A stretch of 64,000 nucleotides of DNA from Closterium sp. NIES-65 (lineage: Eukaryota > Streptophyta > Zygnematophyceae > Desmidiales > Closteriaceae): assembly GCA_948144175.1 (NCBI GenBank), contig CANXME010002563.1:1-64000 (forward strand). Reading direction: 5' to 3'. Below, piece after piece: positions 1 through 64,000 of this stretch (positions are counted from its first letter, which is position 1; each line of letters starts with the position of its first letter). The position numbers were made by a program, and so were the translations under genes. The notes beneath the pieces were generated by a model, which saw only the letters and a program-made list of their open reading frames with translations, was not told the DNA's origin and ran no database searches.

Positions 1-1342
1 GAAAAGAAGAAGAGAAGGGTTTCACTATAGAGCGAGCAGTACATATATGCAAGAAGAAAGGTGCACCACCAAACAGAAGATTGTATAACTACAGTAGTCT
101 ACACTACAGGCAGTTACAAAACAATATATAGATTTATATATTATTCTGACACACATTCTTCCCAACTTCTCTTCCAACTCACTCGAACCTCACCCTAGGC
201 AAGAACACTCGACATACTAGTTGGGCCTAGGCTACTAAGCCTAGGCCCTAGTTTAAACTACTCGTTCATCCTCGTTCTTCCCTTTCACATGGTATCAGAG
301 CGTGTTACGACTTGGCCTGTGGGCCCGCCTCATGCTTCCGCTGCTACGCTTTTCCGGTCGCGCGCCTAGGGCGCGTGGCGATTTTCCCTTGTCCCGCCCC
401 TGGTTGGCGTGTGACTCCTTATCTGCCCATCGCGCGCCCCGTGGCACGCGACGGTGCCCCTAAACCTGCCCGATCGTGCGCCCCATGGCACGCGACGGTG
501 CCCTGCTCGTCGTGCGCCCCGAGGCACACGATCGGGCCCTACACTTACTCTTACCCGTCGTGCGCCCCGTGGCACGCGACGGGGCCTTTCCGCACCCGCT
601 CTCCATTCAGCCGCCCCTGAGCTACCCGGTCCGACACATTGTAGCCGCTCTGCGACTTTCTTCCCGCCCACCCCCCTCCTCCTTTGTCTCCCTGCAGCCG
701 TGGGGGGAGGGTATGGGGGTGGCGGGTGTTGGGGTGTTGGGTCGTTCACTTCCCTTCCCCTCCTCCTCCTTTCGTTCCCACTGCTGCAGCTGCCGCTGGG
801 GGGGAGGGTGTGAGGGTGTGGGGGAGCAGGGGGAGTGGCACCGGGGTGGCGGTGTGTGAGGCAACCAGCAGCCGTCCCTCCACCTCTCCTCTCTTCCCCC
901 CCTCTCTGCTGCTCCTGCAGCAGTGTGGGGGAGGGGAAGGAGGAGGGTGAGGAGATGGAGGGGGTAACCATTCAAAGTTAGCCCGCTTGCAGTACCTGCT
1001 GTTGCTTGTTTTATTGTTCGTTGGTGTACCTCTGCAGGTTGTGCTCTGCACTTAGCTATTCTTGCATGCAATTACGGGGGGATGTCAGAACTATGTTTAT
1101 TATAACTGCATGTAGTTCTAGCTGTAGTGTAGCTATTAAATTTGTAGGTGGTGCACCTCTTCATTTGTTTCCTTTGCTATATGTACTTCGAAATCTATAG
1201 TGAAACACACATTCTTCCCAACTTCTCTTCCAACTCACTCGAACCTCACCCTAGGCAAGAACCACTCGACATACTAGTTGGGCCTAGGCTACTAAGCCTA
1301 GGCCCTAGTTTAAACTACTCGTTCATCCTCATTATACTTTCA
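1..1342 (+). mobile_element. Short non-autonomous LTR element (TRIM/LARD-like) with an inverted LTR fragment at its left edge
   Basis: The right LTR is about 1083-1342: it starts TGTCAGAACT after a G-rich polypurine stretch and ends TTTCA. A matching left LTR part lies at about 152-289 and is followed at 290-301 by TGGTATCAGAGC, a primer-binding site of the initiator-Met tRNA type. The roughly 780 bp between LTRs holds no retroelement gene, only GC-rich sequence with tandem copies of a CGTGCGCCCCGTGGCACGCG-like unit (about 420-580) and C/G-rich low complexity. Bases 1-151 match the first part of the right LTR in reverse complement, so a second, oppositely oriented LTR abuts the truncated left LTR. 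The element sits inside a minus-strand Gypsy-type gag region whose coding similarity resumes at 1343. It is a fossil or passenger element. The two LTR parts differ at several bases, so it is not brand new. Confidence 0.65.
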
Positions 1343-3396
1343 ATATGACTCGTATCTTTTCCCGACCCTTCTTCGTCGTTCTTCTTCCCCTGCTTAAGCC
1401 TCGGGCACTCTTTTTTCAGGTGGCCCAACTGGTTGCATAAAAAGCACGGCCCAAGGGCTCGGCTTGGTGCATCGACGCCGTTGATTGTGGGCTGCTGAGT
1501 CGATCCACGAAATCGAGGGCCCTCCCGGGAGCTCGATCTCGCCCACTGCATCAGTGCATCCGTTGACTCGGCTTCTCTTGGACGGCGTCGTTGAAGCTTC
1601 GTGGCCGGGTTCTTCGGACCTCGTACTGTATCTCGTATTTTAAACCCGCTACGTAGCGAATCCAACCGCTCCGCGTCGCTCATATCGTACCACTTGATCC
1701 GCCAAGTTGCAGAACGTACTGGTGGACTCTTGGACCGAAGTCAGCTGCTTCCAGGCACGCAGCTTCATGCGAGCAGAGTCCGAGGCGGATATGTGCTCGA
1801 ACCTGGTTCGCAAGGCGGCGCCCCACTCCCTCCATGTGCGTATCGTGGCCGTCCCAAAAATCGATGCTGCCTAATGCGTGACAGGTGTTGAAGTCCCGTC
1901 GTTCGCACGTGCTATTCCTGCCAAAGTCCCTTCGTGCTGCAGCGTTCGCCTCCACCATTCCAGCGCAGGTCCTCGCAACAGTGAAACTGCGAAATTAGTG
2001 CGGGTGGCATCGTCATAAATCATGGCAGCATTAAAAAAGACCTCCACGCCGAACAAGCATGCAGAAACCGGTGACTAACTTGTCACTTGGGTTAAACGGG
2101 GGCGGGTTCGTCGGCTTGATTTTAACAAAAGCCGTTGTTGCCATCGGGGCCGTTGGTACTGCTGCCGGCGTCGCCGTCGTCGTCGCTACTGCATGTGTCG
2201 GTGCTGCACGCGACTGTTGCGGCGAGTGTTGCTGCTGCACCTGCCTCGCCTCGTCCGCATCCATCTCGCCTTCCAGCTCGCTCCAGACCCGCTCATCTAG
2301 TGCAGTGCTGTTACTTGCGTCGTCCACAACAGGCGACTCCTGGTGCGCTTCATCACGCGCCTAGTGTAGTTCGGCGTTTTCCTCCCGAAGACGCGCCATT
2401 TCTGCAGACATCGTCTGCATGTTGGCCTGCATCATCTGGAACTGTTGCATGAGCTCGTTGAACTCCGCCTGGTCCATGTGTCGCAGGCTTCGTCTAACGG
2501 GCAGGGGGTGGCTAGCGATTTTTCTGACTTCGGTAAAAGCGTTAATGCTATCGTAGTCGAAGTGGATTAATCGGATCTATTCCACGGGCCCGACCGCTTA
2601 ACAGCCCACCAAGTCTATCGCTCCCCTTTTACAAACTACCTCGGAAACGCGAGGGTAACCTCGGAAAGTAGCTCCGATACCAGGTGTTATGAGTTGTATG
2701 AAAGGAGAGTGCGCAGAATGCAATATCGCGGAAGTGATTACAACTACTGAGAACACAACGAGGCATAGGACTAATATAGCAAAGCTAGCTGGGCCGAGTT
2801 TGCGGGGTCGCGAGATGGTTGGGTGCAGGTTCGGGGTTGGGAAACCCGAAAGCGACGCGGTAGTGGTTCGGAAGGCGAGGTCGGCGGACCGAACCTGGTT
2901 TTTCCGAAAAGTCGGGGTTGTACGCGTACAGTGTGACCCAGTAAGGAATCCGAAAAATTCCTTACACTACCCCTGGTGGGTTAGTGGGTGGTCAGTCACC
3001 GCGTTACCACTGACCTACGCAGTTGAACCCTGTGTGTCTGAGGTGAAACCGCTTCGCGAAATGGAGTGGCAAGCCAAAATCGGTGGAACACCTTTCGTCA
3101 AGCGCGATAGATTTTTTAGGGGTATGGTCACAATCCTTCCAGCAAACTCGGCAAGCACTCAGCCGTCAGATTTTTGTCACTTGCTTCATCGAACTTTCAA
3201 TTGAGGTTCACATTTGATGGAAGACCCCAAATGTGCAGTCTGCTGGGGAACATTGGGCTCTCCCGCCTCGCCTCCACCACTCGCTTCGCTTCTCCCCATC
3301 ATATCTTCTTTCTTGGCGTTCTCACTTCGCTTCCCCACAACATATCTTCTTGGCATTCCCAAAGCCGCTTCGGGTTCTGCCCTAGCCCTGATAACA
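1343..3396 (-). mobile_element. Gypsy-type LTR retrotransposon remnant: 5' LTR, primer site and gag
   Basis: Read on the minus strand. A candidate LTR at 2685-3396 is bounded by TGTTAT and ATAACA. Next to it at 2671-2682 lies TGGTATCGGAGC (minus strand), close to the usual initiator-Met tRNA primer site. From about 2500 down to 1343 the minus strand encodes gag-like protein: a segment with GPALEWWRRT, typical of the retrotransposon gag domain, and a CCHC zinc knuckle, CFLCNQLGHLKKEC, at about 1395-1440. The reading frame is split by several breaks, and the element is cut off at its left end by the LTR element at 1-1342. No protease, reverse transcriptase or integrase is present in the window. 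I infer an old, broken copy. Confidence 0.7.
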
Positions 3397-3995
3397 CTCC
3401 CCTAAGTTAGGACCAAAGTGAGGCATCGTCAGGTTAATCTTTCCCGATCAGTCGTTTACTAAGATGTCTCAAAAGTACACTGCACCTCAAATCGTTCATC
3501 TGACGCGGCAGTTCCTAGTCAGTTATCCGCATTCTGCTCCTTATGTCGTCAAAAACCGAGTACAAAGGTGCAGTTCACCCCAGTTCAGGTTTTTAATTGG
3601 GTGAGTTACATCGCAGCAATGCGGTGACATCAACCCGAAGCCCACCTGGGCTCAACCTGACGAGTCTACATTACGCCTCGCGACGTAGATAGTAGGCACC
3701 TTAGACCGTCGTGCTTCGGACCAACTCAGTCCGTCTGTGTACCTCCGTGGAAACATATCTTATAACCGCTCCAATGGCATTTTCCCTGACTCAGCCTGTC
3801 ACAAGCTAAACTTCAAGCCCAGAAATTCGCGACGGTGATCTGATGTCGAACCAGCCACTGACGACTCGTCAGATTTAGTCGGACTAAATCTTCACGTCGT
3901 TCAGCCGTGATTCTCTCCGCGATGCATTGCTTCAATCTATCATAAGTTATTTTCCATTCTTGTGTTTTATATCTTATAATCAGTTAACGCTGACA
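3397..3995. other. Intergenic region upstream of a broken GH30 gene
   Basis: No open frame with recognisable protein similarity and no RNA gene. Presumably the former promoter region of the GH30 copy that starts at 3996. Nothing repeated elsewhere in the window was recognised here. Confidence 0.4.
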
Positions 3996-4476
3996 ATGCC
4001 CACTAATTTCTTACGTCACTTTCATTCAGGAACGGTAACATCCCCGCCTATACGAATTACAGCTCTCGACACAGCTTTCAAACCCCTCCTGGTTTTGCTG
4101 TTAATAGGAATTACAGTCGCTGACGGCCAAACGGTAGCGCCTTTCCGACGGTAATCCCTCTCAAACTATTCTAACATTCCCGATGCAGTCACACCTTCTG
4201 TATGCTCACCTCCCGTACAGTCACCTCCCCCTACCTCTGCACCTGGACCCGAACCTGGGAATGTGACGCGGTATCCCATAGCTGGGGATGATAACGCATA
4301 TGTAAATACGTCATCAAGGGATGCAGGAACTGGAATAAGACCACCAGCCCCAACCCTAGAGCCGGCGTGGGAGCGGTTTGAAGTGTGCTCGGGTGGTAAG
4401 GGACCGTTCAGTGTGACGATCACTCCACGGCAGATCGGAACGAAGTGGAAGGGATGGGGCACATCGTTGGGATGGT

Positions 4477-4602
4477 GAGGTGATTGTACTGACAATGTGT
4501 GGTTTTCTATATATTGTTCCAGAGGATGAGTTTTGAGGCGCCTCAAAAGAGGTGATTGTACTGACAATGTGTGGTTTTCTATATATTGTTCCAGAGGATG
4601 AG
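4477..4602. repeat. 54-bp perfect direct repeat around an 18-bp palindrome
   Basis: Bases 4477-4530 are repeated exactly at 4549-4602. Between them is TTTTGAGGCGCCTCAAAA (4531-4548), a perfect palindrome. It lies at the 5' end of the intron of GH30 copy A. The same palindrome arms with other centres occur at several other duplications in this window. Confidence 0.9.
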
Positions 4603-4738
4603 ACTCCCAGTCACACGCTTTCTCCTCCCCACTCAACTTTTCCCTCTCCCTATAACCCCCCACCTCTCCCTTCTTCCCACATCTCCCTTTCCCCCACCTC
4701 ACTCTTCCTACCTTGCCCTTCCCCTACTTCCACCACCC

Positions 4739-5012
4739 GGCTGGGCAACTACATCAGCGGATTCCCCCATTCACCATGTCTCCGTCCCCTCCCCTTCGTT
4801 CCCCCTTTCCCCCCAGGCTGGGCAACTACATCGGCGGGTTCCCCCGCACTCCATCCTTCAGCCTGCGTCCACCCCGTTCCCCCTCTCCTCACCTCCACCC
4901 CAGGCTGGGAAACTACATCGGCGGGTTCCCCCATTCATCCTTTTTCCTTCCCCTCCCCAAAATCCCTCCGCCCACCCCCAGGCTGGGCAACTACATCGGC
5001 GGGTTCCCCCAG
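4739..5012 (+). repeat. Four tandem copies of an intron end plus exon start
   Basis: A segment beginning GGCTGGGCAACTACATC, which is the start of exon 2 of GH30 copy A, occurs at about 4740, 4817, 4904 and 4982, spaced 77, 87 and 78 bp. Each copy is preceded by pyrimidine-rich sequence. The last three carry the AG acceptor; the first has CGG instead. The last copy joins the real exon. The three upstream copies are partial exon relics inside the intron. Confidence 0.9.
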
Positions 5013-6529
5013 GCGGCGATGGACCCTCTGCTGGACCTCATGTTCCTCCCCTCGGGCCTCAACCTCAATATAGTGCGATTCAATATAGGCGGCGGCTCCG
5101 TCCCTCAATACAGCCCTCAGCTATACACTGATTATTCCATGCGCTGGCGAGCCATGCCGGGGTACTGGCCGGCGCAGGCAGCGGGGTTCAACTGGACGGC
5201 GGATTCGAGGCAGCAGGCGGTGCTGCTGGGAGCCAAGGACCGCGCGGTGAACGTGTTCGAGGCGTTTTCCAACAGCCCGCCCTGGTGGATGACCGCGAGT
5301 AAAGACGTCTCAGGGGCAAAGAAGGCGTGGAGGACAAACCTGCTGCGGAGGTTCGAGGGGAAGTTTGCCAAATACCTCGTAAAAGTCGTGGAGGGGTTTG
5401 CGAAAATCCCGGCGCTGGGGAACATTGAATTCGATACGCTGGAGCCGTTTAATGAAGGGCTGGAGGGACAATGGGTGGCCGGGATGGAGCAGGAAGGATG
5501 CAACTTTAACCCACCTGAGATGAGCAGAGTTCTTCTCAAGACTTGGCTGGCTCTGCGGAGAAGGAAGCTCAAGACAAAGCTGGTTGGGGTTGACAGCAAC
5601 GCGGTTTTAACCAGCATAGGGTTACCACTGGTCCTTGGGAATACCTTCCTGCACAGGATCAACGTGCACGGTTACCCTCTGCTGTTACACATGTACATGA
5701 ACGTGACAACTGGACAGGCTAAGTTGTTGACAACTGCGCGTTACACCCAGATGAAGCGGCTTGCCAAATCTCTCCAGAAGGAAGTATGGGTGTCTGAGTC
5801 AGGTCCGTTACTCAGGGATGGTAGTACCTTCGACCTTTCGCTCTACATGATGCGAAACATCGTTGAATCAGTCAACATCCTGGAAGCTTCTGCCTAAAAT
5901 TATTGGCAAATATACGACAGCAGTGACAAGTGGTCAGTGATCAGGATAAACTGGGACCACCCTCCTGGTTACATGGGACCGTTTGAATCTCCTGTGTTGC
6001 AAAAACGGTTTTGGATGCTAAAGCAGTTCACGGATCCGGTGAGGCCTGGGAGCCTGCCGTTGGTGGTGCCGCGGAAGTGCCAGCACACTGTAGCTTCTTT
6101 CTACAGTACGGAGAAAACGGACAGTGAGTGTATTTATAGTGATTCAGAGGGCAGAGGATGCTATGTTTGATGTGAGGCTGACTGGGTTCAAGCTGAATGT
6201 GGGGGGACAAACAGAGGCTGTTCTTCGCAAGACCACGTGGGCAGAGGATATTGTAGTCAGTTCTGCAAATATAGCTTCTAGACCGAGAGTAGTAACTGAT
6301 GTGGTCAGTCTTTCTTATCTGTAACCTTCACATATGTTTTGGAGTAGTAGTAGTGCGGGCTATAGTGCTTACTGAGCACCAGCATACCGTATGTTAATTA
6401 GTCTAGTATGGTATGTCTCTGAAACGGGGCAATCAACCCCTTGAGCCTACACCACGCCTTCCTACCACGTCTCTGAGGAAGGGACAACCAAACCCTTTCG
6501 CCTACACCACACCTACCTACCAAGCCAAA

Positions 6530-8527
6530 TCATATTCTCCTAACGTTGGTAAAATGTACGGAGACAAAGCTTTGCCCCTCAATAGTGATGCTTGCTGTAC
6601 CGCCGCTGCCATCCTGTCTCTGCACCATGTTATGCACCCAGGATGTTCGCCGAACAAACACCTTGGTGATCCCCCTCGAGTTTATCCGGAACCCCTGCAG
6701 ATTCACTGATAACTGTTTCGGCTCCGCCTTTTGATTCACTATAAACAGACTCACTACAGAGTCCGCCTCGTTAAAGAACCCCGCGATGCCGTGAGAGCAT
6801 TCCGCGGGGATTGTAAGCGGCTGGCTTCCAGGCTTCGCGAGACTCGTCAGCATCTTGAATATATACCATCGCTTAGACCGCTTCGGGTTTTTCACTGTAC
6901 CTGAATACCCCGCAGGGTACCACGGGAAGTGGATCATTGTCCAGCGAGGGTCAGAATCGTACGTCAGCCAGTATACGTACGCAGATGCTTGCAGGATGTT
7001 GACGGTCTCGATCACGTTTCGCGCCATGTACAGTGACAGGTCGAATGGTTGTCCGAATCGCCCCATTGGCCCGGATTCGCTTATCCAAACCTCCTTCCCC
7101 ATCCCCTTGGCTATATCGCGCATTTTACTGTACATCTGGGTGGTGTAGCTGACCGGATCCTGGTTACTCGGGGCCGGGTCCATGTACCCATGGACGTTGA
7201 TCCGCTTCACTTCATTTATCCTCGCTATAGAGTTGATCGCCGAAACCGTGTCCTCCGTCCAGCTATCAAACGCGGCGACCTTCGTCTGGAGTCCTTTCTT
7301 TTTCAAAGCGTCTAGAGTACCCCACAGCACACGGGTTATAGCGGGGACGTCGAAATTACACCCCTCCTGCCCGTTCCCCGCGTTCCAGAAGTTTTCCAGC
7401 GGCTCGTTAAACGGCTCCAGCGTATCGAAAGTCAAATTCCAAGCCGGGTCTTTTGCGAACTTCTCCACCACTGTAGTGAGGTAATCCACAAACTTCCCTT
7501 CGTAGCGCGGCTGCAGGTTTGGCTGGTTCTTCTCCGACGCGCCTGCCACGTCACCCGACACAGTCATCCACCACGGCGGGCTGTTTGAAAATGCCTCGAA
7601 AATATTCGCGCCGCGCTCCCTGGCGCCAAACAGAACATTCCTTTGCCGTTGATCCGCGCTCCAATCGTACGGCCCAGCCTCCGCCGGCCAATACCCGGGT
7701 ATGGCCTTCCAGCCAGTCGTCACATCTTTAGAAAACTGCGGACTTAGTGTTTCGTTGTGCCCTCCGCCTATGTTGTAGCGGACGATGTTCAGTCCGAGCC
7801 CTTTCCGGGGGTGGAAGATGAGGTCCAGCAGCGTATCCATGCGATCCTTGGGGAAGCCTCCGATGTAGTTGCCTTGCCTGGTGGATCAAGGGGAGAGATA
7901 ATGTTCAAGCGGGAATGTGAACAATGTGGCATTTTTTTAGATGAAGTCGAAGCATGGAGGGTACTTGGCGAGGGTGGGCGAGCATTGGGGGAGTAGTTTG
8001 ACAAGTGAAGGACTGGGGGGTTAGGAAGAAGGAAGAAGAGAAGAAGAGGAGGGGAGGAGAGGGTGGGGGGAGGGTGCCCGAAGGCGGCGAAAGAATGAGA
8101 GAGGAAGTGGATGCTGAGTAAATGAATGGACTCACCAAGCCAGAGACGTGCCCCATCCCTTCCACCTCGTCCCGATGAAGGAGGGAGTGATATTCAAGCT
8201 GATTGGCCCGGGGAAGCTACAGATGTCGAACAGCTCGTTGACCGGTTGTAGCGACGGCGGCGGGGAGAGCGACTTGGATTCGTCGACGGAAAACAGGCGG
8301 ACGCTCCGGTTGCGCCGTTCGCGCCGCATACGCGCGTGAATGGTGATTTCGTCGAGCGAGTATCGCCCCGCTGCGCCCGCTGTTGATGCCGGGCGGATGC
8401 TGTCGCGATGCAACGCGCGCGCGTGGGCGGCGCTGAAGGAGGAACTCAATAACGCGGACACTATGAACAGCAATGGCAGTGGAGGGGGTCTCCGCCTATA
8501 AAGAGCCGCCCCGGTGCTACTTGCCAT
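6530..8527 (-). CDS. GH30 endo-beta-1,6-galactanase-like protein, copy B
   Basis: Two exons: 8527-8136 and 7877-6530, with a 258-bp GT-AG intron in phase 2 inside the Trp codon of TSLAW. Predicted to be secreted and to cleave beta-1,6-galactan side chains of arabinogalactan (role taken from the GH30 subfamily 5 relatives). ATG 8527 is preferred because it is followed by a clear signal peptide (PLPLLFIVSALLSSSFSAAHARA). After a linker of about 60 residues come SFIGTRWKGWGTSLAW, GLNIVRYNIGGGHN, FEAFSNSPPWWMT, the acid/base Glu in LEPFNE, and the nucleophile Glu in VWISESGP, then a C-terminal beta domain ending SVHFTNVRRI. The frame is intact. It shares intron position and the NYIGGFP motif with broken copy A, and so forms a subgroup separate from the other six, which have FANYVGGLPQ and a different intron. 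There is an NG or NN pair near several loops, consistent with a secreted glycoprotein. Confidence 0.85.
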
Positions 8528-10094
8528 GCTGGAGATGCAGTAGAAAAATCTAGGGTAGAACCCTGACAACAGTTATTCTGTTTTCCTGAAGCACTGTGGA
8601 GGGAGGGAATTCGTGCACAGGTTTGAAGGCTTGAGGCTACAAGGAAGTGCTAGCGTATTCAAAACCGGTCTTGCCGTTTGTCTGAAAGTTTACTTCAAGA
8701 CTAGCCAGAATTCAACAACGAATTCTGTTGTAAGCTCTTGGCAAATATAGACGGCGATCAGCCAGTGTTCGACGCGCCCTATGGTAGATTTGAGAGAATG
8801 ATTTGCATCGGGGACTGCGCGCTTCAAATTCGCGCGTGAGGCGCGATAATACCTTCCGGATTCGATCGAGGGGCGGAAGTAACATGGGTGACACAGAAAG
8901 TACCGACTGCATTCCAAAATTGGGCTCACACTCGACTCACATTCCTACTTTGGGCTCGAAGCGCGACATTTTCCAATTTTTGTGGCTTTGGTCGGGGATC
9001 TCTCCCCAAGCACATGGCGCGCGCAATCTCTCGGGACATTGCGCCACTTTGGTCTGGAGGCGCGGTTCGCCACCTGTCTTCCTACCCAGCTGTCTGTTGA
9101 CCACCTCCCAGGCGGACCACTCCAACGATTATCTGCGACAGTATTTTCCAGGAAATTGACGGTCTTCATATGGCAGAACGATTTGGACGAGTCGCTAAGG
9201 GACAACTTCAGCTGCAATCCAATTAGGCCAGCGCGGTTTGCGAATGCGATCCCCAGAGGAAGAAGCTGAGGGGTCGTTATCTGCCCGCGGTCAGAAAAGT
9301 ATAAACCCCATCTGGATGGCATGCGGTAAGGGGAGCCCCAACCCTAAACACGGGCAGCCGCGTGGTTCTGCCCGAAAAGATCGCATTCGCAAACACGCAC
9401 TGCGAAAATTGGATCGCATTTTAAATTGACCGAGTTGGCAAGCTACATCGTACAGCTCAATAGGTCGCAAACGGGTCCACAGCCGTCACCTGGACGTTTG
9501 AGGCTGAGTGCGATTGGGGGTCGAATGCCACATTGAAGCGGTGCGACCTCATGGAACTCCTCTGACAGGCGATTTCGCTCACTCCTTAGCGGGGATATTC
9601 CGAACGAAACAGTGAGCATTTTCGTTGGCATAAACGAGTGCAACCAGGCTGAATGTTATTGATTTATTTAGCCTTCTTTTCCATACTGTGGCTGTACCAA
9701 CTTGACCAGAAGCAGGCCACAACATAAAGCGTCAGAAAACCAATTCAGGAAATATTAAATCGTACTTCGGATTTAAATAGGAGGTTTAATGTCCTGACGT
9801 GACGGGGTATATGATTGTTCATAATATTATCGTTGTAATAGTGGAAATAACTGGGTTGGTCTCACATGCGTATATACTCACCATCGCCAAGACACAACAG
9901 CGAGTACTACCAAGACCCCACCACACCCCAACCAATGTTCACATGAAGCCTGCACCACATACGGTACTTCCGCATTTTCTGCATACAATGGATGCTCCCA
10001 CGTTCTCGACCAGATATGGTACTAAAACACCTAGCCATTGCTAATCTACGCACGAGCAACTATATTACGTGGAGACCCCGAGTCACTGTCGACT
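8528..10094. other. Intergenic region between divergent GH30 copy B and the AGP-like gene
   Basis: Over 1.5 kb with several short open frames on both strands, none with a recognisable domain, repeat pattern or consistent codon character. It should hold the promoters of both flanking genes, which point away from each other. No RNA gene seen. Confidence 0.4.
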
Positions 10095-10745
10095 ATGGCT
10101 GTCAGTAAAAAAGGCGGGCGCCTGGATTCTGTCGTTAATCATAGCTCTTACCATCGTCCGCCGCCCAACTATGGCTCCCGTAGTAGGATTCGGATACGAG
10201 CCCTTCACGAGACTCTTAGACACTCAATTTGCCAGCGATTTTCCAGCCTGTTGATTCTTTCATGTCTCTTCACATTCGCCCCCTCCTTCACTCTCTGCCA
10301 AAAGATCGACTCGACTAGTAGTTTAGCGGATCTTGCGGAAGGGTCCGTATCCCCTCCAATCCCTTCGCCTGCTCCTGATACCTCGGCCCCAAGCTCAGCA
10401 CCGTATGCAGATATAGATGGTCTCGCCGCCGACAGCAGCAACACAGCTAGCAACGGAGTTGACAATAGCGAGTATTGGTCACCCGCTCCCGCTTCCTTGC
10501 CCGCCACCTCGGACAAGGCGTCTGCGGAGAAAACGGGGGACTTGGGATCTGCCCCTGCGCCGTCGTACACAGGGTCGGAAAGTAGTGGCTCGCTCAGCAG
10601 TGGCGCGATAGTAGCTACAGTGCTTGGAGTTGTTTTTGGAGTATTTATGTTGGTAGTTGTGATATTGGTGGCTGTGGTTCGTGCCAAGAACCACGAGCGA
10701 GCTCGTGCGGTATCTAGAGGTAACTTTGGGGACGTGGACCTTTAG
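10095..10745 (+). CDS. Arabinogalactan-protein-like single-pass membrane protein
   Basis: Single exon of about 216 residues. ATG 10095 is chosen over an upstream non-ATG extension. A basic N-terminal stretch of about 45 residues precedes a hydrophobic signal-like segment (SSLLILSCLFTFAPSFTLC). Then comes an extracellular-type region of about 100 residues rich in Pro, Ala, Ser and Thr, with SPPIPSPAPDTSAPSS, SPAPASLPATS and SAPAPS, the dipeptides on which plants and green algae make hydroxyproline-linked arabinogalactan. A strong transmembrane helix (AIVATVLGVVFGVFMLVVVILVAVV) and a short basic tail (RAKNHERARAV) end the protein. This looks like a type I membrane protein with an AGP-like ectodomain. 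No named family is recognised. It lies among galactanase genes, whose usual substrate is this kind of glycan. The long N-terminal extension before the signal is odd; the true start may be further in. Confidence 0.65.
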   Translation: MAVSKKGGRLDSVVNHSSYHRPPPNYGSRSRIRIRALHETLRHSICQRFSSLLILSCLFTFAPSFTLCQKIDSTSSLADLAEGSVSPPIPSPAPDTSAPSSAPYADIDGLAADSSNTASNGVDNSEYWSPAPASLPATSDKASAEKTGDLGSAPAPSYTGSESSGSLSSGAIVATVLGVVFGVFMLVVVILVAVVRAKNHERARAVSRGNFGDVDL

Positions 10746-10978
10746 CAACGGTATATACTGTAGTGCTCATGCTGCTGCGATTTGTTCCCCTTCTGTAGCA
10801 CCTAAAAGCATTTCCTCTGCAAGTCTTCAAATTTTAATTCATGTGTCATTGATGTTCAGCCAGCTGTTGAAACGAGCCAAATCACGAAAACAATACAAAG
10901 GACCTAACTACCATATTGGCAATGCAGCGTCATACTAACCAAATATTCTAATCAGCATTCGCCACTAAACAGTAAACC

Positions 10979-12883
10979 CTAGATAGACAAGTTAGTGAAG
11001 GTGACAGAAACAAGTGTTTGTCCCCGTACGGTGACCGTCGCTTTTCCCCTAAACCGCTTGTAAACCATTTTGCTCAAATTCGCCGACCGGGAAGTCCTTC
11101 TGACAACCACTCGAGTGTTTCCCGCCAGGTTTGTCTTGAATCCTTGAAGATTAATCTTCACTTTCCGTTCCGTCGCCTGCTGATTCACAATGAAAACCGT
11201 AACCCTGTTTTCGTCCGGGCTGTAGAACGCAGTCATCCCGTGCTCGCAGTCCGAACCTACCTTGATTGGCTTGGATCCAGGCTTGGCAAGCATGGTGAAA
11301 TGCCTGAAGAGCCAAAATCGCTTATTCGGCTTGGGTGCTTTCATTGAACCGGAATACCCAGGTCGATATTTTGATGGAAAGTCGATCATCGACCATCCAT
11401 TTCCCGTGTCGTACGCTTGCCAGTACACGTACGCTGAAGCCTCCATGATATTGACGCTCTCAATAACGTTTCTCGCCATGTACAGCGAAACGTCCCAGAA
11501 GCTTCCTCCTTTGCCACTGGGTCCTGCTTCGCTAACCCAGACGTCCTTCCCGAGCTGCTTCGCCAAGTCGCGAACACCCCCGAAATTGTCTTCGTAAATC
11601 TTCGGAACGTCGCTGTTCTCGAACGTGTTCATGTAAGAATGGACATTTATCCGCGATAGTAGCTGCACATTAGCTACCTGCGATAACCTCGCAGTTCCGC
11701 GTGACCAACTGTCTACGCCAACCAGCTTCGTTTTAAGCCCCTTCTTCTTTAACGAGTCTGAAGTGTACTTGATGACACGCCCCATTGCCGGAGCATCAAA
11801 CGAGCAGCCCTCGTGCGCCATCCCCTTCTGCCAGAACCCCTCCATCGCTTCGTTAAACGGCTCCAACGTATCGAAAGTAACGCCCCACTTTTTCGCGAAC
11901 TGCTCCACGACGGTCGTCAGGTAGTTCGCGAAAGCGCTCTCGTACTCCTGTTTCAGGTTCGATTGGCCGATCAACGGCGGGCCTGCCACGTCACCCGACT
12001 TGGTCATCCACCACGGCGGGCTGTTCGAAAACGCCTCGAAGACATTCGCCCCTCTCTCCTTCGCTCCTTGTAGCACTCTCCGCTGACGTTCGTCCGCGCT
12101 CCAATCGTACGGCCCCTTCTCCGTCGGCTTGTAACCCGGCATGCCCCGATAATCCGTATGCTCCATTAGATAGAACTGTGGGCTGCGTTTCTTGTTGTGT
12201 CCGCCTCCTATGTTGTAACGAACGATGTTCAAAGCCAGGTTGTCCTTTCCGAATAGGAGGTCGAGCATTACGCTCTGCGTCTTCTGCGGCAGACCCCCGA
12301 CATAATTCGCGAACCAGGCGAGCGAAGTGCCCCACCCTCGCCACGTGGTTCCGACGAATTTCGGCGAAACCGTGAAGTTGATACCACCTGCCCAAGGGTA
12401 GAAAGGGGGTTTTCGGGTTTGGCATGAGTTGAAGAAAGGGGTCACCTCATATCTCAGGGCAGTATGATCGGCATAATAAGCATGAAACGCCTGATCAGAA
12501 CTATAACGATCAGCATAACCAGCATGCTCCATACAATGCTCCTTCCCTGAATGATCATGGGCATCATCCTCCTGATCAGAACTTCTGATCTGTGACCCAG
12601 GGATCAAAACCCTGCCGGGTATTGCGATTAGCATCTAAAGCATGAGATCTAAAGCTCACTATCGCACGGGAAGACACTTCAATTTATTAGAAACCACTCT
12701 CGCACCTGAAAACTTGCAAGTCGGGAATATTTCGTACGACGGGCTCAGATTAGGAGGCGGCGGCTTGCGCGGGCGGCCGCCGCCTTTTTTGGCAGTCACT
12801 GTTGCTGGATGCGCGGCAATCCCGAGGAGGGAAACGATCAGGAACACACTAAGAGAGAAGCGAATGAACGGGTTCCTTGTCAT
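10979..12883 (-). CDS. GH30 endo-beta-1,6-galactanase-like protein, copy C
   Basis: Two exons: 12883-12706 and 12387-10979, with a 318-bp phase 1 GT-AG intron. Exon 1 (ATG 12883) codes the signal peptide (FSLSVFLIVSLLGIAAHPATVTA) and a Pro-rich linker ending TCKFSG. Exon 2 starts GINFTVSPKFVGTTWRGW. Landmarks: FANYVGGLPQ, NIVRYNIGGGHN, FEAFSNSPPWWMTKSGDVAG, acid/base Glu in LEPFNE, nucleophile Glu in VWVSEAGP, C-terminal strands ending SVTFTNLSI. The intron happens to stay open in the frame of exon 2 for about 80 codons, so an unspliced reading exists, but it has no signal peptide and the splice signals match those of the paralogues. Closest relative in the window is copy D, including its 5' flank. 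Predicted secreted galactan hydrolase. Confidence 0.85.
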
Positions 12884-14496
12884 CGTCGTATGTGCGTTGT
12901 ATCAAGGGTCTCTTGGAAAAATCGAAGCTAGTAACCCTCAAAGTTTGCCTGAGCCTGCTTCGCCTGCTTCTATAAATGACCGTCCTGGAAACCGTTAGAA
13001 CCGCCTCAGGAAGCGAGGGAACTCCTAGTATGGACTCGCGATTATGCTCCATTGCTGCTGATTAGTCGTACCCTTATACCAGTAGTAAGAGGGTCAAGAG
13101 AACCTTTCCTGGCCTTTCGATTCGACAAAGACTGCGTGCCGGGTCGCTCTCCGGAACGACTAGACCGTCTACCATCAGCTGGTCATTAGAAGCTGCACGA
13201 TCGTAGAAGTCAGCGATTCGTATGCCTGCTGTGATTCTATTAGTGTTGTAGGCCTGCTATAAGCACTCGCCTCAAGCCGAAACAATCGCGAGCAAGGGCA
13301 GTAGCTATGTATGCGATGCGGCGATGTCGCTCACTGCGATCAAGGGCAGCAGGAGGTATGCGACGGAGTGACTCGGTGAGCGACGAGCGAGCGAGCGAGG
13401 CGACCGGGGAAGTCGTAATGCGACTGAAGTGCAGCTATGATGCGACGATATCGTGGGCATACGCCGGAAAAGCAAGGGCATGCGACAGAGTAATTTGCGA
13501 CCAAGAGCATGCGAAGGAAGTCAAGGCGAACAAGGTGCATGCGATGCGATGCGACGGGGTCGTTGGAGGGCAAGCGAAGCAAGGGCTTGGCTACGAAGAG
13601 TCGCACGCACGGCGAAACGCGATGGGACCCAGTGGTCGGTTAATCATGTGCGTGGACATGCATGGGGGGTCTGGTCTGGTCTGGTTTCATGCGGCCGGAT
13701 TACCGACCAAGGGTCCAACGCACATTGCGGAATCGGCGAGAGCGAATGTCTAATCTGATAACGAAGGGGACAGTGGGGGAGGGGGAGAGGGAAACTAGGT
13801 CTTATGGACTTGAGGTTGGTTGGTATAGCTACACAGAAGTGTGGTAGGGCCACACAAAAGCATGGTGTGTTGGAGTGGGTCGAGTCAAGTGGACTGGGCT
13901 GGAGTGGAGAAGGAAAAGAACAGAACAGAGAATGTCGGTTGGGGGAAGGGGCAACTGTTCGGTTCGGCACAGGTGGGAAGGGACAAGGGGGGAATTTTGA
14001 AGGGACGCATGTGCGACATTTCGGGTCGAGCCGCGTGTTCAATGTGCGATTTGACAAGTGTGCGCTGTAACGGGCGGGTGACATTGGCGGAACTTTCTCG
14101 TATTAGGAACAAACCCAGGGCTGGTTTTTGTTAGCGCAGCGAATCAGCGACTTGGGTGGTGTGTGTGGAAATTTTGAACAGGGAACTATCCAGTGTGAGG
14201 ACCGCGACGTCTACAGCTTCTTCTCTATAATATAGAGAATGCCAGTTACGACTGCTGGATGTGATGCATGCGATACTGTATCTATTCCATCCTCAAAAAA
14301 CAATATATAGCATATACATATATGATGCTGACGTCCTAAAATTTAACCATTTTCTTCTGCTGCAATCTCTCCATGTAGTGCTTATAAAATTTGTATACAA
14401 AAATATTCATGTTACGTAGATTTCATCTGACTGTATCCCAGAATCTGGTTTTAATGGTACTAAACAACCGGAAAGGCACCATAAGGACACACACAC

Positions 14497-14575
<79 letters not shown>

Positions 14576-14611
14576 TACCTCGCGCACGTTGAACACTTCT
14601 GCCGTCATGGG
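12884..14611. other. 5' flank of GH30 copy C, partly duplicated upstream of copy D
   Basis: No supported gene. The stretch at about 13580-14150 resembles 18100-18530 upstream of copy D: both share a GTCGG-TAATCATGTGC-TGGACAT block, a CGACCAAGGGTCC block, and a block around TCTCGTATTAGGAACA. This shows that the gene was duplicated with its upstream region. Open frames at 13307-13760 are GA/GCGA-rich and look like chance. Confidence 0.5.
14487..14572. repeat. (AC)n microsatellite
   Basis: About 40 dinucleotide AC repeats with one GC interruption near the left end, just upstream of a hAT-like MITE. Confidence 0.97.
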
Positions 14612-15075
14612 CAGGCCTCTGGATAGGATTTGAGTTGGTCTTTCCCATAAGGCCAACATCCTAGTTTCACTCTTTCAATCAGGGTACAAATTCAGAACAC
14701 ACTTATAAATCAGGGTGGAACTTTAAACAAGTCGTCAATGACCTTGTTACAAGATAGTTAACTCGTGTTCTGGTGTTCAGTTGTGTAGAAGTGATAATTT
14801 GTAGTGAGCACGCGGGTTCAAAACCCGCCGCAGGCGCTCGCCAATACTCTTTTCGCGTGGAATTCTGACAGACTCGGTAAGAACTAGATCAGAACCGTCA
14901 GTGTAAACTACATGGAGTTGATCAACAGCACTCTGAAATATCAGTGTCGTAAATCTAAACACTTTTTCTTGTAAGGGTCAATGGAAAAGCCACTCTGGTA
15001 AAAAAGGGTGCATAAGAAAACCCACCCTTATAGTAAGTGTCATAAGGGTGAATCACCCTTATATCAAGAGGCCTG
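14612..15075. mobile_element. hAT-like MITE, copy 1
   Basis: The 464-bp element has terminal inverted repeats CAGGCCTCT / AGAGGCCTG. It is flanked by a perfect 8-bp target duplication GTCATGGG (14604-14611 and 15076-15083). No coding capacity. A second copy of the same family is at 60402-60826. The 8-bp duplication and CAGG-type ends are those of the hAT superfamily; it would need a transposase supplied elsewhere. Confidence 0.9.
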
Positions 15076-15083
15076 GTCATGGG

Positions 15084-15735
15084 CATCTGCTTGGCTGCTG
15101 CCAGCCCTGCCCTGTGGTTGGCGCCTTCCAGTGCACCGCACTGCACCGCAGTGCGTCCTAAAATTTAACCATTTTCTTCTGCTGCAATCTATCCATGTAT
15201 TGCTTATAAAAATTGTATACAAAAATATTCTGTAAATATTCTGCACTCTGGATTCCTCACTGCATACCCCAGAGGGAAGTTCCATGAGAGGGCAGAGAAC
15301 CCAATCACGCTCTAAACTCAGCAGGGAGGCGGAGCAGGGCCAGTTTACCTCCCTCCCAGCATTACAACTCATCTCTCAAAAACCATAATCTCCTTTCTGA
15401 AAAGCTCCAGCACATGCCCAGTTTTGTATGTATTTCATCGGCATGACTTGTCATATCCATTTCTGCCATTGATCTTCAATCAGCTGTTGAAACAGGCCAA
15501 TTTAAAGCTCCGGTATACATTTGAAAGGAGGGGTTCAAAATCCTTAGGAACTTGAAAAGTTGCCCCAAAACTGTGAGGCTCACTTACAAACCCGAACCCC
15601 CACTCACAAATATATACTCCTGCTTTAACATTAGAGGTGGGCCAAACATTTTGGTTCGTCAGCATTCAGCTTTGCAGTTCATCCTTCTAATCTAACCCAC
15701 CAGTCTAATCAGCAATCACTGCACATCAAAAGCTG
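15084..15735. other. Intergenic region between a MITE and the 3' end of GH30 copy D
   Basis: No supported coding region. A piece near 15160-15235 (AAATTTAACCATTTTCTTCTG and following) repeats sequence from about 14335-14410, so this interval contains a short local duplication around the MITE. Confidence 0.45.
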
Positions 15736-17627
15736 CTAGACATGGACGTTAGTGAAAGTGACAGAGACAAGCGTTTGTCCCCACACAGTGACAATTCCTT
15801 CCCCGCTGAACCGCTTGTAAACTGATTTGCTGAGATTCACCGACCAAGACGTCCTCCTGACAATCACTTGTGTGTTATCTCTCGAGTTTGTCTTGAATCC
15901 TTGGAGACTAATCTTCACTTTCCGTTCTGTCGCTTGCTGGTTCACGATAAAAACCGTGACCCGCTTCTCGTCTGGGCTGTAGAACGCAGATATTCCATGC
16001 TCGCAGTCCGAACCTACCTTAATCGGCTTGGTTCCAGGCTTGACAAGCGTCCTAAAATGCTTAAACAGCCAAAAACGCTTGTTGGGTTTGGGTGGTTTCA
16101 TTGATCCCGAATATCCAGGTCGATAGTTCGATGGAAAGTCGATCATCGACCATCCATTTCCCGTGTCGTACGCTTGCCAGTACACGTACGCTGAAGCCTC
16201 CATGATATTGACGCTCTCAATAATGTTTCTCGCCATGTACAGCGAAACGTCCCAGAAGCTTCCTGATTGGCAGAGGGGTCCTGCTTCGCTGACCCAAACG
16301 TCCTTCCCCAGCTGTTTCGCCGCGTCGCGAACACTCCCGAAACTCGTTTTGTAAATCTTCGCAATGTCGCTGCTCTCGTACTTGTTCATGTAGGAATGAA
16401 CATTTATCCGCGATAGTAGCTGATGGTTGGGCACCTGCGGTAGCGCCGCAGTTGAGCGTGGCCAGCTGTCCGCCCCAACCAGCTTCGTTTTAAGACCCTT
16501 CTTCTTTAACGAGTCCGAAGTGTACTTGATGACACGGCCCATTTCGGATGGGTTGAACGAGCAGCCCTCATTCGCATTTCCCGCCTGCCAGAACCCCTCC
16601 ATCGCTTCGTTAAACGGCTCCAGCGTATCGAAAGTAATGCCCCACTTTTTCGCGAACTGCTCCACGACGGTCGTCAGGTAGTTCGCGAAAGCGCCCTCGT
16701 ATTCTTGCTTCAAATTTGATTGGCCAATCAACCGGGGGCCTGCCACGTCACCCGACTTGGTCATCCACCACGGCGGGCTGTTCGAAAACGCCTCGAAGAT
16801 ATTCGCGCCTCGCTCCTTCGCTCCCTGTAGCACTCTCCGCTGCCGCTCGTCCGCGCTCCAATCGTACGGCCCCTTCTCCGTCGGCTTGTAACCCGGAATG
16901 CCCCTCCAATCCGTAGGCTGCGATTGATAAAACTGGCGGCTGCGATTCTTGTTGTGTCCGCCTCCGATGTTGTAACGAACGATGTTCAGACCGAGTTTAT
17001 TTTTCGAGAACAGGAGGTCGAGCATTTCGCTCTGCGTCTTCTGCGGCAGACCGCCAACGTAATTCGCGAACCAGGCGAGCGAAGTTCCCCATCCTCGCCA
17101 CGTAGTACCGACGAATTTCGGCGAAACCGTGAAATTGATACCACCTGCCCACGAAAGAAACAGCAGCGGCTCAGCCTGTGACACGAAACAAAGGATCGCT
17201 TTACCAAGGCCCAGAGTAATATGATCAGTATGATAACCACGATAGCAATAGGCGTCTTGAACTGCCTGATCCACATCGTACTCAGCATAAGCATGATCTG
17301 CTTGATCAGCAGCGCGAACAGACCCAAATTTCCGACGAACATAATCAGGGTGGCATTATCGGACATGGAGACACTCCTGAGTTCACTCAAACATTTCTTC
17401 AGCCACCATTGCACTGGAAGGCACTACTCAAATAGTTTTGAAGCCTCACCTGAAAATTTGCAGGTCGGGAAAATTTCAGACGACGGGTTCAAATCGGGTG
17501 GCGGCGGCTGGCGCCGAGAACTGCCACCTTTTTTTGCTGACACTGTTTCCGGATGCACGACGATCTCGACGAGGGTTACGATCAGCAACACACTGAGAGA
17601 GAAGCGTATGAGTGGGATTCGCGCCAT
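15736..17627 (-). CDS. GH30 endo-beta-1,6-galactanase-like protein, copy D
   Basis: Two exons: 17627-17450 and 17144-15736, with a 305-bp phase 1 intron at the same place as in copy C. ATG 17627 (MARIPLIRF) is preferred over one two codons upstream because it matches the N-termini of the paralogues. Signal peptide FSLSVLLIVTLVEIVVHPETVSA, Pro-rich linker to TCKFSG, then GINFTVSPKFVGTTWRGW, FANYVGGLPQ, NIVRYNIGGGHN, FEAFSNSPPWWMTKSGDVAG, acid/base Glu in LEPFNE, nucleophile Glu in VWVSEAGP, ending SVTFTNVHV. The frame is intact, and it lies head-to-tail with copy C. The introns of C and D share a run of GATCAG-like words, and the 5' flanks are paralogous, so the pair is a segmental tandem duplicate. 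Confidence 0.87.
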
Positions 17628-17633
17628 CGTCAT

Positions 17634-18899
17634 ACTAGCTCTAGACGGATGAGTGGGGATCCTTCTGGGAGTTCGACTAGATGATCATGAAAGCTGTTAA
17701 ACCTAGACTGAGCCTGCTTCGCCTGCTTCTAGCAATCACTGTCCTCGAAACGCTTAAGATCGCCTCAAGCGACGAAGTAGCTCCCCGTATGATGGAATCG
17801 CGAATGTGTTTCATTGCTGCTGACTAAAAAACTCAGGAGAACTAGTACACCTACGGGCGGTCAAGAGAACTTGACTTGAAATTCGGATTCTCGACTAGAC
17901 TGCGTGCGTGATCGCTGATCCGGGACGGCACCACCGTCTAGTATCGGCTGGTCCTTACAGGCTGCACTAGTAGATTGTTACAGTAGTCGCGCGACCCGTG
18001 CCAGCCAGAAAGTCGTGACTCTATCAGTGTTGTCGGCCTGCTATAAGAACTCGTGTTATTTGAGCCACCTCAAAAGTCATGTTGCTGCAAGGGACCGCAA
18101 TCGCACAGCAAATTGCAAACGACTGTTCACGCACGGGATGGGGGCCAATGGTCGGATAATCATGTGCATGGACAATGGACATCCATAAAGTGTCTGGTCT
18201 CATCTCTCAATACAAGTAGCCGATTCACCGACCAAGGGTCCCAACTCCAATCCAATCCAAGGGACATCCTTATTATGGTCGAGGGGATCAAGTGGAGTGA
18301 CGCAGAATGGGGGAGGATTTTGCCGTGTGGTGGAATTTGGAAACAAGGGTGAACTTCGAAGGGGCACATTTGCATCATTTCGAGTCGAACCGCACAGGCA
18401 ATGAGCGATTCGGTAACGGTATGCGCAACGAGCGCGTGACATTAACGGCAGCATCTCGTATTAGGAACAGACCAAGGGCTGTTTTTCTTGAGCAGCGAAT
18501 CAGCAACTTCAGTGGCGCGGGAGGGAGAAAGCAACAGATACCAAATACACGGCAGAAGCATTTTGAGCAGTGAAGTCTACACCAATTTCTGAAATTGTAA
18601 GATACTTCACATTTTGAAATCTGTCAGTATCTTCTTCTGCTATCACTGTCTACGTAGGGTAATAGCGGATTTTGGTTGGTGCATGCAGCATAATCGATAA
18701 GTTCTTAGTTTGAGGTGATCAGCTAGTAACCACCTGATCGGCATCAGTATGTCCTACAGAAGGCCACCTATTCATGGAATCCGTGGATGTGCTCAGAAGA
18801 GTTGTCAGATGAGTGGTACAAATAGATAGCACATCCAATCTAAGGAGAGCCCATGACCAAATCAGAAATTCAACCGAATGATGAGCTACCAGGCAAATT
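17634..18899. other. 5' flank of GH30 copy D and 3' flank of copy E
   Basis: No supported gene. About 17640-18060 resembles the region just upstream of copy C (shared CTGCTTCGCCTGCTTCTA word and a GGTCAAGAGAACTT block). An imperfect palindrome TTTGAG-CCAC-CTCAAA lies at about 18058-18073, similar in arms to the junction palindromes elsewhere but without an evident flanking duplication. Confidence 0.45.
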
Positions 18900-20634
18900 C
18901 TAGTATGCCACATTGGTGAATGTGACAGAGACGAAGGTCTGCCTCCACAACGTGAGCCTAGCTTTCCCCTTGAACTGCGTGAAAACCTTTTTGCTGAAAT
19001 TCGCAAACTCGGACGTCCTCCTAACAACCACGTTGGTGCTTCCTCCCACGTTAGTCCTAAACCCCTCCAGATTAAGCGTCACTCGTCGGTCCCCGGCCTC
19101 CTGGTTTACCATAAACACTGTAAGTTGCGCGTCTTGAGGGTTGTAGAACGCACTCATCCCGTGCTGGCACCGCGAACCTACCCTGACTGGCTTGGAGCCA
19201 GGCTTGGCAAGCAGCGTGAAATGCTTGAAGAGCCAAAACCGCCTGTTCGCCTTGGGCTGTATCATTCGGCCCTTGTACGGCGGACGATAGTACGACGGAA
19301 AGCGAATGAATGACCAGTGCGCGCCGAAATCGTATGCCTGCCAGATGACATACGCTGAGGCCTCCATGATATTGACGCTCTCGATAACATTTCGCGCCAT
19401 GTAAAGCGAAAGATCCCAGAAGCTTCCTCCTTTGCTTATTGGCCCTGCTTCGCTGACCCAGACCTCCTTGCCCATAATTTTCGCCGCGTCACGAATACTG
19501 CCGAACTTCTCTTCGTAAGACGCAGCTGCGTTCCCACCGTCGTACTTATTCACGTACGAGTGAACGTTTATCCTCGTTAGTAGCTGGTGGTTGTCCAGCT
19601 GAGGCAGTTGCGACGTACCTCCGTACCAGCTATCCACGCCAGCCAGCTTCGTTTTTAACCCTTTCTTTTTTAGCGAGTCAGAAGTGTACTTGATGACACG
19701 CCCCATTTCGGGTGGGTTAAACGAGCAGCCTTCGTGGTCCATACCCGCCACCCAGAACCCTTCCAACGCCTCGTTAAACGGCTCCAGCGAATCAAAAGTT
19801 ACCCCCCATCTTTTCGCGAACTCCGCCACGACGGTCGTCAGGTAGTCCGCGAAAGCGCTCTCATACTCGGCTCGCAAATTTGTCGTCCTTTTCCTGCGCG
19901 AGCCTGCCACGTCACCCGTCACAGTCATCCACCAGGGCGGGCTGTTTGAAAACGCCTCGAAGACATTCGCGCCTCTCTCCTTCGCTCCCATCAGCACGTT
20001 CCGCTGCCGCTCGTCCGCGCTCCAATCGTACGGCCCGTCCTTCGTCGGCTTGAAACCCGGCACTCCACGCCAATACGAATCCTGACTGTAGTCTTGAAAC
20101 TGAGGGCTGAGTTTTTTATTGTGTCCACCTCCGATATTGTAACGTACGATGTTTAGACCCAAGCCAGAAACGGGATCGAAGAGGAGGTCTAGAATCGTGG
20201 TCAACTCCTGTTGCGGCAAGCCACCGACGTAGTTCGCGAACCACGCGAGCGAAGTGCCCCATCCTCGCCACGTCGTCCCGACGAAATCTGGCGAAATGGT
20301 AGTGTTGATCGCACCTGCGACGGGGCATCACGGAAGGGCCCACAGCAAGGTCCGAACGTTACTCAATCACCCAATTAACCAATAGAGCTATAGAAGGGAT
20401 GAAGAAAGAAAGAAAGAAAGAAAAAAAAATCAACATGCGTGATATCATGCAGTATGTCTTACCTGTGTGCGAGCAAGTTCCTAGGATTTCATACGGAGGC
20501 CATAAGTCGGGGGGTGATGGGCGCCTGTTGCCAGATACTGCCACTGCTCTTGCAGGCGAGGCAATCTCGAGGACGGCGGCTAGCGCTAGGAGGACCTGGA
20601 GGAGAGGCACGCGGAGGGACAGGCTTCTCGTCAT
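18900..20634 (-). CDS. GH30 endo-beta-1,6-galactanase-like protein, copy E
   Basis: Two exons: 20634-20463 and 20314-18900, with a short 148-bp phase 1 intron that includes a purine-rich AAAG run. Signal peptide VPLLQVLLALAAVLEIASPARA. The linker ends TCSHTG, then exon 2 begins AINTTISPDFVGTTWRGW. Landmarks: FANYVGGLPQ, NIVRYNIGGGHN, FEAFSNSPPWWMTVTGDVAG, LEPFNE, VWVSEAGP, ending SVTFTNVAY. The frame is intact. Predicted secreted hydrolase of arabinogalactan side chains (family inference). Confidence 0.86.
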
Positions 20635-22462
20635 CGTGCCAGTCGCTGGGTACTACTACGACGAAACTCGTGAGACTGCTCGCAAGCGGTTATTGCGTCG
20701 AAATTTATGTACTAACGGACATTTGTTGCTCGCGGCACGTTCTGCCTGCTATTCGGAAGGCACCTGAACAGAATCCAGCCGCTTGGCCTTCGCTCGTCCC
20801 TCGTTGCTGCAGCCAGAAGCCTGAAGAAAGAAAAGCAGGTCCCTTGGTCCATTCTCGCGTGTTGCGGCTCGAGGGGGTACATAGTGGCGCGTGTTGGGCT
20901 GTTGCAGTTGGAGCCAAGAGTGCATAGTGATAATAACGTGTGGCTGACCCGCGCGGAGCAGATGGAATGGAACCAAGGTTTGACCTGTGCTGGTAGGCAG
21001 AAGTGCCCAAAATAAACAATCCCTACCTGACCATCAAAAACCTGAGCAAGAGCAGATGTCTCATGGTGGGTTTTTTGGTTGCTTTCTGGGGACTTTTGGG
21101 ACCTGCCCAGGGGAGGGAAGAGGGTGGGTAGGGAAATCGGGTTGGTGTTGATGTGATGATGGTGGTGCATTGTCTAACCGCGCGCGATTCGATTCTCCCA
21201 ACATTGGCTTGCTGTAAATCGGCGGATGGCTTGCAGGGCGACGTCTGATTCTCGCACATTTACAGTTCTTGTATCGTGGCTCAGGACGGTTCCGCACGGT
21301 GAAAAGCGTTTTCTAATATATACCGTTTTGCACCGTGACGAAACAAAGTTGACCGCATTGAGCGTGCGGAAATTGTGCAACCTGACATCGCCGTGAGGGA
21401 AGGCGGAGTGGAAGATCGCATATTTGCAAACGAGACGCAAATTTCGTCTATAACGGGGCAAGCAACGAGAGTCAGTTCATAGTGCTTGCAATATGATAAT
21501 GGCCTACAAATTCATAACTTGCTGTGCTTGCTAAACTAAATCATCTGCAACCCCAAGCCTGATTTTCCGTGGGTGCACTACGAGCCCTAATTCGGCAAAA
21601 TGTTTAGATTGGAACTCCTAAAAAGCTTGAACCGTCGTATGTTTGGTGGAGATTACTGCGGGTTCGTTGGATTATTGAATAAGTACGGCAGTGTGGGTTG
21701 GAGTGTGAAAGGGAGGTGGAGATGAGGGAAGGGAAGAGGGGGGTGAGGGTGTTTGAATTAAAACCAGGGTCTGATGTAAGAGAAAGCGTGATCAACTGTA
21801 AAACAAATGAAGCTGAGTCACCATGTTTGAGGTGGCAAAGTCTAGGGGTTGGTTTAGCATTTGACTGTGCGACACCTCCCGTTTTTGCCTGTGATGCAAT
21901 TGCAAAACATTTTTATGGTACATGAGACTGACAGGATGCTCAAACATTTTGCGGGTGTTTTAGCTTTGGCACCGAACCAAATTCCGTGCCTAGATGGTTC
22001 GTACACAAACTGCGATTTGTGTTTCCTTCGCTCCCCTCGTCACACCGCTCGTCATTCTTTCCACCTCGCCAACCAATCCTAACCAGGGTGAAGTCATCAA
22101 CTGCAAAACAAATGATCTACGTGGGACCCTGGGTTTAATGTACCTTATGTATCTCGTATGCATTAGGGAGAGGGCGCAAATGCAAGGTGTTGGGGAAATG
22201 TTAGGAAACTGAGAAGTCCTTGCCTTGTGCAACCTGCTAACTCAGCGCTCCTCATGCAAGCCGTTAACTCAGCGCTCCTCGTGCAAGCTGGCAACTCGGA
22301 CCTCCTTGTGCCAGCTGGTAGCTGAGACCTCCTTGTGGAAGCTCGTAGCTGGGACTTCCTTCTTTGTGTATACTCAGGTATTTCTCTTGGCATTGTATTT
22401 GAGACGCTGTTCAGTCTTTGACATGAACACAACAAACGAGCAAATCACGATGTTTTGCACTT
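20635..22462. other. Intergenic region with a 30-bp minisatellite
   Basis: No supported coding region; open frames around 20705-21170 and 21700-22230 show no domain or signal. At about 22228-22357 there are roughly five diverged tandem copies of a 30-bp unit (CTCCT-GTGCAAGC-G-TAACTCAGCG style). Confidence 0.5.
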
Positions 22463-23307
22463 CTACACTAACTTATTTCCCTTGAGATCAGCCGAGGAGA
22501 GTGAACCACCGCCAACCAGGTCAGTAGTGTCGAATCTCTCTTCTGGCTCAAGCTTTTCGTCCCACGCAAAGCACAGCACTGTAGTGGGGACCCCTGTAGT
22601 GAGGACGAAGGAGAGTACTACATAGGAGAGAAAAGAAATCGCAAAAGAGATAAGGAGTGCGACGACGAGAACCAAGATACCTGATGGGTAGTCAGGATGA
22701 AAGGAGAATGCGTAACAAGCAAAGGGGGCCTGCACACAAGTAGGGGCGACGGGAAAATTGTACGAGAACACGTCTCGAATTCGTGAAAATCGAGAGAGAC
22801 ACGTGGGCAAAATGCTCCGGCGGACAGAGCATGCAACAATGCAAAGTACCGGTACTTACCGCATGTAACAGAGTAATTGCATTTATAATGGGCACAGGAA
22901 CCATGAGCATGACAAGCAGGGCCAGAGCAGCAGCGTTGACTGTCACAATCGGTGCCAAAAAGCGCCAGAAGACGCCGAGAGAGACACACAGCGAGCGGAT
23001 GAAGTCACGGCCGCTCATGGCGGCGGTGGGGAGGACCATGCACTGTAAAAAGTTCTGAATGAAAATCTCAGTGCAGAGAAGCAGCGCCACAAGCAGGCCG
23101 CCCGATACGCCTTGACCAAAGTGAGTTAGGGAGAGGGCGGAGAGAATAAACATGCACGCGGCCATGCTGGTGCTGGTGAGGGCAATGGCGCAGCAGGTGC
23201 CTAGGGATGAGGTGCAAGCGAGGTGGAGAGCTGACTTGAAAAGCTCTAGTTGGCCTCTCAGCGTCACTCCCTGTTCCCCTTCAACCGCCTGCCCGTCCCC
23301 ACTGCTG

Positions 23308-23350
<43 letters not shown>

Positions 23351-24057
23351 GGCTGCGGCTGCTCGTGACGTACAGTCGTGCAAAAACAGCTGCTGTGGAG
23401 TAAGTGAGGAGAGCTGAGAGCACTTGGAGAAAAAAGAGGAAGGTGAGCACCAGGAAGGCCGAAAGTCCGACCTTTGCATCAAGGCGAAAGCAATAAAGCA
23501 AGGGGAGGGCCAGGAACGAAGCTGCAAGCATAACAGGGAGTGGCATAAAGAGGATGACCGGGGACTGGGTGATGGTTGCATGAGCGGCGTGCGCGACAAC
23601 GGAGGCGGCGAGAGGGAGGTGATGACTGCAGCTCTTCACAAGGAGCAACGCAGCGACACTGAGAAGCCCCAGGACGACAAACTCGATGAAAAAGTTGAGA
23701 GGACGGTATGCGAGCTTCAAAACATCTATCAGCAGCAGCGCCGCCTTCCGAAATTGCAGCTCCTCTGGGTCTGAATCGTCGAGCTGCCCTTGCAGCAGTT
23801 GACGGTGGGCAACGGAGTGGGCGGCGCCATTCATCCAGTGGGCGGCGTGGGCAGCGCCGTTCAACCAGTGGGCGGCGTGGATGGCGCGGCGTACCCAGCG
23901 GCCGGCAGCGTGGCGCGCGGTAACAGTTACCTTGGCGTGTGCGACCGTTGTGACCACAGGCAGTGCGAGCTCGAGGAGGCCCCTCTTGGAGTCCCTCGCG
24001 GCCACAGCGCTGCTGCTATCACCGCTAAATTTGCCATTGTTGCTGCTGTCAAATCTT

Positions 24058-24104
<47 letters not shown>

Positions 24105-25247
24105 AGCATCCGATGCTGCTGCGTCTTTAACAGCCTCTGCTGCCATGACACCCCTTTCCACTGATACCCCATCTGTGTTACTGTTAGAGCTACCGTTGAG
24201 AATTCTCAGGATTGACTCCTCCATTGCTGGATCCATGGTCACCCCTTCCACTACCATGCCTCCCTCCTTGATGCCCCTTCCATCATGGCCCTTGTTATTG
24301 AGAATCATGGAATGATGCCACCTTCCAGCATGACGATTAACCCGGCCTCCGTCTTCCTTAGAAAAGGGGTTCTTTTTAACATTCTCAAAAATCATAGTAT
24401 GATGCCACCTTCCAATGTGATTATCATTCTGCCCTCCGGCTTCCTCAGAACCGCGCTCTCCCATTCCTAACCCCTCGGAATTTCCTCCCGCCATAGTGAC
24501 CATCCCGTCGCCGCCTTGGTTCGTCTCGCCGCCTGTTCCCCGCGTTTCCTCTTCCGCGCGGCTTTCCGCGTTCCGCGGCGGGGGAAACGCGAGGAACCGC
24601 AGGGCGGAGCTCGCGCTTCGCAGAGCGCAAATCACGGCGACCAGGAGTATGGCCGTCCTCAGGGCGCGAGCAGAGACTTTTCGGAGACGTGAGACGAGCA
24701 ACACGGGGAGGGGGATGCTGAAGGCGAAGAGGAGGAGAAACACGAGCGGATACAGGAAGAGAGAAAATAGGATTTCTAGGAGGGGGATTGAGGGGCTGAA
24801 GAGCGTGTTAACGAAGGCGAAGAGGCCCACGACGAGGTATACGGCGAGCAGCAAGTAGAGGACGAATCGCCATCCCGCGTCTCGGATGGGGCGTTCGCGG
24901 AGATTGACTATGGCTGACGATTTCTCGAAATCGTTCCAGCAGGCAGCCCCCGTTGGATCGTCGAGGCTTTGATGAGGGATGTGCGGCGTCGCGGCTCTGC
25001 GAGCTTCGACCTGCTCTATCTGCAGTTTGGACGTTAACGTTAGCAGAGGGAAATCGGCCGTGTGGGACGCGAGGTGCTCGGAAACGGTGACCTTGACGCC
25101 TCCGTCGTGCGCCGTCAGACTATTCTCTGCCTGCTCGTAAAATTTCGCGCATTCCGCGGGCTGCGCGTGTTGGAGGAGGGGGGAACCGGAGTCGGAGCTT
25201 TCGGCGAACTCGGAGGGTCCACTCGTTAGTGGGGTTGTCTCACTCAT
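22463..25247 (-). CDS. Multi-pass membrane protein, probably choline-transporter-like (CTL/SLC44/Pns1 type)
   Basis: Two exons: 25247-22860 and 22729-22463, with a 130-bp phase 0 GT-AG intron, about 884 residues. ATG 25247 (MSETTPLTSG) is chosen as a typical cytosolic start. There is a cytosolic N-terminus of about 130 residues, then many hydrophobic segments: FVLYLLLAVYLVVGLFAF, LLEILFSLFLYPLVFLLLFAF, FFIEFVVLGLLSVAALLLV, LPVMLAASFLALPLLYCF, FLVLTFLFFLQVLSALL, AACMFILSAL, ALALLVMLMVPVPIINAI, and in exon 2 GILVLVVALLISFAISFLSY. The last exon ends TTVLCFAWDEKLEP, which resembles the C-terminus of CTL proteins; that is the basis of the call and it is not strong. A large soluble loop of about 300 residues contains two Ser runs from trinucleotide repeats, a duplicated GRWHH(T/S)MI segment and AAHW repeats. 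Confidence 0.5.
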
Positions 25248-26679
25248 TTGGACAGATAGTCTCGTACTAGTACTAGCAATATTGCTGATAATGGCTGCAC
25301 GAACGAGGCTGGTAACAACGGAAGCCAACGCAATTCTGGAGACGCTACGAAACACGCTAGAAGCAAAGATTGTGGTTCGAGTGAGAGGCGCCGTGTGGCT
25401 CGTGTTACAAACAAGCAAGGCTCATTTGAGGTGGAATGGGAAGCCATGGCGGCGAAAAGGCGGGGTGGAAGCCACGGTAGTAGGGAAGAACAGGTGTGGG
25501 AAGTGAAGGTGTGGGAGACTTGGGAAGAAAAGAACAGAACAGATGGTGCGCGTAGTGCAGAGCAGAGAGGGGCGAATTTGAGATGGCGGAGTGGGCGTGG
25601 AAAGTTAAAGCTGATTCGTGGGCGAAAATTGCGACCTTCCAAAGCTGACATGGATGGATTTCGCCGAGCCAAACGTTGTTCGGCTGGCGCATCAGGCACA
25701 GGCTCGGGTACCAGCTACAGCAAAGTGTGCTCCCTAGAAGCTTCTGAGAGAAGCGGACAATTGTTGACTCGGGTCTGGGATCTGCTGACTCGGGTCTGGG
25801 ATAGGCGCATGAGCACCGAAGCGAACTGGGGCATGATGGCAGCCGAACACCCTTTTTGGCCCCAGGTTCGGGAACTGAATGTGCGTTCCCAGAACCCTCC
25901 TCTCCTGGCAAACCGACGCACCACTGATGCGCGCATGGTGCATCCGTGGAGAGCTAGCACCATGCGCGCACCAGCTGATGCGGGGCAGCACCAGCTGGTG
26001 TGGGGCAGAATTAGGTGCCCGCCAAGTTGAACACCCCCCGGGTTTGACTAACTTGACCCACACAATTGCCCGATCTGTAAAAGTCGAACACCTACCGTGT
26101 TTGACAAACTTGACAGACCAATAGAACCAATTTGACAAACCCCAAACCACTTCCTCTCGTTCGAGCACCACACCCGAACCAACCCTGGTACCCAAGCACC
26201 ACCAACGAACCTGTTCTGGTACCCGAGCCTAAACCCTGATGCGCCAGTCGAACAGGGCCAAGTTGTTTCGGACTACACTTGCTTTTGCGATAATTTTGAT
26301 GCAACGCTGGAATGAATTCGCGGATGGCTGGAGACTTCTGAAAATTCTTACTCAATGACTGCTATTGACTGGAAAGGACTCCATGTTAGCATGGAGACAG
26401 AAGATTGTATGAAACAGGTAAGCAAAGAACATCAATTCTTGGTGCTTGTAACGGCAGAATGTTTACAAATGTTTACCTTGCAAATGTTATGTGTTCTATT
26501 GCCACGGCCTGCTTGCGTTATTCTCTGGCGAATGACCCCCTTAAAAACATCAAACCGTTATAAGATCAGTATTGAATGATGAACTAAACTCAGCCATCAG
26601 GATAATGGTACAGGATCATTCAATTCATAATAATGTACAGTATGACCTTTTGAGCCACTGCGGCATCTGGTCTGGATAT
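25248..26679. other. Intergenic region, convergent 3' flank of the flavoprotein gene
   Basis: No gene supported. An open frame at 25395-26030 (+) lacks any recognisable domain. Short local repeats occur, for example TTGACTCGGGTCTGGGAT twice near 25762-25802 and CACCAGCTG-TG-GGGGCAG twice near 25970-26008. Confidence 0.4.
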
Positions 26680-29600
26680 CTAGATGTCAGGTGAGTGCAA
26701 TTTGTTGGCTGCCGCTGCTATGGCAGTTCCTGCAATGTAGCCTCCAGTCCACGCATTCTGGAAGGGGGATTGAAACATTTTAAGGCAAATGGGAAAAAAG
26801 GGGCCTAACGTATTTGGAAAATTAGACAGAGCACGGAATTTCATCGGTGCGGACATTTGTATTCTTGCAAGAACAGCAAGGCCATTCGGACAAAGCTGGT
26901 ACATTTGAAAGCTTCTACACTCAAGTGCATCACCATGCGACAATCAGATGCTCACATGTGTTTGAATGCATTCACATCCGTACACATGCATATGCATGCA
27001 AGCACGCATGGCGCGGAATGCACATCTATGCATGAACGTGAGTGCATATATGCGCGCGCATGGTGTAATGGGCGTATGCACATGCATGCAGATACGCCAT
27101 GTGACTTTTGAGTCGACTCAAAAGTCGCGCGTATGGTGCAATGGGCGTGTGCACATGCATGCAGATATGTCATGCTAAGGCGAGTACACAAATGCCAAGC
27201 ACATTACCTGGAAGTTAAAGCCTCCTGTGATTCCGTCCACGTTCAGTATCTGTGCCACAACGAGGAATCAACAGGAGCGAAACATTTCTCCATGAATTGA
27301 AGAGAGAGAGGTTTCCCTGAGGAGGGTGAGGTGACTTTTGAGGGTTCTGTTGCTCACGTGTTGAAAAGAGACTCTCCATCGTGGTCAGCTTGAGGGACTC
27401 ACCTCGGCTGCAAAGCGTGTAGAAAAGATACCGTGTGACATTATACCGAGCTGACTTTTGAGTCGACTCAAAAGTCAGTTCTGTTGCTCACGTGTTGAAA
27501 AGAGACTCTCCATCGTGGTCAGCTTGAGGGACTCACCTCGGCTGCAAAGCGTGTAGAAAAGATACCGTGTGACATTATACCGAGCTGACTTTTGAGTCGA
27601 CTCAAAAGTCAGTTCTGTTGCTCACGTGTTGAAAAGAGACTCTCCATCGTGGTCAGCTTGAGGGACTCACCTCGGCTGCAAAGAAGAAATTGCAAAGTTT
27701 CGGGATGTATCAAAACTCGATTGAGGAACTCACCTCTCCTGCAAAAAAGAGGTTGCTAAGGAGCCGGCTCTCCATTGTTGCAATATTCACCTTGATGTGT
27801 GACATGGGATGGGGGAGGCAATCGGGAAGAGATGAGGGAGACAGGTGGTGGAAAGGGGAAAGGGGGTTAAAGAGAGTAAAGCAAAGAAGAGGTTGGGAAC
27901 GAAATGACGCTCCATTGTTGTAAGATTGACCTTGATGTGTGACATGGGATGGCAAAGGCAACGGGGGAGATCGGAGAAAGAGGTGGGGAGAGTGGGGAAA
28001 GAGGCAAATATTAGAGTAAAAGCAGAATAGGTGTTGGGAAAATCTTAATTGTGGTGAGATTGGTCTTGAGGTGCGACAAGGGTCAGAAAGGTAAAGGTAA
28101 TAGGGGGCGCAATGAGGGAAGGAAGAGATCTCAAAGCAAAGGGGAAAGGCGAGAAGAGGGTTTTGGGAAGGAATCGGTATGGGATTGAGGGAGAAGAGCG
28201 GACGAACGAGATTGACGCATGGAAGAAGGAAGGAAGGAGGAGGAGAGGGGAGTGGGAGATAGGAATGGGAGAGGGGAATGGGAGAGGGGAATGGGAGAGG
28301 GGAATGGGAGACGGGAATGGGAGACAGGAACTGGGAGGGAATGGGAGAAGAAAAAAATACCTCCTTTAGAGGGACACCACCTGCAGTCACAAATTCATCC
28401 TTAAATCGACCCTGCAGGAAAAGGGAGGAGAGGAGAGGAGAGGGGAGGAGAGGAGAGGAGAGGAGAGGAGAGGAGAGGAGAGGAGAGGAGAGGAGAGGAG
28501 AGGAGAGGAGAGGAGGGGGAGAGGAGAGGAGGGGAGAGGAGAGGAGGGGAGAGTGGAGGAGAGGAGAGGAGAGGAGAGAAAAGGACAGGAAAAGAGGCAG
28601 AAATTTGTCAAAACACATATGATGGAAATTATGATTAGCTCCTCAATCAAACAGCAACATTTTTTTAGGCTCACAAACAGTAGCAAAACAACCATGTTAA
28701 CTGGACGGAACAGAACCGAACTGATTCAGTACAAAACTGAATTGGAATGAATCGAACAAAACTAAAAAATAATATTTAGGGGAGCAAACGCAATCAATCA
28801 GGGGCATCAATAAGGTCTAATTGTGAGGGGCCTAAAAAAATTCACTCATGGTTCTCCTCTCCTCACCTTCCCCGCCACTGCCAGCTCAGCTTTGTGGATG
28901 ACATCAGCAAGGGTGAGCAAATGGGCCTTTGACACGTGGGCCCAGAGGGTCTCTGGATGGATGACCTGTGGAGGTGAAGTGGAGGAGAGGGGAGGGGGGG
29001 GTGAGAGGAGGGAAGGGCGAGGGGGAGAGTTTTGGCAGATGAAGGGGACATAATACTCCTGGCGCCTCTGAAGGTTTTTCAGACGTCTCAGAAGAGTTTT
29101 GAGACGTCTCAGAAGATTTTTGGCAGGTGAAGGGGACATAGTACTCCTGACGCCTCTAAAAGACGACTGGGGTTGGGACGGCGAAGGTGGCGGTCATTGA
29201 TAACGCTTTTGACACGTGTGCCCAGAGGGAACTCTAAAAAAATTGTGGAGCCTACAAGGTGAGTTTTGAGTCGACTCAAAAGTCAATTCGGGAGGGCGAA
29301 GGCAGCGGTCACTGATAACGCTTTTAGACACATGTGTCTGCCCAGAGTAAACTCTGAAAAACGTTCTGGAGCCTACAAGGAAGCAAGGAAAAGGGCTTGC
29401 CGATTGCAAAATTGTTACTCACAGCACGTTCGAGCAGGTAGCACCAGAACCTTCTGGGAAGGTTCAGCTCCACTGGGGCAGTGGTGCCGATTTGTTTTTT
29501 CTGCGAGCGTTAGAGGCGAATGTGAGTGAGTGAGTGAGAGAGTGAGGGAGCGAGTAAGTGAGTGAGGAAGTGAGTGCGTGAGTTAATGAGTGGCGGTTAA

Positions 29601-32600
29601 ACGGCTTGTGCGAGTGTTGGAGGGAGCGAGTGAGTGTGGGTAAGAACATCCAGCAGGGAAGAAAATTGGTTTGTTGAAGGGAACGGAGGGTGGAAGAGTG
29701 AAGTCTCCTATTCTTGTGGAAATCACCTGAAGTGATGATTTGGCAGCAGTGAGTGCAGAGAGGAGAGCAGCAGCGGAGAGATGAGGGGTAAAGTCAGCCA
29801 CTAGTGTTGCTGGTAGGAGGTAAAGAGGGAGGGAGGGAGGGAGGGAGGGAGGGAGGGAGGGAGGGAGGGAGGGAGGGAGGAAAGGGGGAGGGAACAAAGG
29901 TGAGGAGATGAAGCTGTGAGTGCAGTGAGGAGAGCAGCAGCGGAGAGATGAGGGGTAAAGTCAGCCACTAGTGTTGCTGGTAGGAGGGAAAGAGGGAGGG
30001 AGGGAGGGAGGGAGGGAGGGAGGAAAGGGGGAGGGAACAAAGGTGAGGAGATGAAGCTGTGAGTGCAGAGAGGAGAGCAGCAGCGGAGAGATGAGGGGTA
30101 AAGTCAGCCACTAGTGCTGCTGGTAGGAGGGAAAGAGGGAGGGAGGGAGGGAGGGAGGGAGGGAGGGAGGGAGGGAGGGAGGGAGGGAGGGAGGGAGGGA
30201 GGGAGGGAGGAAAGGGGGAGGGAACAAAGGTGAGGAGGTGAAGCTGTGAGTGCAGAGAGGAGAGCAGCAGCAGAGAGATGAGGGGTAAATTTGGCCACTA
30301 TGGTTGCAAGAGGGAGAGAGGGAGGAAAGGAGGGAGACAGAGGGTAAGGGAGGGAGGGAGAGAACAGCAGGAACACATGGGTGAGATAGAGAACAAAAAG
30401 CTTACATAAAGTAGTAGCCAATACAGGAAACCCCTGAGCCTTTCTTGAGCCAGCCATCCCAGCCATCCCAACCCAGCCATCCCAGCCCAGCAACCCCAAC
30501 CCACCAGTGTAGGCAGAGGCGTGCAGGTTCCTAGCAGCCCAGGCTGAGAGTTTAGGCAGAGCTGGACCGCTCACTCCCCAGTGCGTGAAGAGAGGTGGGA
30601 GGAGAGAGACGCACCGGGGGTGAAGGGGAAAGAGGCCCACGCACCCACCACTGCCACCAAAAGCGCACCCACCCACCAGTGTAGGCAGAGGCGTGCAGGT
30701 TCCTGGCAGCCCAGGCAGAGAGTTTCAGCACAGCTGGGCCGCTGAGTCCCCAGTGCGTGAAGAGGAGGGGGACGGGAGAGAGGACTCTCCATCCATCATC
30801 CACCAATGTAACCCCCCCACCCCACCACCAGTGCCACCCACCCACCGTTGTAAGCAGAGGCGTGCAGGTTCCTGGCAGCCAGGGCTGAGAGTTTCAACAC
30901 AGCCGGGCCGCTCAGTCCCCAGTGCGTGAAGAGGAGGGATGAGGGGAGCGGGGTGAGGGGACAGAGGCGCACTTGGGGTGAAGGGAAAGAAACTTATGCG
31001 CCCACTAAAAGGTGCATCCGCCCACCCACCAGTGTAGGCAGAAGCATGCAGGTTCCTGGCAGCCCAGGCAGAGAGTTTCAGCACAGCCGGGCCACTCACT
31101 CCCCAGTGCGTGAAGAGCAACGGCGAGAGGTCAAAGGAGCCCCCACCCACCACCCACCACCCACCAGCGTAACCCCACCAGTGCCACCAACCCACCCACC
31201 ACCCACCAGTGTAACCCCACCGGAGCCACCAACCCACCCACCCACCAGTGTAGGCAGAAGCGTGCAGATTTCTGGCAGCCCAGGCTGAGAGTTTCAGCAC
31301 GGCTGGGCCGCTCACTCCCCAATGCGTGAACAGCAGGGGCCCTCGCTGCGTGAAGGATGATTCCTTGTCCTTTTGCTGCTTGGGCTTGTTTTTAGCAGTG
31401 GTGGCAACGGCGGCAGGAGCAGAAGCAGTGGCAGCGGCAGCATCAGCAGTCTCGGTGGCGGCGGTGGTGGTGGTGGTGGTGGCAGCAGTGGTAGAGGTGA
31501 GGGGGGAAAGGGCGGAGGAGGAGGAAGGGGAGGATGGAACAAGCAGCTTCAGAGACACGTCTTCAAGAGACACCTGGATTGAGGGCATGGAAAGACAAAG
31601 AAAAACATATGCAAGGAGTTAAGGGAAATGGTGGAGGAAGGGGACCTCACTCACTCACTCACTCACTCACTCACTCGCTCACTCACTCACTCACTCGCTC
31701 ACTCACTCACTCACTCACTCAATCGCTCACTCACTCACTCACTCGCTCACTCACTCACCCACTCACTCACTCCCTCACTCACTCACTCACCCCCGCAAGA
31801 GCAGTGAGAGCAGAATCAGGGATGTTGAAAGTGAAGAGAGACGGGCAGGGAGGGATGATGGAGTGACCAAGGGATGATGCCATGTCATGACCCTGCAGTA
31901 GTAGAGAGGGGTGGGGAGAGATGCGAAGGGGTGATGGGGGACGGGGACGGGTGGGAAGGGGTGAAATGGGGTGAAACTGTGAGATGCTTTTGGGGGAGGA
32001 AGGATGGAAGGGCAGGGAGGGATGATGGAGTGACCGAGAGATGCTGCCATGGAATGCCCCTGGGGTTGAGAGGGGTGGGAAGAGGTGAGGAGGAGTGAAG
32101 AGGGGTGAAGAGGGGTGAGGAGGGTTGAGGAAGGGTGAGGAGGAGGGGAGAGTATGGGGCGAGGTTGAGGAGTTATGAGGGGTGATGAGGGTTAATGAGG
32201 ATCGATGAGGGGAGCACAGGAAAGGATGTTGGCAGGATCGTAAGGAAGGCAGAAAAACTTGCTGAAATCAATAAACAACATAAGCATAGATTTGTGGAGA
32301 CCAGAACGAGCTAAGTCTGATGATCTGGGTCGAATCTACTTTTCTCTGCAAAGGGCGAGAAAATTGCTGAAATCAATTAACAACACCGATGACATTCGGA
32401 GATCACCCCAACAAAAAGGTCCAATACCTTGATTGACCCACCGGTGCCGATAAGAACGAAATCAGCCATGAGGGAGAGAGGGGAGGAGGAGGAGGAGGAG
32501 GGAGGGGAAGAGCTATTGATAATCGGTGGAGCCTTTTTGGAGGAGGTGATGAGGAACTGGCCTGCAGGGGTGCGAGCGATGGATGCCACGGGCCAGCCCG

Positions 32601-35600
32601 GGGAGATGGTCACTGGGGGAGGGAAGAGAAGGTGGGAGGAGAATCGGAGGATCGGAAAGAGTGGATCAAGGGATGGAGGGTGAGAGCGTGGGTCAGCAGG
32701 AACTGGTTTGCAGAAGTGCGAGCGATGGATGATACAGGCCAGCCCGGGGAGATGGTCACTGGGGGGAAGGGAGGAGAGGGGAGGGGGAGGAGAGAGGGAG
32801 ATGTTGATGAGTGTGGGAGTCTGCTTGGAGGAGGAGATGAGGGACTGGCCTGCAGGGGTGCGAGTGATGGATGCTACAGGCCAGCCCGGGGAGATGGTCA
32901 CTGGGGGTAAGGGAGGAGAGGGGAGGGGGAGGAGAGAGGGAGATGTTGATGAGTGTGGGAGTCTGCTTGGAGGAGGAGATGAGGGACTGGCCTGCAGGGG
33001 TGCGAGTGATGGATGCTACAGGCCAGCCCGGGGAGATGGTCACTGGAAGGTGGGGGAGGAGGGGTTGAGAAAGAATGGAAAGGAGAAAGGGGATTGAAGT
33101 GGATGGAGTGTGAGAGTGTGGATCAGTAGGAACTGGCCTGCAGGAGTGCGAGCGATGGATGCTACAGGCCAGCCAGGCGAGATGGTCACTTGGGGAGGGG
33201 GATGAGAGGGTGGGTGCGAGGAGAAATGGGAGAGGGCAGAATGAAAGGATAGAAAAGAGGTAGTTGGAGACCAAAGGGTGAGAGGCTAGTACCCCTGCAG
33301 CGTGGACATCCACATGACAATTCACCTGAGAATGTCCCTGAGAGCACCTGAGAATGCACCTGAGAGCACCTGAGAGTGTACCTGAGAGCTGCTGGGCTTG
33401 TGAGAGCAGGCAGTCGATAACTGATTGGGAGGAGTCTGAGACGGGAAACATGCGCCCGTCTGGTTCTGTCTGGCAGGGAAAGAGCAGGGTGGGGTTGATT
33501 GAGAATGGGGAGAAGCGGGAGTGACGGGAGTGGGTGGAGTCAATAACACGGCGCAGGTAGGCGCAGAGCAGGCAGTCAATAACTGACTGGAGGAGCCTGA
33601 CACGGGGAACATGCGCCCGTCTGGGTCCGTCTGCCATGGGGTGTGGGGGGGCGAGGGGGGTGGAGAAATTGAAGGGAGTGTGCGGAAAAGAAGGTGTGAG
33701 GGATAGGTAACTGCAGGCAAACAATAACTGACTGGGAGGAGTCTGACACCGGGGGGAACATGCGCCCGTCTGGGCCAGTCTACCATGGCCCATGGGGGGT
33801 TGAGGGAAGGAGGGCAGTGGCATGGGGTGGGTGGGTGGGCGAGTGACTGAGCGAGACCAGAACCAGCAGTCTTTTTGAGAATTCTCAAAAAAATCCAGCA
33901 GTCAATAACTGACTGGGAGGAGCCTGACACGGGAAACATGCGCCCGTCTGGGCCAGTCTGTCATGGGGATGGGAGGGACTGTAAATAGAGCAGACAGGGA
34001 GCAGGCAGTGACCCTGGGAGCAGCAGCATCCCTAGAAGCACAGACAAAGTGCAGCACAGGCATATGCACGCATACCTTGAGGGGCACCCCTCGTTGGGTG
34101 AACCACTCGACTGTGTCTGCCGGGCCGTGCGTTCACAAGAACAGGCCATGCGCCATGCAGTATCAGGACAAGGCGTGGAGGCACAGACATATGAGAGCAT
34201 ACCTTGAGGGGCACCCCCCGTTGGGTGAACCACTCAACCGTGTCTGCTGGACCGTGCGTGCGGAAGAAGGAGCCTTTGAGCTCCCGATGACCCCTTGGGT
34301 AGTGGGAGGAGAGGTGCTGGGCGGTGGGGATGGGGGCGGAGAAGTTGAGCAGGGGAGAGCAGAAGTGAGGGAGTGACGCACTGTAGTGGGGTGTCGGTCG
34401 GTCAGGCCGTGAGCACTTAGACGGTGTCAGCCGGGCCGCGCGTGCGGAAGAAGGAACCTTTGAGCTCGCGATGGCCCCGTGGGTAGTGGGAGGAGAGGTG
34501 CTGGGAGGGAGGAGGAGAGAGAGAGAGAGGGTTGGGGTTGATAATAGAGACGAAGAGAGCTTTAGGGTTTCGGGTTTAGGGTCGCTCCAAAAGGCCTGCT
34601 GGGTAGGTCTCGTGATGCTAATATAGGTGCTGAGAGGGGGGGAGCGGTTGGGTGTTGACAGGATGTCTGGTTTTTATGAGTCAACTTAGAAACATCTTGA
34701 GCAGCTACTGTTGCCGATGATTGGCGTGTAATTTATAAGGTGCGTGTGACGTGACTCGCGAGAAGGGGCGAGGTGTGGAGACAGAATGAAACACTACATG
34801 CTGCACATCACATGTTACACGTTACATGGAGAGCCATAGGATGGTACACGTTACGGATCACATGGAGAGCACATTGCACCTACTATGGGATCGGCTGCAA
34901 GCCCTGTGATCAGACATTCCAGCGAGCTGCAGTTTCTAAGGAGAAGGTTTTTCTCCTTTGCTAAACCTTCTCCTTGGAAACTGCAGCTCGCTGGAATGTC
35001 TGATCACATGGGGAGCACATTGCACCTACTATGGGGTCGGCTGCAAGCCCTGTGGTGACATTGCAGCGCCCGCCTCCTGATATGCGCACCTGATGCATGA
35101 GAGGAGGCAGGTGGGTTGGGGTATGATACGGCATGAGTCATGGTGCGGTACGGAGTGCGGTGCAGTGCGGTGCTGGGCTGTGCTGTGTTGGCAGGGCGCA
35201 GTACAGATCGTGGTGCGGTGCAGTACTGTGCTGTGTGGTGCTTAATTTCTCCTCATCTTCCCCTCTCCTCCTTCCCCTCCCCCTTCACTTTAACATTCCC
35301 CAGCGGTTGACTCTTCTCCACTACCCGGACCTCCAAGCCAGGCACCATCTCCTCGGCTCGAATCCCACCAACCACTCCCATCCAACCTCCCAGCTCCGCC
35401 CCAGGCCCCTCCCCCTTTCCACTCCCCCTCCCCCATTCCCCCCCTCCCTCCCGCTCCCCTCTACCCTTCCCCTCTTCCCCTCTCCTCTCCGCCCTTCCCT
35501 CTCACCTTCCCCAGAGGCTGACTCTTCTCCACCACTCTGACCTCCAAACCAGGCGCCATCTCCTTGGCTCGAATCGCGCCAAACACGCCCGCCGCCCCTC

Positions 35601-36063
35601 CCCCAATCACCACCAGCCTAAGCGGCCGATTTTCCCCGCCAAGCTCCTGCTCTCCTTCCGCCGCCTCCCCCGTCTCCCTCTTCTCTGCCTTGTCAGCATT
35701 CCCCTTCCTGCTGCTGGTACTGCTGCTCCTGCTGCTTGTCGCAGAGCCGGTGGTTACCCGAATGGTAACCCCATTTCGCGTGTTACAGACTACACGATAC
35801 TTCGCCTGGCGCCAAGCGCTGCGGGAATTCGCCTCCAAGGTCGCCATATTCGCCATTATTCCACTTCTGCGATTTAGAATCGCAAGAGATTTCATAGATT
35901 CCCCAAACGGCGTTGATGTGCAAACTAGCCGATCCGCCGCGAAAGACGGCGCGACAGGCAATGTTCTGAAACGAAGCGCGCCAAACCGGCCAGCGGTCAA
36001 AACAACGGTCAGCCGGCTGGCTGAAACAGCCGGCAGGCGGCTAAGCCGAAATCCTATGTCCAT
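26680..36063 (-). CDS. HI0933/BaiN-family FAD-dependent oxidoreductase, plastid-type, many exons
   Basis: Minus strand, about 15 exons. Exon 1, 36063-35506: a Ser/Arg-rich transit-like N-terminus, then the FAD dinucleotide-binding motif [14 protein letters not shown] and [11 protein letters not shown]. Exon 2 begins at 35089: [12 protein letters not shown]. Then [22 protein letters not shown] (about 34500), [12 protein letters not shown] (34250), [20 protein letters not shown] (33470), [19 protein letters not shown] to [10 protein letters not shown] (32610-32424), [18 protein letters not shown] (32060), [10 protein letters not shown] to [17 protein letters not shown] (31590-31240), [20 protein letters not shown] (29810), [20 protein letters not shown] (28970), [18 protein letters not shown] (28410), [15 protein letters not shown] (27790), [13 protein letters not shown] (27250), and [13 protein letters not shown] to stop 26680 (from 26757). 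The order matches the family from end to end. The exact reaction is unknown in plants. Introns are pyrimidine-rich on the sense strand and carry many partial exon copies (separate entries). Exact edges of internal exons are approximate. Confidence 0.8.
27055..27174. repeat. About 47-bp direct repeat around a 24-bp palindrome
   Basis: A segment reading roughly CGCGCATGGTGTAATGGGCG to GATACGCCATG (27055-27100) recurs, slightly diverged, at 27127-27174. Between them, 27103-27126 is a perfect 24-bp palindrome with core TTTTGAGTCGACTCAAAA. It lies in the last or next-to-last intron region of the flavoprotein gene. Confidence 0.88.
27332..27675. repeat. 134-bp tandem repeat with 28-bp palindromes at the junctions
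   Basis: Units begin TTCTGTTGCTCACGTG and include an exon end plus donor (CTCACCTCGGCTGCAAAG on plus, i.e. TTTGCAGCCGAG then GTGAG on the sense strand). The junctions at 27451-27478 and 27585-27612 are identical 28-bp perfect palindromes with core TTTTGAGTCGACTCAAAA, 134 bp apart. The first unit is preceded at 27332-27342 by a half-site, TGACTTTTGAG. The third unit continues into a copy of the FFA(G/A)E exon end. Confidence 0.92.
28428..28582. repeat. (AGGAG)n purine tract
   Basis: About 150 bp of AGGAG/GGGGAG repeats within an intron of the flavoprotein gene, adjacent to the exon [12 protein letters not shown] (minus strand). Confidence 0.95.
29035..29160. repeat. About 38-bp direct repeat around two near-identical palindromes
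   Basis: TGGCAGATGAAGGGGACATA to CCTCTGAA (about 29033-29072) recurs at 29121-29160. Between them are two successive palindromic blocks centred on GACGTC, the second being TTTTGAGACGTCTCAGAA (29097-29114, one mismatch from perfect). Confidence 0.85.
29165..29382. repeat. About 95-bp direct repeat around an 18-bp palindrome
   Basis: The segment GACGGCGAAGGTGGCGGTCA to GAGCCTACAAGG (about 29175-29258) recurs with differences at 29292-29381. Between them TTTTGAGTCGACTCAAAA is at 29264-29281. Lies in an intron of the flavoprotein gene. Confidence 0.88.
29700..30310. repeat. Four copies of an exon start with (GGGA)n arrays between
   Basis: The exon [20 protein letters not shown] (minus strand, about 29813-29727) is followed upstream in the gene by three partial copies at about 29985-29900, 30122-30040 and 30305-30240. 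Each is separated from the next by arrays of GGGA (29826-29880, 29993-30024, 30135-30209). The copies retain the acceptor side; only the leftmost continues to a good donor (TTCAG then GTGATT). Confidence 0.88.
30500..31340. repeat. Five copies of the FTHWG(V/L)SGPA exon end
   Basis: The sense (minus) segment coding [20 protein letters not shown] to HASAYTG plus a GTGGGT donor occurs at about 31335-31240, 31117-31025, 30935-30840, 30765-30675 and 30594-30501. Only the rightmost copy is joined to coding sequence on its 5' side. The other four lack an AG acceptor directly before them, so they look like intronic relics or alternative donor-side exons. Confidence 0.9.
31640..31795. repeat. (CTCA)n microsatellite
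   Basis: About 150 bp of ACTC/GCTC tetranucleotide repeats in a flavoprotein-gene intron. Confidence 0.95.
31840..32066. repeat. Two copies of the GHS(M)A(A/S)[12 protein letters not shown] exon
   Basis: Plus-strand blocks 31840-31898 and 32007-32065 are near copies. On the minus strand both code a [16 protein letters not shown] segment, a conserved stretch of HI0933-type flavoproteins. Confidence 0.8.
32530..33190. repeat. Five copies of the [12 protein letters not shown] exon start, about 145-bp period
   Basis: The plus-strand block GTGCGAG-GATGGATGC-AC to GAGATGGTCACT recurs at about 32570, 32716, 32857, 32998 and 33142. On the sense strand each codes [12 protein letters not shown](T/A)RTPAGQ. 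Only the leftmost runs on to [10 protein letters not shown] and a donor, so the other four are acceptor-side partial copies. Confidence 0.9.
33405..33960. repeat. Four copies of the DGRMFPVS(D/G)SSQSVID exon start, with one 20-bp palindrome
   Basis: Copies at about 33405-33470, 33565-33630, 33722-33785 and 33895-33960. On the sense strand each follows an AG acceptor, but only the leftmost continues into SQAQQLSG. At 33872-33891 a 20-bp perfect palindrome with core TTTTGAGAATTCTCAAAA is flanked by a 9-bp direct repeat CCAGCAGTC (33863-33871 and 33895-33903). Confidence 0.88.
34073..34515. repeat. Duplicated exon block [21 protein letters not shown] and [12 protein letters not shown]
   Basis: On the sense strand, [21 protein letters not shown] is coded at about 34510-34425 and again at 34310-34240. 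[12 protein letters not shown] followed by a GTATGC donor is coded at about 34250-34201 and 34122-34073. The flavoprotein needs one of each. Confidence 0.85.
34856..35055. repeat. About 100-bp hairpin between two direct repeats
   Basis: An inverted repeat with arms of about 44 bp (TGATCAGACATTCCAGCGAG outward, loop TTCTCCTTTGCT) spans 34907-35006. It is flanked by direct repeats of about 50 bp beginning GATCACATGG-GAGCACATTG (34856-34909 and 35002-35055). On the sense strand the right repeat is the 3' part of exon 2 ([15 protein letters not shown]), and the right arm of the hairpin is also open ([13 protein letters not shown]). Confidence 0.92.
35291..35590. repeat. Duplicated end of flavoprotein exon 1
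   Basis: The block 35506-35590 (sense: [20 protein letters not shown]) recurs at about 35291-35372 with about ten differences ([20 protein letters not shown]). The second copy lies in intron 1, separated by a C/T-rich stretch. Confidence 0.85.
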
Positions 36064-36504
36064 CGCGAGATCATTCAATACATGTCAGCGCCGTCAAAGC
36101 CGTCAACGCCGTCAACGCCGTCAACGCAGCGGCAAACCTCGTCAGGACCCTGTCAGTCTGGACCGTGCAGCTTCAGCACTTTCTGTGTGTAAAATTCCTT
36201 CAAGCTAAATTCCCAATTGTCCGTCAGGCCGTGTTGTAAAGGCGAGGGGACAACCTCAAGGCAGAATTTGGAAACCCGACTCCAGCTCTCTCAACCGAAC
36301 TCAATCGTTCCTTCCCCCCACAAAAGTTTGCGCGCGAACCTGAAACCTCTGATCACACCCAAACCAAGCCCAGGGTTTCGGGTTTGATTCGAAGTTTTCA
36401 GGTTCCCGCGCTAACTTGAACCCTCGCATTGCAATCATATGTACTTTCGGCAAGGGCCCTAGCATTCCCCCAGATATACATTTTTTCAAACCTATCGCGC
36501 GCGA
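36064..36504. promoter_or_regulatory. Shared divergent promoter region of the flavoprotein and DPH4 genes
   Basis: The 441 bp between two start codons that point away from each other must hold both promoters and both 5' leaders. A 6-bp GTCAAC/GCC tandem (about 36095-36130) and the repeated AACCTGAAA/TTTCAGGTT words (36350-36410) are visible. No clear TATA box recognised. Confidence 0.5.
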
Positions 36505-38060
36505 ATGGCGTCCTCATCGTTCTCAAGTAGAGGACGAGCAGCGAAGTCATATGGATTGGGTGAGACTCACTACGATGCGCTATGTGTAGCCCGGAGCGCT
36601 AGTGTAGAGGAGATCCGTCGTAGTTTCCAAGAAGCTGCGCTGCTGTTGCACCCAGACAAGCAGCAGCAGCAACAGCAGCAGAATCAGAAACAGCAGGTGC
36701 AACGGCAGCGGGAAGGCGAACGAATTCACGAAGAACTGGAACGACGGGTGCAGGAAAACGGAGAAGACACTAACGGCGACAGCATTTCTAACGGTCAGGA
36801 GCAACGGTTTCAGCGCGTGCACGCGGCGTGGAGTACTCTGCGCGATTCGTCCGCTCGCGCCGATTACGATCGCATGCTCCTTGGTGTGTTCCTTAACCGC
36901 CAGGTGTTCTCAAGTTTAGGGTTCAGGTGTCCACTTAAGGTCATAAAACAAACGACGGACTCGTGATTGAATTCGAAATTTCCCACGGCTAGGGTTCGGG
37001 AGCGCTGCGAGACGCGTCTTTGGCTCATAATCGTGTGCTAAAACCTGCCCTGCCTCTCCTATGAGCCTGACCTCTTTAATCTGGTCTCAAAGGGACTCTT
37101 CTCGATGCTTAAATTAATCTCTTTGTGTACCAATATTTCCTTGTAACGACTCTGGTGCAGAGTCAGACAAACGGGCGGCGGCACTGGCTCTGGTGCAGCA
37201 GGGCTGCTACAGCCGCAGCTACAGTGCTGCCTGCTACAACTCCACCAATGGTGGCTACAGTCCCAACTCTGCAAATGATTGTCACTTACAAGAAGGGGAT
37301 AGGCACGATGGGGTGAGGCAAGGTGGGGTGGAGGGAGGGCAGAGGGAGAATGGTGAGTTGGCAGCAGAACCCACAGCAGTAGACGGGGCCGAAGGAGGAG
37401 GGAGAGCAGGAGGAGGGGTAGCATCAGTCGCCCGAGAAGCAGCAGGAGGAGCTAGCTGTGGTGGTGCAACGTCGTGTGCTGATGGGATAAGCATTGACGA
37501 CATGACATGGGAGGAGGAAGAGCAAGAAGAAGAAGGAAAAGGAGGAGCAGAAGAGGAGATGGAGGAGGAGGAGGGGTATGATGCAAGGAAGCGTGACAGT
37601 TGGAAGGGGCGATCAGGAGAGGAGGGAGGAGGCAAGCAGACTTACAGGAGAGGTGTGTTTGTGGTCGAGTGTCGGTGTGGGGATGTATTTGCCTTGGAAT
37701 CACAGGAGGTGGTTGAGGCTCTTGGTCTCGAGGGAGTGGCTTTTGGGAGTAAAGGATCGATGGCCTGTAGTGGGAGACCTGGGATGGAGACAGATGGAGG
37801 TGAGGGGGGTGCTGTAGGGGATGTGGGAACAGAGAGACAGCAAAATGGAGGGGGAGGGGAAGGGGGAGTAAGATGGGGGGAAGAGGGGCTTGGGGAAAGG
37901 AGAGGGGAGGAGGGAGGAGTGGGGGTGATGGGAATTGGCGGAGTTTCAGGTAGGGGTGTGGAGATTGTTGTACCTTGCTGCTCCTGTTCGTTACATTTGC
38001 TTGTGTTTGCGAAAGTGAACTCGAGATCGCTACAAGTGATAACCGGTATGAGAAATAGCT
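36505..38060 (+). CDS. DPH4: Diphthamide biosynthesis protein 4 (J protein with CSL zinc finger)
   Basis: Exon 1 is 36505-36883 and exon 2 is 37161-38060, with a 277-bp phase 1 GT-AG intron. Exon 1 codes a J domain: THYDALCVARSASVEEIRRS, then the HPD motif in LLLHPDKQ, a Gln run, and AWSTLRDSSARADYDRMLL. Exon 2 codes DDMTW, then the zinc-binding pairs CRCG (ECRCGDVFALES) and CCSC (VVPCCSCSLHLLV), the order and motifs of the DPH-type (CSL) zinc finger. DPH4 supplies electrons or chaperone help to the first step of diphthamide formation on elongation factor 2. The protein is about 426 residues, more than twice the usual 150-180, because of Gln-, Gly- and Glu-rich inserts in the J domain, in the linker, and between the two halves of the zinc finger. 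Further small introns in exon 2 cannot be excluded. It is divergent from the flavoprotein gene. Confidence 0.82.
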
Positions 38061-38203
38061 AGCTCGGGATGTGTTGTGTAATTTTTCGCTTGGATGTTGA
38101 CAACTTGACAACCCATAGACAGCCCATACGATGCTGGGTGTATGGTGGAATTGAGAGAAGCCGGAGATGCTGCGTACCATGAATAACGCCAGACTTTCGG
38201 TGC

Positions 38204-39520
38204 TGTTGAAATTAGGAGGTCGCTAGAGTAGCGGAAATACTCTAGGAAATAACGACGTCCCAGCGGCGGGGCTATGGTCACTCAGAGGTAGCTCTCCTGG
38301 CTTGTAACTTGGCGCCAAAGCGGCGGCCGAGGGTAGGCCGGACACAAGCTTGAGAATTGTGTAATGATAGCATGGCAGTACATTGAGTTATATAGGAAAC
38401 ATAGCAGGGAGGCAGTTACCAAGGCGCAACTGTATTACAGTTGCGCTGTAACGTTTCAGTTGCCCAGTTACTGGCGAGACCTTTCAGCTTCGGCAAGGGC
38501 GCGGTATTCTGCCGCGCCTCCAGGGTGGTTTCGCGTACTGTAGACGCTGCCTCTTGCTCAATTCGACCCTTCGGCTGCCACGCGGGTCGCAACCACTGTA
38601 CGCGGTTGCGCCCCTGCAGTTCGATACTCGAGTCATCACCCCCGATATTGAGGGCTTCGCTTCTGCACTTTGAACAGTGCACTGCAAGATAAATAACACA
38701 CAAATATATTTCCAACACTCCCCTCCACTGTTAGAAGTGTAGAATCCAAGAGAGATGAAATTCTCCATGTTGAAATTCTGAAGTCCTCGTCAGGGACTTC
38801 ACCGGTACGCCTTGAAATGCGTCTTGCCAAGTCGCCCAAAATTATGCGACGGCGCGTTGAAGATTTCCTCCACGAAATTCTCCGTGGGTAGTGGCAGGTT
38901 CTGACCTGCTCCAGGAGATGCTCCTGGTGATGATAAAGGTGGTGAGCCAAACTGAATGAAGCTGCTCCCACAGGTCCAAGTGTTTGAACGCTTGCTCGTG
39001 ATACCATGTTGAAATTAGGAGGTCGCTAGAGTAGCGGAAATACTCTAGGAAATAACGACGTCCCAGCGGCGGGGCTATGGTCACTCAGAGGTAGCTCTCC
39101 TGGCTTGTAACTTGGCGCCAAAGCGGCGGCCGAGGGTAGGCCGGACACAAGCTTGAGAATTGTGTAATGATAGCATGGCAGTACATTGAGTTATATAGGA
39201 AACATAGCAGGGAGGCAGTTACCAAGGCGCAACTGTATTACAGTTGCGCTGTAACGTTTCAGTTGCCCAGTTACTGGCGAGACCTTTCAGCTTCGGCAAG
39301 GGCGCGGTATTCTGCCGCGCCTCCAGGGTGGTTTCGCGTACTGTAGACGCTGCCTCTTGCTCAATTCGACCCTTCGGCTGCCACGCGGGTCGCAACCACT
39401 GTACGCGGTTGCGCCCCTGCAGTTCGATACTCGAGTCATCACCCCCGATATTGAGGGCTTCGCTTCTGCACTTTGAACAGTGCACTGCAAGATAAATAAC
39501 ACACAAATATATTTCCAACA
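38204..39520 (-). mobile_element. TRIM: miniature LTR element with identical LTRs and perfect target duplication
   Basis: LTRs 38204-38717 and 39007-39520 are each 514 bp (TGTTGAA to CCAACA) and appear identical by eye. The 289-bp interior has, on the minus strand, a primer site TGGTATCACGAGC (38994-39006) just inside the right LTR and a purine-rich tract (GGAGGGGAG) beside the left LTR. The flanks carry a 5-bp target duplication GGTGC (38199-38203, 39521-39525). There is no coding capacity for its own movement, so it depends on another element. Structurally it looks whole and very young. Confidence 0.93.
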
Positions 39521-42500
39521 GGTGCCACCATGCCGGAAATTCAACTTACCGTACTGTGTGTTGCACATGCTGGCCTGCTTTGGCATGTGTCCTTTCTCTA
39601 ATGTTGGTGGAAACTCCCAAACGTTGGGATCAATACCGTATGAAGTTACTACGGTACTGTCAGAATGAGGAATGGATGTTCCATTGATGTTGGTTGGGGT
39701 ACATATAACAAACCCTAACTTCTGTACCCCCTAAGACAAACCTCACTACAGGCTACAACATTTGACACACCCCCATAGCCTAAGTGAGGGGTGTCTAGCA
39801 AAATCAAAAAGAGTACGGTCACAAGACCAGTCCAAAAGAAAACAAAGCTCAGGGTGGATCACAACGTCACCACACACTCTGAGCACAAGCAACAGTGGCC
39901 ACAAGGCCAGTCCAAGAGATCACAAGTATATATAGCAAGTGTACAGACGAAGCAGGCAATAAACTCAAGTCTACACATGACTAGAACCTGTGTCAACAAG
40001 GCCTAACTGCACACAACACCTCTGGTGGTCACAAGGCGGAAGCGCCTTGGTGAAGATGTCTGCAGTGTTGGCCTCGGACTCCACAAACTCGAAGCGAGCC
40101 TGTCCACGTCTCTGCAACTCTCGCAGAAGAAAGTACATGACGTGAATGTGCTTCACTCTGCTCTCCAGTCGCGGCTCACGACAGAGGAGGATCGACGCCT
40201 TGTTGTCAGTAAACAAGGTCGGTGCAGAGCTCGGCCGCTCACCAAGGTCGGCGAGCAAGAAGGTCAACCACCGCAACTCCTGTGCCGCCATGGCACCAGC
40301 GTAAATCTCAGCCTCAGCTGTAGAGGTCGAGACAGAAGAGGAGCGCGTGGAACGCCAGGAAACAGCTCCAGAACCCAGACTAAAACAGTACCCCTGAGTA
40401 GACCTGTGAGTCTCAGCGTCGTCAGCGTAAGAGGAGTCACAGTGACCAGTGAGTACGACAGACTGCTGCCCTCCAAGAACTAGCCCCACGCCTGATGTAG
40501 TCGCTAGGTACTTCGCCACCCTCACAGCTGCCGTCCAGTGAACAGGACGGTGTCTCCCTGGCGCAACAAAGCGCGCAAGGATGCTGAGAGGGAAGGCGAG
40601 GTCCGGGCGAGTACAAGTCATCAGGTACATGAGGCAACCCACAAGCTCTGCGTAGGGACCACTAGGCTCAAACGGCTCGTCAGGAAAGGGACCAGTGAGT
40701 CTGTGGTCAACAGCGAGAGGTGTGCGCTGTACGGAAGAGTGCTGAAGCCCGAACCGCTGAAGGACCTGCTGCACCATGTGTGACTGTGAGAGTGTAATGG
40801 TGCGAGCGGCTCTGTCCCTGGTGATCTGCAGGCCAAGGTAGTGGCGCAGCTCACCAAGATCAGTGCACGTGTGTCTCTTCTGCAGTTCGGACTTCACGTC
40901 TGCCAAAGCAACCCTGTCCGGAGTGGCGAAAACGAGGTCGTCGACGTAGACCAGAACAAAGAACGGTGTGGAGCCACGACGAACGAACAGCGACGGGTCG
41001 GCAGAAGACGGCTGGAACCCAAGGTCAGAGAGGGTAGAACGCAGAGTGCCGTGCCACTCACGAGGGGCCTGGCGAAGACCGTAAACAGGTCGCCTCAGCC
41101 TCCACTGAGTCCCAGGAGGGAAAGTGCCAGTGAAGGCCGAGGGACGACGCAACCAGACCTCCTCGTGTAGGCTGCCCTGAAGGAAAGCAGTGGAGAAGTC
41201 GAGAGAGTGTAACTCGTAGTCTCTCTGTGCTGCTACGTGTAGTAACACCCGAAGAGTGGTCATCTTCGGGGTAGGTGCGAAGGTCTGAAAGAAGTCAACT
41301 CCCTCGCGCTGACTGAAACCTCTAGCCACGTAGCGCGCCTTGAAGACCGGGGGAGATCCTGGTGGCCGCTTCACCCTGTAGATCCACATGCCGTCGACTA
41401 CGTTCGCCCCAGGGGGGGGAACCTCATCGACGTAGGTGCCTGTGGATCTGTAGGAGGCCATCTCTGCGTCCATGGCAGCTCTCCACTGAGAGGCCCAAGG
41501 CCCTGACACTGCCTCAGCGTAAGTGCGAGGAGTCGGAATGTCAAGGGCGTCGGGGTCACCCTCAGGGGCGAGGAGCATGGCACAGAGATGAGGGGAAGTG
41601 GCCGCCAGGAACTCTAGCTCAAACTGCCTGTCCTCTAGGGCGTCACAGCCAAGGGCAGACACACCCCCGACGGCTAGAGGACTGGTAGGAGGAGCAGCCA
41701 CAAGCGTGGTGGTGTAGTCAAGGCGGCGGGTAGCGGCAAAGTCAGTAACCGCGGCAGTAAGAGCAGACACAGAGGACACAGAGGCACGAGGGTGAGTAAC
41801 AAGAGAGGCGAGAACACGAGAGAGAACAGGACGGTACGTGCGGTAGTAGTCAGTGACAGGAGCAGGGAGCGACACGGTGAGGGCCGACTCAGGAGGAGAC
41901 GGAAGCACAGACTGAGACGGACGAGGTGGACTGGAACAAAGTAAGGCAGTACGAAGGTCAGTGAAGGGAACAGGAGACGAGGGACGAGCACGAGGGGAGC
42001 GACGAGTAGCCCAAGAACGAGACGGAGGAGGAGAGGACAAAGGCGGAGAACTGGGGAAAACAGCGGGGGAGGAGTCAGGAGGAGGAAACGTGGGACCGTA
42101 GACAGGAGGAGAGGCGGAGGAGGGAGGAGAAGGGGAGGGGAGACCAAGGGTCCGAAGACCCGAGACAGGAGGAGGAAGTGGCTGCTGCTGCTGCTGCTGC
42201 TGCGACTGCTGCTGCTGCAGAAGCGGCTGCTGCTGGGACTGCTGCTCCTGCGGGTCCAGCTGCTGCTGCTGCTGCTGCTGCTGCTCCTGCGGCTCCAGCT
42301 GTTGCTGCTGCTCCTCCAGCCGCTGTAACTCCCTCTCCTCTCTCTCCAACGCCAGCTGCTCGTCACGGGCACGGCGAACACGAGCCTGGTGCCTAGTCGG
42401 GTAGGGGTGGGGGGGCGGAGTAGTGTCCGAAGCAGCGGTAGCTCCAGAGTCCACCCCCGAAGAACCAGGCGCACCAGCCCCAAAGGCAGCACTAACACCA

Positions 42501-44043
42501 GCTCCAGACCCAGGCTCACCTGAACCCGAAGGAGGCGCACCCTCACCCCCAGACGCAGCACCCCCAGTGGCCGCGCGACCAGCACCAGCTCCCGGACGAC
42601 AAGAGTCCTCTGCACCCACCGGGACAGCTCCAACTCCAGAACCAGAAACTCCAGCTCCAACTCCAGCACCCCCAGAACCAGAAACTCCAGTGCCAGCTCC
42701 AGCACCAACTCCAGCTCCAACTCCAGCACCCCCAGAACCAGAAACCGGTACAGGAACAGGCGCAGCACCAACCTCTCGAGAGCTAGCACCAGCTGCACGC
42801 TGCGAGGAGGACTGTGGGGAGGGAGGCTGTACCGGAGGGGCTACCGAAGGAGGAGGGGTAGCCTGTGACACACCTGACGGGGCTGGACCAGGGGGGGGAG
42901 GCTGTACCGGGGGAGCAGGAGGGGGGGCTGCAGTCAGGAAGAGGGGGGGAGGAGGAACCGGGAGACCTCGACTGGGGTACCTGACGTAGTACGGTGTGGA
43001 CTCCTCGAAACTGACGTCACGGGAGTCAAAGAACCGGTGAGAGGGAGGGTGGTAAAAGGTGAAGTCAGAGGAGTCCTCAGGAAAACCAAGGAAGAAACAG
43101 GGGACGGCACGAGGCGAGAGCTTGTCCGCGGAGGTGTCGCGGACAAGAGCCAAGCACCCCCAGACGCGAAACCGCGACGCAACACCAGGGGACCCTGTCC
43201 AAAGACTGGTCGGTGACACCTCTGGTCGAGAGACACGTGGCCAGAGGTTCAGCTGGTGCGCGGCGTACCTGACCGCGTAGGGCCACAGAAAATGGGGGGC
43301 ACAGGCGTGAGTCAGGGAGGTGCGGGCGATCTCCATGACCAGGCCTATGCGGCGCTCAGCAACCCCATTCTGCTGTGGGGACTCTGGAAGCGTCCAGGAC
43401 TGACGAATGCCCTGCTCGCGACAGAATCCAGCGAGAATGCCGGAGCGAAACTCACCCCCACGGTCGGAGTGGAGACAGCTGACACGACGACCACGAGTGT
43501 CCTCGGTGGTGAGCAACCACCTGATCAGCGTAGAAGTCACCTTAGACTTCTTCGCCAGAGGGAACACTGTGGTGTAGCGGGAGAAGTCGTCAACGACCAC
43601 CAGAAAGTAACGCTCACGCTCAGGGCCTAGACGAGGGGCGGGGCCCCAGACGTCCAAGTGAAGCGTCTCAAAAGGCTCGGTGGCCGGACGTAGGGAGGAG
43701 GAGTGAGGGGTGGCGCGCAGCCGACCCTCGACGCAGGGACCACACGGCGGCGCAAGCGAAGGCGGCAGCGACGGCAAGACACGTGGGAGGCCTAGGACAA
43801 GACGCTGACTGGACATAGCGCGCAGACGAGGAAGGGACGGGTGCCCCATCCGGTGGTGCCACAGAACGGTGGGGTGGGCAAGCGACCGGCAGGAGCACGA
43901 CGCAGCGACTGGAACAGACGTAGGAACCTGACACGACACAGACACCTGGGGGGACGAAGCAACCTGGTGAGACGCGGGGACCCGAACGGGGGGGGGGGAC
44001 CGGGGGCAGTGGCAGTAGGGGGGGCTGCTGGTGCGGCCGCTGG

Positions 44044-44085
<42 letters not shown>

Positions 44086-46029
44086 GGCTGCGGCTGCTTC
44101 TGCTGCTGCGGCTGCTGCTGCGGCGCACGCGGGCCAGTGTGAAGAGTGTAGAGACCCGAGCCCGGCTCAGCAGTAAAGGTAGCAAGAGGCTGGTAAGAGT
44201 CTCCGTCAACACACACCGCAGTCTCTCCAGAAGGCTCAAACCACACACCCACGTGCTGACTCACAAGGGGTCGCACGCCCACCAAGTTCCGGGAGAACGA
44301 GGGGACGTGAAACCCGGTGAGAGACCCGGAGGGAGCAGCAGGACACGGTAAAGTGGTAGTGTGACGTGCAGTGACTGGTCCCGTAGAAACAGGCGCAGGA
44401 AGTGGTGTAAGTGTCGTGCTGTCCCGGAAGAAGCAGTGGGAGGCTCCAGAGTCCAGCGTGAACGACAGCGAAGCGTCCTCTGAGGTAGTCGCTGGTCTAG
44501 AGTCTACACAAGAACCTACACTAGCAACAGGCAACTGAGAAAGACTAGCACCTAAGCTAACAACACCAGAGTAAACAGAGTCAGAAACACTAGAGTCAAC
44601 AACAGCATACATAGCATGAGGAGCACTAATCAGATCAACTAACTGCTCAGCAGACATGCCCCACAGAGCGGAGCCGTAGCGCTGAACCAAAGGAAGCCAG
44701 TCAGGAGCAGGACCGCCAACCCCGTAGGCCAACCGGACCGTGTCAGTGAGCTGAGCAAAGCACTGACCAGGGGGGTGAAAGCGGCCACAAGGGTGGCCCC
44801 GACGAGGACCTGTCAGAACCTGGTAGGGGCAGGGAGGGTAAGCAGTACCGCGCTGGGGCTGACGCAGCCCCGACCCCGGAGCCAGCTGCTGACGCTGCTG
44901 CCGCTGAAGGTGCTGCTGCCGCTGAGCCTGGTACCACGCCGCTGCTCCACCTAGCGGGGCCGGCAGTACAGGAGGCGACTGACGAGCTCGGGAGTCGCCG
45001 CCACCAGCAGGTGCAGTGGAGTCACCAGCCGCTGCACGAGGGGTCTCTCCAGACGCTGCACTCCCACCACCGCCAGTCGCAACAGCACCCCCACTACCTC
45101 CGCTACCTCCGCCTCCACCTCCACCAGAACCACCTTTCTTGCCCCCCCTGCCACAGGACCGCGACGCAGTCGTAACAGCAGCCGCAGTCGCGTCAGTAGC
45201 GGCAGTGGCAAGAGAGGCAGTGAAGGTGGGTAACTGCGGGACTGTGCACCCGTGGAAGAGTGGGGGGGACACAGTACCAGAGGCGGCAGCTACCGAACGA
45301 AGGTTGCTCTCGACGTCCTTGAGTGCAGACTCAAGGACCTCGATAGTCAGCTCACTAGGGTGCTTCAGCAGAAGCGCGTCACGAACGGAGGCAAGGCGGT
45401 CAGGGAGGCTAGTGGCGATGAAATAGACAGTAATCGCCATGGGGGGAGGAAGCAGTGCAAGCTGTGCCTCAGTGCAAGCAGCGCGGTAACTAGCGTCGAG
45501 CGAGCGGAGGTGAGCGATCAAGTCAGCAGAGCGCTCAAACGAGACGAGATCAGGAAACAGGAACGGGAGGAAAAGACGGCCAAGAGAGACAGTAGCGGGA
45601 GTAGAGTAGCGGGCCTTAATCGCAGTGAGGTACGCAGCAGCGGTGCGAACCTGAGTAAAGTGGAGCTCCTCGGACTCAGGGAGGAGGCTGCTGAGTGCGA
45701 TGCAGGCCGCAGCGTCACGCGACGTCCAAGCCGTCCGGTCAGCGCGCTGACGGGCAAATCGAGCCGTAGTAGTGTCGTCAGGGGCAGGGCCTAAAGCTGT
45801 AGGCTCGGGGGGCTCGGGGAGGTCACCAGTAGCGTGCGACCAGAGGGTCTCGCCCCCCTGGACCTGACTCTCTAACAGACGGCGAGCGCGAAGAAGCTAG
45901 ACGGAAAAGTCAAGGGGTCTACCGTCAGCGTCGAAACGAAGAACTCGCGGAGTCGCCATAGTGAGAACTAACGCAAACGAACAGGCGAGTAACAACCGGG
46001 AGGAAGAGGACTCAGTCGCAGCGGAAGAG

Positions 46030-46490
46030 CGAGCTAGGGCGACGGGCCAGGGCGTAGGGTAGGGCAACCGGCCAGGGCGTAGGGTAGGGCGACGGGGCAG
46101 GGCTTAGGGTAGGGCGACGGGCCAGGGCTTAGAGTAGGGCGACGGGCTAGGGCGTAGGGCAGGGCGACGGGACGGGAGAAAGGGCGGGAGCGACGCGACG
46201 GGGCAGGGCGACGCGACGGGGCAGGGCGATGGGACGGGACAGGGCGACGGGACGGGGCAGGGCGACGCGACGGGGCAGGGCGACGCGACGGGACAGGGCG
46301 ACAGGACGGGGGGGAACGGGCGGGCACGACGCGACGGGGGGGAACGGGCGGGCACGACGCGACGGGGGGAACGGGCGCGACGCGACGGGGGGAAAGGGCG
46401 CGACGCGACGGGGGGAAAGGGCGCGACGCGACGGGACAGGGCGACGCGACTGGGGGGGGGGGGGGGGGGGGAAGGGCGCTAGGTAACGGG
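46030..46490. repeat. GC-rich minisatellite in the Copia 1 leader
   Basis: Tandem copies of a 10- to 14-bp GCGACGGGGCAGG-like unit, with higher-order variants such as GGGCGACGCGACGGGGCA, between the start of gag and the 5' LTR (minus orientation). Ends in a poly-G run of about 20. Confidence 0.9.
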
Positions 46491-46506
46491 GAGAAAGGGC
46501 GCTAAG

Positions 46507-47031
46507 CAGGGTTTTTTTTTGGATTTTCACTACTCGGATTTCTAGAGCTGTTTTCTAGAGAACTCTGAAATTCAGGGTTCATTATGAGCGTTACTCTGAT
46601 TTGTCAGAGAAAACTTAACTTCTGAAAAATCTACTCTGGCCACCCAGTGTACCTATTTTTCCAACTGTGGGTGCCCTCTCAAGCATTGAACCCAGGCCCT
46701 CTGCACTCCTACCAGAAAATCTTAGTGTTGTGCTACGCGCTCACCAAGTTGTTGAGTTTTATATATCCGTTAACCCTTCCCATCTTCCAACAATTGGGGG
46801 GGGGAGGGGGGGGGGGGGGGGTTGTGACACGGTGAAATGCCTATTCTCTGTACAGAGAAAGGTATATCGGTCACAAATATACACTGGTCATAGTAGCTAA
46901 AATCAGAACCCTGACAAATCAGAGAAAACTTATCCTCCAAAAAAATTACCCAGACACGTCAGAGTGACCCCCTAAAAACCACTCTGATTTTCAGAGAAAC
47001 AGAGTAGTTTACTCTGATAAAAAAACCTCTG
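46507..47031. mobile_element. hAT-like MITE inside Copia 1
   Basis: The 525-bp element begins CAGGGTTTTTTTTT and ends AAAAAAACCTCTG, giving terminal inverted repeats CAGRGGTTTTTTT. Perfect 8-bp target duplication GCGCTAAG (46499-46506 and 47032-47039). The interior is rich in ACTCTGAT/CAGAGAAA words and has no gene. It must be younger than the Copia element it sits in. Confidence 0.9.
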
Positions 47032-47297
47032 GCGCTAAGCGACGGGGGGAAAGGGCGCTAGGCTCGGTACTAGGCGCGGTAACAACGGAACTGGTACGAA
47101 CGAGAGGTAGGGTCAGGCTCGGGAGGTACGAACGGAGAACGGAGGAACGGGATCCCACAGGATCCTAACCTAGCTGATACCATGTCAGAATGAGGAATGG
47201 ATGTTCCATTGATGTTGGTTGGGGTACATATAACAAACCCTAACTTCTGTACCCCCTAAGACAAACCTCACTACAGGCTACAACATTTGACAGGTAC

Positions 47298-48099
47298 ATA
47301 CCCTTTGCTACAACTGAGTAGAAAGATTGGAGGAACGAACTACCAAACATATTTGGCATTTAAGTGTGTACAGAGACTATAATTAAATACGGTATGTCAA
47401 AATAAATACTGGTAGCACCAAGTTCCAAATTAGTGCAATAAGTGAGACACACTGCTAATTTTGCTTTTTTGTGTGAAGGTGTAGCTTGCCGTGATAAGTC
47501 CCCGACCTTTACAAGCCCATTGTAGTTTGTTTTCTCGAACCGCCCTCGGTTCAGTCAGCACTCACATCGCAACAATGTCGAATGGCTCGAATCGCACGCA
47601 TCGTATCGTCACTTTCTCGCCCATTTCCCCCCTTGCCATGCCACTGGATTTTTCGAACACATCCATTCCCTTGTCGCCCCCGTGCACGTGGCCCAGGGCT
47701 CCCAGCCCAGCCTTAATCTCAAATCCACCCTTCCCATTCCCACCTACCCACCCACGGTCCCCTGCCCCTCACTCATCAGTACACAACCCCCTAGTCCACA
47801 ACTTGCTTCAGCCGACGCTGCGCGCGTGAATCCATCGAAGCGCTCTCGTTTGATAGAGATGCCCGCGATAGAGACACGGTGCGGCGAGGTCCTGGGGAGG
47901 ATCCCCTTGCTACTCTTCTGCCGACCGATGATACCACAGCTAGTACAGTAGCTCCATCAGACCCAGACCCTCGCTCTTGGTACACGTACCGTTTCCTGCA
48001 CTACCTCCCTCTACGTGGACATAAAACTATGCAACGTAGCAATCATAGATCCCAGGCTGAGTGATGCTATTTTTAATAGTGCCCTAGAGAGTACGCACG
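47298..48099. promoter_or_regulatory. 5' flank of GH30 copy F with blocks shared by copies G and H
   Basis: No coding region. The block at about 47575-47605 (ATGTCGAATGGCTCGAATCG) matches 57745-57775 upstream of copy G and about 60985-61015 upstream of copy H. The block 47881-47965 (GGCGAGGTCC to GACCGATGAT and AGTACAGTAGCTCC) matches 58095-58177 upstream of G. Conservation across paralogues suggests promoter or leader sequence, or simply recent duplication. Confidence 0.5.
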
Positions 48100-49829
48100 A
48101 TGACGAGGCGCTTGGTCCTTCGCGGCGTGTCTTTTACAGTCCTCCTATTTCTAGCCCTTTTCGGGAGTGCCGCGCACCCAAAGACATTGGCGACGGCATG
48201 GGTGGTTGGCAGCAAGCGAGGTCCGCCCCCCGATCTATTGCCCAGGGAAGAATTGCTCTCCACCTGCAAGTTCCCAGGTACGCTAATAGTAATACTACCC
48301 GCTAGTTTGTTATGATTCAACTCAACGCACGATGGCAGAACCGGCTATATCCACGCATCGGTTTTCATACATCCAGCAAACAACGATAGCAATTTTATTG
48401 CATCTTTCACGCTTTCCTTGCAGGTGCGATCAATGTCACAATTTCGCCAGACTTCATCGGGACCACGTGGCGAGGGTGGGGAACTTCGCTCTCGTGGTTC
48501 GCGAATTACGTCGGCGGCTTGCCGCAGCAGCAACTGACTGCGATGCTCGACCTTATGTTCGACCCCATCAACGGCTTAGGCCTGAACATCGTTCGTTACA
48601 ACATCGGAGGGGGGCACAACAAGACACGCAGCCCGCAGTTTCATCAGAACTTGCAGGCGTATTGGAGGGGTATGCCGGGTTACAAGCCGACAAGGTACGG
48701 TCCGTACGATTGGACCGCAGACGAACGGCAGCGGAACGTGCTGCTGGGAGCGAAGGAGAGAGGCGCGAATGTCTTCGAGGCGTATTCGAACAGCCCGCCT
48801 TGGTGGATGACCCTGTCGGGCGACGTGGCAGGTGCGTATTCGAAAGGAAGGACGAATCTGCTACCTCAGAACGAGAAGGCTTTCGCAGACTACTTGACGA
48901 CAGTCGTGGCGGAGTTCGCGAAAAGGTGGGGAGTTACTTTCGACGCATTGGAGCCTTTTAACGAGGCGCTGGAAGCTTTTTGGAAGGTCGGAAAAGAACA
49001 CGAGGGATGTACATTCAATCCGCCCGAGATGGGGCGAGTCATCAAGTACACTTCAGACTCGTTACGAGCGAAGGGTTTGACAACGAAGTTGGTGGGGGTG
49101 GACAGCTGGGATGGTACGACAGCAGTGCTACCTCTGATTTCGAATCATAATCTACTAACGCGGATAAACGTTCATGCGTACGTTAACCAGTACTTCAAGG
49201 AGGGTGTGGCTGCAACTTACGAAGGCAGATTTGGCAGCATACGCGACACGGCGAAGCTGTTGGGAAGGGAGGTGTGGGTTAGCGAAGCGGGAGCGTTAAG
49301 CAAAAGCGGAAGCTTTTGGGACCTTTCGCTGTACATGGCGCGAAACGTTATCGAGAGCATCAATATCATGGAGGCTTCGGCGTACCACGTCTGGCAGGCG
49401 TACGATTTCGCTGCGCATTGGTCACTTATCGACTTCCCCCCAGATTATCCACCCGGCTTTAGTGGCGAAATGGTGATGCCTAAAGCAAACAGAAGGTTTT
49501 GGATTTTCAAGCATTTCACCTTGCTTGCCAAACCTGGATCCAAGCCGCTGAAGATGCGTTCGGATTGTTCGCACGGCATGAGCGCGTTCTACAGCCCACG
49601 CGAAAAACGGGTTACAGTTTTCATCGTGAATCAGAAGGCGGAAGACCGACAGGTGCTGATTAATCTAGACGGTTTTAGACGGAATGTTGGGGGAACTACC
49701 AGAGTCGTTATAAGGCGGACGACTTGGTCTACGGATATCAACCGCAGGGTGTACTCACAGGAAGTAGCGAGGTTGACTGTATGGGGCCAGAACTTCGTAT
49801 CTGTCACCTTCACTAACGTGGCATACTAA
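48100..49829 (+). CDS. GH30 endo-beta-1,6-galactanase-like protein, copy F
   Basis: Exons 48100-48277 and 48424-49829, with a 146-bp phase 1 GT-AG intron. Signal peptide GVSFTVLLFLALFGSAAHPKT, then a Pro-rich linker to STCKFPG. Exon 2 starts AINVTISPDFIGTTWRGW, followed by WFANYVGGLPQ, NIVRYNIGGGHN, FEAYSNSPPWWMT (Tyr where paralogues have Phe), acid/base Glu in LEPFNE, nucleophile Glu in VWVSEAGA, ending SVTFTNVAY. The frame is intact. Just after the stop the DNA still resembles the C-terminal extension of copy G (SAG-T-TASFVTFASVAG in register), so either F has lost, or G has gained, a tail. Predicted secreted. Confidence 0.87.
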
Positions 49830-50665
49830 CATGTCGCACTGATAGTGCTGGTACTACAGTGACAGCCTCGTTTGTCACCTTTGCTAGTGTGGCTGGTAGC
49901 TCGTTCTTGTAAGGAATTAGAATTCCTTACTGTAGTCAGTTATTAGCGAGTACATCCTGAAGGTCACGCGACGAACCTGTTCGGCCTATTTCTTCGGCCG
50001 AACCACTCCCGAGCAGGGCTAATTTTTGGTTTTAAGCAACCCTTATCATCAGTCCTGCACCTTTGCAAAACCCTGATTATTAGTGTGACCCCTAGGGAAA
50101 ATTCTTTTCCATCAGGGTTTTCCATAGTTTCAAAACAATTACCCTTATGCCACAGTGTAACAATTTTAAATACCCTGATGAAGTGTTTCTATGGGAGTTC
50201 CAAACAAAAACGCGAAGCAGAGAACCGATCTCGAGCCATCATCATTCCGAAATGCTACCGACCGGACCACTTCAACGCGAAAATTCCGATAGCTCAAACA
50301 TTTATTTTAAAATCTAATCTACTGGGACAGAAGTGCAAAGGCAAATTGGGGGGGGGCGGGGGTTAGGGGGAAGGGGGTGATGTTACGCGCTTCAGGGTAA
50401 AACTCGTTATGAAATCCGTAAACCTGAGTCATAAGTGTGCCTTAAATGTAAACCCTGGCATATCAGGAAAATTCTAGCTCCCGAAAAAAATACCCAAGGC
50501 CATCAGTGTGACTACCAAAAAACACCCTGATAATCAGGTCTTAAACTAGGCTAGGAGAGAAGTATCGAAAGTGTGGTTCGAGTAGTGAGAGGCAAGGGAT
50601 ACAAGTGTCGACCTAAAGTGTTGTACCCTTTAGAGGGCAACTCACTGTAGCCTAGACTAACAATA

Positions 50666-51180
50666 CCGTCTCCCCCCGGATATAAGCGCCACCCTAGGAT
50701 AAGCGCCTGGCGCTTCTAATTGGCATATGGCGCTTATATCCCCTCCTCGATTATAAGCGCACCCCTTGAAAAAACTTGTTTTATTATAAGCGCACGTAAA
50801 CTTTAAATTTTGAAATGTGTTCAAAAAGCTGTAACGATTTTTACTTTAGCAGGCGGATATGTTGCAGATTCGGTTCCCTTCACATTCGGACCCTGCACCG
50901 GATGCGGGTCCAGTCAGCAGGACCTGTCAGGAGCTGGATGTGAGTCAGATTGGGTGTATCTCCCAGCGCGCGCGAGAATTTCACAGACGATCCCATGTAA
51001 CTTCGACTCGATTGAAAAGGCAAGCACGAGACCTACAGTTTGGTGTTAAAAGATATAAAAAAATATGTATGTCATTTTATAAACGCCGGCGCTTATAAAT
51101 TTACTCGATTATAAGCCCACCCCCATGAAAAAACCTGTTTTATTATTGCCCCCCATGGGGGTATATCCGGGGGGATACGG
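50666..51180. mobile_element. TA-target MITE (Tc1/mariner-like) inside a Copia LTR
   Basis: The 515-bp element starts CCGTCTCCCCCCGGATATA and its right end is the reverse complement of CCGTATCCCCCCGGATATA. The target dinucleotide TA is duplicated (50664-50665, 51181-51182). The other LTR of the same Copia element gives the exact empty site (CAATATAAAG). The interior repeats TATAAGCGC in both orientations. No gene. Confidence 0.9.
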
Positions 51181-54100
51181 TATAAAGAATATATAACATT
51201 TGACACACCCCCATAGGCTAAGTGAGGGGCATCAAAGCAAGCAAGGTGAGCACACGGTCACAAGACCAGTCAACGCAAGAAACAAGGCAAGCTCAGGGTG
51301 GATCTCAAGGATACCACACAAATTCCGAGCACATGCAAGTGGCCACAAGGCAAGTTCAAGAGTTCACTAGAATATAAATAGGAAACACAAACAAGCAGAG
51401 CAAGCAACAGGACTACAGCAACCGAGGGCCAACCTCAACAAGCCCCAACTGCACACAGAACCTGTGGTGGTCACCAAGCGCTAAGGCCTTGGTGAAAACG
51501 TCTGCAGTGTTGGCCTCTGAGGCCACAAAGTCCAGACGAGCCTGGCCGCGTCGCTGCAGCTCTCGCAGGAGGAAGTACCTCACGTCAATGTGCTTTACTC
51601 TGCTCTCCAGTCGAGGCTCTCGACACAGGAGGATCATGGCCTTGTTGTCAGCGTACAAGGTCGGTGCAGAGCGAGGCCGCTCACCAAGGTCGGCAAGCAA
51701 GAAGGTCAACCAGCGAAGCTCCTGTGCCGCCATGGCACCAGCGTAGATCTCTGCCTCTGCGCTGGAAGTAGCCACAGACGACGACCGTGTAGACCTCCAC
51801 GACACAGCACCAGCTCCCAGGCTGAAGCAGTAACCCTGAGTCGAGCGCTGAGTCTCCACGTCGTCAGCGTAGGAAGAGTCGCAGTGACCAGTCAACACCA
51901 CTGGCTGAGTCCCTCCAAGCACAAGCCCCATGCCTGAGGTAGTGGCCAGGTACTTCGCCACCCTCACAGCTGCTGTCCAGTGGACAGAACGGTGTCTCCC
52001 AGTCGCAACAAAGCGAGAAAGGACGCTGAGGGGAAAGGCGAGGTCCGGCCGAGTACAAGTCATCAGGTACATGAGGCAGCCCACCAGCTCTGCGTAGGGA
52101 CCACTGGACTCAAAAGGCTCGTCGGGAAAGGGGCCAGTGAGTCTGTGGTCAACAGCAAGAGGAGTGGGCTGTGTGGTGGAGAACTGGAAGTCGAACCGCC
52201 GAAGGACCTGCTGCACCATGTGCGACTGCGACAGTGTGATGGTGCGAGCGGCTCTGTCCCGGGTAATCTGCAAGCCAAGGTAACGCTGCAGCTCACCCAG
52301 GTCAGTGCACTTGTGTCTCTTCTGCAGTTCGGACTTCACCTGAGCTAGGGCTGCCATGTCTGCTGTAGCAAACACCAAGTCGTCGACGTAGACAAGGATA
52401 AAGAAGGGAGAAGAACCCCCTCGAACAAACAGCGACGGGTCGACGGAGGACGGGCTGAACCCAAGGTCACGAAGCGTGGAGCGAAGAGTGTCGTGCCACT
52501 CACGGGGCGACTGGCGGAGACCGTAGACTGGTCGCCTCAGGCTCCACTGGGTCCCAGGTGGGAAGGTGTCAGTGAAGCCAGGAGGACGGCGCAGCCAGAT
52601 CTCCTCGTGCAGTCGGCCCTGGAGGAACGCAGTGGAGAAGTCGAGGGAGTGCAGCTCGTAGTCTCGCTGCGCTGCTATGTGGAGTAACACCCGAAGAGTA
52701 GTCATCTTCGGGGTCGGGGCGAAGGTCTGGAAGAAGTCAACTCCCTCACGCTGACTGAAGCCCCTAGCCACGTAGCGCGCCTTGAACACCGGCGGTGCTC
52801 CAGGCGGCCGCTTCACCTTGAAGAGCCACATGCCATCGACTACGTTCGCCCTGGGAGGGGGAACTAAGTCGACGTAGGTGCCTGTGGATCTCCAAGACCC
52901 CAACTCTGAGTCCATAGCCGCTTTCCACTGAGAGGCCCACGCCCCTGACACTGCCTCGCGGTAAGTGCGAGGAGTCGGTATGTCAAGGGCGTCGGGGTCT
53001 CCCTCAGGGGAGAGCAGCATGGCACACACAGAGGGAGAAGCGGCTGCCCAGTACTCCAGCTCAGACTCTCTGTCCTCTAGGACGTCACAGCCAAGGGCAA
53101 ACTCACCCCCGACGGACAGAGGACGGTAGGGAGGAGCTGGCACCACACGGGTGGCGTAGTCAAGGCGGCTGGTGGCAGCAAACTCAGCGACAGCGGCAGT
53201 GAGAGCAGAGACCGACGACGGAGGGAAACGAGAGTCGGTGACAAGAGTGGCGAGGACACGTGCGACAACAGGACGAACAGTGCGGTAGTAGTCAGTGATA
53301 GGAGTGGGGAGGGCTGGGAGAGAGGACGGAGAAGGAGACGGGAGAACGGACACAGGAGAAGGAGAACGACGACGAGACGTACAAAGGAGGGCAGTGTGGA
53401 GGTCAGTAACAGGGGACGAGTGACGAGCACGCGGAGGACAACGAGTGACCAAGTCGCGACGGACCGAAGGAGGAGGAGACTGGGGAGGAGTAGAAGACCA
53501 GACCGCCGGACGGTCGTCAGGAGGAGACAACGGAGGAACAAACATAGGAGGAGACTGGGGGCGGACAGGAGGAGAGGAGCGACGGGTGGCCAAGGCGGTG
53601 GTGCCACAGGACGGTGCGGTGGGTGAGAGAGCGACAGGAGCACGACGCAGCGACGGGACTGGACACAGCGACCGGACCGGACACTACTGCCTGACTAGAC
53701 ACAGCAACTGGACTGGGGACCTGGGCCGAAGGGGACGCAACGACCTGAGGGGAGGACGCGACCGGGGAGCGCTCGGTGTGGAGGATGTAGAGACCGGAGC
53801 GGGGCTCCCGGGTGAACGTGGCCAGAACAGCACCTGTGGTAGCGTCTGTACAGACTGCAGTCCGCCCACCCCCCACGAAGGTAACCGTGATCCCCCTGTC
53901 CTGGAGGTATCCAACACCCACCAAGTTCCGAGTGAACGAGGGGATGTGGAGGCCGCGCAGGACACCAGAGGGGACCACAGGGCAGGGGAGGGTGGTGGAG
54001 CTGCGCGCAACGGCTGGTCCAGAGGTGGGATCAGCCAGAGCCACCGACACAGGGGTGAGGAGTGGTGTAAGGGTCGTGTGGTCGCGGAAGAAGCACTGAG

Positions 54101-56069
54101 ACGCGCCCGAGTCCAGCGTGAACGACAGAGAGGCCTCAGCCGGAGGGTCACCTGACTCAGTCGCTACACAAGCACCTAGAGCAGCAACACAAGCACCTAA
54201 GCTAGACAGGCACAAGGCTACACTAGCGGGAGGCAAGCAGGCTAACCTACGAACACGCGAGCACACAGATCCATCAGCACTATAGTCAGCATCAACATAC
54301 AAAGCATGCTGACGCGCATCGTCCATGGACAGATCAAAGACATCAATCTTACGGGCTAACAGACGAGACCAGCGAGGCGTGACCGCCAGAGGGCCCCAAC
54401 GAGCCCGGTAGAGGTCGTCGAGGCGGCGGAAGCACCGCGCGGCAGAGTGGTCGTCGCGACCACAGAGACAGGGGCTGCCCGGCCCGGTGACGCACCAGTG
54501 GGTGCAGGGGCCAGCGTCACGGCAAGGGGGGCGAGGGACCCCAGTGCTGCTGCGGACCCCACTGCAGTGGGGGCCCCCACTGCTGGAACTGCTGCGGTGC
54601 CTGCTGCTGCTGCTGTCCCAGCTGCTGCTGCTGTCCCTGCTGTGGCTGGTGCTGCTGTGGCGGCTGCTGCTGGGGGGCAACGCCCCCGCCGGTCGGGCCA
54701 CCACCTGTGGGTGGGCCTGTCTGTCCTGCACCTCCTCCAAAGCCCCCTCCCCCTGGTGCACCACCGCCGCCGCCGCCGCCGCCTCCGCCACCACCGCCGC
54801 TCCCACCTCCACCGCCACCTCCACCGCCGCCACCACCGCCCCCACCTCCCCCCTTCCCGCCCTTCTTGCCACTCTTGCCCCGAGTCTGCCAGTCTGCGGC
54901 AGAGACGGCAGCAGTGTCCTCAGAGACCGACACAGCAGCAGAAGCGCGGGTAGCGGTGAAAGTGGGAAGCTGAGGGGCGGCACACCCCGCAAAGAGACGG
55001 GGGGCCACCGCATCAGTGGCGGAGGCAACGGTGAGGAGACTGCTCTCGATGGTCCCTAGAGCAGTCGCTAGGAGGTCGATAGTGAGCTCAGTGGGGTGCT
55101 TCTGAAGAAGCGCGTCGCGGGCAGTGGCAAGGCGGTCAGGGAGGCGGGTGACTAACCAGTGAAGAGTGAGCCACATGGGGGGGGGAGCAACTAGAAGCTG
55201 TGCGTCGGTACAGGCAGCGCGGAAACCGGCGTCAAGCGAGCGGAGGTGAGTCACTAGGTCGGAAACAGTCGCAAACGAGCCTAGGTCGGGAAACACAAAC
55301 GGCATGAGGAGGCGACTGAGGGAGGCAGAGGAGGGGGTGGAGTAGCGAGCAACAATAGCCTCCCAAACCCCCTGTGCAGTCTCCACCTGGTCAAAGTGGG
55401 CGGCCTCAGTCGGGGGGGAGAAGCTCCGACAGAGTGAGAGCGGCGGCTGCGTCACGCGAGAGCCACACGTCCCTGGCCAGGACCCGACGGTCGTAGTCCG
55501 CCTGGGCCGTAGGGGTCGGCTCCGGGGCGGTCGGCAGGGCGGCGGGGGACGGGGGGGCCTGTAGGGCACCAGATGCGTGAGCCCACAGAGTGGCGCCGTC
55601 CTGCCGCTGGCTGGTGAGGAAGCGCGTGGTCTGGCGCTGCCAGGAGCTAAACTCTATTGGGCGTCCCTCCGCGTCGAAACGGAGGTGACGAGACTCCATG
55701 ACTGATGCCATGCTAGAGGCGGCTGGAGCTCGGCAGAGGCTGAGCTAAGAACGAGGAGGAAACCTACGGAGCGCCAGGAGGGAGAACGGCGGAGTACTGC
55801 TGGAGCACGGAGGAAAACAGAGCTAGGAACGCCAGTCTAGTAAACGGCTGGAGGAGGCAGGTCTGACAAGCCGATCGAGGAGCCAGAGAGTCGTTCGAGG
55901 GGCTGGCGGAGCGAGGAGAGACCTAGCTAACAACGAACGTCAAGGCTACCCTAAACAGCTAAGCGGAGCGGCCTCCAGCCGCGACGGTGCGAAACACTGT
56001 GAGTAAGAGTGACGCGAGTGACGAACCAACGGAGGTCGGGTGGTCCTAGGTGGTGTGCGCGCGAGATAA

Positions 56070-56760
56070 GGGGATGTGAGCGGTTGGAAGGGGCTGTGAG
56101 CGGTTGGAAGGGGCCGTGAGCGGTTGGAAGGGGCTGTGAGCGGTTGGAACAGGCTGTGAGCGGTTGGAACGGGCTGTGAGCGGTTGGAAGGGGCTGTGAG
56201 CGGCTGGAAGGGGCTGTGAGCGGGTGGGAGGTGCTAGCTGGCGCCAACTGCAGGCGGCTAGGTTCCGGTGGCTAGCTGTTGCTGGCGGCTAGCTTCTGCC
56301 TAGCCGTGCTGCTGCTGCAGGAGCACGCGCTGCTGCCTAGCCGTGCTTCTGCTGCAATGCACGCGCTGCTGCCTAGCCGTGCTGCTGCAGCAATGCACGC
56401 GCTGCTGCCTAGCCGTGCTGCTGCAGCAATGCACGCGCTGCTGCCTAGTCGTGCTGCTGCAGCAATGCACGCGCTGCTGCTGCAATGTGCGTGCTGCAGT
56501 GGCGTGCGCGGCTGCCGCTGGCTAACGCGCGCGCTGCTGCGGGCTAAGGACGACTACGCGGGCCCGCGGGTGGGGGGGGGGGGAGTTTCCCCTCTGGAGC
56601 GCGACGAAACGAGGGGCCAGCGGGGCCCTTTAAGCGCGACGAAAAACGAGGCCTGCGGGGCCCCGTAAACGTGACGAAAACGAGGCCCGCGGGGGCCCTT
56701 AAACGCGACGAAAACGAGGCCCGCGGGGGCCGTCCTACCCGCGACGAAACGGGGCCTAAG
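56070..56760. repeat. Three successive minisatellites in the Copia 2 leader
   Basis: About 56072-56232: tandem 21-bp units GAGCGGTTGGAAGGGGCTGT. About 56320-56480: 37-bp units with GCTGCTGCCTAGCCGTGCTG. About 56590-56760: CGCGACGAAAACGAGGCCCG units. All lie between gag and the 5' LTR, as in Copia 1 and the element at 1-1342. Confidence 0.88.
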
Positions 56761-57031
56761 GGACGGGCGCCTCGGGACTGGCTAAGGGAGGGAGCGGAAG
56801 CGTGGGAGGGATTAAAACCTACTCTAATACCATCTTAAACTAGGCTAGGAGAGAAGTATCGAAAGTGTGGTTCGAGTAGTGAGAGGCAAGGGATACAAGT
56901 GTCGACCTAAAGTGTTGTACCCTTTAGAGGGCAACTCACTATAGCCTAGACTAACAATATAAAGAATATATAACATTTGACATCAGGGTATCAGGGTGAT
57001 TTACACTGATAAATTTTGCCCTGCTCCCGAG

Positions 57032-58290
57032 TCGGCCTCCGCTCTAATTGCAACCATCACCGAGCCATCCTCGCCCAACTTCTCCACCTTGCTAGGACTT
57101 CCCCTATTTAGGCCTCGCTGCTTCATTTTTTCTTCATTCAGTAATTCAGTAATCAGTCATTCTCGTTATTCGTTTTACTGCGCACTCTGCAAGTTCATTC
57201 ATAACAGTTCTGCAGCAGTCAGTACTATTGCTGACTCATTTGCCATAGGTATGGTTCTACCCCTATAATTTTATTACTAGCAGCTAGAGTTGGGAAATCC
57301 TGTCATAATAGATTACAGATTAGGCTGGCATGGTGAGATTTGGCTATCACTGATGCTATTTATGCCATGTACCCTTCCTAATCCATGCAGGTGAATTGCT
57401 GCCATATATACTTCTTGGGACTTGACTTCACTATAATTTTCAAAATGCTTGAGGTAGAGGGCAGGGCAGGGCCAAAAATGTGAAGGAACGGGTGAGCAGC
57501 AAGATGCTCGACAGTGGCGACAGCACTTAACACTGTAACCAGAAGGCCATCACTACGATTCCCGCGGATGATAGCGTCGCGTGACGCGGAAATCGAAAGT
57601 GGAAATGTGAATCTTGGCGAAATATTCTCGCGACAAATCAGGCTTGACTTCGCTGAATCAGGCACTGCAGCGATTCAGACGTGCGTCTGAATGAGGAAGC
57701 TGTTACGTGCATTCCGCGTCATTTTCACAATTCGGCGCATGTAGCCGTATTCCAATGGTTCGAATCGTACGCACGTTGTTATCGGCTCGCCTCGTTTCTC
57801 ACCCCATATCCTCTTTGCCACAAGCCATCCTCTCCTCTCTCGTCACATACAACAACCTCGAGGCCCTTGTGTCAACGCCGCCGCCACTTTCCCTTCACCC
57901 TATTGCTCGAGGCATAATCCCCGACCAATCCCCTAGCCCCTTGTCCCTCAAATACGCATCCCAACCCAACTTGTACTTCCACAGCCGTCCTTCCCAACCT
58001 CACAACCTTCAGCCGGCAGTGCGCGCGCGAATCCACGAGACGCACTCTCGTCGAGCAATACCGTAGTTAGTGATGGCCGTTATAGTAACACCGCACGGCG
58101 AGGTCCTTCGGGTAGATCCCCTTGCTGTGCTTCTGCCGACCGATGATAGTACAACTAGTACAGTAGCTCCTTCGGTACCAGCCTCTCGCACCTATACGTA
58201 CCGTCTCTGGGACTACAAGTTTATGCATAGTGATCATAGATACAACGCTGGGTGATCCTCGCTTAGCAGTTGCCCTAGAAAATAAGCACG
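57032..58290. promoter_or_regulatory. 3' flank of copy F displaced by transposons, then 5' flank of copy G
   Basis: About 57245-57410 (ATGGTTCTACCCCTATAATT on, with TTAGGCTGGCATGG and GAATTGCTGCCA) resembles the 3' flank of copy G at 60220-60345. This means the nested transposons at 50014-57023 separated copy F from its original downstream region. About 57745-58180 has the blocks shared with the 5' flanks of copies F and H. No gene seen. Confidence 0.5.
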
Positions 58291-60203
58291 ATGACGAGGA
58301 AACTGCTCCTTTGCAGCATGTCTTCTAGTGTCCTCTTAATTCTAGCCCTCTTCGAGATTACCGCGCACGCGAAAACAGTGACCGCAGCCCCCGGGAACGG
58401 CAGCAAGCAGAGTCCGCCTCCCGATCTAGCGCCCAAGGAAGAATTGCTATCCACCTGCAAGTTTCCAGGTACGGCACTTTTTCCTGCCAGCTCGTACAAA
58501 TGGCTAGACTCGACTCAAAAAGCTTTCGAAGTGACTCAAAACACGCGATGGTAGCAAGCGGGGTCGCCCCCAGATGTACGGAAGACGTGCTATCCACCTG
58601 CAAGTTCCTGATCTGAGATCGCTTCACATGCAGCCTGCAAAACAACGAAACCAATAAATGTTACATGCTTCTGTTGTGGCTTGCAGGTGAGATCAATCTC
58701 ACAATATCTCCAGAGTTCATCGGGACCACGTGGCGGGGGTGGGGAACTTCGCTCGCGTGGTTCGCGAATTACGTCGGCGGCTTGCCGCAGCAGCAGCTGA
58801 CCGCGATGCTCGACCTTATCTTCGACCCCATCAACGGCTTAGGCCTGAACATCGTACGTTACAATATCGGAGGGGGACACAACGATACACTCAGCCCGCA
58901 GTTTCATCAGAGCTTGGAGGCGCATTGGAGGGGCATTCCTGGTTACAAGCCGACAAAGGACGGGCCGTACGTTTGGAGCGCGGACGAACGGCAGCGGAAG
59001 GTGCTGCTGGGAGCGAAGGAGAGAGGCGCGAATGTCTTCGAGGCGTTTTCGAACAGCCCGCCTTGGTGGATGACCCAGTCGGGTGACGTGGCAGGTGCGG
59101 TTTCGAAAGGGAAGACGAATTTGCTGCCTCAGTACGAAGACGATTTCGCAGACTACTTGACGACAGTCGTGGCGGAGTTCGCGAAAAGGTGGGGAGTTAC
59201 TTTCGATGCGTTGGAGCCGTTTAACGAGGCGCTGGAGGGGTTTTGGATGGTCGGGAAGGAACACGAGGGCTGTAATTTCAATCCTCCGGAGATGGGGCGA
59301 GTCATAAAGTACACTTCAGACTCGTTACAAGCGAAGGGGTTGGCAACGAAGTTGGTGGGGGTGGACAGCTGGGATGGCACAACAGCAATGCTACCTCATA
59401 TTTCGAATCATGAGCTACTAACGCGGATAAACGTTCATGCGTACGTTAATCAGTACTTCAAGGAGGGTGTGGCTGCGACTTATGAAGGCAGATACGGCAG
59501 CATACGCGACACGGGGAAGCAGCTGGGGAGGGAGGTGTGGGTTAGCGAAGCGGGAGCGTTAGGCATGAACGGGAGTTATTGGGACCTTTCGCTGTACATG
59601 GCGCGGAACGTTATCGAGAGCGTCAATATCATGGAGTCTTCGGCATACCACGTCTGGCAGGCGTACGATTTCGCTGCGCATTGGTCATGCATCGACTTCC
59701 CACCCGACTATCCACCTGGCTTTAGTGGCGAAATGATGATGCCTACTGTGAACAAAAGGTTTTGGATTTTCAAGCATTTCACCCTGCTTGCCAAACCTGG
59801 ATCCAAGCCGCTCAAGATACGCTCGGGTTGTTCACACGGCGTGAGCGCATTCTACAGCCCCAGCGATAACCAGGTTACGGTTTTCATCGTGAATCAGAAG
59901 GCAGTAGACCTGCAGGTGATGATTACTCTTGACGGTTTTAGACGGAATGTGGGGGGAACTACCAAGGTCATTATAAGGCGCACAACTTGGTCTTCGGATT
60001 TCGACCGCACGGTGTACACACAGGAAATAGTGAGGCTGACTGTATGGGGGCAGAACTTCGTTTCTGTCACCTTCACTAACTTGTCACCTTCACCTGAGAG
60101 ACTAGGCTTTTACAGCACTGCTAGTGCTGGTTCTATAAACAGAGCTTTGTTTGTCACCTTAATTTGTGTGTTGCTGGTAGCTGCAGCAGCCACCACCATT
60201 TGA
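58291..60203 (+). CDS. GH30 endo-beta-1,6-galactanase-like protein, copy G, with GPI-signal-like tail
   Basis: Exons 58291-58468 and 58687-60203, with a 218-bp phase 1 intron. Signal peptide SSSVLLILALFEITAHAKTV, linker to STCKFPG, then exon 2 EINLTISPEFIGTTWRGW, FANYVGGLPQ, NIVRYNIGGGHN, FEAFSNSPPWWMT, acid/base Glu in LEPFNE, nucleophile Glu in VWVSEAGA. Unlike the paralogues, it continues past SVTFTNL for about 36 residues: a Ser/Ala/Gly segment (STASAGS) and a hydrophobic end (ALFVTLICVLLVAAAATTI) with no charged tail, the layout of a GPI-anchor signal. So this member may be held on the outer plasma membrane while the others are released. Intron 1 contains a relic copy of the end of exon 1 at about 58550-58612. 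Closest to copy F. Confidence 0.87.
58500..58613 (+). repeat. Relic copy of the end of exon 1 inside intron 1 of copy G
   Basis: Bases 58550-58612 (GGTAGCAAGCGGGGTCGCCC to TCCACCTGCAAGTTCC) resemble 58400-58468, the end of exon 1. Just upstream are half-sites of the junction palindrome, TCGACTCAAAA and GTGACTCAAAA (58508-58540). Confidence 0.75.
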
Positions 60204-60401
60204 TGACCCTTCGCCTAGTTATGGTTCTACCTTTTGCTTCAGTTGGGAAAGTTTGTACACGTAGATTCTAGTTTAGGCTGGCTTGGCAAGATTGGATAGG
60301 TATCTATCTAAATTCATACTGGTAATTTGCTGCCACTCGTTGGGTCAAAGTCCTCAGCATTTCACTATCATTTGGAAGTGGATGAACGGGAGTGCCACAC
60401 C

Positions 60402-60826
60402 CAGGCCTCTGGATAGGATTTGGGGTACTCTTTCTCGTAAGTCCAACACCCAGCCTTTACTATTTCAGTAAGGGTGCTTCACAGAAACTGCTCTTAAAAA
60501 TCAGGGTGCAAACAAATCAAATAAGTTACTGTGTAGGATGTTTGTGTTGCAGTGTGTTGAATCGCCGTAGTTATATGGAGGAACCAAAATCGATACTCAG
60601 CGCGGGCGTCTGACGTGAATAATACGTTTTACGCGTCTCTTAGATCGAACTAGATTTCATCAGTGCTACTACACCACATAGCTCTGAAATATCAGTGTCG
60701 TATAATCGATCACTCTTTTTTGTAAGAGTCTAAAACAAAACCAGTCTTGTAAAAAAGGGTGCATAGTCAAACCCGCCCTTATAGTAAGGGTCATAAGGGT
60801 GAGTCACCCTGATATCGAGAGGCCTG
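60402..60826. mobile_element. hAT-like MITE, copy 2
   Basis: The 425-bp element has ends CAGGCCTCT / AGAGGCCTG and a perfect 8-bp target duplication GCCACACC (60394-60401, 60827-60834). Same family as 14612-15075: shared GGATAGGATTTG at the left end and CTGAAATATCAGTGTCGTA plus CCCTTATAGTAAG near the right. No gene. Confidence 0.92.
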
Positions 60827-60834
60827 GCCACACC

Positions 60835-61629
60835 CCATTCAAACACAGGAAAAATCGAGGCACGTCACCATCGATAGCTCGTTCAAAATATTATAGCGCG
60901 ATTATTGCTAGGCCCACCAGCTCTCACACGTGCTTCAATTTCTGGGGTTTCTCGTCTCGCTCTCGATGTACAGTAGTCACAACAATGTCATCTGGTTCGA
61001 AGCGCACGCGGTTCGTAGTCGTCACATTCTCCTCCCAATCTCTCCTGGGCCTCTGAAATTTCCTCCGTCTCCCTCCCTCCTCCCCTCTTCCTCCACCTCG
61101 AGCCCTGTTCCGCCAATCAAGCGATTTTCCAGTCCAGTTTCCCTTGCCTAGCCAGCCACACGCAAATCTCGTGCTCTTGCATTTGCCCCTAGTTTTCCAG
61201 CCCAGCCTCTTCCCCTAATCCCACCCGCCACTCATCATTACACACACTCCCAGGTTTCCTCCAACATGCTTGAGCCCTCGAGGCGCGCGCGACTCGAAGT
61301 TGATCGTGAGTGGCACGCGCTTTCTCCACAAGCCACGAGCCTCCTCACCATCGTCTTCACTACACAGATGGCGTGCGCTGTCCTTTCGGTAGTAGGTCCT
61401 TTCGGTAGTAGAAACGAGTCGTTTCTACCAGCGCGATACCGACAGATGGTGCAACAGGCTCCGCTGGAGCCATGCCTTCGTTCTTGTACATCCACAAATA
61501 CCGCCTCTTGCGCCTCGTGATTCGTGAACATTAAACTACGGAGAGCAGTGGTAGTCGATCCAAGACAGTGCGATCCCATCCCGTGCTTGCCAAGTGATTG
61601 TGCCATAGTACTAGAATATCAGCGCCGGG
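60835..61629. promoter_or_regulatory. 5' flank of GH30 copy H
   Basis: No coding region supported. About 60985-61030 has the block shared with the 5' flanks of copies F and G (ACAATGTCATCTGGTTCGAA). C/T-rich sequence follows. Confidence 0.45.
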
Positions 61630-63370
61630 ATGGCAAGGTGTTTGTATCTTCGCGGCGTGTCCTTCAGTGTCCTCGTAGTTCTAACCCTCCTTGAGATTGC
61701 CGCGCACCCGAAAACAGTGACTGCAGCACGCCGCGCCGGCGGAGCCGATGGCAACAAGCGGGCCCCGCCCCCCGATCTATTGCCCGCGTTTGAATTGCTT
61801 CCAACCTGCAAATCTAAAGGTAAATACCTAGAACCAGCTAGTTTTGGCCTTGAGCAATGTAGCCTGCGTTATATGAGGCAAGTATCTATCAGAATCCGGA
61901 TGGCATCCGGCAATCGCTCAACCAGCGAAGGCGTATTCATTCATCTTTCACGCTTTGCTTGCAGGTGCGATCAATGTCACAGTTTCGCCAGAGTTCGTCG
62001 GGACCACGTGGCGAGGGTGGGGAACTTCGCTCGCATGGTTCGCAAATTACGTCGGCGGCTTACCGCAGCAGCAGCTGACCGCAATCCTCGACCTTATTTT
62101 TGAACCCATTAACGGTCTCGGACTGAACATCGTACGTTACAACATCGGAGGGGGACACCACGACGAACGGAGCCCGCAGTTTCATCAAAACTCGGAGGCA
62201 GATTGGCGGGGAATTCCGGGTTTCAAGCCGACGAAGGACGGGCCGTACGATTGGAGCGCGGACAAAAGGCAGCGGATCGTGCTGCAGGGAGCAAAGGAGA
62301 GAGGCGCGAATGTCATAGAGGCGTTTTCGAACAGCCCGCCCTGGTGGATGACGAAAACGGGTGACGTAGCAGGTGCGGTATGGAAAGGGGAGACAAATTT
62401 GCTGCCTGAGTACGAGAAGGCTTTCGCAGACTACTTGACGACAGTCGTGGCGGAGTTCGCGAAAAGGTGGAAAATTAGATTTGATGCGTTGGAGCCGTTT
62501 AACGAGGCGCTGGAGGGCTTTTGGAAGGTCGGAAAAGAACACGAGGGGTGTACGTTCAATCCCCCCGAGATGGGCCGTGTCATAAAGTACACCTCGGACT
62601 CGTTAAAAGTGAAGCGGCTTAAAACGAAGTTGGTGGGGGTGGACAGCTGGGATGGCATGACCGCTCAGCTACCTCGGATCGCGAATCATGAGCTACTGAC
62701 GCGGATAAATGTTCACGCGTACGTGAATAGTTACCACGAGGCGAGTGTGGCTGCGACGTACGAAAAAAAGTTCGGCAGTATTCGCGACACGGCAAAGTTG
62801 CTGGGGAGGGAAGTGTGGGTTAGCGAAGCTGGAGCGCTAAACAAACGGGGGAGCTTTTGGGACCTTTCGCTGTACATGGCGCGAAATGTTATCGAGAGCG
62901 TCAATATCATGGAGACTTCGGCGTACATGATCTGGCAGGCATACGATTTTGCTGCGCATTGGTCATGCATCGACTTCCCACCGAGTTATCCGTCGAATTA
63001 CACAGGCGAAATGGAGATGCCTAAAGCGAACAAGCGGTTTTGGATCTTCAAGCATTTTACCATGCTTGCCGGACCTGGATCCAAGCCGCTCAAGATAAAT
63101 TCGGGCTGTTGGCACGGCATGAGCGCGTTCTACAGCCCCGGCGAAAAGCGGGTTACGGTTTTCGTCGTGAATCAGAAGGCGGACGACAAGCACGTGACGA
63201 TCAATCTAGACGGTTTCACGATGAACGTGGGGGGATCTACCAAGGTTGTTGTAAGGCGAACGACTTGGTCTACAGATTTCACCGTCAAGGTGTACAAGAA
63301 GCAAGTTGCGGGGCTGATTGTATGGGGGCAAAGCTTCGCTTCTGTCACCTTCACTAACGTGTCATATTAA
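61630..63370 (+). CDS. GH30 endo-beta-1,6-galactanase-like protein, copy H
   Basis: Exons 61630-61819 and 61965-63370, with a 145-bp phase 1 intron. Signal peptide GVSFSVLVVLTLLEIAAHPKTVTA, slightly longer linker (RRAGGADGNKRAPPPDLLP) to CKSKG. Exon 2 AINVTVSPEFVGTTWRGW, FANYVGGLPQ, NIVRYNIGGGHH, VIEAFSNSPPWWMTKTGDVA, acid/base Glu in LEPFNE, nucleophile Glu in VWVSEAGA, ending SVTFTNVSY. The frame is intact and it lacks the hydrophobic tail of copy G. Predicted secreted. Confidence 0.87.
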
Positions 63371-64000
63371 GAGGCTAGACTAAGGTGTCATACTACCAGG
63401 AGGTAGGTTCTGTATGAGGGCAGAGCTTAGTTTCTGTCACCTTCACAAACTTGGAATACCTACTAAAGAGGCTATGAGTAGATGTCCTTGTTCTGAAGCA
63501 GTCCCCACTTGATGTCTACTAAAGCACTCCTCGCTGATTAAACCTGTCATACCTACTACTAAGAGGCTATGTAGAAGATGTCCTTGTTCTGGAGCAGTCC
63601 CCAGTTGATGTCTACTAAAGCATTCCCCACCCCACTTGATTACCAAAAGGCACCTCGTTTTGGAGCAGTTCCCACTTGATGACTCATCCTAGCTATGGTT
63701 CTGGATCTAGATTGTTATATATGCTGCCAGAGGTGGAAAATCTTGTCATGTTACGGAGAGACTGTAGGATTCTAGTTGGGCCCAACTAGAAGGGCGGGGG
63801 GCACTATTTCATGGAAAATCATATATTGTCACATGTGCTTCCCACCAGCTTTTTTGTGCCATATTCTACAAATCCATAATGTTGCAACCTGCTGGCAAAT
63901 ACACTCCTTGGGTGAAACAAATCCCTAAGCTCTTCACTCGGATTTGGATTCGGCTGCAGCAGGTGGCGGAGGGGGGAGCCCTGGCCTCATTACAAGGTAG
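63371..64000. repeat. 3' flank of copy H with a gene-end relic and a 90-bp tandem duplication
   Basis: 63415-63460 (GGGCAGAGCTTAGTTTCTGT to ACTTGGAATAC) resembles the last 45 bp of the GH30 coding region, so it is a duplicated gene end after the stop. Then about 63464-63540 (AGAGGCTATGAGTAGATGTCC on) is repeated at 63560-63630, with a third partial copy near 63655-63690. 63693-63780 resembles the 3' flanks of copies F and G. Confidence 0.65.

Follow-up and report, generated by a model that had tools for sequence, protein, structure and literature searches.

Short palindromes with four core sequences at the junctions of local direct duplications in the nuclear genome of Closterium sp. NIES-65

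A scan of the 874-Mb assembly of Closterium sp. NIES-65 (874,075,685 bp in 2,400 contigs) revealed 30,327 copies of the palindrome TTTTGAG-N4-CTCAAAA, versus 4 for the reversed control pattern, and at 35 of 43 sites examined in a 264-kb sample the palindrome was flanked by an abutting direct repeat of the local sequence, versus 54 of 400 random positions. The spacer length is fixed at 4 and its sequence nearly so, and the copies fall into four core families, TTTTGAG-TCGA-CTCAAAA and its counterparts with GCGC, ACGT and AATT. That the palindromes represent insertions accompanied by a duplication of variable length is well supported. The best explanation, to which we give a probability of about one half, is that the nuclear genome carries about 30,000 copies of short, pre-formed palindromic insertion units that were captured at breaks; how the unit moves is our inference. 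No description of such an element was recognised in the open-licence literature, including a search by the sequence itself.

The palindromes came to attention in a 64-kb stretch of DNA (positions 1-64000 of contig CANXME010002563.1, here C2265), which is referred to as the window. With up to 2 mismatches, 12 palindrome matches were found in the window, compared with 0.26 expected from 100 shuffles. At 4531-4548, the 18-bp palindrome TTTTGAGGCGCCTCAAAA lies between 54-bp direct copies (4477-4530 and 4549-4602) that are identical at 54 of 54 positions; the insert is the palindrome and nothing else, and the boundaries are exact because the bases preceding and following the copies differ. Copies of 49 bp (27053-27101 and 27126-27174, 90% identical) surround TGACTTTTGAGTCGACTCAAAAGT at 27102-27125, copies of 47 bp (29026-29072 and 29114-29160, 89% identical) surround two ACGT-family palindromes in tandem (29076-29093 with 2 mismatches and 29097-29114 with 1), and copies of 85 and 91 bp (29175-29259 and 29290-29380, respectively, 82% identical) surround the 26-bp TGAGTTTTGAGTCGACTCAAAAGTCA, the arms of which differ by one mismatch. 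In the region 27332-27683, a half palindrome TGACTTTTGAG (27332-27342) is followed by three 108-bp units with two 26-bp palindromes TGACTTTTGAGTCGACTCAAAAGTCA between them, so that the units around 27456 and 27590 have a 134-bp period (108 bp plus the 26-bp palindrome); the copies are 100% identical over 27344-27683, the third unit being represented by 72 bp only. Within an older diverged tandem array, 9-bp copies CCAGCAGTC flank TTTTTGAGAATTCTCAAAAA at 33872-33891 (33863-33903 with the copies).

All seven palindromes named in a first-pass annotation of the window were present, six as exact TTTTGAG-N4-CTCAAAA and that at 29097-29114 with one mismatch; the duplication lengths of 54, 134 and 9 bp given there were reproduced, and those given as about 47, about 38 and about 95 bp were revised to 49, 47 and 85/91 bp, respectively. 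Two old events are additional to these seven. The first has 61-bp copies (24303-24363 and 24390-24450, 77% identical) and a decayed palindrome with 2 mismatches at 24373-24390, which overlaps the first base of the right copy. The second (58399-58606) has a 65-bp left copy (58399-58463), a right copy (58550-58606) and a decayed palindrome pair at 58512-58544, including a palindrome with 2 mismatches at 58524, with 48 bp between the left copy and the pair. Two near-matches, at 18058 with 1 mismatch and at 28821 with 2, showed no flank duplication. When a script rule for abutting duplications was applied to the window, 5 of the 7 inverted repeats containing TTTTGAG were positive versus 0 of 19 others, the two misses being 27585, where the right copy is shortened, and 33872, with its 9-bp copies.

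Other features of the window were also recorded. A 129-bp repeat (149-276 and 1205-1333, 98% identical) carries GGGCCTAGGCTACTAAGCCTAGGCCC with TAGTT on either side and resembles a short element with inverted repeats and a 5-bp duplication. A 514-bp direct repeat (38204-38717 and 39007-39520, 100% identical, starts 803 bp apart) adjoins a Copia-type polyprotein frame on the minus strand (39971-44248). Seven GH30-type (PF14587) frames in both orientations form a cluster over 6530-63370, with 66-87% DNA identity between matched stretches; a GH30 frame of the window was up to 76% identical to Closterium proteins, and no palindrome peptide turned up when 120 GH30 relatives were scanned.

The 264 kb used for the flank comparison consisted of the 64-kb window and 200 kb comprising 18 stretches placed on palindrome matches in the first-listed contigs and 20 kb adjoining the window. 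It contained 77 exact sites, which were reduced to 43 by removing neighbours within 160 bp and sites near ends. A site was counted as duplicated when an abutting, non-simple direct repeat with a score of at least 12 lay within 140 bp of it, and the null consisted of 400 positions drawn at random, none closer than 250 bp to a palindrome site; an earlier null, with 35 of 200 positive and many positions in simple repeats or arrays, was superseded by this one. The background of 54/400 is high because the DNA is minisatellite-rich. The 35 duplications spanned 12-112 aligned columns with a median of 41, as measured within the 140-bp flank; since 140-200 bp per side were examined, longer duplications are clipped or overlooked. 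Four of the eight sites that failed the rule do have a duplication by eye, short or compound (L257:5821 with a doubled palindrome, L263:3287 with 11 bp, L267:2018, and window 33873 with 9 bp), and at L259:4012 a palindrome without any flank duplication was found.

Duplication as a general property of inverted repeats was rejected, as other inverted repeats had abutting duplications in only 0 of 19 cases in the window and 4 of 37 in the 264 kb. The first-pass annotation had placed the palindromes at the junctions of local duplications and called for a genome-wide scan with inspection of the flanks; the flank comparison in the 264 kb bears out the placement, well beyond chance. It was also noticed that an unrelated 104-bp hairpin with 32-bp perfect outer arms lies between direct copies of about 42-50 bp at window 34856-35068, a layout like that of the palindromes; such cases are not above background (4/37, 264 kb). 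In 84 kb unselected for palindromes, 8 of 29 local two-copy duplications hold the core with up to 3 mismatches, as do 3 of the 7 with 90% identity or more; the 21 without a core indicate either that other origins also occur or that the core has decayed beyond recognition.

Palindrome decay was found to track the divergence of the copies. Among 48 sites with up to 4 mismatches and a duplication, the number of palindrome mismatches was negatively correlated with flank identity (rho -0.51, p 0.0002), median identity being 94% at zero mismatches (range 62-100%) and 67% at four. This agreement argues for a common origin, which predicts that old events stand alongside fresh ones, as they do here, and it argues against an artefact.

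The assembly scan gave 13,080 copies with a TCGA centre, 5,851 with GCGC, 5,047 with ACGT and 2,601 with AATT, together 26,579 of the 30,327; the remaining 3,748 are one pooled figure, the other 12 self-complementary centres not being counted singly. In the 264 kb, the centre was TCGA, GCGC, ACGT or AATT at 73 of the 77 exact sites and one base away from one of these at the remaining 4. Spacers of 0-3 bases gave 119 matches genome-wide (control 23) and spacers of 5-12 bases gave 386 (control 42), several of the latter, among those listed, being an intact four-base core beside another arm; in the 264 kb, all spacers of 0-30 except 4 yielded three matches, two of them compound. Because the centre is fixed in length and nearly in sequence, the palindrome is regarded as a pre-formed unit of four families. 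The first-pass annotation had taken the changing but always symmetric centre as a sign that an end was copied or joined to itself, and had argued that a fixed inserted sequence would keep its centre. Repeated end-to-end joining should give many centres of 3, 5 or 6 bases and a wide variety of centre sequences, and that reading is therefore not supported; a TTTTGAGNN end joined end-to-end at every event was rejected, since the spacer is fixed at 4. Each family does keep its own centre, and the palindromes look like four fixed inserts. From the mechanism proposed there, the widely staggered break with fill-in is kept and the self-copying or self-joining of an end at each event is given up.

By eye, 28 clusters were counted among the first 50 places of the listed TCGA matches, from which perhaps 17,000 separate loci may be estimated, the rest of the copies lying in tandem arrays that, among the listed matches, are mostly evenly spaced (37, 42, 53, 55, 63, 77, 78 bp etc.). 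In a control pattern scan of prokaryote and viral contigs, the centre was self-complementary in 8 of 239 sites among the matches listed, and a strong nearby flank repeat was present at 2 of the best 15 listed sites; the 24-bp form of the palindrome had no match in the viral contigs. Tandem arrays of copy plus palindrome units are frequent. At L272:3208-4215 (C2265:67208-68215), 19 positions at 55-bp spacing include 16 with the exact ACGT palindrome, and this array is a minisatellite built on the palindrome unit. A period-19 tandem array with GGTGACTTTTGAGTCT among the matches listed for the Closterium assembly (G000, C531:237079-237854) is a half palindrome turned satellite. Arrays with periods of 24 and 20 bp at L261:8160-8490 and 9340-9500, respectively, consist of half or altered GCGC palindromes.

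Half-sites were examined for longer relatives, and no longer element bearing these arms as its ends was met in the 264 kb or in the genome-wide half-site listing. In the 264 kb, TTTTGAGTC without a full partner was found 25 times, all but about 4 (by eye) preceding remains of the other arm. Genome-wide, GGTGACTTTTGAGTC with A, C or T as the next base occurred 454 times (180 forward, 274 reverse); among the matches listed, these comprised one large array and otherwise mostly G-to-A changes, and a single such locus that was cut out proved to be an altered palindrome. For the data covered, the view of the arms as ends of a longer element was rejected, lone half-sites being mostly decayed palindromes.

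Insert anatomy was studied in 29 events hand-picked from the duplication-bearing sites, arrays and unclear boundaries being left out. The inserts between the copies were 18-36 bp, with arms cut at differing points on the left and right and, in some, an unexplained one-sided stretch of up to about 13 bases; no motif was seen by eye where the duplicated stretches begin and end. Outer arms of TCGA units are fragments of GAGGTGAC...GTCACCTC that stop at varied points, and both GGTGAC arms are retained in 613 of the 13,080 copies. Outer-arm length seems to reach about 8 bp for TCGA units and about 17 bp for ACGT units; the longer ACGT arms are best visible in a perfect 52-bp palindrome at L271:7603, with similar left arms at L254, L265, L270 and L272. 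Symmetric outer arms at L265:5378 and L261:7291 fit no family consensus. One identical 23-bp insert was present at two unrelated loci, L259:1299 and L260:5337, with duplications of 60 and 23 bp, respectively. The arm was an exact consensus piece at 25 of 36 junctions, and these showed 21 nt of microhomology, whereas shuffled flanks averaged 9.3 (P 0.0006) and random flanks 8.8 (P 0.0045); the consensus used in this test was itself derived from these data, and the other 11 junctions were excluded.

Comparison with paralogues revealed that the L259:4012 region has a 72% paralogue at window 21755-22100 without the palindrome, by which an insertion (or loss) is shown at this locus, but not a duplication. 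In L258, a palindrome-free copy of the repeated unit lies upstream, and at L258:6156-6215 two different palindromes have nearly the same duplication starts; such shared boundaries are not predicted by independent random breaks. At L265:5615, the right copy, by eye, begins at the centre of an older decayed palindrome within the left copy, which looks as if the older palindrome had served as the break point. A 908-aa frame on the minus strand (window 22692-25418) is related to Closterium proteins with PF04515, which we take to be choline-transporter-like; the decayed palindrome at 24373 is read in frame and encodes FENVKK, with an HxGRWHHxMI repeat on each side. Both copies and the palindrome are absent from the annotated proteins of four relatives of this frame in Closterium, but the loop is poorly aligned and may be intronic, so that 24373 does not provide a clean empty site; none was seen for a duplicated locus among the paralogues or these proteins.

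On the capture reading, a pair of nicks, one per strand and separated by about 10 to 110 bp, would produce a chromosome break with long complementary overhangs, and this break would capture a free palindromic unit. Fill-in of the overhangs would copy the stretch between the nicks and give the direct duplication, and the trimmed unit would be joined between the filled ends, often via 1-3 bases of microhomology. The unit may be double-stranded DNA, folded single-stranded DNA or a reverse-transcribed hairpin RNA. In our view, a widely staggered break with fill-in is the most economical route to duplications of 9-112 bp. According to reports on mouse and human cells, 3′ overhang fill-in and end joining lead to tandem duplications (PMC8355091; PMC5730883), and the second of these refers as well to adjacent nicks and to studies in Arabidopsis and rice. 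Fill-in duplications of this kind (53BP1-Shieldin-CST-Pol alpha; plant adjacent nicks) are described as tens-of-bases direct copies spanning most of the overhang, formed by end joining (PMC8355091, PMC5730883). The Closterium copies are likewise adjacent, variable in length and without a target motif by eye in the 29 events, but their junctions hold a recurrent insert, with four cores at 26,579 places. To our knowledge, no fixed sequence occurs at overhang fill-in junctions. Against capture, neither a free unit nor an enzyme was found. Capture by itself gives no reason for about 30,000 captures of one sequence, and something must therefore supply or attract the unit.

Among the alternatives, target-primed reverse transcription is possible though unlikely. 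A LINE-type enzyme would nick the target and copy a tiny hairpin RNA; loosely placed second nicks would make the duplications variable, and pairing between the target end and the RNA would account for the microhomology. Variable-length duplications and end microhomology are usual in LINE-type insertion and were both observed here, the inserts are cut variably on both sides, and a Copia retroelement frame is present in the window. However, unlike LINEs and SINEs, the 29 inserts have no 3′ tail, no body and no consistent polarity, their ends being alike, and at 30-50 nt the RNA would be unusually short.

A template switch in replication or in end-joining repair, by which the growing strand copies a palindrome at another locus, returns upstream and re-copies the local stretch, is judged unlikely. 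It would account for the microhomology at the junctions, repeated rounds would yield arrays, and templated inserts are reported as a known repair outcome (PMC5730883); however, donor flank should then often extend further, whereas the inserts end inside or just past the arms (18-36 bp, 29 events).

We consider it rather improbable that the palindrome is a minimal inverted-repeat transposon, that is, two terminal repeats with an empty interior moved by a transposase that makes long variable duplications. The discrete unit, the families, the trimmed copies and the thousands of loci would fit, but known cut-and-paste families make short fixed duplications, whereas those found here are 9-112 bp; moreover, no longer element was met in the 264 kb, and half-sites mostly keep remains of the other arm. 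MITEs and DNA-transposon introners are similar in being non-coding inverted repeats between direct repeats, and target duplications of 3-9 bp are reported for some introner families (PMC9860276). The Closterium palindromes differ from both in the 9-112-bp duplications and an interior of only four bases: no fixed short target-site duplication was seen (35 duplications, 12-112 columns), nor terminal inverted repeats around an interior (spacer 4, others rare up to 12), and at 18-36 bp the inserts appear too small to be introns.

Yeast GC clusters, double-hairpin elements and REPs are short, palindromic, dispersed and present in many copies in organelle or bacterial genomes, whereas the Closterium palindromes are nuclear, number about 30,000 and have long variable duplications. 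Hairpin opening in hAT transposition and V(D)J recombination leaves palindromes whose sequence comes from the adjoining flank and varies between loci, whereas the Closterium core is constant.

It is highly unlikely that tandem duplications pre-exist and attract the palindrome, or that the palindrome later duplicates its neighbourhood. This order of events would agree with the two families in one repeated unit at L258:6156-6215, the position of window 33873 inside an older array, the half palindrome preceding the first copy at 27332 and the commonness of palindrome-holding arrays; against it, the palindrome of the 54-bp case sits precisely between the copies and is missing from both outer borders, and palindrome decay agrees with copy divergence. 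A library or assembly artefact is hardly conceivable: a constant palindrome between identical copies looks like an adaptor junction, but flank identity ranges over 62-100% with matching palindrome decay, there are four centres, and a paralogue differs by the palindrome. For related strains, the published assemblies are described as combining long and short reads (PMC10407611). Telomere-like addition and homing-endonuclease sites were also considered but set aside.

A more far-reaching reading, somewhat less likely than not, is a new class of mobile DNA, in which an ultrashort palindrome without an interior would itself be the mobile unit, would have reached about 30,000 copies through machinery producing widely staggered breaks and would seed a two-copy minisatellite at each insertion. 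If true, no smaller interspersed element would be known to us from eukaryotes, and the palindrome would systematically create local duplications. Testable matters are the origin of long tandem duplications and an insertion unit no larger than its own palindrome. Gene copy number is reported to differ widely among Closterium strains, several of which have been sequenced (PMC10407611); the process may therefore be datable and trackable across strains. On the capture reading, each insertion would be a two-copy minisatellite seed, and many would have grown into arrays; if this is right, one recurrent type of event would account for a sizeable share of the short duplications and minisatellites in this genome.
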